Positions 1-64,000 of a DNA stretch of 64,000 nucleotides are shown here, piece after piece. The DNA is taken from contig NC_090281.1 of assembly GCF_037392515.1 (NCBI RefSeq), forward strand, positions 48,398,645-48,462,644. The letters are read 5' to 3'. Source of the DNA: Haliotis asinina. Its lineage: Eukaryota > Mollusca > Gastropoda > Lepetellida > Haliotidae. Each line of letters begins with the position of its first letter. Position 1 is the stretch's first letter. The notes under the pieces are model-generated. The model was not told where the DNA came from and did no database searches. It saw only the letters and a program-made list of their open reading frames with translations. The translations under genes and the position numbers were made by a program.

Positions 1-169
1 ACAATTTTGACGGTCCATAAACATTGATATGAGGGTGTTGGTCCCTATTTTCAATATTGTCCAGTTGAAATGTTTTTGGATCGCCACCTTGGTCAAGTGT
101 CTTGAGTGTATGCCCAGAAGTCTAATAACTGGTAGTCTTCATCACGAACCATTTATACATAAAAGCCAT

Positions 170-285
170 GGTGGGTGAGTGGTTTAGAAGGGGTTACACT
201 TGAGAGTGTAAGATCGAATCCCGCATGGGACCCAATCCCCCGAAAGTACTAGAATCTGTACTATACTGAAAAAGTACAATCCCAT
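170..285 (+). mobile_element. tRNA-like SINE, third (B) family
   Basis: GTGGGTGAGTGGTTTAGAAG and AGATCGAATCC resemble A and B boxes; the body AAGTACTAGAATCTGTACT matches the copy at 55404. Confidence 0.45.
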
Positions 286-483
286 ATGTGATATGCGTTG
301 CATTTGGCCATTTTGTTCTTGAAATGCATGTGCTCACAGTCGAGGAATAGATAGCAGTTCCTGGCCCTGTCGCTGGTTTAGTTACGGTTTCTACCAAACA
401 TTTACTAAAAAGAGTCAATTGGTTTGAAAATTTAATTCTAAGGTAAGTGAAACTATGATAATATCCTGCTTTATATTTCCAAA

Positions 484-927
484 GGAGTGAGTTTAGTGTA
501 ACACCGCTGTTACCAATATCATGTCGGGGAACACGAGAAATGGGCTTCACACATTGTAACCATGTGAGTGAGTGAGTGGGTGAGTGAGTGTGTGAGTGAG
601 TGTATGAGTGAGTTTGGGTTTACGCCGCACTCAGCAAAATTCCAGCTGTATGGTGGCGGTCTGTAAATAATCGAGTCTGGACCAAACAATCCAGTGATCA
701 ATAACATGAGCATCAATCTGCGCAATTGGGAACCGATGACATGCGACAACCAAGTCAGCGAACCTGACCACCCGATCCCGTTAGTCGTTTCTTACGACAA
801 GCAGAGTCGCCTTTTATGACAAACATGGGTACCACGGTACCTTCACGGGTCAGTGTACCCATGTGTGGTATCGAACCCGGGTTTTCGGCGTGACGAACGG
901 ACGCTTTAACCACTAGGCTATCCCGCA
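484..927 (-). mobile_element. Short-family SINE split by a nested SINE
   Basis: The tail and body at 484-566 and the tRNA-like head at 855-927 (ATCGAACCCGGGTTTTC, CCACTAGGCTATCCC in reverse) are two halves of one SINE, separated by the copy at 567-854. Confidence 0.55.
567..854 (-). mobile_element. SINE of the long (V) family nested in another SINE
   Basis: The GAGT-rich tail is followed by ACGCCGCACTCAGC, TAAATAATCGAGTCTGGACC and CACCCGATCCCGTTAGTCG, the markers of the long family. Flanked by GTAACCATGTG (556-566) and GTACCCATGTG (855-865), an insertion duplication inside a short-family SINE. Confidence 0.65.
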
Positions 928-1413
928 TCCTCGTCTCCAAAGAAGAAAGATATGTGTGCTTTTTTTACCGCTACCAGTTGTAACAACTTCTGTTACTGCA
1001 TTATTTACATCATTTTGTGTTGACAGTAAAATGAACTTATTGTGTTTTAAAAGATAATGGATCATTTAGAAGTGTGTCATAACCATAAAGATGTAAGCGA
1101 ACTAGAGGCTTGACGTTGGAGAGAATTCTTGAGTAATTGCATCATCATTGCATCACTGATACCAGATACGTTTCCAATTCATTTACAAACTTTAAAACTA
1201 ACAAGGATGTAAACGTTCTCCCTGACTACCACCAGCTCCAGGAAAACGTAGGACACTTCTTTTTCAAACCTTACTCGCTGTTATTGAACATATTTGTTTG
1301 AGTGTGATATTAAATCAAACTCCGATTTTTGAAATGCTTTAGAAACCTCTATCACAGCATAGAGTACTATTCTTTTAGCATCTCCGCAAAACGCCCACTA
1401 TTATATGCACTAT

Positions 1414-1673
1414 GAGTGGGTGGGCTTAGTTTTTAGTTTTACGCCACACTGAGCAATATTCCAGCTATATGGTGACGGTTTGTAAATAATCGAGTCTGTA
1501 CCAGAATGTCCAGTGATCAACAGCATGAGCACCGATCTGGAATTGGGAACCGATGACATGTGTCAACCAAGCCTGGCCACCCAATCCCGTTAGTCGCCTC
1601 TTACAAGCACAGGTACCTTTTATGGCAAGCGTGGGTTGCTGCTGAAGACCTATTCTACCCCGGATCTTCACGT
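1414..1673 (-). mobile_element. SINE, long family
   Basis: GAGTGGGTGGG tail remnant, ACGCCACACTGAGCAATATT, TAAATAATCGAGTCTG and CCCGTTAGTCGCCTCTTAC. Confidence 0.6.
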
Positions 1674-3819
1674 GTCATATGCACTATGAATGTTCACCTC
1701 TAGTCAGTAGAAGAAAACCTTTGTAAAATCCTGTTTAAGATAGTGATTTGCTGGTTTCGATTAAGAGGACATAATAATCTTATGTAACGTGCGCTGGAAA
1801 CAATTTTCCAAGGCATATTAAGGTAGCAATCGGTCCGTGTGAGTTATGATCAAGCAGATCACTTTTTCATCATATATGTTGGTTTTAATAATGTCTGTGA
1901 GAAATTCTACGGGTACGATGCCAGTCAAAAAGTCTGAGAATGTTTACCTATACAATGCACTTGATTCCCAACAAACCCGCACCCAAAGGTTGTCCAAACA
2001 CCCATCCGAACTTTCCAATACCCTCGGTCTACCACGCAAAGCATTATACAACGGGCATAATTCATGCGACACACAGTTATCGCTGCACATTGACCGCCAA
2101 CCGCAAGTTTATTTATCTGGATTCCGACCTGACAATCTAATATACACCGCGGCGTCGGGCTGGTGTGGTACCTGAGGATGCGCGCCATTAAACCGCCATG
2201 ATGGATTTTCGAGCCTGCGACAAGTTTCATTAGAATGCGCCACCTGGTGAATGAAAGTGAAATCACAGAGACATGAAACTAGTTTTAAATGTTATTCACA
2301 GAAGATACAACGAGGAAGGCCTGTCAACAGCTTGTGAAGTGGTGAGGCAAATGTCATTTGAAACTATTGTGCGGGACGGTCCCCGATAAGCGCGAGGAGA
2401 TAACCGCTCGCATGGTAATATATATAGTTGCTTAATGACATGTAATAGGCAATCGATCTGCTCTTGATATTTATGCAAATCTGACGTGCGGTCGTCCCAT
2501 CCAATATTTTGTGCAAATTATTTTCCGAATCTGGTAACCACATTTCATATTCGCTGGTGTTTCAACGAACGATCAAAAAACAAAAAAGAATCCCATTCGT
2601 TTCCTGCACAAAAGGTAAATTGTCCATGAAATTATATTCCCAGGAACATATACAAAGAAAATGAATGTATGAGGAGAACACCCGTTTCATTAACTTGTTG
2701 CCTGGTTGTCACAATTTCCACGCTTCTGTATTCCACGGTGTAGGTGGTTAGCACGCCAGGACAGTCAGTTTCATTAAAATCAGAGGAGTTGGCTCAGAAC
2801 GACGTCGTGTTGAGAGAAAATAATGACTCGAATTGAAAAACCATCATTACCCTACACAACGTGACACAGAGGTTAAAGGGAGTTCACGAGTCTTAATGGG
2901 GTATTACTTACCCACTTTTTTCATACAAAACAACTTTGTAACTCATCTGCATATATAGTTTAAACACGGTCTTTTGTCGTTTTGTTTCATTCATTCATTC
3001 GTGCGTTCCACGAATTTTATACCCGCAAGCAGTCATACTGAATAACGCGAAACAATATAGCTCTACGCACATGTAGCAGGAAGTTTAAACGCATATAACG
3101 AGCCACTGTCAACATAAAACTTGTTTTCTGCTTAAATACTTTATCAGCAAGTTCGTGATTACCATAACACAGTCTATTTATTTTTGCAAAAGCTAAATGC
3201 AAGATGGTAGTGTAGGTTTTGGCGTGGAATAAATTAATGCATTTTGGAAATCAAAGATGACAATACTGAAAGTTCACGTACTAATACCCTAGCCTGGGCA
3301 ATTGTAATCCCCGTTCTGCACAATATATCTGAGGAAGATTTAAGTTTCCAGCGCAACGTCAACTGTGTTTAGCTATAGCAGAACTCCAGACCGTTTATTG
3401 TATTAGTCGGAATTTTACAATGAATGAATAAATAAATGAATAATAGTAAGAATTAGGAGCAAGAATTATATGTGAATGAATGAAAGAAAGAAAAAGAATA
3501 AACGAAAGACGTACATACGGGAATGAATGAAAGAATAAATGATACACCACGGCCATCCCTTTCAAAACATGTTAAAGAACGCTAAAGTGTCGCGAGAACA
3601 TAGGTGTTAACATCAGCTGACCTTTAAAAACATCAACTTTGAGACATTTTTGTTTACATTGATAATTAATTCAGATATCTTATTGCATGTGGGGAACGGC
3701 ATGGACATTAGTAAAATGTTAACTGACACTATCACTCCCTCTCAAACATAAAGTGTAAAACTGTCACAAGGCGTTCTAACACCTTTCCAGTTTTGTCAAA
3801 TAACAAGATCAAAAAGAAA

Positions 3820-4420
3820 GAAAGAAGTTACAGAACTATAACCCTCAAGCACCACAAGCATCAATGGCGGATCAGATCAGATCGGCGATATGTTTTCACA
3901 CACAACACCCTAGCATTTTGTTTAGATTATGAAACTATCACTATTACTTGCAAACACATTTCACCTGATGGCATATTCCCCTCATAAGAATTAAAGGCGT
4001 ATGTGAAAGATGTTTTTGGAGTAATAACTAGAAACACTCAAACAACGGCGTGTAGTATTTCAATAGCGAATCAGATCAGATCAGCGATATGTCACAATTT
4101 TCACACACCTCAAATACATCCTAACATATTTTTAGATTATGAAACTGTCACTATTAATTGCGAACACATTTCACCTCATAGCATATTCCCCTCATAAGAA
4201 TTAAAAGGTACATGTGAAAGATTGAAGAAATAACTAGAAACACTCCAACAACGGTCAGTAGTATGTCAATGGCGGATCGGAATAGATCGGCGATATGTCA
4301 AATTTTTCAAACATCTCAAATTTTTAAGTCATTAGACTATCACTATTACTTGCAAATAAATACCTTTCAACTAAAGGCATGTTTCCCTTCTAAAAGATAA
4401 ATGAATGTGTGGAAGAAGTT
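3820..4420. repeat. Tandem repeat of about 200 bp, three copies
   Basis: Each copy carries ATAACTAGAAACACT, CGGATCAGATCAGATCGGCG-like and GATTATGAAACTATCACTAT segments. The third copy is the most diverged. Confidence 0.75.
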
Positions 4421-5288
4421 TTAATCGGCACAGTTTAGTTTATCTTCGCGGTGAATCGAGAATGGAAGGCAGTGAACTTTAACATACCGACTTGAAACTT
4501 TACTACAAATCTTCTGTCCTAATACTGACACCAATACCAATTATTTGATTTAAACTGAAGTGACAAAATAGCTAACTTATCTTCTACATGTCGGATTTCA
4601 GTTGTTACAACACTCAGAGAATTTAATCAGCTGTTGAAAATAAACCGTGCTCAATCTTAAATACTAAGCTGCCGCCATATTGGATGCACTGGTTACGTAA
4701 CGACCCGGGGCGTACGTTCAGGGTCTTTTCGAGGAGTTTCTTCTCACTCTCTATATAGCCTTTAATGAATTGTTAATTTGTTATGCTTATTTTGATACTT
4801 AGAAAAAAAATGGTTTTAAAACTTTTTAAAAATTAAATGAAAATAAAAATAAGTGATATCAGTGGTGTTCCATCTGTCACTAACTTTTTTAACTGCTAAT
4901 TATACCTGTACATTTCAAACTCAATGCGACTCATTGAAACGTAAGCGGTTCAGCACATGTTGCGGGAATTCTGTAAACACATTTAACAATTCACTACCTG
5001 CATTTCACTTCACCCATTTTAAACTTTTTTCGCCAAACGCGACTCATGGCAAGATAAAGAAAGGTTATGGGGTATCACACAAGAATATGTGAATAGCTTT
5101 ATAAACTCTTTTGTAATATCCGGTAAGAATTCAGAGATCCAGCAACCAATTTTTGTTGTCACAGGCTAGTGAGGTCACAGGATCAGGCTGTCAGGTTCGA
5201 TGACGTAATGCTCATCGTGGCTCATGATATCAATGACATGGCTAGAATAAACAATCAAAAGCAAAGCAAAACAAAACAAAACAAACTA

Positions 5289-5465
5289 CAGTGGAAGCCG
5301 TCAAACCCGGCATCAGACCAATCCGGCAAGTTGTCAACACCATCATAAAATCTCAGTCCCGTCCGTGGCATGTAAATTTACCATCAGCACCTATAATCCG
5401 ACATGTTGTCTAAACCGGAATTTTTCTTCAGTCCCGATGAGTGCTGGTTTAGACAGCTTCCACTG
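5289..5465. mobile_element. pogo/Tigger-like MITE
   Basis: 177 bp. Left end CAGTGGAAGCCGTCAAACCC, right end GTTTAGACAGCTTCCACTG in inverted orientation, with TA on each side (5287-5288, 5466-5467). The CAGTGGAA...GTC start is the pogo/Tigger terminal pattern. No coding sequence. Confidence 0.6.
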
Positions 5466-8089
5466 TACATAAACAAAAACACAAAACACAACAAGACCAA
5501 CAAGCGTTACTTTCCTCCTAAATCAAATCAGCATCATTTTATGCCTCACACCGTGTTAATATACTTGTCCATATGTATTATTCATGTCGGCGTTACATCC
5601 AAATCCTCTTGTTTTCCCCACATGTCAGCTATCCATATGAATATTTAATCTACTGAATGTTTGCAAATTATCGACAACCTGCAGATTGTACTAACGGTTT
5701 AAGCGTTAATTACTGTCAAGCAATGGACAGTCTGTATCACTGCGTATTGGCATAATGGCATCCTATGTTCTCCAGGTGCTTTGACGGGCTGCTTATCATC
5801 TGTTGGCCTCCAAAGAGGTTAATTCGACATCACCAACATCCGTAGACAAACAACGACGCTTGTGCTCTGTCAACATCCCAGGATGAGATGGAGGCACGAG
5901 CGTGTTAGGGATGCGAGCAGAGGCGGAATTTCGATCGTTTGGAAAAGAATACAATTATTGTTATCTTGGTGACGGTGTTCTATGCCGCGGGAGGCGATTG
6001 AGCACGTGCCACGGCTCCCTGCATGTACTGCTCACAACATATTAAAGACACACGAACTTCTTCTTGACTATGATTATCCAGCAACGTCAACTCTGTTCAA
6101 AGCCGAGCTTGTCCTTTCTTTCTTGTTGCTGGCGGTAGTAAAACCACAAACCAGTTCGAAGCGATATGGTTGGTCTTCACTTCCATTGAAATTTGTTACG
6201 GAATTTTGTTGAAAATACCAGATTAATAGTACTACTGACGGTCCCACGGCTTTAGCAGATCTTGGTATAATCATGTTTATAATAATACATGTCTGGCAAA
6301 TGCCAACAACGAAATTTAACAAATGAAAGCTATGCAAATATCCCTTCAAAGATATTCTATATGACCTGCACTCATTGTTTACATGAGATACAATATGACT
6401 ACTATATTATTCTTATCTGTCCATGTTATGAGTCTCGTAAATCGTAGGTACCTCCCTTTTATACCAATAACCCATCAAGGATGAAATTCTATAAGCGGGT
6501 GGCATGTAAAGATCTATCATTGATAAAAAAAATTGCTATATTTTTAAAGAAAATCCAAGTATTTAAATGAGTATACTATACAACCGCAACGTATTGACAT
6601 ATTAATACTTTTGTGATGTACTCTGGGACACGAGGCCATAAATTCTGAATAAAGTCTGTCTGTCTGTCTATATAACTGGTGCACTGGAGAGCGCTTACTA
6701 CGGTGTATCGTTCTTCGCGCAACCGGTACTCCGTAATGTAGTTTAAATGCTGTTGAGGCTGACTCACTCATTTACTCTCGCGAATTTTAAGTCGACAACA
6801 TTTTACAACAGCTACTAACGCAACATTTAATAAGTTCGATCAAACAACTGTGTAATGAAATATTTCTCACAAAAAAGTATTAAACATAGGTGCAAATAAT
6901 TTATAAAAATTAATGGATACCCGTGGTTGCGTTTAAGCACGTGGTCGTGCAACACGTGGTTTGAGAAATATACATTTCTACGACAATAGACGTTAGTTAA
7001 CAATATTGCTGAGGGATGTCTGCACGTGCTTTTACTCGGTGTACATCCATCAAAATTTAACTAAAATGTTAATTTTCATATGTATGTGTATTCAACTAAT
7101 TAAAAGTGTTGGCGGCTGAATATTGTGCGTGTGTTCACTGAATTAATTGAACAGTCACCCGTGAATACCTCCATCGAGAATTATGAGGAAATATTATGTG
7201 GCACGTGCGTGGAGCAACGAACAGTCAAATCCAAAAACTGTCATAGTAATATTCATCGTTTTTCAATCAAATGTATCGTAACGCTAAAAATCTGAAAAAG
7301 AAATCCGTTTTAATTAACCGGGGTTTGATCACAATGCTGTCAATGAATGAGTATGCAGGAACAGTTGAACTTCGGGTACGAAATAATCATATATACATAT
7401 TCATCGTTTTCACTGTTAAAAAATTAACATATCGCCTGCAACAGTTTTCACCCAAACATATCAACTAACATCAGATTGCATTTACACATATAATACATTT
7501 AGAGTAATTATGTTTATAACGCCATGATCTTTAGCATGTACTTTATGGAATGGTGTGCTCAGTCTTCTCGATAATATAAACCCTTTAGAGTGATTCAAAC
7601 CTTCTTTTCTCTTCTGTACGTTTGGTTAAACAAAAGACGCTTATTCTGTGATATATACTGGTGTAAACAAATAAAGGAACACGAGAAAATACAAGTGTTC
7701 CGTTATTACTTTTCCGGGGTTGTTCAGAAGTTGTACAATGTACTGTGAGTGTATCTTGGAATATACTAAGGACCACGATAACGATGTGGTGTCCCCTTAT
7801 TTGTTTCCCTCCCTATAGAAAGCATTCAGTAGTTATGGACTTAATGTTAGACAAAATAACGTCTCAATATTTCAAAACCTTGACGAATATATAAAGTTGG
7901 GTTCAGATTGCAAGTATTTACAAAAAGAAAAAAATCCGTGATAGCTGAAGCTCTTAAAACAAATTTGCAGTTACAATTTGTCCTGTTCAATTAAATATTT
8001 CATTTAATTCGATTGATATAATAATGAAACTTATTATGGCGACAGATGTAGGTTCTGCAGACATACCGGCAGTACTGATTGCCCTGTCA

Positions 8090-8285
8090 CAAGACACGTA
8101 CGGCCAAGGATCCCGTGAAGATTCGGGTTGGAATTGGTCTTCAGGAGCCAATGCTTGTTGCAAGAGGCGACTAACGGCATTGGGTGGTCTGGTTCAGTTG
8201 ACTTGGTTGACACATGTCATCATATCCCAGTTGCGCAGATCATGTTCATAGCTGGAACATTGCTGAGCGCGGCGTTGTATAAGCA
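8090..8285 (+). mobile_element. SINE, long family, decayed
   Basis: GTGAAGATTCGGGTTGGAAT, GCAAGAGGCGACTAACGGCA, CAGTTGCGCAGATCATG and GAACATTGCTGAGCGCGGC in order; ACTC tail lost. Confidence 0.5.
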
Positions 8286-8414
8286 AGAGAGCAAACAAAC
8301 AAACAAGCGTATGTCCACTAGCTGGAGGTTCCGATCAGTACATTGTGTAAGTGTCGTGTGCTGTTGTCTCACCTTTACACCTTCTTGGCACTAACTGAAA
8401 TAGTATATGAATTC

Positions 8415-8560
8415 AGTATTGTGTGGAATTCACCGTTCTTCCTTCAGCGAGGTGGCTAGCTCTACTGGTGTATTTGACGCACGTTGACGGTAACGTCTAT
8501 TGACTTCATCCCACAGATGTTCTGTCACATCTGAAAATCTTGAAGCCAGTGGCATGACGT
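8415..8560 (-). mobile_element. Tc1-like transposase C-terminal fragment
   Basis: The - strand frame reads FSDVTEHLWDEVNRRYRQR, then PVELATSLKEE, matching the SPDLxPIEHLWD...ELxxALxEEW end of Tc1 transposases. The rest of the element is absent or unrecognisable. Confidence 0.6.
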
Positions 8561-8699
8561 TATCGTCTGAATTATGAACACAGAGACTCGTGTTGAGTGT
8601 GATGTAATAGTTCGTTCTGTCTGTTGATAATTCGAAGAGGGTGACGCAAAGAATTCTCTCTGTGAACCGATTTGTCGGAACTACCATCAAGTCCTAAGA

Positions 8700-10180
8700 G
8701 TCTGTATGTCTATTTCAAGACGTCGGGACCAGCAGCATTCAGACTCGGCCACATTTTACGAGATTGTTTAATTGGTCGCCCTCAACACAAGATTGTAATG
8801 GTATATCTCTCTGTGCAATCACGAAAGGTTATGCAAACGAGATATATTTAAACGTTTGATATTTTTTTCAGTTTCTAAATTGAAAGTGAGATTGAGGTTG
8901 CATCGTATGTACTTGCAACACCAGTGGAACGAATTGAAGGTTTCAAATACCACAACGCAGAATGCACGAATGTTTACGTGAGGATACTCACTTGTATTAA
9001 AGTTAACGACCCTTGTAACATAGGGGGTCGGGGTAAACCGTTTCGTGAAGAAATGAACAGTTATAATAGGTCCCACAGTCATCAAAGATACCTTCCGTTT
9101 GTTATTTACTTCATGGCGGTGATCTCCAAAATTACACAAATTGGGTCTTTATGTGTATTTATTTTATAGATGCAACATACGGGCGAATAATTACAAAGGA
9201 ACATACTTGCCGGTTTTCAAAACTGCTCCCACGAGAGTATTTAATACCGAGAGAAGCATTGTAACATGACGTATGATATCATGAAGTCACCGAGGCTCGA
9301 ACAGAACGATAGGCAAACACACGCCAACGCTACCACCGAGTCTGCTGTCAGTGATTTTATACGTTATTAACAAAGGCAAAAGCACTTCTTTTCATAACGA
9401 ATTAACGCTGCTAAAAATATACCCATTCTTGCTGTAACTTGTAACCTGTTCACATCTGTCGCAAAGGGCCATTAAACTGATCGTGTAGTGGAACTCCGTG
9501 ACCCGAGTGTTTGTGTCACCGTGACCCAGCATGGACAATTTACTATTTGAAAAATACGGTTGACGTCATTATTTTTAATAGAATATTTCCTGAATCACAT
9601 CCCCCCATGGTGCCCGCATATTTAAAACCATATACTTAAAACAGACGCCTGTTGGGCATTTAGAAACTGGATGGTAGCTTAACAAAGTGTGATTTGGATT
9701 TAGTGTCATTCGTCTAACGAAGGGACCCAGAAATAATTGTAAATAATTAAGAAGTTGTAAATCCATACAATACGTTGTTATATATTTGAAAAGTCCACAA
9801 GAGTGAAGCCCCACCTGTTTCCAGTTTGCTTAAAGACTATACAGCACAGCGGTATAGCGTAGCGTTATAGCACATCGAATTATATCGTAACAGTTACGTT
9901 GTGTTAAACGAGAACTCACTGTGATGTACATCCTAAACCTGCTCAATAACACACAGCGACGTTTGTCTAAGTGCTGCTCGAGCCCCAGTGACTTAATGAC
10001 ATCGTTTTGTTTATGAGGATAGTTTAAATAATTTATGGGCACTGTCCTCTATGACTTTCTGGTTTGGTTAATAGATCAGGGTGTAGATGTAATGCTTTGA
10101 GGGGGCCAACGGTGCATTCTCAATTGTCTTTGTACATCATCAAGACTACCGAAGATTCCTAAATTACTTGCCTTGTTTGT
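8700..10180. other. No recognisable feature
   Basis: Unique sequence; short open frames only, without motifs or paired splice signals worth naming. Confidence 0.45.
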
Positions 10181-10345
10181 GTGATTGAGTTTAGTTTTAC
10201 GGCGTTGTAGCACTATTCCAGCAATATTGCTGGCAATGGACACCAGAAATGGGCTTCAGACATTGTACCCCTGAGGGAAATCGAACCCGGATCTTCTGTG
10301 TGACGAACTAATGCTATAATCAAAAGGCCCCTGTCTCACCTCCCC
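10181..10345 (-). mobile_element. SINE, short family
   Basis: GATTGAGTTTAGTTTTACGG, AGCAATATTGCTGG, GAAATCGAACCCGGATCTTC in reverse of the tRNA-like head. Confidence 0.5.
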
Positions 10346-10360
10346 TACAAGGATTCTGAG

Positions 10361-10512
10361 TGAGTGAGTCTGGTTTCACGCAACTTTTAGCACTATTCTA
10401 ACAATATCACGGCGGAGACACCAGAAATGGGTTCCACACATTATACCCATGTGGGAAATCGAACCCGAGTCTTCGGCTTGACGATCTAACGCTCTACCCA
10501 CTAGGCTATCAC
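10361..10512 (-). mobile_element. SINE, short family, adjacent second copy
   Basis: GTGAGTGAGTCTGGTTTCAC, AATATCACGGCGGAGACACC, GAAATCGAACCCGAGTCTTC and CCCACTAGGCTATC. Confidence 0.5.
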
Positions 10513-11032
10513 ACTACCCGTACACAGATTCTGACCCCTGGCCGGAAACGTTTATTGTCCATGACACATTATGTCGAACTGACGGCAGACCAAGTTTATT
10601 TTATTGATGGAGCAAACTACAAACAATAAACAACAAACAAGCCTAAATAAACAGATACTGGGTATCGGTACATTACCCTTCTTAAGTCATGAAATATGCT
10701 GTTGGCAAATTCGTATCCCATAATTAATGTTTTGTATGACAGTTTACGCTTGGAATGCCTGTCGTGACCGGATATCGTTGCTGCTACTCATCACAGTTAA
10801 TGAAAATTTTAGATCAGACCTATCGAGTCTGGATTTCTTGATTTTCGATCAGAGGAAATGAACCAAGAGGAAACAGATGAAAACATATTTCGTTCCATTA
10901 CCATGATAAATATCTTTACTGGTTTCTTGCGCATTGTTCTAACTTATACGACCGCTTCAGTCACTTTGCACACTCAAAATTGTCTTGTGTACTTTACGTG
11001 TGCTTCCCTAACGTAGCCACAGCATTAACCAT

Positions 11033-11283
11033 AGTGAGTGAGTTAAGTTTTGCGCTCACTACTTAGCAATATTTCAGCTAGATGGTGGTAGTCTGTAAAT
11101 AATCGAGTCTGGACCAGAAAATCCAGTGACGGACAGCATGACCATCGATCTGCGCAACTGGGAACCGATGGCATGTGTCAAACAAATCAGCGAGCCCGAC
11201 CAGTCGCCTCTTAAGACAAACTGAGTTGCCTTTTACAGCAAGGATGGGTTGCTGAAGACCTATTCTACCCCCAGGCCTTCACG
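11033..11283 (-). mobile_element. SINE, long family
   Basis: AGTGAGTGAGTTAAGTTTTG, TAAATAATCGAGTCTGGACC, ATCGATCTGCGCAACTGGG and a GCTGAAGACCTATTCTACCC end. Confidence 0.6.
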
Positions 11284-12385
11284 GCATTAACCATAAAATC
11301 AAGCACACGACACCCTCAGCGAAAGTGTATCCTTTCGCTGGTTTGGCAACTGAGACAGAAATAGATGATTTACCATATTGGCTGTATAATGTATGTCAAG
11401 TGAATATCTAATTGATTTGTCAAACCTGAATCGGTCAATGTTATTGAAAAAAAATACATTTACAATTTTCGACCTGTTTGTCAAAACGTCATCATCTTTT
11501 CCAGGTTATTGTTCCAAAATCAGTCAATTTCTGTCTCATCTATAATTTTCTGCTTTTAAAGTATATTTTACATCACCTGGGCTTACTTGTTGGGCCTGTG
11601 TTCTTTGACTCATGTCTTGGGAATTTTTAGGCACAATGTCACATATTTTGACAATATTTTAGACTATATTGTATGCACTGGAGCATATGCACTCACTTTT
11701 GCTTACTATTGATATAATAAAAGACTTATTATCCAGCACGACGTGCCTGAAATGGATAATGGAAACTTCGATGCAAACAGCTTCCAACCAAAGAACACTT
11801 GCCATATATGGAATGTGAAGTATCGAAAACTGTCTCACGCCGAACTGTTTCAATCATAAATTTATATTCGTAAACAGCGCCCCAATGGACATAACTCTAT
11901 GGGGTTCGCTTGAAATAATGTTTTCGGTTGGTAATGGGCGCGGGAGTCGATTTAATGCAACGTTCAGTCCGAATTCATTCGAACCTTTTTCAATATTATT
12001 ACCGAAATACGTAATTGCCTGGGGGGACAGATTATATGATAGCTTGTCTGAATGCTGACAATGAGTATTTTTTTAGGAAAATGCATGAATTTAATTTTAG
12101 AAAACTGTTGCGTGAAATAATGCCTTAAAATAATTTTGAGCACGAACAGCTCTGTGGGAGCGATAGTTAAGTCGCGTTTTGTCACTTCTCAGAATACGTA
12201 TCTGGGTGTACTTCTACAGACAATCAGATATTCTTTAGCCAAAATACTCTCATTATTCTCCTTTTTCTGCAAAATTAATGCAGAAAAACATACCTTATTT
12301 GAAGTTTGAATCACATTTCAGATTTGTTTATCCAATAATCAAATACTTCACAATTCATCAGTGTTACCATAAATTAAATGTGCAT

Positions 12386-13374
12386 GTTATGCCTTAGCTT
12401 ATGTCTTAGCTTATGCCTTAGCTTATGTCTTAGCTTATGCCTTACCTTATGTCTTAGCTTATGCCTTAGCTCATGCCTTAGCTTATGTCTTAGCTTATGC
12501 CTTAGTTTATGCCTTAGTTTATGTCTTAGCTTATGTCTTAGCTTATGCCTTAGTTTATGCCTTAGCGTATGTCTTAGTTTATGTCTTAGCTTATGCCTTA
12601 GTTTATGACTTAGCTTATGTCTTAGCTTATGTCTTAGCTTATGCCTTAGCTTATGTCTTAGTTTATGTCTTAGCTTATGTCTTAGCTTATGCCTTAGCTA
12701 GCTTATGCCTTAGCTTATGTCTTAGCTTATGTCTTAGCTTATGTCTTAGCTTATGCCTTAGTTTATGTCTTAGCTTATGTCTTAGCTTATGTCTTAGCTT
12801 ATGTCTTAGCTTATGCTTCAGTTTATGACTTAGCTTATGTCTTAGCTTGTGTCTTAGCTTAGGCCTCAGTTTATGACTTAGCTTATGTCTTAGCTTATGT
12901 CTTAGCTTAGGCCTTAGCGTATATCTTAGTTTATGTCTTAGCTTATGTCTTAGCTTATGCCTTAGCTAGCTTATGCCTTAGCTAGCTTATGCCTTAGCTT
13001 ATGTCTTAGCTTATGCCTTAGTTTATGTCTTAGCTTATGTCTTAGCTTATGTCTTAGCTTATGTCTTAGTTTATGTCTTAGCTTATGTCTTAGTTTATGC
13101 CTTAGTTTATGCCTTAGCTCATGCCTTAGTTTATGTCTTAGCTTATGTCTTAGCTTATGCCTGAGCTTATGCCTTAGTTTATGTCTTAGCTTATGCCTTA
13201 GTTTATGTCTTAGCTTATGTCTTAGCTTATGCCTTAGCTTATGTCTTAGCTTATGTCTTAGCTTATGCCTTAGCTTATGTCTTAGTTTATGTCTTAGCTT
13301 ATGTCTTAGCTTATGCCTTAGTTTATGTCTTAGCTTATGCCTTAGTTTATGTCTTAGCTTATGTCTTAGCTTAT
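12386..13374. repeat. 12-bp minisatellite, about 1 kb
   Basis: About 80 copies of TTATGYCTTAGY (ATGTCTTAGCTT and ATGCCTTAGTTT variants). Since 12 is divisible by 3, some frames stay open on both strands (CLSL and RHKL repeats); these are not genes. Confidence 0.9.
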
Positions 13375-13727
13375 TGTACAAAACATTGCCGTATACAACT
13401 TTGTTATTACTGCATGCATGTATAATTATACGATAATAAACATCATTCTACATACAGTGTACAGATTATGCAATAGGTCCCTTACTATTGTTCCCATTTT
13501 CAGCTTTAAGTGAAGGTTTAAGAACGAAAATGTATAAAGTAATTGTAATAATATGTCTACATATGTCTACATTGTCTTGTCACTCTGACTGGCCCCGTCT
13601 TCCCCTGTAGTGTTATATTATTAACGATGTATTTTTGCATTTTTGCTTGCAGTAAGTGGTGAACAATAGTGCTTGCTATGATAATACTACAATGGTTAAA
13701 AACAATTGTCCATCATGTTACATCGGC

Positions 13728-14045
13728 CCTAACCGTTAGAACCGGGTTAGAATTGGTCTTCAGTAAGCCATGCTTGTCGCAAGTGGCGACTAACGGGACA
13801 GGCTCGCTGACTTCGTTGACATATGTCATTGTATCCCAACTGTGTAGGTCGATGCTAATGCCGTTGATCACTAGGTTGTCTGCACCAGTTTGTTTGTTGT
13901 ATTAAACTGTATACAAACGTTTTCCAGCTATATGACTTTGCTTTGAAAATCATCAGCAATTGACATCATGGCCATGGATTTACCCATTTGTTATACGATG
14001 ACATGTGTCAACCAAGTCAGCGAACCTGAACGGGATCGGGTGGTG
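13728..14045. mobile_element. SINE fragments, opposed
   Basis: 13728-13890 (+) holds GGTTAGAATTGGTCTTCAG and GCGACTAACGGGACAG. 13975-14045 holds GTCAACCAAGTCAGCGAACC in the other orientation, so two partial copies abut. Confidence 0.4.
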
Positions 14046-14087
14046 AAACTCGCTGACTTGGTTGCCTTTTTGTCCTGTTATTATATG

Positions 14088-14226
14088 TAGGATCAAACAC
14101 GCCTCCGATGTTGTGGTAGCGCATGTAAACCCGCGGAGGGAAAATAGCGAGGGCCGAAAGCCCGAGGTATTTTTCCCGACTCCAAGGGTTTACATGCGCT
14201 ACCATAACCGAGGAGAAGGGTTTGAT
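14088..14226. repeat. Near-perfect hairpin (miniature inverted repeat)
   Basis: Outer arms GGTAGCGCATGTAAACCC (14115-14132) and its inverse (14186-14203) extend with mismatches to GGATCAAAC/GTTTGATCC. An inner pair GGGAAAATAGCGAGGGC / GCCCGAGGTATTTTTCCC closes on a GAAA-like loop. The whole 140 bp can fold on itself. Confidence 0.55.
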
Positions 14227-14818
14227 CCGTTGTTTAAACCGATCTGGTGAAAAATGAATAAGTGAGTAAGCAAAATAACTCGGGAAAATCAGCGTTATAG
14301 CGAATCGATTCCGTATTGGCGCGCTATAGAGAATCTAGTCGAGGTAAACTGGGTCGTGCAGTCACGGAGTGCACGTGCAGGAGTCGTCAACCACGTGGCC
14401 TAGTCGTACACTCAGCTATCATTCAATGGCAAGACGTCACTGAGAGAGGAGGGAGACGAAATTTTCCTAACTCAAACAGAAACACTGTCGGTTGCTGAAG
14501 TAGAAAATGATGAGGCTCTACTAAGCAAACGTTGAAGAACAGGTCTGCGAAATTACAGGCAAGTTCTCTTTAACTATGACAATGTTATTGGCTAATTGGA
14601 ATGATAAGTTTAGTGCAAATTTAGTACATATTGCAATATTATATTTAGAGATCATTTAATGTTTCATTTCAATTGTCTCATCGACGCTCATGGCTGAAAT
14701 ATTGCCCAAGTGGAGTTAAACAATAATTCACTCACTCAAAACTGTTATCACTAGGTTTACATAATTCAAGTAGTAAGAACATTTTCAAAATACTTAACAG
14801 TTTAAGTTTTTCTTTCAG

Positions 14819-14985
14819 GACACAAAAGTGCCGCTGTCCATACCTATAAGCGTTCCTCTGATGAACAGAAGTACGGTCTCTCGAATATCCTGACAACTAA
14901 TTATAAAAAGGCCAGAGAAGACAAAGCGAGCTGCACAGAGGAGGAAACACGGACGCTGTCTCTCCACAGGAAGAAGGAAAACTGA
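14819..14985 (+). CDS. Candidate terminal exon: tyrosine-recombinase/QRICH1-like C-terminus
   Basis: After a strong CTTTCAG acceptor the frame reads (G)HKSAAVHTYKRSSDEQK, then LSNILTTNY, a charged tail and TGA. GH followed by xYxRxSxEQ resembles the catalytic C-terminus of Crypton-type tyrosine recombinases and of the host proteins derived from them (QRICH1/ZMYM2-like). No upstream exon was identified. It may be the end of a host gene or a transposon remnant. Confidence 0.35.
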
Positions 14986-14989
14986 CCAG

Positions 14990-16200
14990 ACGAAACATTA
15001 CTTTCAATTTCTGATTGTACACGGTCAACGAGAAATAAAAGAAATACTGTTGGTTTTGTTTTTGATAGCATTCGTTCATAGTGTATACCTGTAGTTTTTA
15101 CGTCGAGGAAGACCCAGGCAAAAAATTATACATAAAGTAACAGAGGTAATTACCGAGTACCCGGGTTTTCATGTACACGTCCTTAGGACTTCCTCCAACA
15201 AAGATGCATTCGAGGTTTTCATCATGTTGGAAGGAACCCACAAGATAGAGAAATCATCTCAAGAGGTTTATAATTATAAGTTCATCTAATTACAGTTTGT
15301 GTTGTTGTGATCAGTCTGTTTCTGTGACAGTGTTAGATGAAGGCCACACTGAGTGCGTTTGTTGTTTAGACAAGCTTGAATATTCAACCAGCCGCGCGAA
15401 TATTGGCGAGTCTGAGGAGTTTATTCATTACGTATTTCTGTAAGTTATAACAGATAACGCTGTTAGGTTCTTTTGTACTGTTGACAGTCAGCAAAGAGAC
15501 AAGTGGCGATTTTACGAGCGCTTCGTTACACGCTGGTGATGGGGAAGTGAACAACGATCATGGTAATAAGCATTGTTATATAATGACATATATATATATA
15601 TTAATTACACGCACGTTTCTCTCTCACACACACATGTATATGTGTGTATGCGTGTGTGTAGACATATAGAAAGATAGATTTTTTTGGAAAAAAAAACATG
15701 CATCGTATTGAGCATTGCACCGCTACTATGAACAGTAACTGTAAAGTGCATTAATAAAATATTTTACATAATTGCAAAGTTATATGCCACTGTGAGCCAA
15801 CATCACATTTATATACCACTGTAAGTAAACAGACAGTTATATACCATTGTAAGCTGCCAGCAGTTCACCAATTCTCTGTAAAGTGGAGCCAACAGCCAAA
15901 TATATTAATAATACATCAAGTTAAAATCAAGAATACGTCTCGTGACAATGCAGGCATCTTTTTTTGTTTTGTAATCAACTTGATTTCTGTAACAAATCAA
16001 TTAATACAGATTAAGAAACCATAAATGTAATTGCAGTAATGTTGATATTCCCTTTCAAACAGTATCACCTGTCTCCATCAAAAGTAATGACAGTTGGTGG
16101 GATACAGCTTTTTAACTTTGAAAAAAATACAAGAAGATAATAAAGGAGAGCAAAGTGAGAGCAAGAATCAGGTACCGATCAAGCACAGCTCGGAAGGAGA
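14990..16200. other. No recognisable gene
   Basis: Unique sequence with the microsatellites at 15578-15660. The bases below 16225 may be diverged sequence downstream of the pseudogene exon. Confidence 0.4.
15578..15660. repeat. TA, CA and GT microsatellites
   Basis: (TA)n, CACACACA and GTGTATGCGTGTG in succession. Confidence 0.8.
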
Positions 16201-16224
16201 TCAACCTGAGCAGAGTTTAAGGAG

Positions 16225-16645
16225 GACCACATTTCAGTTCAGTGTCAAAAGCGAGCCGCATTGATGGACCGTTCCGCCGTACTTCTTTATGAGGATTATA
16301 ATATCCAACTTGACTAGGGTCAGCAGCAGTTGGTCCTGTAACAGCTGCGGTTGGCAGTGGAACGGTAGCGCTTGGCCCTGGAACAGCAGTGATTTGCCCT
16401 AAAACATCTGCAGTTGGCCCTGGAACAGCAGGGGTTGGGCCCGAGAAAGCTGCAGCTGCTGGTTGACCAATAGATGGAGACTGGCGTGGAGCAGGCACTG
16501 ACGCAGGAGCTGCTGGGTTAGTGTTCAGACCTGTAGGAGAGCCTACAATTCCTTTGTTTGCAGCCGGCAAATTTATCTAGAAGGCAGCACAGCTGGCCCA
16601 ACAAATTATCATTCCAAGAAGGTAAGTGACCAATTTCCCTGCCCT
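16225..16645 (-). pseudogene. Dead exon 1 of a third family member
   Basis: Homologous to exon 1 of genes A and B: SCAAF, INLP, NKGIVGS, GLNTNPAAPA and PSIGQPAAAA are readable in one frame. The start codon position reads AGG (16645-16643) and a Lys codon after the signal peptide has become TAG (16579-16577). Homology fades before the eight-cysteine module, and no sushi, mucin or CTLD exon follows downstream on this strand. The upstream bases up to about 16770, including the conserved CCTTGAACAG just before the start and a CATATAATGTATA stretch, also match gene A. So this is a truncated duplicate, promoter included, not a retrocopy. Confidence 0.75.
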
Positions 16646-16917
16646 ATTGGTTATCTGTTCAAGGACATTTAGAAGTTTCGGTGTTTTCTTTAAGACACAC
16701 AAACCCTTACGTAATGCAGTTAGGTATACATTATATGGGACAAGTTGAGAGACACACCTGATATCACACGTGAAGGGTTGTGTTTAATCCAAACTTAAGG
16801 CATGCGATCACCATTTCATGTTTTGACATAAAGATAGTGGCTCACAATCTCTTCCACGTGCAATATCAGGTTTGAAATCCGATACTTGAAGATTACAATG
16901 CACTCGTATTTCTATCC

Positions 16918-17165
16918 GTTAATATTCCAGCTATGTGGCGACGGTCTGTAAAGAATCCAGTCTGGACCCGACAATCCAGTCATCAATATTATGGACACTG
17001 ACGAAGGGTACGATGACATGCGTCAACCAAAAACGCGTTGACCTAAAACAATTTGGGACTGCTCCTTGCGATGAGCATTGGTTCCTGAAGATCATTTCTG
17101 ACCCAGATCTTCACTTGGAGACAAGCATGTCTTGCTGAACATCAGTTCTAACTCGTATCTTCACG
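16918..17165 (-). mobile_element. SINE, long family, decayed
   Basis: AATATTCCAGCTATGTGGCG, AGTCTGGACCCGACAATCCA and GATGACATGCGTCAACC can be read; the tail is missing. Confidence 0.45.
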
Positions 17166-17179
17166 CAATGTGATAATGC

Positions 17180-19540
17180 TCTGTTCCCTAACCGCGGAAC
17201 CTCTCTCAAACACAAGGCAAAAGTAAATAAGGTGCTCACTTAATAGAAAACAAATCGTGAAAATGTGGATCAAGTCCAAGGTGATGTTTGTAACAATGTG
17301 TCAAAAATCAAGAAATGTGAATCCTTTCACAGCTTTAGAAAGAACTGCAATGAACTTGTTAAGAAATCTTCAGCAATAGACGCAAACTGACTTATTAAAC
17401 CCATGGACTCGAACTGCTGAAACAGAAGGCATTTGTTTCCACAGTATTATTATCTAAGAACGAGGGGTATGACGCACTTTGAAATCTTGGTAAAACGAGC
17501 ATGTTCGATAGCATCTCGTGGAATGTAACCACCAATGAGCTTTTGGAACATTGCTCGGCATGGAAGGAAAGTTGACTATTGGGAAGTTGAAATATCCCTT
17601 TTGTTACACCACCTTGCCACTCTTAATCTTCATCCGTAGAAGGGTAGAACCTTTGATTTCAACGGGAACTCCTGTTTCCTGCGTCAGTGTCTTATGATGA
17701 ACTTATATACAGATGTAATGACTAGTAAGGAACTCCAGAATTTCACATGTACTGTAGTCTCGGCACGTTTTACGTGGCATTTTGTTTATTTCAGTGTTGC
17801 CAAGTAGTCCTGAACCCATGAAGAAAGACATGCCCGTGGTCAACCCATTTCTTGAATAGTTCTCCATAGATTAGGGATGACATAATATTTAAGTCAACTG
17901 AGACATTGATCTGCAAAGTTAAAAATTCAAATGCTTTTATATACATGAGCCTGATCTTTTTCTGAGTCAGCTGTTTTGTATGCAAATATTCTGGAGTATT
18001 TTTGTCAACGCAATGTGGCAGCAGGCTACATCATCTGTTCGAGGATATGACAACGGGGAGCGTCAGTTCAGTATCTTAGGTTGCAGCCACAAGAAGCATC
18101 AAAGTTGTTTGTAACCTACTTCCAAATATAAAAATATTGCAGTTGGCTTTCAATAATACACTAGACTGCTACAGAAGGAACAACCCGTTAAGGTCCGGGG
18201 TAGAATAGGCCTTCAGCAACCCATGTTTGCCTTAGGGGGTGACTCTGCTTGTCGCAAGAGGCGACTAACGGGATCGGGTGGCAAGGCTCACAGACTTGGT
18301 CGGCACACGTCATCGGTTCCCAGTTGCGCAGATCAATGCTCATGCTGTTGATCACTAGAATTGTCTGGTCCAGACTCGATTATTTACAGACCGCCGCCAT
18401 ATAGCTGCAATATTGTTGAGTGCAGCGTAAAACTATAAACTCACTCACTCACTACAAAAGGAGACACGAGGCTACCACAGCACAAAGCCAGTGGTTGGAA
18501 AAAGACTTTATAGGTGTGACGTTGTTCACCAGGGCATCAGACGTTACTGATATCCAACAATGAATATTTAGTGGAGGTGTTGACATTTTCTTTTTCACTT
18601 TTTTTTTCACTTTTTGTACAAAGTCAGTGCAAAAGGTCCACTGTTTCCAAACATTTCCAGTAATTTTGGTATTCGTCTTTCATATGTACAAATGATGAAA
18701 TAACAAAATAGATAAGATCTTCACGAAGACCAAAATTGTAGAAATGACGGTACACTGCAATTTATCTTCGAGGTTTCTTCGAGGTGTTCAGATGTTGATT
18801 GTCGTCACTGAAACTTAAAACAAGAGATTGAACACGAAAGGAAAGCATTGGACAATCAGAAGATGAAGCAAAGATGTTCCCTTGAAGAAGAAATGTGTGA
18901 TATAGTTGGATATAACGGCATAACGCGTCAGCCAATAATAAACTGGGTATATTCTGACAAAGGACTCTCATGATTTCTTAAACGTACAGTATGCACTTTC
19001 AGCGGTGCAATATTTTCCCCGTTAGAAAGCAAATATTTCTCTCTAGACATATCACATAATTATTTTAGCATGCCCCACGAAGCTTCGTATTTCATAGTCT
19101 ACAGACACGTTTTCATATTCCTGTTGCAAAACAAAGGTTCATATAACCAAGGTTCCCTACTTAATCCGTGGAACCATATTCACTAGGCAAGTACAGATTC
19201 ACTCTGATAATAAATCTATGGTGACTAGCGCCCAATCCGAAAAGCAGAAACCTGACCACTTTCTACCAACATTTGACAGGCACACTCTGACACTTCTCAT
19301 CTATATTCAATGGAAATGGATCAAAGAGATATGGAACATTAATCATAAGCTCTGATTGCACTTGGACAACCAATGGGTATACATGCATTTTCCCTTTCCA
19401 TGTCTATCATTATTGATGTAACAAAATTATTCAAAAATTAACCTGTGCAGAGTTGGTATCCAGCGCGAGTTAGTCATTGTAGACTTCGGTGAACATATGA
19501 GGTTTTAGCAATTATTTGAACGTGCTTGTTTCATTTGTCG
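17180..19540. other. Unique sequence around one SINE
   Basis: Only the SINE at 18178-18450 is recognised. Open frames (such as 17791-17985) lack motifs. Confidence 0.4.
18178..18450 (+). mobile_element. SINE, long family
   Basis: CCGGGGTAGAATAGGCC, GGCGACTAACGGGATCGGGT, GACTCGATTATTTACAGACC and an ACTCACTCACTCACT end. Confidence 0.6.
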
Positions 19541-19559
19541 AGTGGATGTGAGTTGGTAT

Positions 19560-19790
19560 CGTTTTCCACAGATGTGGCCCGATGTCTGAAAGGTCCAATA
19601 TCCATGTTTTTGAATATGACGTTAGAGACGGCATTGATCCTCTGATCGTGCTGATCGTAGATATACAAGATCAACTCTATAACATGGTGCCAGTCCATTG
19701 AACATTTCATGCAGGAGTTTCACTCCTCGCACAGTAGTATTCCTGCGGCTGATCAACAAGAAGAGCATCGATCAGTTTGAATACGATACA
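19560..19790 (-). mobile_element. Possible LINE 3' ORF remnant
   Basis: The - strand frame holds GVKLLHEMFNGLAPCYRVDL, similar to the NGLAPxY segment after the RT domain of CR1/jockey-type LINEs, then degraded sequence. Short and disrupted. Confidence 0.35.
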
Positions 19791-20769
19791 TGCTTCGGCC
19801 AAGTCAGCGAACCTGACCACCCGATTCCCTCAGTCGCCCCTTACGACATATCATATATCGAAGCTCTTCTTCTATTTTCAAGCTTAATCAGATGTACAAT
19901 ACATTTCCATACATTTTCTTGTTTGGGATATATGCGTTTCTTTTTATTGAAGAGTATATTTTATCTAATGCTAACATATGTTCTTGATCCATATCACATA
20001 ATTATATAAGGAACGGTACATAACCCAGGAATCATTCTCGCAAGGCACTTCGAGTTTCGTCCTGATATTTCTGTGGTAATCAGCGCCCAATCTGTGCTCG
20101 TAACGTTCGGGAGCATACACCAAAGACCCCCTTCCTTCCATCAACATGAATCTCGATCTAGCATGACGCGGTACATGTGGACCAGTATTAAGTACGTATG
20201 GACCAATCGGATGTAGAGAATGTATCACAAGCTCTGATCGTTATTGCACTTTTTACGTAATAAATGGACAGGGACACTTTATCACCTTCGATCTTTTCAT
20301 GGAATTAGTATCATGCGGATTGGCCTAAATAACATTCGATTCAGAAGAAAAAACATGTTTAAGTGAATAAAAGCATTTGATGTTTCAACTTGGCACATCA
20401 CAGTCTCAAACGATTTAAACAAACTCCCATCCCCTGATCCACCGAGAATTAGTTATGGAACGTGGTGATCATCGATAAACCTTTGTCACTGGTTCATTGG
20501 TTTTCAACTATTTGTCAACACTGAAATCCAGTGTGTCGTGGCAAGTAATAGCAAACCATGGTTATTTAATTTGCTTCGTCATCGTTAGAATGCGTGTCAT
20601 TTTGGATGACTGGCGCCATCAATACAAGGCATTCTGACTTTAGGTCAAATATATCGATGGGCAAAGGAAACTGATTACCTGGTGTTGTGGCTCATAAAGA
20701 AAACACTATATATAATACTGTCTGTTATACAAAAGTTAACTATTTGCTAAGCAAGAAACAGAATCACCA

Positions 20770-21640
20770 GTGTCCAATCGATAGTAATCTGGTCATGGAA
20801 TCAAGCATAAGAGAAGTAGGGTCAAAATGAAATGCTGTTGAATCACGTTTTGGCCAGTGCAATACGTTGATGTTCGCGTTGTTGAACTAATCGTTTACGA
20901 GCCTGGAAGCATGTGGGCATGCACTGTCCTGTTCCAAATCAAACCCATCGGCTATTGATGCACAAATGGTAACACAAGACTTTGTATCTTTGAGCAGTCA
21001 AATTTCTGTGAAGTTGTGTTCTCTGCAGGCCATAAATCCCGCCCCTTACCATAACATCGTATCTACCAAAAGGAAGCCCCTCTTTGACACAGTTTGGCGT
21101 CAGTCGTTCACCCCTACGTTTGTAAATACATTTCGGAGCATGCTGAACGGAGTTTGTCTGTAAACAGAACTCTCTCCCAATCAGGTCGCTGCCACCGCCG
21201 TACAGTTCGAGTCCACTGTAACCTGCGTTGACAGTGTTGACGGGTAAATGACATTCCATGGAACGGATAGTGACTTCTAGTGCCCGCCATACGGAGACGT
21301 CGCAGTACGGTTCTTCTGCTGATGCATATTTCAAGACCGTCGCAACTGTTGACGTCGCCGTGACGTATCTGTTCCCCAGGTATATTCACCTGACGTTACG
21401 GTCTTCAGCTGGCGTTTTAACCCTTGGTCTTCCCGTTCTTGGACGGTCTTGTGTATGACCTGACCTTTGGTAACGGCTCAACAAGTTGCTGATGGTTGCT
21501 TGGCTGTGACGTTGTGAGGTCCCTATATCTGCCATACCAATGGATCTGTCACGTTCGGCTTGAAAGACGTTACAATTTGAGAATAGCCATAGAAGATTTG
21601 GTCTGACTCGAAATAGTTTTTTTCCAGTTTTAGTTAAGGG
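20770..21640 (-). mobile_element. Tc1-like transposase relic
   Basis: From about 21600 downward: an HTH region (MADIGTSQRHSQATISNLLS), a GHTQDRPRTGRPRVKT linker, RRLRMAGTRSHYP, WERVLFTDKLR (first Asp region), QDSACPHASRLVND (second Asp) and NINVLHWP. Frameshifts and stops break the frame in several places, and the final EHxWD block is lost. Confidence 0.65.
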
Positions 21641-21867
21641 GAGGAGGGAGTGTGGGGCATGTGCTATGTAATTATATACTGCCAAATTTTCATTATACAT
21701 TGTAATTCGTTTCGTTATGTATCTGTATCGAGTATCTCTGCTCCTTTGTAAGTTGCTGCTCTGTGAATAACATAATCGCTTGACTTTATTATTATTACCG
21801 CTATTATTTTATTAATGTCAATGACAGTTTTATAATTTTGATGTTTGGTGAAAACTGAGAATTCGTA

Positions 21868-22050
21868 AAGATGCGGGTTAAAATAGATCTTCAGCAACCC
21901 ATGCTTGTCACCTTGAGAAGATCCGGAGGTATTGTTCTTCATATGTTCATCGTAAGAGGTAGTTCCGAACTGCCCATGCCGTTGATCACTAGACTGTCTG
22001 GTCCAGACTCGACTTTATTACTGACTGTTGCCATATAGCTGGATTAAGTG
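21868..22050 (+). mobile_element. SINE, long family, decayed
   Basis: ATGCGGGTTAAAATAG, TTCAGCAACCCATGCTTG and TCTGGTCCAGACTCGA in order. Confidence 0.4.
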
Positions 22051-22403
22051 TAAAGTTCAAATGTGCACGTGGACGGTAGTGTGCCTGGTTCCCGTTTCGA
22101 TAAACATCAAACACACAAACAAAACTGAGAAACTGACATGCCTGGATAATTCCGCAGTCTTATAACTGGAGACGGATACCGAGTATATTGTAATCTTTAA
22201 GTATCGAGTTCAAAACTTGATATACTGCATGTGAAAGAGAGTCTGACGTTGTACCTTCTATCTATATGTCAAAAATCAAACGGATAAAGTATCACATGTT
22301 TTAAGATTGGAGTAAGGCTATCGTAAGTATTTTGTTCCAAACATAATCCTTAACGTGCGATACAATCGTTCACAATCTGTCTATCGACTTGTTCCATATA
22401 ATG

Positions 22404-22411
22404 TATATATA
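22404..22411 (+). promoter_or_regulatory. Putative TATA box of gene A
   Basis: TATATATA about 105 bp upstream of the ATG, inside a stretch (from about 22380) also recognisable upstream of the pseudogene copy. Gene B has TATAAATA at a like distance. Position and sequence only; no initiator was identified. Confidence 0.4.
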
Positions 22412-22516
22412 CACTGTCATACGTTCATTCAAACCCATTTAGGAGAGACGAACAATGACTTGTGTGTATTATAGAAAACACAGAGACTTCTAAACGTCCT
22501 TAAACAGACAACAAAT

Positions 22517-23267
22517 ATGGCAGGGAGATTTCTCACTTACACTCTCGGAGTGATACTGTGTTGTGCCAGCTGTGCTGCCTTCAAGATAAATTTGCCTACT
22601 TTAAACAAGGGAACTGTTGGCTCTCTTACAAGTCTGAACACTAACCTAGCAGCTCCTGCTCCAATGCCTGCTCCACTCGTGTCTCCATCTATTGGACATC
22701 CAGCAGCTGCTCCAAGTCCATCAGCAGTTGTCCCGAGCCCAACCGCAGCTATTCCAGGGCCAATCGCTGCTGTTCAAGGGCCAACTGCAGATGTCCAACT
22801 TCCAGTCGCTGCTGTCCCGAGCCCCACTGCTTCTGCTTCACAACCATCAGGGGGTGGAGCTCCGCCATCGCTTGGTTCTTTAAATCTGCTTTCAGCAGTG
22901 ATCAAAAAGAAGCGGGATATCTTCAAAGACGTTGACTTCGAAATTTCACCAAGTGCCTTTGGGTTAGATTTCAATATCCTAAAGGGCAAAACTCAGACTG
23001 GGCTGACACAGTTAAACTGTGGGAAGAACTGCATAGACACGGCCGACTGTGTGATGGTTCTACACTGTCAAATGGAAACTAGTCCACCAGTGACAACAGC
23101 GGCGCCTTGTGTGTTTAAGATAGGACAGCCACCATGTCAGTTTAGTGCAGGTGCTGGTAAGTCCAGAACGAGCATTTCCGAGAAGTGTCACTTCTTCAGC
23201 AAGACACCCACACAAAAGGCGTTGGATTATGATGACTGGGGAATCAACTGTACGTACGCCGTTCACC
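22517..23267 (+). CDS. Gene A exon 1: signal peptide, Pro/Ala-rich region, eight-Cys module
   Basis: 751 bp from ATG 22517 to the donor GTAAGT at 23268, coding 250 residues plus one base. The start matches the aligned start of gene B, whose first exon has exactly the same length. Residues 1-21 are a hydrophobic signal peptide, followed by a Pro/Ala-rich stretch with PSPTAA/PGPIAA-type repeats. A basic KKKR run (130-133) could be a furin-like cleavage site. Eight cysteines follow (168, 172, 178, 184, 198, 207, 224, 245), all conserved in B. Spacing and the final C-x-F...C-x-Y pattern loosely recall PAN/apple domains, but the family is not certain. Confidence 0.85.
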
Positions 23268-26200
23268 GTAAGTGTAACTGTGTTAGATGTGCCGAATGCA
23301 TTGAGCAGTACAGAGTTAGTGAGTTCAGTTTTAAACCACTTTTAGCAATATTCCAGCAATATCACAGGTCTTTCAAGTCGTATCAGAGCCTGTCAGTTTG
23401 ATATTGGAGGATGCTGTTATTAGACTAGTGTACAACCAAGAGCATGGTATACATGCAACAAATCTGGAACAATGTTTCTGACCAGGGGGCAACTCAGTAC
23501 AGCAAAAATTGCTAAAACATTGCCACATGTGCCTCCTAAGTAGTCTTAATATTCTCCACTTTTTGCACAGTATGACTTTTCTTTTAATATGATAAAAAAA
23601 ATCCTAAATGAAATAGACGCCGGTCTTCTTTTTCTTTCTTTCTTTCTGTCTTTTTTCTTTTTTTTAAACACACAAGGGGAAAACAGTGATCTTAAGCATT
23701 TTTGAAATCTTAGTTCGGACAGATTTCATTGGCATCATTGACTTTTTGGCATTTTGTTTAGGTGGCGATGCAACATTCACTTTAGATGAAAGTGATCTTT
23801 TGTTAGAGCCTAAGTGTTAAGAGAACATATGCCCTACATTCTGATACAACTGAACCATAACTACTTTGGGCGGTGTGCACAATAAATTTCAACTTACGTA
23901 CATTACATTGAAAGTGACAAATTATGTACATTCATTGCAGAGTCTAAATCTAGGGTATCCGTATTCCACTGAATCCGTTAAAGTATATTGAAGCAGTTCG
24001 TTTACCTTTTTAAGAAACGACCTTTTTCATGAGTATCTTAAAAACCCTTTATTTACTTCTTATAATGTCAACATTAAAACAAAAACGTCAGACCATAGCA
24101 ATGATTATTTATTTTTCCCGGAGTACTAAGATTGGCACCGAAGGTTGACATGTAAATAGAAGCGCCTGTAATCAGCGTTCGGCGTTCGGCGTATAGTTCA
24201 TTTACACTGTACCAAAACCCCTTACAGAATGAAAAGTATTACAAATAAACATAGAAAGGTGCAACTGAAAAGGACAAGTCATGTGAAGGATTTACCTCTT
24301 ACCATTACATTTGGGCGCATGGGAGGTTAATGAATATCAGTGCTGAACTGCAAACTTTGAATCATCTGCTATTGATGTTTCACTGGCACAAGGTCTCCGT
24401 CACGACAAAGTGAAGAAACTGATTCATTCTGCCACGCTTGAATTAGGAAGAACAGTATGAAGAAATATTCCCAGTTCAAAAAGAAACCTGGACCATCTGG
24501 TGGCATCGTTTCCTCATTAAGATGTCCCAGCAAATGTTACGTTGTCAGTTTAATCTAAAGATTTATGATCCCAATTTTTAGTCCAGTTCTTTGACCTCTG
24601 CCTGTAACTGCCCAGAACTGGTTCATCAGCAGTCAAACTAGGAAGATTTTAGTACTCTTCCTTGTTCATTGAGAGAGAATGAGAGAATTCTTGTCAAAAG
24701 AATGATGCATGAAAGGCCTTTCATATCATAGTTGAATCATTCTCAAAAGACATTTTTCCCCAGCAAGAGACGGGATGTGCATCTATACACAAAGGACAAT
24801 TTCCCTGAATGTCTTTGGCACAATTTCCAGTTCCATGCAAAGTGTTTAACAAATCTGCTCCGGAAACGACCAAGACTCTCACTTTCACATGTCAATTGGT
24901 TTGAGATTGATCTGCACAGCTATGTTTAGAATTGCTCACCATGGTCAGTTTCATAATTCTGCTACAAACAATACAGCAACCGTCGTTTAAAATAAAATAA
25001 AATCCGAAAGTGAATTTGTCCAACATGATGAATAACAATATCTTTGACACTAAAATGATAACAGATTTCATATTCTTGGTGTTTTCAACATATATTGTCT
25101 TGATTGTTAAAATCCTTTTGTCTTGTATCACCAGATCCAAATTGCAGAGACCCTAAAGAGATTCCCGAGACCTGGAAGCCAGCTATACGACGTCCGGCAT
25201 TCAGTGAGAACAGCTCGGTTGTGATACACTACGAGTGCAAAGAAGGCTATGCGGCTGATGGTGTTGGCGTCCTTATTGCAACCTGCCATATGGATGGAAA
25301 GGTGGATCTGAAAGAAGATTACAAATGTATCAGTATGTTTATATCTTTTTGCTTTTATCTTTTTGAAGTTAGATCTTCATGTTTTCATGAAACATTTTCT
25401 GCTGAAAACTTTGGCATGTGTCCTTCTGTGAGCAGGGTACGATTTCGTTCAGATCAATATATGTGAGCAGTCTAAGGCAGGTTCACACTTATCTGTGGGA
25501 TTTCCAACAGGTCCAGCACGTGTTACAAGTCAACGGCGTATCCAATTTGCCATGATGGCACATCGAGTAGCTGATCGAACATTTAAAGTTGTGATGATGT
25601 AATACACGAATTTTGAACGGTAAAGGCAACGTATCTAAAATTATGTTCAACGGTATTTTCACTTGAAAGAGTCAGAACAAGATAACTTAAGAAAGGCTAA
25701 ACTCGGAAGATGGAACAGAATATGGCCATGGCAGTAAATGCATCAATGTGTAATAATGGATTCTTTTTCAGTATTACTGTCAATAATTGCAGAATCTCAA
25801 TCTGAAAGTGATGCTCCAGCTCCAAGCCCAGCACCTTTACTCCCATTTCTACCGGGGCCTCCAATAATGTTGACGAATCCTGGTTTTGGTGGCTTCAACC
25901 AAAGACCTGCATATACCCCTGCTCCGACAACCAAAACTACTGCAACACCTGCTCCAGCAACCAAAACTACTGCAACACCTTCTCCAACAACCAAAACTAC
26001 TGCTACCCCTGCTCCAACAACCAAAACTACTGCAACCTCTGCTCCAGCAACCCAAACTACTGCAACCCCTGCTCCAGCAACCCAAACTACTGCAACCCCT
26101 GCTCCGACAACCAAAACTACTGCAACCCCTGCTCCAATAATCCAAACTACTGCAACCTCTGCTCCAGCAACCAAAACTACTGCAACCTCTGCTCCAGCAA

Positions 26201-29200
26201 CCAGAACTACTGCAACCCCTGCTCCAACAACCAAAACTACTGCAACCCCTGCTCCAGCAACCCAAACTACTGCGACCCCTGCTCCAGCAACCCAAACTAC
26301 TGCAACCCCTGCTCCTGCAAACACAACTACTGCCACCCCTGCTCCAACAACCAAAACTACTGCAACCCGTGCTCCACCAACCACAACAACTGCAACCCCT
26401 GCTCCCGCAACCCCTGCTCCAACAACCACAACTACTGCAACCTCTGCTCCAGCAACCAGAACTACTGCAACCCCTGCTCCCGCAACCAAAACTCCCGCAA
26501 CCCCTGCTCCAGCAACCACAACTACTGCCACCCCTGCTCCAGCAACCAAAACTACTGCAACCCCTGCTCCAGCAACTAAAACTACTGCAACCCCTGCTCC
26601 AACAACCAAAACTACTGCCACCTCTGCTCCAGCAACCCAAACTACTCCAACCCCTGCTCCAACAACCAAAACTACTGCTACCCCTGCTCCACCAACCACA
26701 ACAACTGCAACCCCTGCTCCCGCAACCAAAACTCCCGCAACCCCTGCTCCAGCAACCACAACTACTGCAACCCCTGCTCCAACAACCAAAACTACTGCAA
26801 CCCCTGCTCCAGCAACCAAAACTACTGCAACATCTGCTCCAGCAACCAAAACTACTGCAACCCCTGCTCCAGCAACCACAACAACTGCAACCCCTGCTCC
26901 AACAACCAAAACTACTGCAACCCCTGCTCCAGCAACCAAAACTACTGCAACATCTGCTCCAGCAACCAAAACTATTGCAACCCCTGCTCCAGCAACCAAA
27001 ACTACTGCAACCCCTGCCCCAACAACCACTACAGCTGCAACCCCTGCTCCAGCAACCCAAACTACTGCCACCCCTTCTCCTGCAACCAAAACTACTGCAA
27101 CCCCTGCTCCAGCAACCAAAACTACTGCAGCCCCTGCTCCAGCAACCACAACAACTGCAACCCCTGCTCCAGCAACCACTACAACTGCAACACCTGCTCC
27201 AGCAACCACAACTGCTGCAACACCTGCTCCAGCAACCAAAACTACTGCAACACCTGCTCCAGCAACCAAAACTACTGCAACCCCTGCCCCAACAACCACT
27301 ACAGCTGCAACCCCTGCTCCAGCAACCAAAACTACTGCAACCCCTGCTCCAACAACCACTACAGCTGCAACCCTTGCTCCAACAACCAAAACTGCTGCAA
27401 CCCCTGCCCCAACAACCACTAAAACTGCAACCCCTGCTCTAGCAACCCAAACTACTGCAACACCTGCTCCAACAACCACAACAACTGCAACCCCTGCTCC
27501 AACAACCACTACCACGACAACTCCTCCTTCAACCACAACCACGACAACAACTCCTGTGGTGACTACATACACCACAACTACAACCACTACCACCCCTGTT
27601 CAAACCACAACCACGACAACTCCAACCACCACCACCCCTGTTCAAACCACAACAACTCCAACCACCACCACCCCTGTTCAAACCACAACCACGACAACTC
27701 CAACCACCACCACCCCTGTTCAAACCACAACCACGACAACTCCAACCACCACCACAGCTACAACTACACCTTCTACAACTACAACTACGCCTGAAGTCGA
27801 CACGACCGAGTTGAATCCACATAGGCGTAAGTTCAATCTCATTGCCCTTGCCTTGTTCTGCCAGCTGCACGATCCACTCACACAGGATGCATGTAAAATT
27901 GTGCGTTTCTTTTCTCCCCAAATATTTATATACTACAAGACAGATCATATTCAAGATGACATCATAACGCTTTGGCCATATTGTGGGCATAGTAAAGCAA
28001 TTTGCTGGATGCACATATTAATAAACATGTCCTACAGCTTTGACAATATTTCAAGGAGGGTTCAAACTCTCGAATTCCTGTCAAACTAATTCCGAAACTG
28101 CGGACAATGTACCGTTTTGCTTTGTCTTTCTCAAGTATATTGGGAACGCCCAGTTCCGTGTATTGTGTGTTTATGATTTTGCTACAGAAGAAAAGATTCT
28201 AACCACCCGTTCTCGGATTTGTCTTGTAAATATAAGGTGTGTCGCGCTGTAGTGAAGGCCTCCATTGCGCAGTCTTTGCCGATATCCAGCGCAGCATACA
28301 CTGGGAACCAGACTGTCGAGAGTAGGAAACCTAAATATCTAGAGGCACTAAGTTCCCAATTACTTGTCTTTTACCTTATAATTTACTTCTTAGGTTTATT
28401 TTGTTGTTTCAGCACTGGACTGCATGAACGGCTACATCTACAGACTTGACGGTAATGTGTGCTTCCAAGTCTACACTGGCTATGTCCTTAGCTTCGACTA
28501 CGCAGAGTACATGTGTAATTACCTAACTGGTGGGGCAGGTGCACTAGCAGTACTCTCAACGTCGAAAAAGTTCAAAGCGGTTCAACATTACCTGCGTCAC
28601 GGTAAGTACAGAAAACTGCTTCAACACATCAGTTAGTTTTCAAATATCCACCATCATGGAATACCCGTTATTGTGGGGTTATTTTTGTCTCATTGCTGAT
28701 TGATATTTGGATAATATATCTTCTTTGGGTGGCATGTATAGAATCAGACGAGGATAAACTTTATGGATGAACAACTTCGTATGATCAGATCTTTCGATAC
28801 AGATTCTTATATCGTTGCCAAGCAATATATACTTTTTCAAAAAGTAGGGGATAATGAACTTTCAATTAATTTCAAGAACAGACATGTTATGAACGCACCA
28901 CCATTTCCCGCTATTATAAACACAACGCATGATGTGCACGTGCACAACGTCATAGCCCCACGCACGTGCATGGGGTCCCATTCTTTATTTTGACGTTTTT
29001 TCAAGAAGTTCGAGAAATCACTTAGAACATGATTAATTTTGACACTCATCTTGCATCTTGTACCCAACGTACACGGGAACACTTTCCACTGCAACTACAC
29101 AGGGGCATTTTGCGCTCAATGAACACTTTGGGCTCAACGTACACAGGGATACTTTGCACTCAGTAAGCACTGGGACACTTTGCACTCAATAAACACTGGG

Positions 29201-32200
29201 ACACTTTGCACTCAACGTACACAAGAACACTTTGCACTCAACGTACACAGGGACACTTTGCACTCGGTAAACACTGGGACACTTTGCACTCAACGTACAC
29301 AAGGACACTTTGCACTCGGTAAATACTGGGACACTTTGCACTCAGTAAACACTGGGGCACCTTGCACTCGGTAAACACTGGGACATTTTGCACTCAACGT
29401 ACACAGGGACACTTTGCACTCAGTAAACACTGGGACACTTTGCACTCAACGTACACAGGGACATTTGACACTTTGCACTCAGTAAACACTGGGGCACCTT
29501 GCACTCGGTAAACACTGGGACATTTTGCACTCAACGTACACAGGGACACTTTGCACTCAGTAAACACTGGGACACTTTGCACTCAACGTACACAGGGACA
29601 CTTTGCACTCAACGTAAACAGGGACACTTTGCACTCAGTAAACACTGGGACACTTTGCACTCAGTAAACACTAGGACACTTTGCACTCAGTAAACACAGG
29701 GACACTTTGCACTCAACCTACACAAAACACTTTGCACTCAACGTACACAGGGCCTTTGACTTCATTTTTTAAGTATATTTAGAAAATTAGATTTGGCATC
29801 ATATATCAAATGATTAGTAATAAACTAAAATATCAGTGATGACATGACATCGTAGATTGACTGTTAGGCACTACTATTCTCTGACTGGTGATAGCATCCA
29901 GTAGTCCATTGTCTCGTTTGAGTGGTACATGATCATTGATGTGAATTTCAGAGTTCGCAAAAACTGGTTGCCTAGTGGTCTAAGTGGTCTAAGGTACAAC
30001 ATAGTTGCGGTAAACATGTGACATCTGCATCCAGTGTTTGAAATATTTTCAAAATGTTGCTAGCCAATCAAGATGCCTGAAAGTTACTAGCCCACGAAAT
30101 AATTCACTAGCCCGAAATATAAATGGAGAAACTAATCAAAAGATTACAAAATTAGATGCGATATTGTCGGCATTACACGGGTTTCATCATTAAGTTACTA
30201 ATATATTTATGATGAACATCAGTCTTACGTGGTTTAAGAGTGTGTTATAATTTAACAAGTCAGAGATGGTGATATGTTTACAAAATGACCCCCTGAAAAT
30301 TCACGAGCCAGCCGGCCTGTAACTGATGAGGCATAGAAGCCCAAAACGCATACCCGTTAAATCAATACTTGATATGTTTGGTTGCATCAGCGATTCGATT
30401 GTGTCTTTGATAAGAAAAAAAATAACATCACCCATCTAATGAGTTTTGAAAATGTAGCGAGTTAATTTCATCAATATTATTTAATCGATGATATAAAAAA
30501 AGTTGCAAAAAATCATCTAGGCAATCTGACAATAACGATATTTTACCAGAAACATGGTAAACTTATTTAACAGATTTATTAAACCCATTCAACATTCAAC
30601 AGTTGATAACATATTAATTTACTTAATCTTCAATCTATTGTTCAAAAGCGTATAACTCGAAGAAAAGGCATATTCTACTGTTATCTGAAATAAATTACTA
30701 TATCCTCTTTTTATGAAATGTTGTCCATGGAAAAATATTTCGTGTTCTTCAACATTTATATGACAGCGTGAATTCCGTTGTAGTTGTCGGCAAAGGTGTG
30801 ATAAATTAAAGTGTGAACAAGGCCCAGTCTGAACCAGGCCCAATTGCCTATGGTGTTATTTTAATCTGCATATTTGGGAGGTCTGCGTTATGGAAGTAAA
30901 GTTGATTTTTACTAGCCCCGGGCTTGCGGACCAGTGGCTATTTCACACACTATCTGCATCACCTTTCTCCAGCATTATGATCACACGTCGTGATGAAAAT
31001 GGTGTACCGCTCGAAGCGATATAACTCCCAAACCAGAATGGAAAAAAAAACTTGTTTAACTATCGTACCTGTATTTCTTGAGAAGGAGCATAGTTCCATG
31101 CTAAAAAAAACAACAAAGAAAAAGAACATGCTGACAGATAGATCACATCCAAAGTCATACACTGACGATACTGCCAGCACTGAGATTGATATTCATATTA
31201 TTTTAACTCTTTGTTGCATTCAATAGATAAATGGGGCCGTTGGGATATTAATCCATATAGCGCCCCTTCGTCAGGCTGAAGACCCGAGTTCGATTCCCTA
31301 CAAGGCTACATTGTATGAATCCCATATCTGATGTCAACCTGTTGTGATATTGATGCATTAAAGTAGCGTAAGACCAAACTCACTCAAACCATTACACACA
31401 AGAATTATCGTTGATTTAACCTTGTTTGCAGAATACCCTTATGGAGATTATTTCTGGGTTGGGTCCGAGCAATGGAAAAGTAGAGACAACTACTCATACT
31501 ACTGGCTGTTCATATTTTATTACTACTTCAACTACAACTACTGGGCGGACTCTCTTAAAGTTGACAAAAGCTTCTGGGCTCCGGGACAACCTGACAGAAG
31601 TTCTGAAAGATGCAACGCCATCACCCGAAATGGAAACCTACAGCTCATGGACAGCAACTGTGCAAACAGTTTTGACTACATCTGTGATATTCCCGTATTG
31701 GAAGTCGACAGACGTAAGTGGAGCCTTTGTTAATGGCACATTACTAACGCATGTTACACGAAATATGTCCTCATCAGAGACATTCCTATGTTCAAACCAG
31801 GCATACGTGACGTCCACATAACCTACGCATGTCTAATCCTTTTATTCCGGAACAAGCCCGTGTCGGCGTATGAATACCTGAACTAATTCAAACAAGAGCA
31901 ATAACTCTATTTCCATTCAATGGCGATACTTGTAACACTCATGATCACATATCGCTGTACTTCATAAACGAAACAAATTTCTTTGATAACTACAATGAGG
32001 AAAATGAAGTAATTTGTTGAAAACATTTTCTACCTTAAACTGTTCTCAGCTGTTCCTGACTAAATAATGTTTTTAAAATGTTTTGTATCTGTTTCACGTT
32101 GCCCACATCTAATAGTAATTTCTAGGGAAACGAATAATGCCCGTGTATTAGCAAGCCATGATACATGAACCACGCCACATGTGCATATATGAACATCATT

Positions 32201-34323
32201 TAAACATTACTGTTTATTGAGAACAAGTGTATTTATTTTCCTCATCTATCTTTCTGTTCCAGCCTCAGAATGTACCAGTTCTTATATATTTCACCGTGAT
32301 TCCTATATTTGCTACAAGCCAGTTCATTATGAAGTATATCCGTCGTCAGCGCCAGCAGAATGTGCTCCCGATGGACACAACACTGGTCGATTGGTTATCT
32401 TGGATACGATGGAAAAATTCACGGCTGTCACGGACCATCTGGCAGAAGGTAAACACCATAAAATGTGTGTGGTCCGTACACATCTAATACATGCACTGTC
32501 TGCAGTAGTTGAAGAACTGAGCGACATGCCACATCGACTAGCCGCACAATATGTATCTTACCAGACACAAAAATGTCCCTCTCTGACTGGCTGAGCACTC
32601 AGTTATTTTCGATGCACCCGCTTACTGGCGTGCAACATTTTCGATGTACCCGCTTACTGGCGTGCAACATTTTCTATGTACCCGCTTACTGGCGTGCAAC
32701 ATTTTCTATGTACCCCGCTAGGAATGCCGAACTCATTTGGTTCTACGCGGTAGTAATTTTGACTGAAAATTGCTAAAAGCCGTGTAAAATTAACCTCCCT
32801 CGTTTACATCGGGCATGTAAAGTCACAACTTGTCTTGCATCACCTTTATACAGTCACACCTTGTCTTACATTAGGTATATGCAGTCACACCGTGTCTTAC
32901 ATTAGGTATATGCAGTCACACCTTGTCTTACATACAGAATCTGGAAAAAATTAAGAAAGCCCATTCAGATCTAGAATATGTGGCACGTATAGATTTCCAC
33001 GTTTTCAAGAATGCAGAAAGTCTCTGGGTTTCTTTTCAGTCTGTTTCATGAATATGATTTACGCCAGGGTGTAGTGGGTGAGCTCTCTGGGGCTCCAGGC
33101 TACTTGTGTAGGTATAGAGCCTACTTGTGCACGGGTGTAAAAACCTTGGAGTTAACTTTGTGTGCAGACTCTTTCAGTGTTGTTACAACCCCTAGTGTAG
33201 AGTACACAACCCCGAGCACTTCATAGTACTCACGAATCTATTGGCAGATGACCAGGTAATGGCCACATGAAAACCTAAGTACATGCAGTAAAACTTGGAC
33301 AAAGCACTGTAACTATTTTCCTAGGCCACCCCGCGGTGAAAAGGTACCTCGTAAGGATGAGAAAGCCACATTAATGTGTTCTCTGCAAGCGTTGTATGGT
33401 CCGTAGGGAGTTGAAATTAACATCCAGTGATCGAGGGGGAAAATACAAAGCGCTTTGAGCATGCATGTGGATTCTATGGGCTAAAGCGCTAAATATATTT
33501 CAGATATGATAATAATGATAACAATACTATTATCTTCGCCATGCCTGTGGCTTTGACTCCGAGGTCCATCCATGATTCGACCCTGGACACTTCCAGGGCG
33601 TTTTGGAAAATGATGCTTACAAACTTCTTTGGAATAGGCCCGTATACAGCCTCAAAAAAATTCCTGCTTACAAACCTGATCTTGCCCTTTTTGATAAAGC
33701 CAATGTATTTATGTATATCGTTGAATTTTCTGCCCCTTTTGACAGCAATGTGATTGGAAGATTCAGAAAGAGCGTGACAAATATGCGAACCTCGCCTTTG
33801 AAATGTCTCTCTTGCATCACTGTACACTGTCGTCAGGCTTCTCATTGTTCTCGGTGCCAGTGGTTTAATACCTCCTGGTCTCTTGGCGCAGATCAGGAGA
33901 GTGCCCGGGTTCTCAACCGGGAGCACAGCCCTTCTGACAATCTGGGTAATGCAGAAGGCTGCAGTGTTGGGGAGCCTTCCAAGCTTTCTGTGCCGGGATC
34001 TCCCGAACCCTCTCTGCTGCATTTCCATTTTCAGCTGTAAAACGTCTAGATATCAGTCTAATAGTTAACATTCTGCTGCAGTTGGTGAAACCGAGCCGTA
34101 TATTGTTGGAGCAAGTCAAGCTTCAATATGGTCCGAGGCGAATTATTGGGATGATGGATCGCACATAGACGGACGCATGTGGGCCGAAGATGAGCCGAGC
34201 AGCATATTGGATACATGTGCAGACCTTAGAAAAGACCTCGGCTATAAGTTGAACGACGTCTCATGCATACTTGAAAGATTTCACTTTATTTGTGAAATTC
34301 CCATCACCCGGAATCGCGGATGA
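22517..34323 (+). CDS. Gene A: secreted mucin-type protein with eight-Cys module, sushi domain and two C-type lectin-like domains
   Basis: Seven exons: 22517-23267, 25135-25332, 25793-27826, 28413-28601, 31432-31713, 32263-32448, 34082-34323. They join in frame to 1293 aa, and all six introns are phase 1 with GT-AG ends. Order: signal peptide (about 1-21), Pro/Ala-rich region (about 30-120), eight-cysteine module (168-245), sushi/CCP (about 251-316), Thr-rich mucin segment (317-994), CTLD1 (about 995-1151), CTLD2 (about 1152-1293). With no membrane segment after the signal peptide, the product should be secreted and heavily O-glycosylated. Sushi and CTLD modules usually mediate protein or glycan binding; mucin segments give extended, hydrated spacers. 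The same exon set recurs inverted as gene B, which strongly supports the model. Partner, tissue and ligand are unknown. Small extra symmetric exons in the long introns cannot be excluded. Confidence 0.85.
25135..25332 (+). CDS. Gene A exon 2: sushi (CCP) domain
   Basis: 198 bp between a CCAG acceptor and a GTATGT donor; symmetric phase 1-1, as is typical of sushi exons. It codes 66 residues with four cysteines in the sushi order (NC, YEC, ATC, YKC) and the expected GY after the second cysteine; the usual Trp before the last cysteine is absent. The counterpart in gene B (50944-51141) is the same length and nearly identical in protein sequence. Sushi domains commonly bind proteins in complement-like or adhesive molecules. 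Confidence 0.85.
25793..27826 (+). CDS. Gene A exon 3: Thr-rich mucin segment
   Basis: 2034 bp, 678 residues, phase 1-1. A short unique leader (containing FGGFNQRP, shared with gene B) precedes about fifty copies of a 30-bp unit coding variants of TPAPATKTTA, then TTTTTP and PVQTTTTT blocks of 42-bp periodicity, then a short unique tail (TTELNPHR). Almost every residue is Thr, Pro, Ala, Lys or Gln, so dense O-glycosylation is expected. Long open frames on the opposite strand and in other frames are by-products of the repeat. Copy number is likely to vary between alleles and may be hard to assemble. Confidence 0.85.
28413..28601 (+). CDS. Gene A exon 4: first half of C-type lectin-like domain 1
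   Basis: 189 bp between a TTTCAG acceptor and GTAAGT donor, coding 63 residues. It starts with a Cys (LDC), then GYI, CF, an F-x2-A-x3-C core and a closing F-x2-V-x3-L helix, which is the alpha1/alpha2 half of a CTLD. The exon in gene B (46630-46818) is the same length and about 80% identical by eye. Confidence 0.8.
28829..29060 (+). mobile_element. Fragment related to the TA-flanked MITE, gene A intron 4
   Basis: TACTTTTTCAAAAAGTAGGG resembles the terminus at 43433, and CACGTGCATGGGG is shared in inverse with 43765. No right end was found; the minisatellite at 29095 follows. Confidence 0.3.
29095..29757. repeat. 26-bp minisatellite in gene A intron 4
   Basis: About 25 copies of ACACTTTGCACTCA followed by ACGTACACAGGG or GTAAACACTGGG; two sub-types are interspersed. 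Confidence 0.85.
31230..31388 (+). mobile_element. SINE, short family, in gene A intron 4
   Basis: GAAGACCCGAGTTCGATTCC (B box), a GTTGTGATATTGATGC body and AAACTCACTCAAAC tail. It ends about 45 bp before the exon 5 acceptor. Confidence 0.5.
31432..31713 (+). CDS. Gene A exon 5: second half of C-type lectin-like domain 1, Tyr-rich insertion
   Basis: 282 bp, phase 1-1. It contains FWVGSEQ at the place of the WIGL motif, an aromatic-rich stretch (many Tyr/Phe/Trp, about residues 20-40 of the exon), FWAPGQPD, then C..., LMDSNC and YICDIPV, closing the domain. QPD is the classic galactose-type motif, but the WND partner is replaced by LMD, so calcium-dependent sugar binding is doubtful. Gene B has EPS at the same place and a longer Tyr insert. 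Confidence 0.8.
32263..32448 (+). CDS. Gene A exon 6: first half of C-type lectin-like domain 2
   Basis: 186 bp between a TTCCAG acceptor and GTAAAC donor, coding 62 residues: SECTSSYIFHRDS, CYKPV, a Cys in AECAPDG, LVILDTMEKF and a closing helix. The exon in gene B (45025-45210) matches in length and motif order (DSDYVFHRES, CFKIV, LAVLNTMEKF). Confidence 0.8.
32606..32715. repeat. 32-bp tandem repeat in gene A intron 6
   Basis: Three and a half copies of TGTACCCGCTTACTGGCGTG followed by CAACATTTTCTA. Confidence 0.8.
32821..32937. repeat. 31-bp tandem repeat in gene A intron 6
   Basis: Nearly four copies of CAGTCACACCTTGTCTTACA followed by TTAGGTATATG. Confidence 0.75.
33290..33525 (+). 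mobile_element. SINE-like repeat with L2/CR1-type tail
   Basis: AGTGATCGAGGGGGAAAATA, AAAGCGCTTTGAGCATG and TAAAGCGCTAAATATATTTC recall the paired GCGCTTT...GCGCTATATAAA tail of SINEs mobilised by L2/CR1-like LINEs. Confidence 0.35.
33600..34025 (+). mobile_element. LINE remnant: C-terminal tail of a reverse transcriptase ORF
   Basis: Frames read NDAYKLLWNRPVYS, YKPDLALFDKANVFMYIVEF, FDSNVIGRFRKS, then after a frameshift ERDKYANLAFEM, and finally QKAAVLGSLPSFLCRDL. This is the conserved region after the RT domain of many invertebrate non-LTR elements (PD-x-x-x-x-D-K ... D-V-x-P-x-D-x-N). It lies in the last intron of gene A in the same orientation; 5'-truncated, with at least one frameshift. 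Confidence 0.55.
34082..34323 (+). CDS. Gene A exon 7: second half of C-type lectin-like domain 2 and stop
   Basis: Acceptor CTGCAG before 34082; stop TGA at 34321-34323. Codes YIVGASQ (WIGL position), a Trp-rich core, EDEPSS (EPN position), a Cys, YKLNDVSC (WND position reads LND) and HFICEIP, then five extra residues before the stop. EPS plus LND is nearer to a calcium site than in CTLD1, but not canonical. The exon is 15 bp longer than in gene B because B stops at CDIPI. Confidence 0.8.
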
Positions 34324-34526
34324 TCATGAACCAAGGAGTATTTTGTTTAGATTTTGAAAGTAGGCAGTGTTATGTTGTTAATATTTGACAGGAAACACTC
34401 AATCGCTCACTGGTTCCAGGTATGACGTATTATGTAGACCGGTAGGAATACTTCCTTGGATATTTTATGTGAGACAGTTCATTATGTAAAACAGACTTGG
34501 TGCTGTTCGAAGATAAAGTTTTTTAT

Positions 34527-34532
34527 AATAAA
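34527..34532 (+). terminator. Putative poly(A) signal of gene A
   Basis: AATAAA about 205 bp after the stop codon, the first canonical hexamer downstream. It would give a 3' UTR of roughly 220 bases. Confidence 0.45.
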
Positions 34533-35689
34533 ATGTTCTGCATGCTCAACAACTATTTGTCATTAAAAACAGGAGGAAAGTATAAAGAAGATGTTATGAT
34601 AATAACAAAACTTTAGTTGATCATTTTGAAACCAGTTACTAAGAACAATACATTAAATTTTATTTTTTATATACATATGATATGACAAGCACGAACATTT
34701 TGCTTCAATTTGTTTTTGTGAAGGGTGTTTCTGTGAGGATATGTAAACCTTAACGTATTCAAAATGCCTAATTTATTCAATATGTGTCCAAGCTGCGCCG
34801 AAAATCTATCCTCTCTGTTAATACGTTCAGTTCCGTAGGATTAATAACTGTATAAGAAATTGGCGTATGACTACTGGGATAAAACCTGCTTGATGCCTTC
34901 AATTGATATTCGGTTTATCTTGATGCAATATATCTTTGACTGTACTTCAGGTTGTAAACTATAAACACCAAAGGTTAGGAAATTGCTCAACAAGAATGAA
35001 ACGCACGTATATCATGACGTCCAAAGGTTAGGAGTAGATAGATAATCTCCTTCAAGTGTCTACTGATATCAGTATATCAGCACGAGGTGATTAAGTAACA
35101 ATGTTTTTACCTTTATCAACGAGTGTTGATGTAACTGATATCAGTAGACACAGGGTGAGATTCTACTAATCATCCAAAATCATTCTTCATTAGTTTTCAA
35201 TGAAAAATGTATATCTCTGAACAAAGTGCTGCCATTAGATTTGCAGTGCAAGAATGTCATAGCATTGTGACGTCATCAAGTTCATGACGTCATAGCATTG
35301 TCAGGGCATTGTCTGTCAAAACGATATTTCCTAGGAGATATGGTCTGATCTCACACAAGCGATGTCTCCAGTGGTACACAGATTTGGATGATAAATGCTC
35401 CGATCCCGGAATGACGGGAATGATAAAAATGATGAAAAGAATCTGTGGACGTATTTTCATTTCGTAATTATTTGTATTCTAGTTTAAATCCCGAAGATAA
35501 ATTTTGCTTCAGGCTTTCAGGTTTTACTGAGACTAAGATCTCCCTTGTGCGTCATCATCTGCCATGGAGAAATATATGGGATGATATATTTTACTGAAAG
35601 TAGGTCGTAACGTGCTCGATCAACAAAACTATGTTGGTCTGCTGTTAATTTGAGGCAATGTGTTGTGGACAACGAGCATTTCCGATCGG

Positions 35690-35880
35690 GGTCAGACTCA
35701 CTCACTCACTCACTCATTCACTCACTCACTCACTCACTGACTCAATCAATCAATCAATCAATCAATCAATCCACACATGGGTACAATGGGTTATGCCGAT
35801 TCCTGGTAGCCCCTACGGTGATATTGCTGAAATATTGCTGAAAGCGGCGTAAAACCATAATCACTCACTCAATTAGGCGA
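35690..35880 (+). mobile_element. SINE fragment with ACTC and AATC arrays
   Basis: (ACTC)n and (AATC)n at 35697-35772, then CACATGGGTACAATGGGTTA, GATATTGCTGAAATATTGC and TCACTCACTCA; head missing. Confidence 0.45.
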
Positions 35881-36354
35881 GAGATTGGCAAGGAATGACA
35901 ACTTCTTTATTCAAGGGTGTACATAATCATCTGAGAATGCCACCACCTTGGAAACGGACCCCTTGCGTCACCCCTTATTAACTTATTAAACTATGTTCAC
36001 AAACAAAGCAAGGCAAAACAGAAACTTACATAAGTAGTTCATGTGTGCCGACAAAAGCCCTCAATCGTCGGACATTTTATCTCATCTGCCAACAATGTAT
36101 TGATAAAACAACAGACCTTTCCAGATATCGTCTCTAATTAATCATAAAAACTTTGCATATTTTGTACTGCCTCGCGTACAGTTGGGTTCCTACAGCTGTC
36201 ACTGTAGTCGCAATCATCCGTTGTTCTTAATCCGTTAATTTTCCTTTTAATCCCCTTGGTTGACACGTCATCGTACACGTCATCTGTCTGGTCCTGACAG
36301 ATCACTACCCACAGATTACCGCCATAGATGGAATGTTGCTGAATGAACAAGAAA

Positions 36355-36712
36355 TGAACAAACATCTATGAACTGCGACAGAGCAGTATTTGTTGAATTA
36401 TCACACGCGGAAGATGAACAAACATCTATGAACTGCGACAGAGCAGTATTTGTTGAATTATCACACGCGGAAAATGAACAAACATCTATGAACTGCGAGA
36501 GAGCAGTATTTGTTGAATTATCACACGCGGAAAATGAACAAACATCTATGAACTGCGACTGAGCAGTATTTGTTGAATTATCACACGCGGAAAATGAGCA
36601 AACATCTATGAACTGCGAGAGAGCAGTATTTGTTGAATTATCACACGCGGAAAATGAGCAAACATCTATGAACTGCGACAGAGCAGTATTTGTGGAACTA
36701 TCACACGCGGAA
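36355..36712. repeat. 60-bp tandem repeat, six copies
   Basis: Exact 60-bp period: AACATCTATGAACTGCGA, GAGCAGTATTTGTTGAATTA, TCACACGCGGAAAATGA. Copies differ at only a few positions, so the array is young. Confidence 0.9.
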
Positions 36713-37479
36713 ACAATTACATATAGGTTAGAACAAACCCAATGCAAAGTAATTACATATCATTTACTAATGTAAAACTTCTGGAGGTACCATTAGCTTG
36801 GGAACATACGAACTGATGTCTCATTCCATAAATCATGTCACACTGTCGTATCATGTATGTCGAGTTTAGCCTGGTTAAGATACGATAAGAGATATATATA
36901 AGAGATATAAGCATCCCGGAAGATATATTGTGTATACTCAATTCACAAAAACATGCAATTAAATTACATGCACAAATTGAATGCTTCCACACATATACAC
37001 AATACAACTGAGCTAATTCAATACAGTGGTGCACGTTGGTAAAGAGACTGAATGATTTTATTTTTTAGTTGGAGAGTCCTGTTATAGCCTCCCGTGGTTG
37101 ACGGTGTCATACGAAACTCCTCAACGTCTCCGTTATCTCAATGTATTCACTAGGTTGTATAGTCGACATTACCTCTTCTAAACTGATGTAAAATTTCATC
37201 CACTAAAGTCTGTTTGAAATTTGAAAAACGACCAAAACCAACATTATTGCGAAAAACATAGCCCAATATTGTATGCAGAGGATGGTTAGCGTGCACAGCA
37301 TGATTTAAAAAACAAAACAAAAAACCGGGAAAAGTCAAAACCATGTAAGGTAGCTGCAGTCACCCAAGCACGTGCACTAAGGGCATAAAAGTGATCTCGA
37401 GAACATGTCAGACATCCACTGTGTTAAAAAAAGGACCATAGACATGCCACGACAAAACGCGAGTGAGCCCTGGGGATAA

Positions 37480-38420
37480 TACAGATGGGAGCCTCCCATG
37501 CCTATGTTGCAAGAGCGTTTGGTTGTTCCCGTGTTGTAATCATCAACTTAATACAACGTTATAAGCAGATGGGGCAGGCATCGGACCCACCAGGAACAGA
37601 AAGACAGCACCCATTGAAGACCCGTATGTGCGCACTTCGCACCTTCGAAATCGCTTCCTGAGTGACGTCATCAGCGAAGAATGTCTGTTCAGTCGACGAA
37701 CAGTTGCCAGACGACTCAGAAGCCAAGGAATCAGAGCCTATAGATCATACTGGGCACAGCTGCTGACGGCACCAACATCATCTTCACAGATTGAGATGGG
37801 CACGACGTGTCTGATATTGGCAGCGACGCGACTGGCAGAGGATCATCTTCACTGACGACAGTCGTTTCTGCATGTTCAGGGATCATGGACGGCAACGTGT
37901 TTATCACAGAAGAGGTGAACGAACAGCGACTTTTTGTCTTCAGGAGGTAGTTCCTTATGGTGAAGGTGGTTTGGGGAGGGATCCTGGGACAAGAGAGGAC
38001 GCCAGTGGTTATCATAAACGGGAACTTGACGGCCCAGCGGCACAGTGACCAGATTTTCCGTCAAACTGTACATTCATCTAACAACAACCATGTGGTGTGC
38101 TTTATCAGTATGACAACGCCAGAAGCCATGTTGGCAGAATCGTCCAAACTTCCTGGCAGCCAGCAAAGTCAACGCTTTGCCGTGGCCTGCACGTTCATCA
38201 GACGCGTCACCGATAGAACACCTCTGGGATGTCGTGGATCGGTGTGTTCGGCAGCGACCCCACCCACCAGCCAACCGACAAGAACTCATCCAGGCCCTAA
38301 AGGAACAAATCCCACGTATTCCACGTGACGTCATCAGATAGCAGACGTTTTCAGTGCGTCGGAGCGTTTTGGCATGCATCGAGGTACGGGGAGGTCAAAC
38401 ACGCTACTAATGTCCCATGC
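37480..38420 (+). mobile_element. Tc1-like transposase relic, nearly full span
   Basis: In order: GASHAYVARAFGCSRVVI (HTH), RTSHLRNRFLSDV, RRTVARRLRSQGIRAYR, FTDDSRFCMF, RGERTATF, GRDPGTRED/TPVVIINGNL, YQYDNARSHVGR, and SSDASPIEHLWDVVD near 38220. All catalytic blocks can be traced but in different frames with frameshifts. It sits between the inverted repeats at 35178 and 38940. Confidence 0.7.
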
Positions 38421-38984
38421 TATTGAACTTGAAAGACATTCAGTGTGTTCCAAGTCGTGTGCTGTTTTTGAACATTGACTTTTGCAATCCCATCTTGATA
38501 CGAACTGCTGTGACAGCAATATCACATGCTGTATGACTGACATTTTCGTTGTACATTACCTCCAAATGTTCATCTTGCCATAAAACCGGTCTTTTGTAGT
38601 TTTAATTCTATATCGATTTCATTCTCTTGTTAGGTTTCTTTTGGACGTGAGTTTTATATAAGAGGTAACGAAAACAGTCGAAAGTTCTTGAAATAGCTGT
38701 GATAATAACGAGACTTATTGTCAAAAACTGTGTCTCACAGTAGATACTGCTTGTGTGAGATCATATGGTATCTCATAGGAGATATCGTTTGATAGTAGAT
38801 TTTGTACAATGCTCTGACAATGCTATGACGTCATGAAGTTGAAGATGCCACAATGCTATGACATCACTGCACTGCAAGTCTTATGGCAGTGATGTGTTCC
38901 AAGACATCCATTTTTCACTGAAAACTAATGAAGAGTGACTTTTGATGATAAACAGAACCTCAACCTCAAGTCCACAACTATCAA

Positions 38985-40050
38985 CACTCGTCCAAAACCA
39001 CTCGTGCTACAGATTTTGCCGAGGATATCATCACCTTTCAATAGCCCACGTGCTATAGCTAATGTCCTTGGATATCAATACCCTCCAATACTGCACATGC
39101 TACAGATATTGTCCGTGGATATGAACACCCTTCAATTTCACATGTGCTTCGGATTTTGTTCAAGGATATCAATACCCTTCGATACCAAACGTGCTACAGG
39201 TATTGTCCTGATATCAACACCCACCAACACAACGGGTATTGTCCAAGGACATGAACACCCTTCAATACCATAAGTGCTACACATATTGTTGATGCAGAAA
39301 ACATTTTTCCTTCTATTAATTTATAATTTCATACATTAAAGATAATTGTTGTCAAAAGGTTATACTTTTAATGTTGCAAAGTACAAAGTATTAAAATAGT
39401 TGGGTAATTTTCAATGTAAAATTTAGTTCAGATGAGGTTCAGAAAGTCTAGCTAGGCTATAACTGTTATTAGTTTTCCTAAAAGTATTATGATTGTAAAA
39501 ACAGATTACTTCCCTTGATTGTTAGTGTTGCTCCTCAAAGCACATGGCTTGTCACTGCCTCCATGTTGTACCAAGATGTGGTAGTGGGCATGGGCACAAA
39601 TGTGAGTAGCATTGTTTGTTATTATAAGACATTTCAATGCATAATATGGAGATAATGTTTGAAGGATTTGTTAATTGTACATTTTATTGATATATTTTGT
39701 AATTGTAAAGGTTGAAGTAATTTACTTAGAATTTTCATGAAGTGATGTTAGGAATCATTTACTTAGCAAGTCTTTATTTTTGCTTTGTAGTTTTCTGAAC
39801 CTCACCAAGCCAAAGGAAAGATATAATGACTGAGACTATAGAATAAACTTTTGGTGCGAGTTGAGGATTTTTGTGTCTTGCATCCACACGTATTGTCTTT
39901 GTTTAACAATCCCATACTACATGTGCTGCAGGTATTGACCAATGATATCAACACCCTCCAATACTAAACGTGTTATAGATTGTATCGAAGGATATCAGCG
40001 CCGCCCATTAATCCACATGCAACAGGTATTGTCCTAAGATATGAACACGA
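38985..40050. repeat. Tandem repeat of about 48 bp, interrupted
   Basis: Copies of TGCTACAGGTATTGTCC, AAGGATATCAACACCC and TTCAATACCA at 38985-39285 and again at 39900-40050. The 600 bp between them are unique AT-rich sequence, so an insertion probably split the array. Confidence 0.6.
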
Positions 40051-40489
40051 TGAATGATTATATAAGTCGAAATTAGGATAAGTGCAAAAAATATACCTCT
40101 GTAGCCAAAATGATCTGAAGATTTTATGATCGATCAGTTAATGGTTGGTAAGAAACTGTCATGTAACGTTGTTTTGTATTCACTCTTCACACCGAGGGGT
40201 AGACCAGAGTTACCACCCCTGCACGCAATCGCTGCATCCGAGGTTTCTTTAACGTTAGAACATGCTACTGCGACCGAGACTGCAAGGCGCTACATGTCCT
40301 TAAATGGTTACTAAATGTTACAATAGACGTTATATGATTGGCAGGACGACTGATTCTTCGATTGAAATATGATGTTGTTGGAAACTGTGTGTTACAAATA
40401 AATCTGACTCTCTTCGAACTACCAGCCGACAGAGTGAACTCTTATACGAAACTGCTACACCACACCCAACCCGTGCCAAATGGCGTAAG

Positions 40490-40770
40490 TCTGGCAGGTG
40501 AAGCCAGTGATCCTCAGCACGAGCATCGATGGATGTGATGACATGCGTCAACAAAGCCAAGCGTGCTTGACCACTCGATTCCGCGAGTCGCTTCTTACGA
40601 CAAGCGTGGACTAATGACGATCGATACTAACCCGAGTGTTCACGGGATCCGTGGACATACTGTTTTTTCCTAACAGTTGGTCGGTCGCTCATCACGCCGA
40701 AGATCCAGGTTCGATTTCCCACATGGGTACAATGCGTGAAGCCCAGAAAGAATTTCGGCTCACACACACG
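40490..40770. mobile_element. SINE fragments, two
   Basis: 40490-40650 holds a decayed long-family body in reverse (ACGACAAGCGTGG, ACCCGAGTGTTCACGGG). 40675-40760 (+) holds a short-family head (CATCACGCCGAAGATCCAGG, CACATGGGTACAATG). Confidence 0.4.
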
Positions 40771-40838
40771 GTTGTTTGTGTTTTGCTTTTTAGGTTTGTT
40801 TGGGATTTTTTGCGTGCATGCGTGCTGTTTTTTTGCTG

Positions 40839-40864
40839 TTTTTTTTTTTTTTTTTTTTTTTTTT
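40839..40864. repeat. Poly-T run
   Basis: About 25 consecutive T after TTGCTG; no tail of a recognised LINE is attached. Confidence 0.8.
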
Positions 40865-41303
40865 GGTCACATGCAATTCATAACATATACTCTAAAGAAA
40901 AGCTAAAGCTAAACTGTGTCAAAAGCTGAAAGTTTATTTCTTATTTGAATGTGTTAAATTCTCGACAATTTCTTAACTTAAGCTTAAGAATATGCAAAAC
41001 ATTACTATTTATTTATCTTGTTGAATATCCGGTTGGTTAGTCTATGTATCAGATTAATTAAACCGCAGTCACTCAAACATGGTGCGCTACTTCATTACAA
41101 CCAGAATAAACTTCAAAACCACTAACTCTGTAGGCAGATTGATCTGTGGAAATATTGGGAACATCCTGTACAATAGTTCTTCAGAATTTAAATTATAGTT
41201 TGGTTAGAGCTGTCCAGGACTGTTCGTTGGGGTAGTTCAGGATGGTGGACAATAAATTGAAGACGAAAGTCATTGGTAGATTTGAAGACAGCAGCAGTCA
41301 TTT

Positions 41304-41597
41304 TTATTGTGGTTGAGGAAAAATGGTCAAAATGATACATAAAGTGGTAACCACGAGACAGAACGCACATCGGGACCGAGTGGCCGATGTTCCCGATGTG
41401 GAGACCAGTACTGTCACTTTCACACGCAGGCAGTAGTCGGACGGAGATTCTTCATCGTGGACGTAGTCGTTAGTGAGGTGACGGCCTTGGCTCACCACTA
41501 GCCGCACACTCCGTCCGTTTCTGTAGATGATCTGGGCCCATCTATTCGACTGGTCTCCCTGACTGGACTCCCCGACCACGGGCAAACTGTTGCGCAA
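41304..41597 (-). CDS. Unrecognised coding-like ORF cut by a foldback element
   Basis: The frame from about 41576 down to 41304 reads SSQGDQSNRWAQIIYRNG, RSVRLVVSQGRHLTNDYV and ESPSDYCLRVKVTVLV, which looks protein-like. Its upstream end is the insertion point of the foldback at 41577; bases beyond the other end (from 42972) seem to continue in the same frame. The family is not recognised; it could be part of another repeat. Confidence 0.2.
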   Translation of the reverse strand: MRNSLPVVGESSQGDQSNRWAQIIYRNGRSVRLVVSQGRHLTNDYVHDEESPSDYCLRVKVTVLVSTSGTSATRSRCAFCLVVTTLCIILTIFPQPQ

Positions 41598-42971
41598 ATG
41601 AGTTGCGCAGCACAGAGAAAATGACCAGTCTCCTTATATGCGCGCGAAGCGAGCAAAGGTTGGCAATGTACTTTCCTCGTTTCGGTTCGAAAAATATATT
41701 TCATGTCAAAATAAAATATCGCCACCATCAAAAGTATACACACATTTCTTCACTTGGTTGTACTCTCACATTTCCAACCCCGTGTTGAACAATTACTCTC
41801 GTGAAACATCTTTTATTCAACATTTTAAGCGGAACTCGTGGTATATCAGACCGTTCTTCGCCTCCATTCCCCTTTCCAGCTTCCGGTTCAACGGAGTGAA
41901 GGAACAGGTGGGTATTATTCCAAATGGAATACTTGCAGTTGCCTCGTCTGCTTCATTCGCCCATTACGCCATTCTCTTCCCACAGAGGTTACTCCTGTCA
42001 TATCTTCCTACGTAACCTCTGTTCTAACACCGCCATATTTCCCGGTCGTCTAGAAATCCCCTTGCGGCAAAAAATCGCAACAGGAATTATCTCCCTTGTT
42101 ACTATCCAATCAGAACACGCGTTAAGCAGACTTTGCTCCAATATGGCGGCCCCCATGGAGTTGGTTCATCAACGTGTAAAGAAAAGATTTATTTAGGTAC
42201 TTCATGTTTAACTGAAATCAGATACTGGCAATAGAGAGTGCAGGGATCATTCTCCAGGATGTGTATGTAGGGACAAAAACTGGTAGAGGCAAGTTTTCCC
42301 GATGCATTCGGAAATTACCGAGATCTTGCGAATGATCACTCTTGAAACAACGTCGGTGACTGCACAACTAAATCTGAATACCTCCAATCGCGAGTCTTGA
42401 ACACTCGCACCATGAAAGGGCCGTATTAGAGCAGAGGCTACGTAGGACAGGAGTAACCTCTGTGGGAAGAGAATGCCATTCCGCCAGATGTGTTTTGATG
42501 TAGAATAAATGTTACGAAAATTCTAACAATAAGCGACGACAGATCAGACAAATAAATTCCAACCGTTTCTTGATAAAATTAGGCAATATGGTATTTCGAT
42601 TTAATTTCTTCTTATTCTTGCTCCATCACTCCGTTCAACCGGAAGCTGACAGGGGTAATGGAGGCGGAGAACGATCTGAATACTACGAGTGGCGTTTAAA
42701 ATGTTGAATAAAACATGTTTCACGTGAGTAATTATTAAACATGGAGCAGGACATTTGAGAGCACAACCAAATGAGAAAATATTGGTGTACCTTTGATGGT
42801 GGCGATATTTTATTTTCACATGCAAAATGTTTTTCGATCCGAAGCGAGGAAAGTGCGTTGCCAACCTTTGCCAACCTTTGCCAACCTTTGCCAACCTTTG
42901 CCAACCTCGCATATGAGACTGATCATATTCTGTATGCTGTGCAACCTCATTTGCGCTACAGTTTGCCTGTA
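41577..42971. mobile_element. Foldback element, copy 1 (long inverted arms)
   Basis: The left end (CACGGGCAAACTGT...) and right end (...ACAGTTTGCCTGTA) are inverted copies, and the arms run inward for about 450-550 bp (41577-about 42045 and about 42424-42971) with an internal loop near 380 bp. Imperfect 7-bp direct repeats CCCCGAC (41570-41576) and CCCTGAC (42972-42978) flank it. The right arm carries extra copies of an 11-bp unit. No transposase was seen, so the element is non-autonomous. Confidence 0.6.
42852..42906. repeat. 11-bp tandem repeat inside foldback copy 1
   Basis: Five copies of TGCCAACCTT(T), an expansion of a motif that occurs once in the other arms. Confidence 0.8.
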
Positions 42972-43432
42972 CCCTGACTGACCACATGAATCAGGTTTTG
43001 TATATAAAGCCATTACTCACGTCACTGACCTATACGTTATACACATCCGTTAGATCCGTCGACGTAGGGAGGTATTAATTGACATTTACTGATAGCCTTG
43101 AGAATTAAGGGTCCTATCCCGAGAGCTGAATACATTAAACAGAGGCTAGAATTCCGATGCACCTTGCAAACGTATCGAAACAAATAGATTGTTTAAATAT
43201 ATGACGTTGAAAGAGACTAATGAAATGGTTAGCTCTACGACAGACATATTAAATCATCTGCGTATTTTTCTCTTGCATTCTTATGACAAAGACATCATTG
43301 ATGATGCAGAAAGTTTTATTATCAAGAACACTGTCTATAAACAGCATTTAAAGATTAACATTCATCGTTACATACCAAAATCAACATGGCTGTATTGTAA
43401 CCAGTGAGTAATTGCGTTTCATCCTACTAATA

Positions 43433-43932
43433 TACTCTTTAAAAAAAGTAGGGGGACTGTATTTTCAATGTATGATTATCGAAATTGAGAGACATATGGC
43501 ATTGAATCAATGCTGATACAATAATAATGGATGTTTTGAGAATGCATCCCCACATGGATTTCATTCAAAGCAACGCCACTCGTTCAGTTATCCCCCATGT
43601 TGGTGACTGGAGTATGAAAATTTCAGGTTTCAAAGTTTCAGTCAGTGGTGTGTTATTTGACTCTGAAAACCCTGACCATGCGCAGCTGCAAGTAACCTAT
43701 CGGAAAAAAATGATCTACAATGATTTATCCACCTGCCTGGAAAACGTCAAGATTCGTAATGACACCCCATGCACGTGTAGGAGGCTCCCACGTTGAGCAC
43801 ATGCTTCACATGCATTGTGTTGCTCGTGAAATGATGCTGATTGCACGAGATGAATCTCATTGTAACGTTCCTCAATAGGTTTTCCTCTACCAGACTTGAA
43901 AGTTCAGGTTCTCCTACATTTTTGGGAGAGTA
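43433..43932. mobile_element. MITE with TA duplication downstream of gene B
   Basis: Left TACTCTTTAAAAAAAGTAGG and right CTCCTACATTTTTGGGAGAG(TA) form inverted termini of about 26 bp with TA flanks (43431-43432, 43933-43934). 500 bp, non-coding, ending only about 100 bp beyond the gene B stop codon. Confidence 0.55.
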
Positions 43933-44029
43933 TATTTATATAAAAACATAGCTCTGCATGTAAAAATTCCAAACTATCAATATTGCAAGAATCGATACTG
44001 GCCAACGTGGCTGGGCGTTCAACTGTCAC

Positions 44030-44256
44030 CTATATCGGAATATCACATATGAAGTATAATGACCTATAGGAACAGGATACGTCATTCAGCTTATAGCCCA
44101 TCTCTCTCCTGAGGTCGGCGCAATCCTCATATATGCTGCTAGGCTCTCCATGTGCCCATACGGCTGAGTTTACGAGCGTACCATCGTTCCATTCATTCCA
44201 CTCCCACCACATGGAGGTCTGAGTTGCTCCAACAAGGTATGGGCGTGTCTCGCCAA
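44030..44256 (-). CDS. Gene B exon 7: second half of C-type lectin-like domain 2 and stop
   Basis: Acceptor CTGCAG upstream of 44256; stop TAG at 44032-44030. Codes YLVGATQ, a Trp-rich strand (MWWEWNEWND), HGEPSS, a Cys, YKLNDVSC and YFICDIPI. EPS and LND occupy the calcium-ligand motif positions, as in gene A. Confidence 0.8.
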
Positions 44257-46525
44257 CTGCAGCAGAGAAAAGGTCAGGAGTATTTATTTTATAGCTCCTC
44301 ATCCACATCACATAGGGACATGCTATACGCACACAAGTCAGAGTTCATTATTACCCCGGATATTCCAGTCTGCCAGTCTCACATGACTTATCCCACCGGG
44401 TACCCAGTTTGTGCAAGGTGAACAAAATCAGTTTGGAAGAATTTCACTTAGGTCAGACCACATGTATCACATGTGCCTCGTTGTGGGGCTGGACTGAAGT
44501 GCTAGAAATTCTCAGGGGTCAAACTGCCAAACACTGTCTCCCATCCAGTCACTATCCAAGCCCAACGTTGCTAAACTTCAACTCATTTGTGACCTGATCT
44601 CAATGTTTAATGCACTCAGCAATATTCCAGCTGTATTGCAGCAGTCTGTAAATAATAGAGTCTGGAGCAGATAATCCAGTGATTATTATCATTACCATCG
44701 ATCTACGCGAGCTTGAAAACCCCATCCTCTTAGTCGCCTCGTACGACAAGTATGGGTTGCTGACAATTCTAACCCGCGTCTTTGTGCCTTTTACAGCAAT
44801 ATCCCTGCAATATTACGTCGATGAACGCCAGAAATGGGGGTAATAATTTACCCCCACCCCCACCCCCACCCCCACCCCCACCCCCGCCCCCTCAATGTAT
44901 AGAAGGTATAAGCCAGTTTTACAGATGTGTCGTCGGAAAATGAGAAATACGCCATTGGCAAATCATGTAAGACTTAGCAGATGGATGGAAGGATGGATAG
45001 ATAGATGGATGGATGGATTCTTACGTTCTATCAGATGTTCCTTCACATGGTTGAACTTCTCCATGGTATTGAGAACGGCTAGTCGACCTCTCCCGTACCC
45101 ATCAGATGAGCACTTGTCTTGAGCTTGATATGCATTCGCTTTAAGGTGAACGATTTTGAAACAAAGCTTGGACTCCCTGTGAAACACATAGTCGCTGTCA
45201 CACTGCCATGCTGGAAACAGGAACATGGTGACAGTTTCTGCTGATCAACACCAACTCGTAAGTGATTGAGTTTAGTTTTACGCCGCACTCAGCAATATTC
45301 CAGCTATACGGCGACACTCTGTGCAATCAAGTCTTGACCAAACAATCCAGTGATGATAAAGCATGCTACGATGGTCCGGGATACGATAACATGCATCAGT
45401 CGAGTCAGCGAGACTAACCACCCGATCCACTTAGTCGCCTCTTAGGACAAGCATGAGTTGCTGAAGACCAATTCTAACCCGCATCTTCAGGGGTTATTGT
45501 TCAGTGGATGTTGATGCTAACGTTTTCAGTCAATCAGAAGATGTTTTATAGTATGTCGGGTAGATAAACTAACGAGTTCAGCCAAGGAGAAGGTGTTTAT
45601 GATATATCGGGTAGATAAACTAACGTTTCAGCCAATCAGAACGTTTTTCATGGTATGTCGTGTATATAAAGTAACGTTTTCAGCCAATCAGGAGGTTTTT
45701 CATATCATGTCGGATGAATAAATTTTCTGTCAATCAGAAGGTGTTTCATGGTCTATCGGATAGATAAACTAATGTTTTCAGCCGGTGAGGTGTTTTATGG
45801 TATGTCGGATAGGTAACATTTCCAGCCAATCAGAAGGCGTTCGGGTTCCAGCGCGGGAATATTCCACATTTAGTCATAGTTGAAAAGTTATTAAAAACAT
45901 CAAAAAACACACTCACGTCTGTCGGGTTCCAATACAGGAATGTCACAGATGTAGTCAAATTTGTAACTGCATTTGCTGTCCATGAGTTCCAGGTTTTTCC
46001 TTCGGGTGATTGCGTTGCATTGCTCATAATTTCCGCTGGGTTCCCCCGAGGCCCACAGTTTATAGTCGACCTTATGCGAGTCACTCCAGTAGTTATAGTC
46101 GTAGAAGTGGAACTTGTTCACCCAACCGTAGTAGTAGTAATATACGTAGTAATAGAAGGAGTGATAGTCCCAATTTCCCGACTGTTCTGATCCTACCCAG
46201 AAATATGTCCCATCCTTGCGTTCTGGAATACATTAATTTACATAAATATTAACTATGATGTCTGCAGACATGTTACAATCGTCTACGACCAAATGCCCTG
46301 TTATTCTGAAACTCTATCTCAGTGAGTGAGTGAGTTTTACGCCGCACTCAGCAATATTCCAGCCATATGGTGGAGGCCTGTAAATTATCGAGTCTTGACC
46401 AGACACGCCAGTGATCACTAGCATGAACATAGACCAAGTCAGCGAGCCTGCCCACCCGATCCTGTTTGGACAAGAATGGGTTACTGATGACCAATCTTAA
46501 CGCGTACAATAAACAATAAACGCAA

Positions 46526-46565
<40 letters not shown>

Positions 46566-49500
46566 TCTCTCTCTCTCACTCTCTCACTCTCTCTCTCTCT
46601 CTCTCTGTATTTTTTTTTGTTATACTTACTGTCCCGCAGAAAATGTTGAACTGCTTTAAACTTTTTGGTAGTTGATAGAGAGGCAAGTCCCCCAGCCCCT
46701 CCAGTTAAGTAATTACACATGTACTGTGCGTTGTCAAAGCTCAGGGCGTAGCCGGTGTAGACTTGGAAGCACAGATTGGCATCGAGGTCATAGATGTAGT
46801 CGTTCATGCAGTCTCGGGCTGAAAAATGGAATACACATTTCAGATCAACGCAAAAGATAATTTCTTATTTCAGTTAACGAGTTCCTTTTATCAACGTGTG
46901 CGTGCGCGAAAACGTGCGTGCGTGTCTACGTTGTCTGTAGATTGCTTCTTCTTTCATCTATAAGTGTGTACCAAATGTGTGACAGCGACCTTCAAAAACA
47001 ATCCCATGAAAGTGAGTGAATTTGTTTTTACGCCGCCGATTTCAAAAGTTGTCTCGTCATATCCGTGCGTGAGGTGAGGCTTAAACCCGAGTGAATGACT
47101 TTAGATTTACGTCTCACTTGGTAGTATTCCGGCTACAATCCAATGATCAACAGCATGAACATTGATCTACGCGAAAGCCTGTCCACCGGATATCGTCAAT
47201 CGCCTCCTACGAATTGCTGTCCCTGAAACTAATCCGCCGGTAACACCGAGGATGGATCATAACTCCCAGTGGTTGATATAAAGAATGACTGATATTGCTG
47301 AGGAATTACAGATCACGTCATTACCATTACATCAAGTAACGATATCAGAAAATCCAATACTTTTGTCAGTGGGGTACACAAAGTACGTACTCTACGACAA
47401 GGTATCAGATTTTTGTTGTAGAGGAGGTGGCTGAGTGGGCTATATTACCGACATTAGGAGTCTCGCTGAGTGTTTTGGTAAAAGAGACAGGTAATCAACA
47501 GGCGTGTGTTGTGAAGATAGGGTCATCTCAAAAGCCGTTATCTGGTTACCACTTAAGATGTTCAATGGGAGTCAGTGTTGCCACTTTCAGAAGACGCTGT
47601 TGTCTGGATTGGTGTAGCTGTCGTCAGAGTCTACCCTGATGACGACTGGCTTGATGGTGGCATGGTCCAGTCCAATTTGTTCCCAATAATGTCTTTCTGT
47701 TTCATTCTCAGCTTTCCCAACGCACTTTTGCCATGTTCCCTGCGTGATGGTGTCTATTGACTGTTGAACAATCGTCTGTACATCCCGAAGTTTGAATGTT
47801 ACATTTTGCCTGCCAACATCCAATTTCATGATACGCCAAATGAGTTCTATTGGGTTCAAATCGCAATGATAGGGTGGCAATCGCAAAACTGAATGACCAT
47901 GGTCTGTAAGGTACTCATCAACCTTAAAGACAGGTGTGGTTTTATTTGACTTTATGATGTCAGAACAGGATTGGTTGCTTTTGCTGGATACGATATTGCT
48001 TTGTTTTGCAACCATTCTATCACGTCCCCGCTTCTTACTGTTAGATGTTGGGGCCTTTGCATTAGGTACTTGAACGTCATGATATGGAGCGTTATCCATG
48101 ACAATCAAACTTTTGGGGGGCAGTGCTGGTACCAATTGCTATTGTACCCATTCTAAGAAAACCATCCCGTTCATTTCGGTATGATAGTCTCGGTTACTTT
48201 AGATTTTGCCTTGAAGACTAGGGAGCAGCCAGGTAGGAATCACCGACTCTTGCAACCAGCATGGAGCACAATCAGTCGTTCTCCCTTGCCAAGTGGTAAT
48301 TTTCTGGCACGGGATTCTGAAGAGGAGCTAGCGAACTATTGTGTCCCTCCTGTGGCATGGGAAACACATCATCAGGGTGATGCAATTCATGGAATCAAAC
48401 GGACTGTATGTAATGTCATCAAAATGACACATGTTATACACATATTATATGCAGTCTTCGTGAAAAGATAATAACAATAAAAATGTGTTTGTAATTTGTC
48501 CCAATGATGCACGTGATAGGCACGACAGCTATGTTAAATGGAAGATTAATGAGACACGTGTCCGTGTAACATGTTACAGGGTAGCATTCATCATGCTACA
48601 GTAAGAGACGTTGTAACAGGTGTTAATTTAGAACAAGAAATTCTACATATTTTGTTTCTGTGCTATTAATAACTGGGTTCCCTCGAGTATTTTTTATCAC
48701 GAATAATTGTGAGACGTCTCTTCATTCACATTACATATACCTCTATATTTTGTACTTACGCCTTAAATCATTCATCTCAGTAGTTTCGATTAGGGGCGTT
48801 GTTGTAGTTGTAGTAGTTGTACTTGTAGTTGTAGTTGATGTACTTGTAGTTGGCGTGGTCGTTGTAGTCGGAGCGAGGGTTGTAGTTGTAGAGGTGGTTG
48901 TAGTTGTGGTCGTAGCGGAAGTTGTAGTTGTTGTAGTGATGCTTGTAGTTGTTGGAGTGATGGTTGTACTCAGTCCGGGAGTTGTAGTAGCAGTGGTTGT
49001 TGTAGTCGGAGCAGAAGTTGTAGTTATAGCCGGAGTGGGGGTTGCAGCTGTGGTGGTTGTGGTCGGAGCGGGTGTTGCTGTAGTGGTTGTAATCGGAGCA
49101 GGAGTTGTAGTTGTAGTCGGAGCGGGTGTTGTAGTTGTGGTGGTTGAGGTCGGACCGGGTGTTGTTGTAGAGGTGGTTATAGTTGGGCCGGTGGTTGTCG
49201 TGGTGGTTGTGGTTGGAGCGGGAGTTGAGGTTGTACTGGTGGTTGTAGTCGGACCGGGAGTTGACGTAGTGCTTGTGGTTGTAGTCGGACCGGGAGTTGA
49301 CGTTGTGCTGGTAGTTGTGGTCTGACCAGAAGTTGACGTTGTACTGGTGGTTGTAGTCGGACCGGGAGTTGACGTTGTACTGGTGGTTGTAGTCGGACCG
49401 GAAGTTGACGTTGTACTGGTGGTTGTGGTCTGACCAGAAGTTGACGTTGTACTGGTGGTTGTAGTCGGACCGGAAGTTGACGTTGTACTGGTAGTTGTAG

Positions 49501-52500
49501 TCGGACCCGAAGTTGACGTAGTACTTGTGGTTGTAGTTGGATCGGGAGTTGATGTTGTACTTGTGGTTGTAGTCGGACCGCCAGTTGACGTTGTACTTGT
49601 GGTTGTAGTCGGACCGGGAGTTGTAGTAACAGTGGTTGTTGTAGTCGGAGCAGGGGTTGTAGTTGTAGTCGGAGTGTGGGTTGTAGCTGTGGTTGTTGTA
49701 GTGGTTGTAATCGGGGCAGGGGCCGTAGTTGTATTCGGAGCTGGCGTTGTTTTTGTGGTGGTTGTGGCCGGAGCTGGTGTTGTTTTTGTGGTGGTTGTGG
49801 CCAGAGCTGGTGTTGTTTTTGTGGTGGTTGTGGCCGGAGCTGGTGTTGTTTTTGTGGTGGTTGTGGCCGGACCGGGTGTTGCAGTAGTTGTTGTTGGAGT
49901 GGGAGTTGTAGTGGCAGGGGCGATCGTAACTTGGGGCCTTTGGTTGAACCCACCAAAATTAGCACTATTCGTTAATGTTATGAGCGGTTGAGGTGTTAAA
50001 ACTGGCAGAGAGAACAGACTTGGTACCGGAGCAGAAGCTGGAAGGCCACTTCCTGATCCTGCACAGAAGGACGACATGATCGATAATCAGTATCACATTA
50101 CCCCATTGTACATATTTATCGGTACGATACAGTAATACGATACGACTATCGAACGTTACAACTGCACAAGGACGGTCAAATCAAAGTAGTCTGATATGAT
50201 ACAGTATATTCAGAGACAGTTTTGCATTACGTTTCTCTTTGTATTGCTTGGAAGGTCGAATGAAACCTAAATTTTCGTAATTAATCATATTTCTCATCCT
50301 GAATACCACTATTAATTATGTTTCGGACTTTTTTCGTTGTTTATCGCCGCACTCATGAGTATTAAATATGGCGTCAAGATCAAAAGACGCCACAATGTCC
50401 GTCATTCAAAAAACCCAATAAACAAAACATATACCCTCGAGGCAGTTAGACGGTGTATATTCCAGCAACATAGAACGTTGGTTTTTTGGGGGGTTGTTTA
50501 ACACCACATTCAGCAATATTTCAGCTATATAGCGGCAGTCTTGAATTATCGAATCTGGACCAGACAATCCAGTGGTCAACATCATGAGCATCGATCTATG
50601 CACGTGGGATACGATGACCTGTTAATCAATTCAGCAAGCCTAATTTCCCGGCCCCGTTAGTCGTCTCTTACGGCAAGTAGATCTGCTGGAGATCAGTTAC
50701 GACTGAACGCTTTCACCACTAGGCTAGCCCATCGCCCCCCAAAGATAAGTGTAGCGTCCTGTGGGGCCCCTGACACTAACCCGCTCACATATAATGCTCT
50801 GAATGAAATTGTACACTGTACGCTGAAGGACACATCCCGAAGTAGGACAACATGAAAACATTATGAAAACTTGACTTTTGATATTTAAAAAGCATGCAGT
50901 TCTGAAAGAAACGAAATTCATATATACAGAAAGATATACATACTGATACATTTGTAATCTTCTTTCAGATCCACTTTTCCATCCATATGGCAGGTAGCAA
51001 TAAGGACGCCAATACCGTCAGCCGAATAGCCTTCTTGGCACTCGTACTGTATGACAACTGTACTGTTCTCCCCGAACACCAGGGGACGTTTAGCTGGCTT
51101 CCAGGTCTCGGGAATCTCTTTAGGGTCTCTGCAGTTTGGATCTGGTGATACAAGGCAAAGAGATTTTGAATATCAAGACAATAGATGTAACATGTGTCAA
51201 CAATAGATATTGAAAAGGGCAAGTGTGATATCAGCTGTTTCTGATCGTGCCCTTTCCTTGTGAATTATACCCAAACGTTCCGCACTGCATTCACGCAGAT
51301 AAAACGTAATCTGTTTTAAAAAGTAACTAAAGTTAAATTATATTGATTTCGTTTGGCTTATCCGGTTTCCTGAATTCATTAATGCATTGCAGAGTGATAA
51401 AATGGATACCATTAGAGAAAGGCATTAATTGTCCAATTTTGATTGTCCAGTCTTAATTGTCCGATTTTAATCGTCCAGTCTTAATTGTCCAATTTTAAAT
51501 TGTCCAGTCTTAATTGTCCAATTTTAAATTGTCCAGTCTTAATTGTCCAATTTTAAATTGTCCAGCCTTAATTGTCTAATTTTAAATTGTCCAGCCTTAA
51601 TTGTCCAATTTTAATCGTCCAGTCTTAATTGTCCAATTTTAAATTGTCCAGCCTTAATTGTCTAATTTTAAATTGTCCAGCCTTAATTGTCCAATTTTAA
51701 TCGTCCAGTCTTAATTGTCCAATTTTAAATTGTCCAGTCTTAATTGTCCAATTTTAAATTGTCCTGTCTTAATTGTCCAATTTTAATTGTCCAGTCTTAA
51801 TTGTCCAACAGAAAGAACTGAAATCCAATGACCAGTGGCTTCCAAAACCAATCTATTGAGAAACGTGACTGAAAGCAACCGATGCAGTGATAAGTGACAA
51901 ATATCTTTATTCCCTGATACAACTTAATTGCAGCGAATATCTACTATATAGTCTCGTGAAGCTCAGCAGCAGCAGAGATAGTCATGAAGCGGTCCCGGAT
52001 TGGACTAGTAGAAAAGTATTAGAATCCGCTTGTACCTGGGTGTAACATATGTTAGCTGCAACACAACATGTTACAGAGTAACTCTGTAAAAGAAGGAGCG
52101 CAACTGTGTTTTCCAGACTATGCATTATATAAATGATTAGCAGATCATAAGAAATGTTCACATTTGGCACAGGTCATTGTGACTGACCGAAGTTCTTCAT
52201 CTTACATATGAAGCTCTTTTCTCACTCTTTTGCATGGCCGCCATGAAAGACGAGAGCTGCCTGGTACTGTCGCCTCGTGGAACCAGCCAGGTTAAGACTT
52301 GTGGTCTGACGAATGGTCGCCTTCTCCTCTTGCAGTGCTTGTGCCAACTCACAGTCAAACTGTAGCGCAAATGGGGTTGCGCAGTATAGAGAATATGACA
52401 AGTCTTCTTATATGCGAGCGAAGCGAGCAAAGGTTGGCAACGTACTTTCCTCGCTTTGGATCGAAGAATTGTTTTCATGTCAAAATAAATTATCGCCATT

Positions 52501-54308
52501 ATCAAAGGTACACTTCCATTTCTTTACTTGGTTGTGCTGTCACATTTCTTACCCCATGTTTATTAATTACTCACGTGAAATATGTTTTACCCCTGTCAGC
52601 TTCCGGTTGAACGGGGCGGTGGGGTAGCCTAGTGGTTAAAGCGTTCGCTCGTCACGCCGGAGACCCGGGTTCGATTCCCCACATGGGTACAATGAGTGAA
52701 GCCCATTTTCTGGTGTCCCCCGCCGTGATATTGCTGGAATATTGCTAAAATGCGGCGTAAAACTAAAACTCACTCACTCACTCACTCCGGTTGAACGGAG
52801 TGACGGAGCAAGAACAAGCAGAAATTAGAAAGAAATACCACATTGCCTAATTTTATCAAGAACCTGTTGGAGTTTATTTGCCTTATCTGTCATCGCTATT
52901 GGTAGAATTTTCGTAACATTTATTCCACACAAAAGCACATCTGGCGCAATGGACGATTGAAGCAGGGGAGGTAACTGTAAGTATTCCATATAGAATAATA
53001 CCCTCCTGTTCCTTCACTCCGTTGAACCGGAAGCTGGAAGGGGGAATGGGGGAGAAGAACGGTCTGATATACCACGAGTTCCGCTTAAAATGTTGAATAA
53101 AAAATATTTCACGTGAGTAATTGTTCAACATGGGGTTGGAAATGTGAAAGCGCAACCCAGTGAAGAAACTGCGTTGCCATCCTTTGCTCGCTTCGCTCGC
53201 ATGTAAGAAGACTGGTCATTTTCCCTATGCTGCACAACCCATTTGCGCTACAGTTTGCCTGTGGCCAAGTGCTGCAGGTTCTGTGGCTGTTGCTGATGTA
53301 GTGGCAGACGTTGATCTCATGGAGTATGCCATAATTGTTCGGGTTTTACACATTGCACTCCCATGGGAATCGAACCGGGCCCCCGGCGTGACGAGTCATA
53401 GTTTTCACTATACTACTCCACCGCACCCATCTTGCAGTGACGCTTGATGTATTCAATATAATGTTAGCAATGAATCTCAAACGCCGTTATAGTTTCTGAC
53501 TTTGGTTCGGAAGGGGCCATCAAATCATGACAAAAATGTAGCGATCAAAATACTTACGGTATACAACATAGGTGCAGTTGCTCCCAAAGTCACTTTTATC
53601 AAAAGCCTTTTGCGTGGGTGTCTCTTTGAAGAGATAGCAGTACTCTGGCGTACCTGCCTTAGACTTGCCAGTTCCTGGGTTAAATTTGCAAGGCGGCTTG
53701 CCAATCTCAAACACGCAGGGCGCAGCTGTTGTCACGGATGGACTTGTGTCCTTTAGACAGTGTAAAGCCATCACACAGTCTTCCGTTTCTATGCATTTCT
53801 TCCCACATCTGGACTGTGTCAGATCTTTCACATGAATGCCCTCTAAGATATTGAAATCTAACCCAAATGCAATCGGAGAAATTTCGGAGTCAATTTCTTT
53901 GAATATGACCAGCTGCTTTTTTAACCCTGAAGATAACGGATAGAAAGTACCCAGTGATGGTGAGGCTCCAGGCCCCGACAGTGACGGAGAGGCTGCAGTA
54001 GGACCCGGAACAGCCGGAGCAGGGCCCGGAACAGCTGCGGATGGGCCTGAAACAGCTGCAGTAAGACCCGGAACAGCTGCGATAGGACCCGGAACAGCTG
54101 CAGCTGCAGAAGGAGCTGGTGTTGGACTCGGCGCAGAAGGCTGAGGCAGGATTGGAGCTGGGATTGGGGCCAGCGATATGGATGCCGAGTTAGTGTTCAA
54201 ATTTACAGGTACACCAATAGTCCCTATGGGCATTTTCGGTAGATTCAACGACATGGCGGTGGAGCACCACGCCGCAATGAAAACACAATCTATTACTTTC
54301 ACTGTCAT
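44030..54308 (-). CDS. Gene B: paralog of gene A, secreted mucin with sushi and two C-type lectin-like domains
   Basis: Seven exons on the - strand: 54308-53558, 51141-50944, 50058-48760, 46818-46630, 46222-45917, 45210-45025, 44256-44030. They join in frame to 1051 aa with phase 1 at every junction. The domain order is the same as gene A: signal peptide, Pro/Ala region, eight-Cys module (250 residues in exon 1, as in A), sushi, Thr-rich mucin segment (317-749), CTLD1 (about 750-914), CTLD2 (about 915-1051). B faces A tail to tail, with stop codons about 9.7 kb apart, so the pair arose by inverted duplication or by inversion after tandem duplication. Its introns are packed with repeats that are absent from A, so those insertions came after the split. 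Confidence 0.85.
44605..44815 (-). mobile_element. SINE, long family, in gene B intron 6
   Basis: TGCACTCAGCAATATTCCAG, TAAATAATAGAGTCTGG and CTTAGTCGCCTCGTACGAC. Confidence 0.5.
44849..44892. repeat. (CCCCCA)n in gene B intron 6
   Basis: Six to seven units of CCCCCA on the + strand, followed by CCCCCGCCCCC. Confidence 0.9.
45025..45210 (-). CDS. Gene B exon 6: first half of C-type lectin-like domain 2
   Basis: 186 bp, acceptor TTTCCAG, donor GTAAGA, phase 1-1. Codes WQCDSDYVFHRES, CFKIVHLKANAYQAQDKC and LAVLNTMEKFNHVKEHL. A GATG/GATA microsatellite begins only a few bases after the donor. Confidence 0.8.
45257..45495 (-). mobile_element. SINE, long family, in gene B intron 5
   Basis: GTGATTGAGTTTAGTTTTAC, CGCCGCACTCAGCAATATTC, ACCCGATCCACTTAGTCGCC and GTTGCTGAAGACCAATTC. 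Confidence 0.6.
45525..45845. repeat. Tandem repeat of about 58 bp in gene B intron 5
   Basis: Five to six diverged copies of TCAGCCAATCAGAAGG, TTTCATGGTATGTCGG and ATAGATAAACTAACG. Confidence 0.75.
45917..46222 (-). CDS. Gene B exon 5: second half of C-type lectin-like domain 1 with Tyr-rich insertion
   Basis: 306 bp, phase 1-1, donor GTGAGT. FWVGSEQ is followed by an insertion rich in Tyr (including a run of YYYYY), then NYWSDSHKVDYKLWA, GEPS, C, LMDSKC and YICDIPVLE. It is eight codons longer than A, all within the aromatic insert. The EPN/QPD position reads EPS. Confidence 0.8.
46319..46500 (-). mobile_element. SINE, long family, in gene B intron 4
   Basis: CAGTGAGTGAGTGAGTTTTA, CGCCGCACTCAGCAATATTC, GAGTCTTGACCAGAC; the 3' half is shortened. 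Confidence 0.55.
46527..46607. repeat. (CAT)n and (CT)n microsatellites next to gene B exon 4
   Basis: About 12 CAT units followed by a CT-rich run; they end only about 20 bp from the exon 4 donor. Confidence 0.9.
46630..46818 (-). CDS. Gene B exon 4: first half of C-type lectin-like domain 1
   Basis: 189 bp, acceptor TTTTCAG, donor GTAAGT. Codes RDCMNDYIYDLD, CFQVYTGYALSFD, a Cys and TGGAGGLASLSTTKKF, matching gene A exon 4. A poly-T tract and (CT)n/(CAT)n simple repeats lie within 125 bp of the donor. Confidence 0.8.
47580..48370 (-). mobile_element. DDE_3 (IS630/Tc1-superfamily) transposase relic in gene B intron 3
   Basis: Upstream frames show GKGERLIVLHAGCK, LVFKAKSK and MNGMVFLEW. Then an open stretch of about 180 codons reads SLIVMDNAPYHDVQVPNAKA, KVDEYLTDHGHSVLRLPPYH, CDLNPIELIWRIMK and FKLRDVQTIVQQSID. 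The Asp in MDNAPYH and the Glu in NPIELIW are the second and third catalytic residues of the family. The N-terminal third is missing and early stops are present. Confidence 0.65.
48760..50058 (-). CDS. Gene B exon 3: Thr-rich mucin segment
   Basis: 1299 bp, 433 residues, acceptor TGTGCAG, donor GTAAGT. The leader holds FGGFNQRP as in A. Then come KTTPAPATTTT units and about ten copies of a 36-bp unit coding variants of TSGPTTTTSTTS, then poly-Thr blocks, then TTEMNDLR as tail. Leader and tail are homologous to A but the tandem unit is not the same, so the array has turned over since duplication. Confidence 0.85.
50490..50738 (-). mobile_element. SINE, long family, in gene B intron 2
   Basis: CATTCAGCAATATTTCAGC, GAATCTGGACCAGACAATCC, CCCCGTTAGTCGTCTCTTAC and a tRNA-like head remnant CCACTAGGCTAGCCC. 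Confidence 0.55.
50944..51141 (-). CDS. Gene B exon 2: sushi (CCP) domain
   Basis: 198 bp, acceptor CACCAG, donor GTATGT, phase 1-1. The reading frame carries NCRDPKEIPETWKPA, YECQEGY, ATCHMDGK and DYKC, very close to gene A. It is easily missed because an overlapping longer open frame runs through the same bases. Confidence 0.85.
51419..51815. repeat. 29-bp tandem repeat in gene B intron 1
   Basis: Alternating TTAATTGTCCAATTTTAAA and TTGTCCAGTC units, about 14 copies; it has a higher-order pattern of AATCGTCC every few units. Confidence 0.85.
52350..53263. mobile_element. Foldback element, copy 2, in gene B intron 1
   Basis: Same family as 41577-42971: left CACAGTCAAACTGTAGCG, right CGCTACAGTTTGCCTGTG, shared GCGAAGCGAGCAAAGG near both ends. 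Flanked by imperfect 7-bp repeats GCCAACT (52343-52349) and GCCAAGT (53264-53270). A SINE is inserted in its left arm at 52615-52785. Confidence 0.6.
52615..52785 (+). mobile_element. Complete tRNA-derived SINE with target-site duplication
   Basis: The head GGTAGCCTAGTGGTTAAAGC (A-box-like) and GGTTCGATTCC (B box) read as a tRNA-like promoter. The body holds GAAGCCCATTTTCTGGTGTC and GATATTGCTGGAATATTGC and ends in (ACTC)n. A 13-bp duplication TCCGGTTGAACGG lies on both sides (52602-52614 and 52786-52798). This is the reference copy for the short (A) SINE family here. Confidence 0.75.
53340..53430 (-). mobile_element. SINE head fragment in gene B intron 1
   Basis: GGAATCGAACCGGGCCCCCG and GCGTGACGAGTCATAG are the reverse of the tRNA-like head of the short family; no body. 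Confidence 0.4.
53558..54308 (-). CDS. Gene B exon 1: signal peptide, Pro/Ala-rich region, eight-Cys module
   Basis: 751 bp from ATG (54308) to a GTAAGT donor just below 53558. Hydrophobic signal peptide (about 1-19), then PAPSAAAAVPGP-type repeats, then the module whose eight cysteines all match those of A (CGKKC, EDC, LHC, PC, PPC, YC, NC). The KKKR site of A reads LKKQ here, so a furin-like site is missing. Confidence 0.85.
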
Positions 54309-54416
54309 ATCAACTGCTGTTCAAGGATCTTCCTTTTTGTTTGGTTGTCAGTATATGGCTTTAGGAGAGAAAAGACACGTTCCTACCCCTCTGGTTTGTG
54401 GTGGGCATAAGCGATG

Positions 54417-54424
54417 TATTTATA
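54417..54424 (-). promoter_or_regulatory. Putative TATA box of gene B
   Basis: TATAAATA on the - strand, about 110 bp upstream of the start codon, at a spacing similar to the TATA-like run of gene A. Confidence 0.45.
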
Positions 54425-54549
54425 CATTGATCCCACTTGGTATGATACGTTTACCAAGAATACGAATATCGGACATGAAGTATTATGTTTGGAACAACAA
54501 AAGATAACCTAAATCTCTAAATGTTAGATACGAGTACTTTTATCTACAT

Positions 54550-55150
54550 CAGAACTGGACATTAAGATCATATTTTACGTCAAATGTCCAAATCCATAAC
54601 ACATGACAGCTAAGAAGCTGATTTTCGATAAATGGACATGTATGGCACACGTTAAAGATAAGGTTTGGAACAAGATACTCAGCGATTACCTCAGCGACAA
54701 GGGCTTCTGATCGATGTCCAGTTGAGATCTGGATGATTGCTCTGTCTAACATGTCAGCATAACTAGTTCTTGAAACAAACAATAATTGAAGCTCCCTGGT
54801 GTTTTGAAGGTATCCGGTATATTCTTCTGTTTTGGCCATCTATGATTGTCTAGTGATGTTTTATTTACCCTTCTTGTTTGGCGTCTGTACATGTAGAACA
54901 CATGTACAATGCTACAGTTAACAACACAAATGACGACTAAATTGACGACTTAATTGTTTTGCTATATGTAGATGGTGAGTTGCACGATGTTAATGATGCG
55001 TTGGCGCTATGAGTATTGCACAAGTGCATGGAATTAGGCGCTTGACACTTAGTCAACCTAACACTACACCCCCCACCGCAAATTTCACCTTATCAGAGGA
55101 GTACAGAAAATATACATAAGGTTCTGACTCCCAATTGCCATTACTTCAGA
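54550..55150. other. Sequence upstream of gene B
   Basis: Holds an open - strand frame (54839-54549) that I do not recognise. No second promoter-like element was found. Confidence 0.35.
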
Positions 55151-55151
55151 C

Positions 55152-55400
55152 TGAGTGAGTGAGTTTAGTTTCATGCCGCGCTCAGCAATATTCTAGCTGT
55201 ATGGCGTCGATCTGTAAATAATCGAGTCTGGAACAGACAATCCAGTGATCAAGAACATGAGCATCGATCTGCGCAATTGGTAACCGATGAAATGTGTCAA
55301 CCAAGTCAACGAACCTGACCACCCGATCCCGTTAGTAGCAAAGTCAAGCAAAGTCGCCTTTTATGGCAACCTATTCTACCCCGGGACCTTCACGGGTCTC
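55152..55400 (-). mobile_element. SINE, long family
   Basis: GTGAGTGAGTTTAGTTTCAT, TAAATAATCGAGTCTGGAAC, GTCAACCAAGTCAACGAACC and CCCCGGGACCTTCACGGG. Confidence 0.6.
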
Positions 55401-55403
55401 ATT

Positions 55404-55535
55404 ACTTCAGAACCCGTTGTGGCTGAGTGGACGAGATGGCTGAATCTGACAGGATGCGTTCGAATCCTGGATGAACCTCAAATCAGAAAGTACCAGAATC
55501 TGTAGTTTACTGAGAAAGTGTAATTACAAATAAAA
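55404..55535 (+). mobile_element. tRNA-like SINE, third (B) family
   Basis: GTTGTGGCTGAGTGGACGAG (A-box-like), TGCGTTCGAATCCTGG (B box) and AAAGTACCAGAATCTGTAG. It directly follows the copy at 55152-55400. Confidence 0.5.
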
Positions 55536-55777
55536 TTATTGAGTATGTTGTGGGTATCCTTTCCCCCTGGCTACATCCACAACAAACACATGCAAGACCA
55601 AGTCAATTATTCAAACGTGTCCTCCACGTGGTCACAGGATCTTTAATGTTTAAGTGAATCACACAAATTAAATGAGCATTCCGAAGATTATTGAGATGTA
55701 GATCACAAGGACTGGAACAGCTGAAGTACTGCCCGACGCGGAAAACAAACTCACCATTGCCAAATACTCTTTGCATA

Positions 55778-55857
55778 ATTAATGGAACAGATTAATGGAA
55801 CAGATTAATGGAACAGATTAATGGAACAGATTAATGGAACAGATTAATGGAACAGAA
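55778..55857. repeat. 13-bp tandem repeat
   Basis: Six near-exact copies of ATTAATGGAACAG. Confidence 0.85.
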
Positions 55858-56516
55858 CGAACCTTGTCCAAGGCGGTTACACCGAAATATCGCATCCATT
55901 CCAAGAAAGAAGATGTCTATCCATAAACAGTCTTTCGACTCTGTAAGAGTCATCTTCTCTCGTTTTTAGTCCATATTTTGATTTAACAGCATATACAATG
56001 AATTTAAATGTGTCGTCTAAATACTTTGAAATCTATTCACGGTATTTTGGTAGATATTTGAATAAATACACATCAGTATTTATGCTGAGTTTCGGTTTCC
56101 ATGTAGTGGATTAGATGAGCTGCCAGTCCGTGTTCTACAATAACTGAACTACTGAATTAGTGTTTGTTTGACAAACGGTATTGTACAAGGTTCATACAAT
56201 TGTCATGGAATATTGTTTAGTGTTAAGGCATCAACTCCTTCTGCTGGTGTATTTGAAATTCAGGAAAATGCTGAGCCTTCTTTGCCAGACGAAATATGTA
56301 ATACAGCACATGCACGACTCCCTAAAAATGATAATAATTAGAACAATAAGATCCCCCAAGAAAAAATATAACCAAGCATTGTATATTCTAAGTCCATATC
56401 CTACAACGATAGAGTGAGAATGTGTCATTCAAAGTGTACTTTCTCCCGTCTCTTAAACAGCAGGACATTTCTTATTCCAAACTAATTTTGTCCACGAGGC
56501 TAATTGGAGGCTTGTA

Positions 56517-56680
56517 GTGGCGCGTGGCGGTTCGTGGTTGTGTGTGGTTGTGTATGGTGGTGCGTGGTGGTGTGTGGTTGTGTATGGTGGCGGTGGTGGT
56601 GTGTGGTTGTGTATGGTGGTGCGTGGTGGTGCGTGGTGGTGCGTGGTTGTGTATGGTGGCGCATGGTGGTGTGTGGTGAA
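56517..56680. repeat. GT-rich minisatellite
   Basis: Repeats of GTGTATGGTGGTGC and GTGTGGTT; open frames on both strands are by-products. Confidence 0.8.
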
Positions 56681-56774
56681 GTCCTGTGCATCTGTAATGT
56701 AAGGGAGATAGAAGATATATGGAGTCGAGCAACATCGACGTTCGCCTCTGTTCACCCAGCAGAGGAAGGCAAGG

Positions 56775-56858
56775 TCGCCTAGAGTATAATGTGTGAAGCC
56801 CGTTTCAGGTGTCCCCTGGTGTCGATATTGCTAAAAGAAACGTAAAACTTTAGTCACA
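56775..56858 (+). mobile_element. SINE body fragment, short family
   Basis: GTGTGAAGCCCGTTTCAGGT, GTCGATATTGCTAAAAG and CGTAAAACTTTAGTCAC. Confidence 0.4.
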
Positions 56859-56859
56859 C

Positions 56860-57900
56860 TTTATGTTATCACAACTTGATCATTTTCAGTTCTTAACCTA
56901 AATTTCTAACAGTCTAACAAGTGATATATATAAATATGACGGAGCGGTCTTTCTGTGATGTCGAGCTGCCCATTACCCACAATGCATCCTTTATAGATTA
57001 ATATCGTGTGGTCTGTTCAAAATGTATTGTCACACAGACTTTGTTAATGTTAATGAGTGAGTGAGTGAGTGAGTGAGTGAATCAGATGCAAGAATTTGCG
57101 TAAATGCTGTTGTAGCATTTACAGCTATTTAGCAGAATCGAGAAGATCACAGTATTGCAATTATTACCTCAAGTCGTGATGCGGTCAGACTTTCATTCTC
57201 CACTAAACGTGTATTTACAGATCATGGTGTCGCTTTGGGATAATTATTAAATACTGTTTTGATGGTGAACAATCTACACTCCAAAGTGTACCTTATTATA
57301 TGACAGTATCACAACATGTTTAACAGAACTTACCAAACTTTATTTACTTTCAGGCTCCTGAATGTGCCAGTTTTGCATATATATGCATGTCGCTAACAAA
57401 TAGAGCAGTTACAATCACATAGTTATCATAATAAATAGTGAACAAATTTAAAAAAATATTAGGTCATATTGTTGTCTTGATAACATAAGTAATGCTGTAT
57501 ATTTAATACGATTCTAATACTTCAGTATGTAGGTGTTTTTCAGACCAGACTTATAAGACGTAGGTGTCGCCAAACTAATTGACAGATACGTTCCCTGAAG
57601 CATTATGAAACCAACACCGAAGACATGTGACATTAATAATAATGTCATCTTAAATGCAAATGAACATGTGGCAATATTCAACAAGCAGTGAAAAGACGTA
57701 TGGCTTCACAGTGTTGTAATGTTTGAGAGTACTCTCAACTGTAACAAGTACACGAATATAACAACAGATACGTTAAGTATGTTGCCTCCAAAGTTATAAT
57801 AACTCGTCTTACACATATGAAAGGACGCATGAGAAGGAACGTCTCCAATCTGAAAGGCGTGTATTATCTCTGCACTTTTGAATCATCACCAGTGTAAACT
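56860..57900. other. No recognisable gene
   Basis: Unique AT-rich sequence with a (GAGT)n run at 57055-57080. TTTCAGGCTCCTGAATGTGC near 57350 faintly resembles the gene A exon 6 acceptor region but has no downstream CTLD motifs. Confidence 0.35.
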
Positions 57901-57912
57901 CTCCCAGTTTAC

Positions 57913-58011
57913 ATGTGATGTAGTATCTGTCCATACACAAAGGGGTTTCTGAATGTTGCAACCATAAACTCCACTACAAGCACAGTCCAGACACTTCAAA
58001 GAAATGTTCCC
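57913..58011 (-). CDS. Possible invertebrate-type (i-type) lysozyme-like exon, isolated
   Basis: On the - strand an AG acceptor precedes a frame reading NISLKCLDCACSGVYGC, then PLC. The C-x2-C-x-C-x5-C spacing equals the start of the destabilase/i-type lysozyme core (CLxCICxxxSGC). The rest of the exon lacks the expected SCG and QIK motifs and stops soon after. It may be a decayed exon or chance. Confidence 0.25.
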
Positions 58012-58834
58012 CTGACTTTACTCGCCAGCTTACCCAAACAAAGGATATTTTATTTTTCAGCTCCCACACGTTTAGTGGAGAATGAACCAAAAAGTAAGCT
58101 TTTTTGAGTCATAGGTGGTCATTGTGATTTGATACCTATTACTGACTAAATAGAAACTAATCAAATTGAAGTAAGGTAATTGGTGAGAAAGAAATATCAA
58201 CCGTTAGGGATGACTACCGCCTCTCATAACAGGCGGCACGTTTGACCTGAAACGTTACTCAGCAACAGAATTCACCTTCCAACAACTGATTTTGAAAAGG
58301 CATGTTAACACGAGACCTTTCAATATCATTGGTACGCTTTCCTATGACACACTTGCACTTAAGTTAAGTACTTTTGTTAAAGTGTTAATTTCATGTTCAT
58401 GTTAAAACCTAGCAAAACATGAACCCGGTTATTTGAGATATGGCTTATCATATAATTCCAGAACATATCGCATTTGAAAATCAATATTTTCTGATAAACA
58501 ACTCACGATTGTCGTGACTAAATTGAACCGTTTTCTCAGAGCCGGTCACGAGTGTTTGTCACTCCCTGGGAGATCAGTATGTATGTGCATAAGGTGAAAT
58601 AAATGTGAAAACTGTTTCATATATCTATGTATGTTGGAGCTGTCTCCATATAAATTCTTTTAAGCTTGTTGAACGATCTACTTCATGAAACTTCTGTCGT
58701 TGCCTTTTCATGAAATAAATATTCTCAAACCAATTAACTGTGAAAAATATATCTGTCCAACTTTTCGTATGGTTATGCAATTGTTAATGTCCCATGTCGA
58801 CTCTTTTATTATATACTCGCATAAGAAATAGTCA

Positions 58835-58985
58835 GAGGGAGTGAGTTAAGTTTAACGCCGTTTTAGCGATATTTCACGCGGGGAACACCAAAATGTGCTT
58901 CACACATTGTTCCCATTCGAGGAACTGAACCTGGATCTTCAGCATGACTTGTGAACACTTGTACCACCTGGCTAACCTCACCACC
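58835..58985 (-). mobile_element. SINE, short family
   Basis: GGAGTGAGTTAAGTTTAACG, TTCACGCGGGGAACACC and a decayed head GAACTGAACCTGGATCTTC. Confidence 0.5.
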
Positions 58986-59484
58986 CTCACTATCTTTGTA
59001 ACGGATAGTCTATAACGAACTGTCGGATATGACGAAGTTGGTGGGGTTTATGCCCAACCACTTACAGTATGCATTAGCTGAAATGCGTATAGCTAGGTAC
59101 GTGTATAACCTAGAGTATACTGGTTCCTTTTCGCTATAGCCGCACTTTAATGTATCTGCGTATTATTCCCACCACACAGTGGATTGGCCTGGTATCTTTC
59201 GTATTCTTTTTCACAAAGACAGACACACATGGCAACATCCCTTTATTCAGGATTGAGGTACTCCGAGCAAAATACCTGGATAAGCACAAACGATGATGAC
59301 CACTGCTTAACACCGAAATGTACGTCCTAAAATTTATCAGCCAGGAAGTAAATTGGTTTCACCGGACAATAATTGGTAACAAGAGCTTTATGAAAGTTAA
59401 ACTGACAGAAATCACTTTGCTGATTTTCAAAATACAACTCCTGACACTACTGACCAAAAATTAGATAGATAATTAGTTTCCAAA

Positions 59485-59910
59485 GAGGGACCAGACGATA
59501 AAACGGAGAGGATTAAGGCTGAGATTGAGTCGACGGAGAGGGTTAAGACAGAGGAACAAGACGCAGAGGGTTAAGACTCAGACAAGACGGAGAGGGTTAA
59601 GACGTGACGGAGAGGGGTAAGACAGATAAACAAGACTGGGAGGGGTAAGACTGAGATAGACAAAACGGAGACGGTCAAGGCAGAGAGGGACAAGACGGAG
59701 AAAGTTAAGACTAAGACGATTAAGACTGAGAAGGATGAGACAGAGGACAAGACTGAGAGGGATAGGACTGGAAGGGATAAGGCGGGGAACACGACTGAGA
59801 GGGTTAACCCTGAGAGGGATAGGACAGAGAGATTTACACATAGGGGATAACACTGACAGGACAAGAGAGAGGGTTAAGACAGGGGACCCGACTGACAGGG
59901 ATATCACTGA
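59485..59910. repeat. Purine-rich degenerate minisatellite
   Basis: Variants of GACGGAGAGGGTTAAGAC with strong A/G bias on the + strand over about 425 bp. Confidence 0.75.
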
Positions 59911-60397
59911 GAGTGTTAAGCTCCAGCTATGAAGAGTGTCCCAGGGTTAGACACGACTATGCTTTGCTCATTGACGTGAATGCCCGTGTATGTGCGTTTT
60001 CATTCACGATTTGCCATTGTCCAATCCAGGGGCCGGTGACCCTTGTATCGAACTCATCTGTCTTTTTTACCTGAAAAATAAAGTGTGCTCTTTGAACCGA
60101 GGTCTTATAAAATTAGAGCAAAGGATAGTAACAACAAATCCATTTTGTAAGAGATGGCTGTTCACCTTGTAGTCTGTGTATCACTCGACACGATATGACA
60201 CTGTTAATATATTGCAGCATATCTCCATTTTGACATTCAACAAGTAATATTGTTATGGAACATCTATGTCGTAACGCATTGATACAGCACCGATACAGTA
60301 TTGTAGCGGCTCATCAATCTGTTTGGCGTGACAGGTTTGTACTGTCAGTGGCTTAGTTTTGTATCTGCACGCTGAAATAAAATCAGTAAGGACAAAG

Positions 60398-60470
60398 ACG
60401 GTGAGGTAGCCTTGTGGTTAAGGCGTTCGGTCGTCACGTCGAAAACCCGGAATCGATTCCCAGACGTCGC
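60398..60470 (+). mobile_element. SINE head fragment, short family
   Basis: GGTAGCCTTGTGGTTAAGGC and CCCGGAATCGATTCCC; the body is missing. Not a tRNA gene: no anticodon arm folds. Confidence 0.4.
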
Positions 60471-60984
60471 CATCTGGGAAGACGCTCTATCCTCCATGGA
60501 GGATGTCAAAGATTATGGCAGTTGGAAGGTGCTATGGCAAAGTCCGGTCAGTGCATTGGCAGGTAAAGTAAATCTACAGAATCACCATGACACAAGGACT
60601 TGACAAAATGTAGCGCGTCAGTTTGCGTTAGAGCTTTGTAGTTTCAAAGCTGACATAACAGAAGACAGGATCTGTTCCAAAAGAGACCCTCGGACTGATA
60701 TATTAAGGAAATCAAGAATGGACGGAAAGCAGAAAGAGATACCATAAAATTCGAGGAAATATTAAAAGGATTAAAATAATGATAACGTAATTCAGCATTG
60801 TCAAACCCATATGCCTTACAAGAATGCATATTTGATATCCCAACAGCATTTCACCCTGAAGTCACCCGAGTTAGAATCCGAGTTAGAATTTATCAGCAAC
60901 CTTTGCTTGTCGTAAGAGGCGACTAAACGTCATATATGTGTAATGTTGTTTAGTGCGGTGTTAAACAATAAAAAATAAACAAAC

Positions 60985-61180
60985 CTCTTTGAAGTACTTT
61001 TTCTGCCAGACTTCTTTCCGGTCAACAGAGAGAAATCTGTCCCAGTCAGGCTTCACGTTGGGGTTGGTCGATGACCGAAACACGATGCCATCTTGGATGT
61101 TGTAGAATCCCATATTATGGAATGGAGACTGCCACCGAAGATCGATGCTCCATCTGATGTCGTTTGACACGTTCATGCCG
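60985..61180 (-). CDS. Phytanoyl-CoA dioxygenase-like gene, internal exon (downstream)
   Basis: 196 bp between TTTCAG and GTTTGT. The frame reads SGMNVSNDIRWSIDLRWQ, then NPNVKPDWDRFLSVDRKEVW, typical of the C-terminal part of PhyH-like 2-oxoglutarate/Fe(II) dioxygenases. The intron to the previous exon (61181-62349) carries a 12-bp tandem array and a Tc1 relic. No terminal exon was recognised downstream, so the gene is partial here or broken. Confidence 0.6.
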
Positions 61181-61433
61181 CTGAAACAGAAGTACCATAT
61201 ACCCATTTACTTATCTGAACCTTCAGAAAGAGTGACTGTTCAGAGGATTTAACTCCAGACGGTACGTTTGTTTATTTGTTTGCTTGTTGATGAACTCCCT
61301 TAACTAGTATGTCGCCTATGGTGACATGCGTGAATACCTTCACGGCTACAGAAGATCCCCTACGTTCTTGAATGCAGTTTTGGGGTCTCTTTAATGAAAA
61401 CTGTATTGGACATCTATATTTTAGTGGTGAGCT

Positions 61434-61640
61434 CTGTGTGACGTGTGTGACGATATTTTCTGTAACAAGTCTGTGTAACGAGGGTCTATGTGACGAGAGT
61501 TTGTGTGACGAGGGTGTGTGTGACGAGGGTGTGTGTGACAATACTCTGAGTGATGAAGCTTTCTGTGACAATGGCCTGCGTGACAAGACTGTGTGACGAG
61601 GGTATGTGTGACAAGGGTCTGTGTCACGAGGGTAAATTTC
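61434..61640. repeat. 12-bp tandem repeat in PhyH-like intron
   Basis: About 15 variants of TGTGTGACGAGGGT with 12-15 bp spacing. Confidence 0.8.
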
Positions 61641-61849
61641 AACCTTCAGACTACACTGCCGCCCTACTTGCCGTATAAACAAACGGCCTCAGATGACGAG
61701 AAAAATGTTTACACGTTCTTCAAACAAATATATAATGAACCACAAAACAAACGTCGCCTTTCAAAACCAAATGCAAAGTTTTGTTCTTACAAGGTCGAGG
61801 TTGTATTATGATTGTACCGTTCTGTTAACATATTGGGGTTTATTTTCAG

Positions 61850-62136
61850 CCCAAATTGAGTGTTATTACCAACATCATCAGTGCCGATACAGTGCGTTGA
61901 CGTTTGCGCGGAAGGAACCTCTGCTGTCACAGAACATTTCGCGGTCCTGTCCTCACCTATCATTACCAGAACAACAACTTTGGGATGAGATTCAAAGAAA
62001 ACTGAATGACCTCCAACCAAGGCCGACAACTGTGACTGGACAGATCGGGCATTTCGCAGAGTATGGACTCAAGTACTCCATACACAGGCGATACAACACT
62101 CTCATCAATGCCCACGGAGGCCACACACGATACTGA
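61850..62136 (+). mobile_element. Tc1-like transposase C-terminal fragment in a PhyH-gene intron
   Basis: The frame reads QLWDEIQRKLNDLQPRPTT, then IHRRYNTLINAHGGHTRY and TGA at 62134-62136. The ARGGHTRY-like terminus and LWDExxRRL block are diagnostic for Tc1 transposases. It is antisense to the PhyH-like exons. Confidence 0.6.
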
Positions 62137-62349
62137 ATTTGGGGTATCTTAATGGTACCATTGTAGGTGATTTTGTTAATGTGGATTCTAAATGTGATAT
62201 TTGAAAATGTGTCAACCGTAACTGTCAAGTTTGAACTCAGCTCTCCGTTCCTTAATTAGTGTGAATTTGTTTACAAAAATGTGTGTTTTAAGAAACCGCT
62301 ATTGGTGAGGCATTTGTTTTGCGCTTCAGTATATATATTTTACTTTCAC

Positions 62350-62434
62350 CTTCTGTGTGGTGTAAGGTTGTGAAAGAGAATAAATCCACCGTACGGCACT
62401 GGCTCCACAAAAACATCTTTCTTGATATCAACAC
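62350..62434 (-). CDS. Phytanoyl-CoA dioxygenase-like gene, internal exon (upstream)
   Basis: 85 bp between a TCTCCAG acceptor and a GTGAAA donor. It codes VFVEPVPYGGFILFHNLTPH, then R, which fits the PhyH-family strand carrying the distal iron-binding His and the following Arg/Ser that contacts 2-oxoglutarate. It joins in frame to the exon at 61180 to give HRSGMNVS, a family hallmark. Earlier exons with the HxD motif were not found and may lie beyond the window edge. Confidence 0.55.
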
Positions 62435-62561
62435 CTGGAGAGAAAATAGCAAACAAAACATAGTCGCTTCGAAAATATATATGTTGTGCTGATCGCCATG
62501 TACATCGTCGGTTTTCAAGGATAGCACCATTCTCTTCAAAAGACGGTATTATTTTAATGCA

Positions 62562-62985
62562 AGGATGGTAATTATAATTCTATTCCAAGGATGATATATT
62601 TCTATTCCAGGATTGGTATCATTCGATTCCAAAATTGATACAATTCTATTAAGAGGATGGTACAATTCTATTTCAAAGATGGTAGAGAACTATTCATAGG
62701 ATGGCATAAGTCTGTTTCAAGCATGGTATAATTCTATTATAAGGTTGGTATAAGTCTATTTCAAGGTTGGTATAATTCTATTATAAGGTTGGTATAAGTC
62801 TATTTCAAGGTTGGTATAATTCTATTATAAGGTTGGTATAAGTCTATTTCAAGGTTGGTATAATTCTATTATAAGGTTGGTATAAGTCTATTTCAAGGTT
62901 GGTATAATTCTATTATAAGGTTGGTATAAGTCTATTTCATGGATGGTATAATTCTATTATAAGGTTCGTATAATACTATACTACC
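62562..62985. repeat. 44-bp higher-order repeat
   Basis: Alternating 22-bp halves AAGGTTGGTATAATTCTATT(AT) and AAGGTTGGTATAAGTCTATT(TC); regular over the last 200 bp and diverged at the start. Confidence 0.85.
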
Positions 62986-62989
62986 GAGA

Positions 62990-64000
62990 ACTGTCACTTG
63001 GCCCTCAAGAACGTATTAATGAGCATATTTCGCAGAGAATAACTTCACAATTGCTGCTCCTGTATTAGACAATATTCACTCGCATAAAATTGAAGCGTTG
63101 TGACGTCGTAAAGCAATGGTTGATGTCATTTGTTTACATAGCGGAATTAACAGAGACAAAGACAAATTTCAATATTTTTCACGTTAAGACATGAATATTT
63201 AGATGCGGTGATCGAAAATGCCTGTAACGGTGTACATGGAGTATCTTTTACGATGGTTATTCAAACGATGCGTTCCTTTCTCCGTTACCAATGGCTTACG
63301 TCCAGGAGCACAGCGTGACTGATTAGGTAATGTCAATCCGTTAAGTAACCGTAGGAATATCAGAACCTTGTACCTCGAATGAAAGGGCTCAACTTTTCAG
63401 ATATTTCCACAATGCTTAAATTTTCTTAATGACGTAATAGTGGTTTTCATAATTGATATAAATTGTGCATGACTACATAATATTTAGTTCTTTTAGCTGT
63501 GATCGAAGACGCAAGTTTTTACCGTTCACGAACCCCACTTTCTTAAACCGATAATGGCGGACACAGGAAACCCGGAAGTAGAGAGAATGTGTTTACGTCA
63601 GGGAATTATGGGATGATTCACGAGTACACGATGATAGATAAACACGACACGTTCATGAGATTACCTAAATTAGATAAACGATTAAATGTGGTTTATACTG
63701 ATATTAAAGCGTCGGTGATTTATACAATCGATTTAAATGATTCTAGTAACTGATGATACATCGTATTTTTGCTTTAAAGGAAAGTACAATCTAACTACCC
63801 AATTCTTTGACCATGGTCTCTTCCTCGAGCGTAATATACCACGTGTTGGTATGGCAACAGGTATGACGAGCCACCCGTCCATCCACGTGACCAAATTTCA
63901 CCATCTGGAAGATATCATTAAACTTCACATATGACGGTGTTCTACTATTCGTATTGTGATTCGTAAGAGGCCTTAATCATGCTTCGTTCATTCGACAAAA
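62990..64000. other. No recognisable feature
   Basis: Unique sequence. It may contain upstream exons of the PhyH-like gene, but I could not identify the HxD motif in any frame. Confidence 0.35.

Follow-up and report, generated by a model that had tools for sequence, protein, structure and literature searches.

Two large genes that converge on each other within a 64,000-nucleotide stretch of Haliotis asinina DNA (the window) raise the question of whether their combination of a mucin segment, a sushi domain and two CTLDs could define a molluscan mucus or surface lectin family, as the initial annotation had suggested, or whether a smaller part of the chain is what its relatives share.

Exon structure of the gene pair

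Gene A was located on the forward strand (22517-34323) and gene B on the reverse strand (54308-44030), and all coordinates of the two genes given below refer to these strands. Each consists of seven exons, with products of 1293 and 1051 amino acids, respectively. Positions 22517 and 54308, between which the locus had first been described, were found to be the two start codons, with the frames ending at 34323 and 44030. The spliced frames are open from end to end (3882 nt for A and 3156 nt for B). Inspection of splice sites and frames identified all twelve introns as GT-AG and all twelve as phase 1, the splicing of both genes being deduced from the sequence and from the agreement between the two copies.

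Exon lengths were equal for exon 1 (751 nt), the sushi exon (198 nt) and the exons for the first halves of CTLD1 (189 nt) and CTLD2 (186 nt). They differed between A and B for the mucin exon (2034 and 1299 nt), the second half of CTLD1 (282 and 306 nt) and the last exon including the stop codon (242 and 227 nt). Corresponding exons matched each other using tblastn with E values of 2.8e-18 to 7e-82, the matches being weaker for the short ends of unique sequence in the mucin exon. Cysteines 1 to 12 of the mature proteins were found at the same residue numbers in both (168, 172, 178, 184, 198, 207, 224, 245, 254, 285, 301 and 315). The one-to-one pairing of seven exons with identical phases was thereby upheld, as was the description of A and B as convergent, mirror-image paralogues, with exon alignments, frames and shared cysteine positions all agreeing.

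Comparison of A and B, leaving out the mucin exon, gave a dN/dS of 0.27 over 1794 sites, indicating purifying selection on both genes. The ratio was well below 1 in each computable exon, with synonymous sites being saturated in the exon for the first half of CTLD2.

Similarity was also identified 5' of the two start codons (score of 48, compared to a maximum of 34 among 50 random pairs). An upstream element is common to A (22335 to 22362, forward strand) and B (54467 to 54494, reverse strand); when the pattern, drawn from the A/B comparison, was searched across the window allowing three mismatches, it occurred nowhere else (0.00 expected in shuffles). TATA-like sites at 22400 to 22413 (forward strand, gene A) and 54415 to 54428 (reverse strand, gene B) may act as promoter elements. 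Exon 1 has a further, decayed partial copy, the third, at 16322 to 16642 of the reverse strand. It corresponds to the first part of the exon, has lost its start codon and carries an in-frame stop, with similarity extending upstream of the exon 1 part. Scanning the window for Rfam families and tRNAs returned no matches.

Domain content of the predicted products

Exon 1 (A, 22517 to 23267; B, 53558 to 54308) encodes a hydrophobic leader, judged by eye to be a putative signal peptide, followed by a Pro/Ala-rich stretch and an eight-cysteine module near the N terminus. That such a module is present in both genes held true, but it does not appear to be an orphan. Among 11 members of the family described below, matches at E≤1 were found to PAN_3 (PF08277) in seven, to PAN_4 (PF14295) and PAN_1 (PF00024) in three each, and to MANEC (PF07502) in five, with none in 22 shuffled controls that preserved the cysteines. 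All of these matches lay below the Pfam curated cut-offs, including the best PAN scores (PAN_4, 20.9 versus 27 bits; PAN_3, 19.6 versus 21.1 bits; 9 of 11 members) and the best MANEC score (19.8 versus 25.5 bits). The trimmed module of gene B matched PAN_3 with an E value of 0.018; that of gene A gave no PAN or MANEC match in two Pfam scans, nor did that of family member C in one, and scanning exon 1 of A and B in full likewise yielded no match at E≤0.1. A genome-wide MANEC search listed four other places and none of the genes described here. When a profile of the 11 heads was searched against the PDB, the only two chains at E≤10 were both factor XI heavy chains (E values of 1.9 and 2.9, not significant), which contain apple domains. 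Structure prediction gave no confident fold for the module (mean pLDDT of 33.6 alone and 35.4 with A and B aligned). These matches suggest that the module resembles the PAN/apple-MANEC superfamily, a likeness short of formal membership.

Exon 2 (A, 25135 to 25332; B, 50944 to 51141) encodes a sushi domain with four cysteines in each gene. Pfam Sushi (PF00084) was reached in both, with 26.3 bits for A (E value of 1e-5) and 20.7 bits for B, which equals the printed cut-off of 20.7. Seven of the eight family sushi sequences scanned matched this profile at E≤0.1.

The mucin segment of exon 3 is Thr/Ala/Pro-rich with 30-bp repeats in A (25793 to 27826; 677 complete codons) and Thr/Pro/Ser-rich in B (48760 to 50058; 432 complete codons). 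In both it contains tandem repeats and lacks cysteine, with a P/T/S/A content of 87% in A and 84% in B. Cysteine-free Thr/Pro-rich segments of this size are what a structural gel-forming mucin would contain. Such mucins polymerise by means of VWD, C8 or cystine-knot domains, and no match to any of these was found in exon 1, the mucin exon or the sushi or CTLD parts of either gene. Furthermore, the 24 mature cysteines of each protein (8+4+6+6) are the number that four folded modules need, with none to spare for disulfide polymers, and a gel-forming role is therefore very improbable.

The first CTLD is encoded by exon 4 (A, 28413 to 28601; B, 46630 to 46818) and exon 5 (A, 31432 to 31713, with an aromatic-rich insert; B, 45917 to 46222, with a Tyr-rich insert). 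The second is encoded by exon 6 (A, 32263 to 32448; B, 45025 to 45210) and exon 7 (A, 34082 to 34323; B, 44030 to 44256), the latter including the EPS and LND motifs and the stop codon. Across both halves, CTLD1 exceeded the Lectin_C (PF00059) cut-off of 22.6 bits in A (35.7 bits, E value of 1.6e-8) and B (41.1 bits, E value of 3.3e-10). CTLD2 of both genes gave no Lectin_C match at E≤1, and aligns with CTLD1 with cysteines in common. Of the domains originally called by eye, sushi and CTLD1 were thus recovered by Pfam, while CTLD2 lies below Pfam detection and is supported by its alignment to CTLD1. A CTLD profile searched against solved structures matched CTLDs, the best being the macrophage mannose receptor (E value of 1.1e-8), and the CTLDs of A and B read as long-form. 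A calcium-dependent sugar-binding CTLD needs a complete ligand set of EPN or QPD together with WND. On reading of the motifs, this set is incomplete in all four, CTLD1 possessing QPD (A) or EPS (B) with LMD, and CTLD2 EPS with LND in both. The described order of Pro/Ala stretch, eight-cysteine module, sushi domain, mucin segment (677 and 432 codons) and two CTLDs was accordingly retained.

The PAN-like and sushi head elsewhere in the genome

At least 11 genes with the PAN-like module, A and B included, were identified in the genome, and a matching sushi exon lies downstream in all 11. Left out of this count were four places (E values of 0.06 to 0.72) on C13 (two), C14 and C16, with internal stops in each. 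The tails that follow the head are of several types, namely a Thr-rich mucin with two CTLDs (A and B), a Thr/Ser mucin alone, a 29-residue Ser/Gly/Gln repeat and a short Pro/Ala tail. Of five members examined downstream, two (A and B) had CTLDs, the other three (C, D and C8:48639050) having different tails. At E≤0.01, profiles detected no CTLD in the approximately 20 kb that follow the tails of C and D or the approximately 9 kb that follow that of C8:48639050. None was revealed by tblastn for C and D or by reading frames either, although a very divergent CTLD could escape these searches. The idea of CTLDs as a feature of every family member was thus rejected as far as these five were concerned.

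The A/B, C and D subfamilies are weakly linked in sequence (best cross matches with E values of 0.006 to 0.02), and their kinship is also drawn from the adjoining sushi exon and shared phases. The start of the repeat exon was compared across A, B, C and D, with the alignment of C and D not convincing. A phase-1 donor at the end of the repeat exon of C was rejected, as the sequence there has a stop codon with a weak GT after it. A locus on C4 with mucin-like and CTLD exons was rejected as a full member, with no PAN-like or sushi profile match within 40 kb. Clustering of family members and a possible gene-conversion tract were also observed. The genome additionally carries two clusters of eight haemocyanin domains each, which supports its molluscan origin.

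On the sequences compared, the family is defined by the PAN-like and sushi head, with the posterior part changing, and not by the whole domain string on which a lectin family had been proposed. The three members with a head and a tail lacking a detected CTLD, and the C4 locus with its undetected head, could be taken to mean that the exons of each side belong to two or more separate genes, one for head and mucin and one for the CTLDs. This is highly unlikely for A and B, as their mucin exons finish with matching GT donors in phase 1 and the CTLD exons continue in that phase.

The repeat exon differs strongly among family members, and mucin-like proteins are generally hard to trace because their repeats change fast. 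The same difference would be expected of a shell or mantle matrix protein, with the Thr-rich repeat as a low-complexity domain of the fast-evolving mantle secretome and the CTLDs acting on mineral or matrix as perlucin does. According to PMC4897951, mantle secretomes commonly contain proteins in which low-complexity repeats have been joined to domains of older origin, and perlucin is described as a C-type lectin of abalone nacre in PMC6003135. Nevertheless, abalone and limpet shell proteomes, in the extracts covered, name CTLD and sushi proteins, none of which has the A/B domain string, and a shell role is considered unlikely. Somewhat more plausible, but still doubtful, is a role in immune recognition within haemolymph or mucosa, comparable to that of other multi-domain lectins in molluscs, in which case pathogens would have driven the growth of the family. 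Tandem CTLDs, the sushi domain, clustered members, the decayed copy and the possible conversion tract are consistent with this, and bivalve CTLD proteins with sushi are discussed as immune in the section of PMC10140915 covered; the low dN/dS in each computable exon, however, gives no indication that diversifying selection has separated A from B.

Proposed role and comparison with known systems

The reading preferred here is that A and B are probably functional inverted duplicates encoding predicted secreted bridging mucin-lectins with a conserved head and a changeable posterior. Both frames stop right after CTLD2, and secretion therefore fits better than membrane anchoring. The PAN-like and sushi head would bind a partner or matrix component, while the rod, predicted to be O-glycosylated, would keep the lectin pair distant from the partner of the head. 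The CTLDs may bind glycans or proteins; the majority of the usual calcium ligands are present in CTLD2, and binding by CTLD1 may involve its aromatic-rich loop. The molecule could thus link mucus, or a different extracellular layer, to targets that may include microbes, the glycans of mucus or surfaces, and it is in this sense that we infer a mucus or surface lectin role. More tentatively, and with somewhat less than even confidence, the molluscan family may represent a modular kit for mucus and surface recognition proteins, in which the head serves as a universal adaptor and mucin rods, other repeats or lectin-tipped mucin rods are exchanged with the help of phase-1 exon borders. If so, the conserved and searchable head would serve to locate genes with changeable mucin and lectin tails and to compare them among gastropods, and the way in which mucins acquire recognition domains by means of phase-1 exons could be tested.

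No named family with the A/B architecture was found in the open-licence literature searched, and the claim that it is not a named family stands within that scope. A and B resemble the group XIV CTLD proteins of vertebrates, endosialin/CD248 among them, in that a single chain combines a CTLD with sushi-like and mucin-like segments, but the vertebrate proteins have an N-terminal CTLD and EGF repeats and are membrane-anchored. The Patella vulgata adhesive protein P-vulgata_14 differs in also possessing M12A peptidase, ApeC, CUB, kringle and ShKT domains, and a mucin rod is not listed for it in the part of the report covered (PMC7333891). The MANEC domain of HAI-1 is likewise an N-terminal eight-cysteine motif of a PAN/apple subclass, whereas the module of the A/B family scores below the MANEC cut-off, and HAI-1 is, in the excerpt covered, a membrane serine-protease inhibitor with PKD-like, Kunitz and LDLRA domains (PMC12940448). 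Secreted Tc-MUC mucins of the nematode Toxocara canis share diverse mucin domains placed between conserved cysteine motifs, although their flanks are of the six-cysteine (ShKT-like) type (as cited in PMC7333891, in the passage covered). The Conserved Anterior Mollusk Proteins (CAMPs) of Cornu aspersum mucus have fibrinogen-like (CAMP1, CAMP3) or Gal-specific lectin (CAMP2) tails, with CAMP2 and CAMP3 running below 40 kDa, and the text covered, compared by description only, mentions no PAN-like module, sushi or CTLD (PMC10475054). Like A and B, they are described there as secreted, with a conserved anterior region, Ser/Thr-rich in their case, joined to varying C-terminal recognition domains.

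Structure and divergence of genes A and B

Genes A (22517-34323, + strand, 1293 aa) and B (54308-44030, - strand, 1051 aa) were found to lie tail to tail. The description of both genes in the initial annotation was borne out. Each comprises seven exons, all twelve introns of the pair are GT-AG and in phase 1, and the reading frame is open throughout after splicing. Equal lengths in A and B are seen for exon 1, the sushi exon and the exon coding for the first half of each C-type lectin-like domain (CTLD1 and CTLD2), while the mucin exon (2034 vs 1299 nt), CTLD1b (the other half of CTLD1) and the last exon are unequal. With the mucin exon left out, a simple count gave a dS of 1.02, a dN of 0.27 and a dN/dS of 0.27, with the synonymous sites of CTLD2a (one half of CTLD2) saturated. 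Given this ratio, A and B have each been maintained as a coding gene since they split.

Comparison of A with B also revealed a tract of high similarity, consisting of the sushi exon with flanking intron (25088-25342 in A, 50934-51188 in B), that is 89% identical over 255 nt, the four other listed exon pairs being 70-79% identical. The dS of the sushi exon was 0.31. The introns flanking this exon had similarity scores of 59 and 73; random pairs (n=50) reached 34 at most, and the remaining A/B introns 17 to 27. The tract fits gene conversion, which is a possible origin, as is constraint on the sequence.

Upstream, A and B share a 28-bp element (22335-22362 and 54467-54494, 155 and 159 bp before the respective start codons); the pattern, derived from these two sites themselves, had no further match in the window with up to three mismatches allowed. 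The TATA-like sites of both genes lie nearer to the start codon than this element. The beginning of exon 1 occurs a third time, in decayed form, at 16322-16642 (- strand), head to head with gene A; this copy has lost its start codon and carries a stop, and its similarity extends upstream. Other features of the window are a DDE_3 endonuclease-like frame (47590-48138, - strand, E 1.5e-9) within the intron of gene B between mucin and CTLD1, probably a transposase remnant, a 12-bp unit in tandem (approximately 82 copies, 12387-13374) and a 60-bp unit present six times in near-identical form (36352-36713).

Domains and cysteines

Exon 1 encodes a hydrophobic leader, followed by a Pro/Ala stretch and the eight-Cys module. 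Cysteines total 27 in A and 26 in B, with 3 and 2, respectively, in the leader; the 24 outside it in each protein are arranged as 8+4+6+6, and the residue numbers of mature cysteines 1-12 (eight-Cys module and sushi) coincide between the two. The mucin segments of both are free of cysteine, and neither these segments nor the whole first exons gave a Pfam match at E<=0.1. Pfam Sushi was matched with 26.3 bits in A, reaching the cut-off, and with 20.7 bits in B, just equal to it.

The call of two CTLDs per gene was upheld by Lectin_C for CTLD1, which passed the Pfam cut-off in both A and B; CTLD2 had no Lectin_C match in either, but can be aligned to CTLD1 with cysteines in common, and also matches further CTLD-like places in the genome. 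At E<=0.01, a profile of the four CTLDs matched 58 distinct sequences in the PDB, the best being macrophage mannose receptor (E 1.1e-8). CTLD1 bears an aromatic-rich insert (exon at 31432-31713 in A, 45917-46222 in B), in which aromatics account for 14 of 24 residues (A) or 18 of 32 (B), and Tyr alone for 12 of the 32 in B.

Family members in the genome

Searches of the genome (1.14 Gb, 159 contigs) with the modules of B and of family members C and D identified eleven genes, namely A, B, four of C type (C2:34603043, C2:34623178, C2:35713249, C2:35728699) and five of D type (C8:48655885, C8:48589097, C8:48639050, C8:6375906, C1:17980476). On the module alone, links among the three subfamilies were weak (best cross hits E 0.006-0.02); a search with the sushi of B independently matched the same two distant places. 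A family sushi exon was found downstream of the module in 11/11 genes, that of C8:48589097 lying approximately 11 kb off and being assigned by position only. Most members were themselves in the sushi profile; the two exons left out of it scored E 2.8e-23 (C2:34623178, which has TAT where the last sushi cysteine is expected) and 2.6e-21 (C2:35713249). Members C, D and C8:48639050 had their borders read by eye, just past the module and near the start of sushi and of tail (for C8:48639050, all of these but the sushi start); those read were in phase 1.

When searched alone, the modules of A and B gave only PAN_3 for B (E 0.026) and matched no PDB chain. Across the eleven members, hmmscan at E<=1 identified PAN_3 in seven, MANEC in five, PAN_4 and PAN_1 in three each, with a single member each for PAN_2, Dickkopf_N and two unrelated families. 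Nine members were scanned singly, the best matches being PAN_4 (E 3.8e-4), PAN_3 (8.3e-4) and MANEC (9.5e-4); PAN or MANEC appeared at E<=0.01 in four of the nine, the curated cut-offs for these families were passed by none, and neither gene A nor member C had a PAN or MANEC match. Cysteine-preserving shuffles (two per member) matched PAN or MANEC in 0/22 cases, with five other families each matched once. At E<=10 the PDB yielded two chains for the eleven-member profile, with E 1.9 and 2.9; each is a factor XI heavy chain and aligns with the module at the same CxxxC...C motif. Judged by these profile matches, the eight-Cys module is PAN/MANEC-like, short of formal membership.

What follows the sushi differs between members. 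In member C (L017-L018, C2:34.60 Mb, - strand) mucin is replaced by a repeat array (29-residue unit, rich in Ser, Gly, Gln and Glu) within a tail of approximately 1046 codons, ending in a stop and then a weak GT. The tail of D is Thr- and Ser-rich, without cysteine, and runs for 462 codons to a stop, while that of C8:48639050 is short and Pro/Ala-rich before its stop. Downstream of C, D and C8:48639050 the CTLD profile had no match at E<=0.01, CTLDs being present in two of the five members examined downstream. Among genome CTLD candidates, 150 of 636 were scored. At a locus on C4 (L023-L024, 68.57 Mb, - strand) a mucin-like exon lies upstream of one CTLD with EPN and LND; the two may form one gene, and no head (eight-Cys module plus sushi) was detected in the stretches scanned. 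Elsewhere, the molluscan haemocyanin beta-sandwich domain had 16 matches in the genome, in two clusters of eight (C2:96.26-96.32 Mb), and the top-scoring solved chain for the two haemocyanin frames searched was 3j32, an abalone chain. The host is probably a gastropod, perhaps a vetigastropod.

Proposed working and known systems

In the working proposed, the PAN/MANEC-like and sushi head would bind a partner or matrix, the glycosylated mucin rod would serve as a spacer, and the CTLDs would be the recognition part. Read against the canonical calcium-site motifs of CTLDs, CTLD2 retains EPS and LND, and CTLD1 has QPD or EPS together with LMD; because of this, calcium-dependent sugar binding by the CTLDs is possible, not assured. 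The number of cysteines argues against a gel linked by disulfides.

No named family with this architecture was found in the open-licence papers searched, which does not imply its absence from print overall, and it was not met in the accessible portions of PMC7333891, PMC6003135, PMC3374290, PMC6368272 and PMC10140915. Mantle secretomes are described as containing repetitive domains fused to older domains (PMC4897951). The CAMPs of snail mucus have a conserved anterior part and a variable recognition tail; they differ from the A/B family in that PAN-like, sushi and CTLD parts go without mention in the section consulted, and resemble it in following the same logic of a conserved anterior and a variable tail (PMC10475054).
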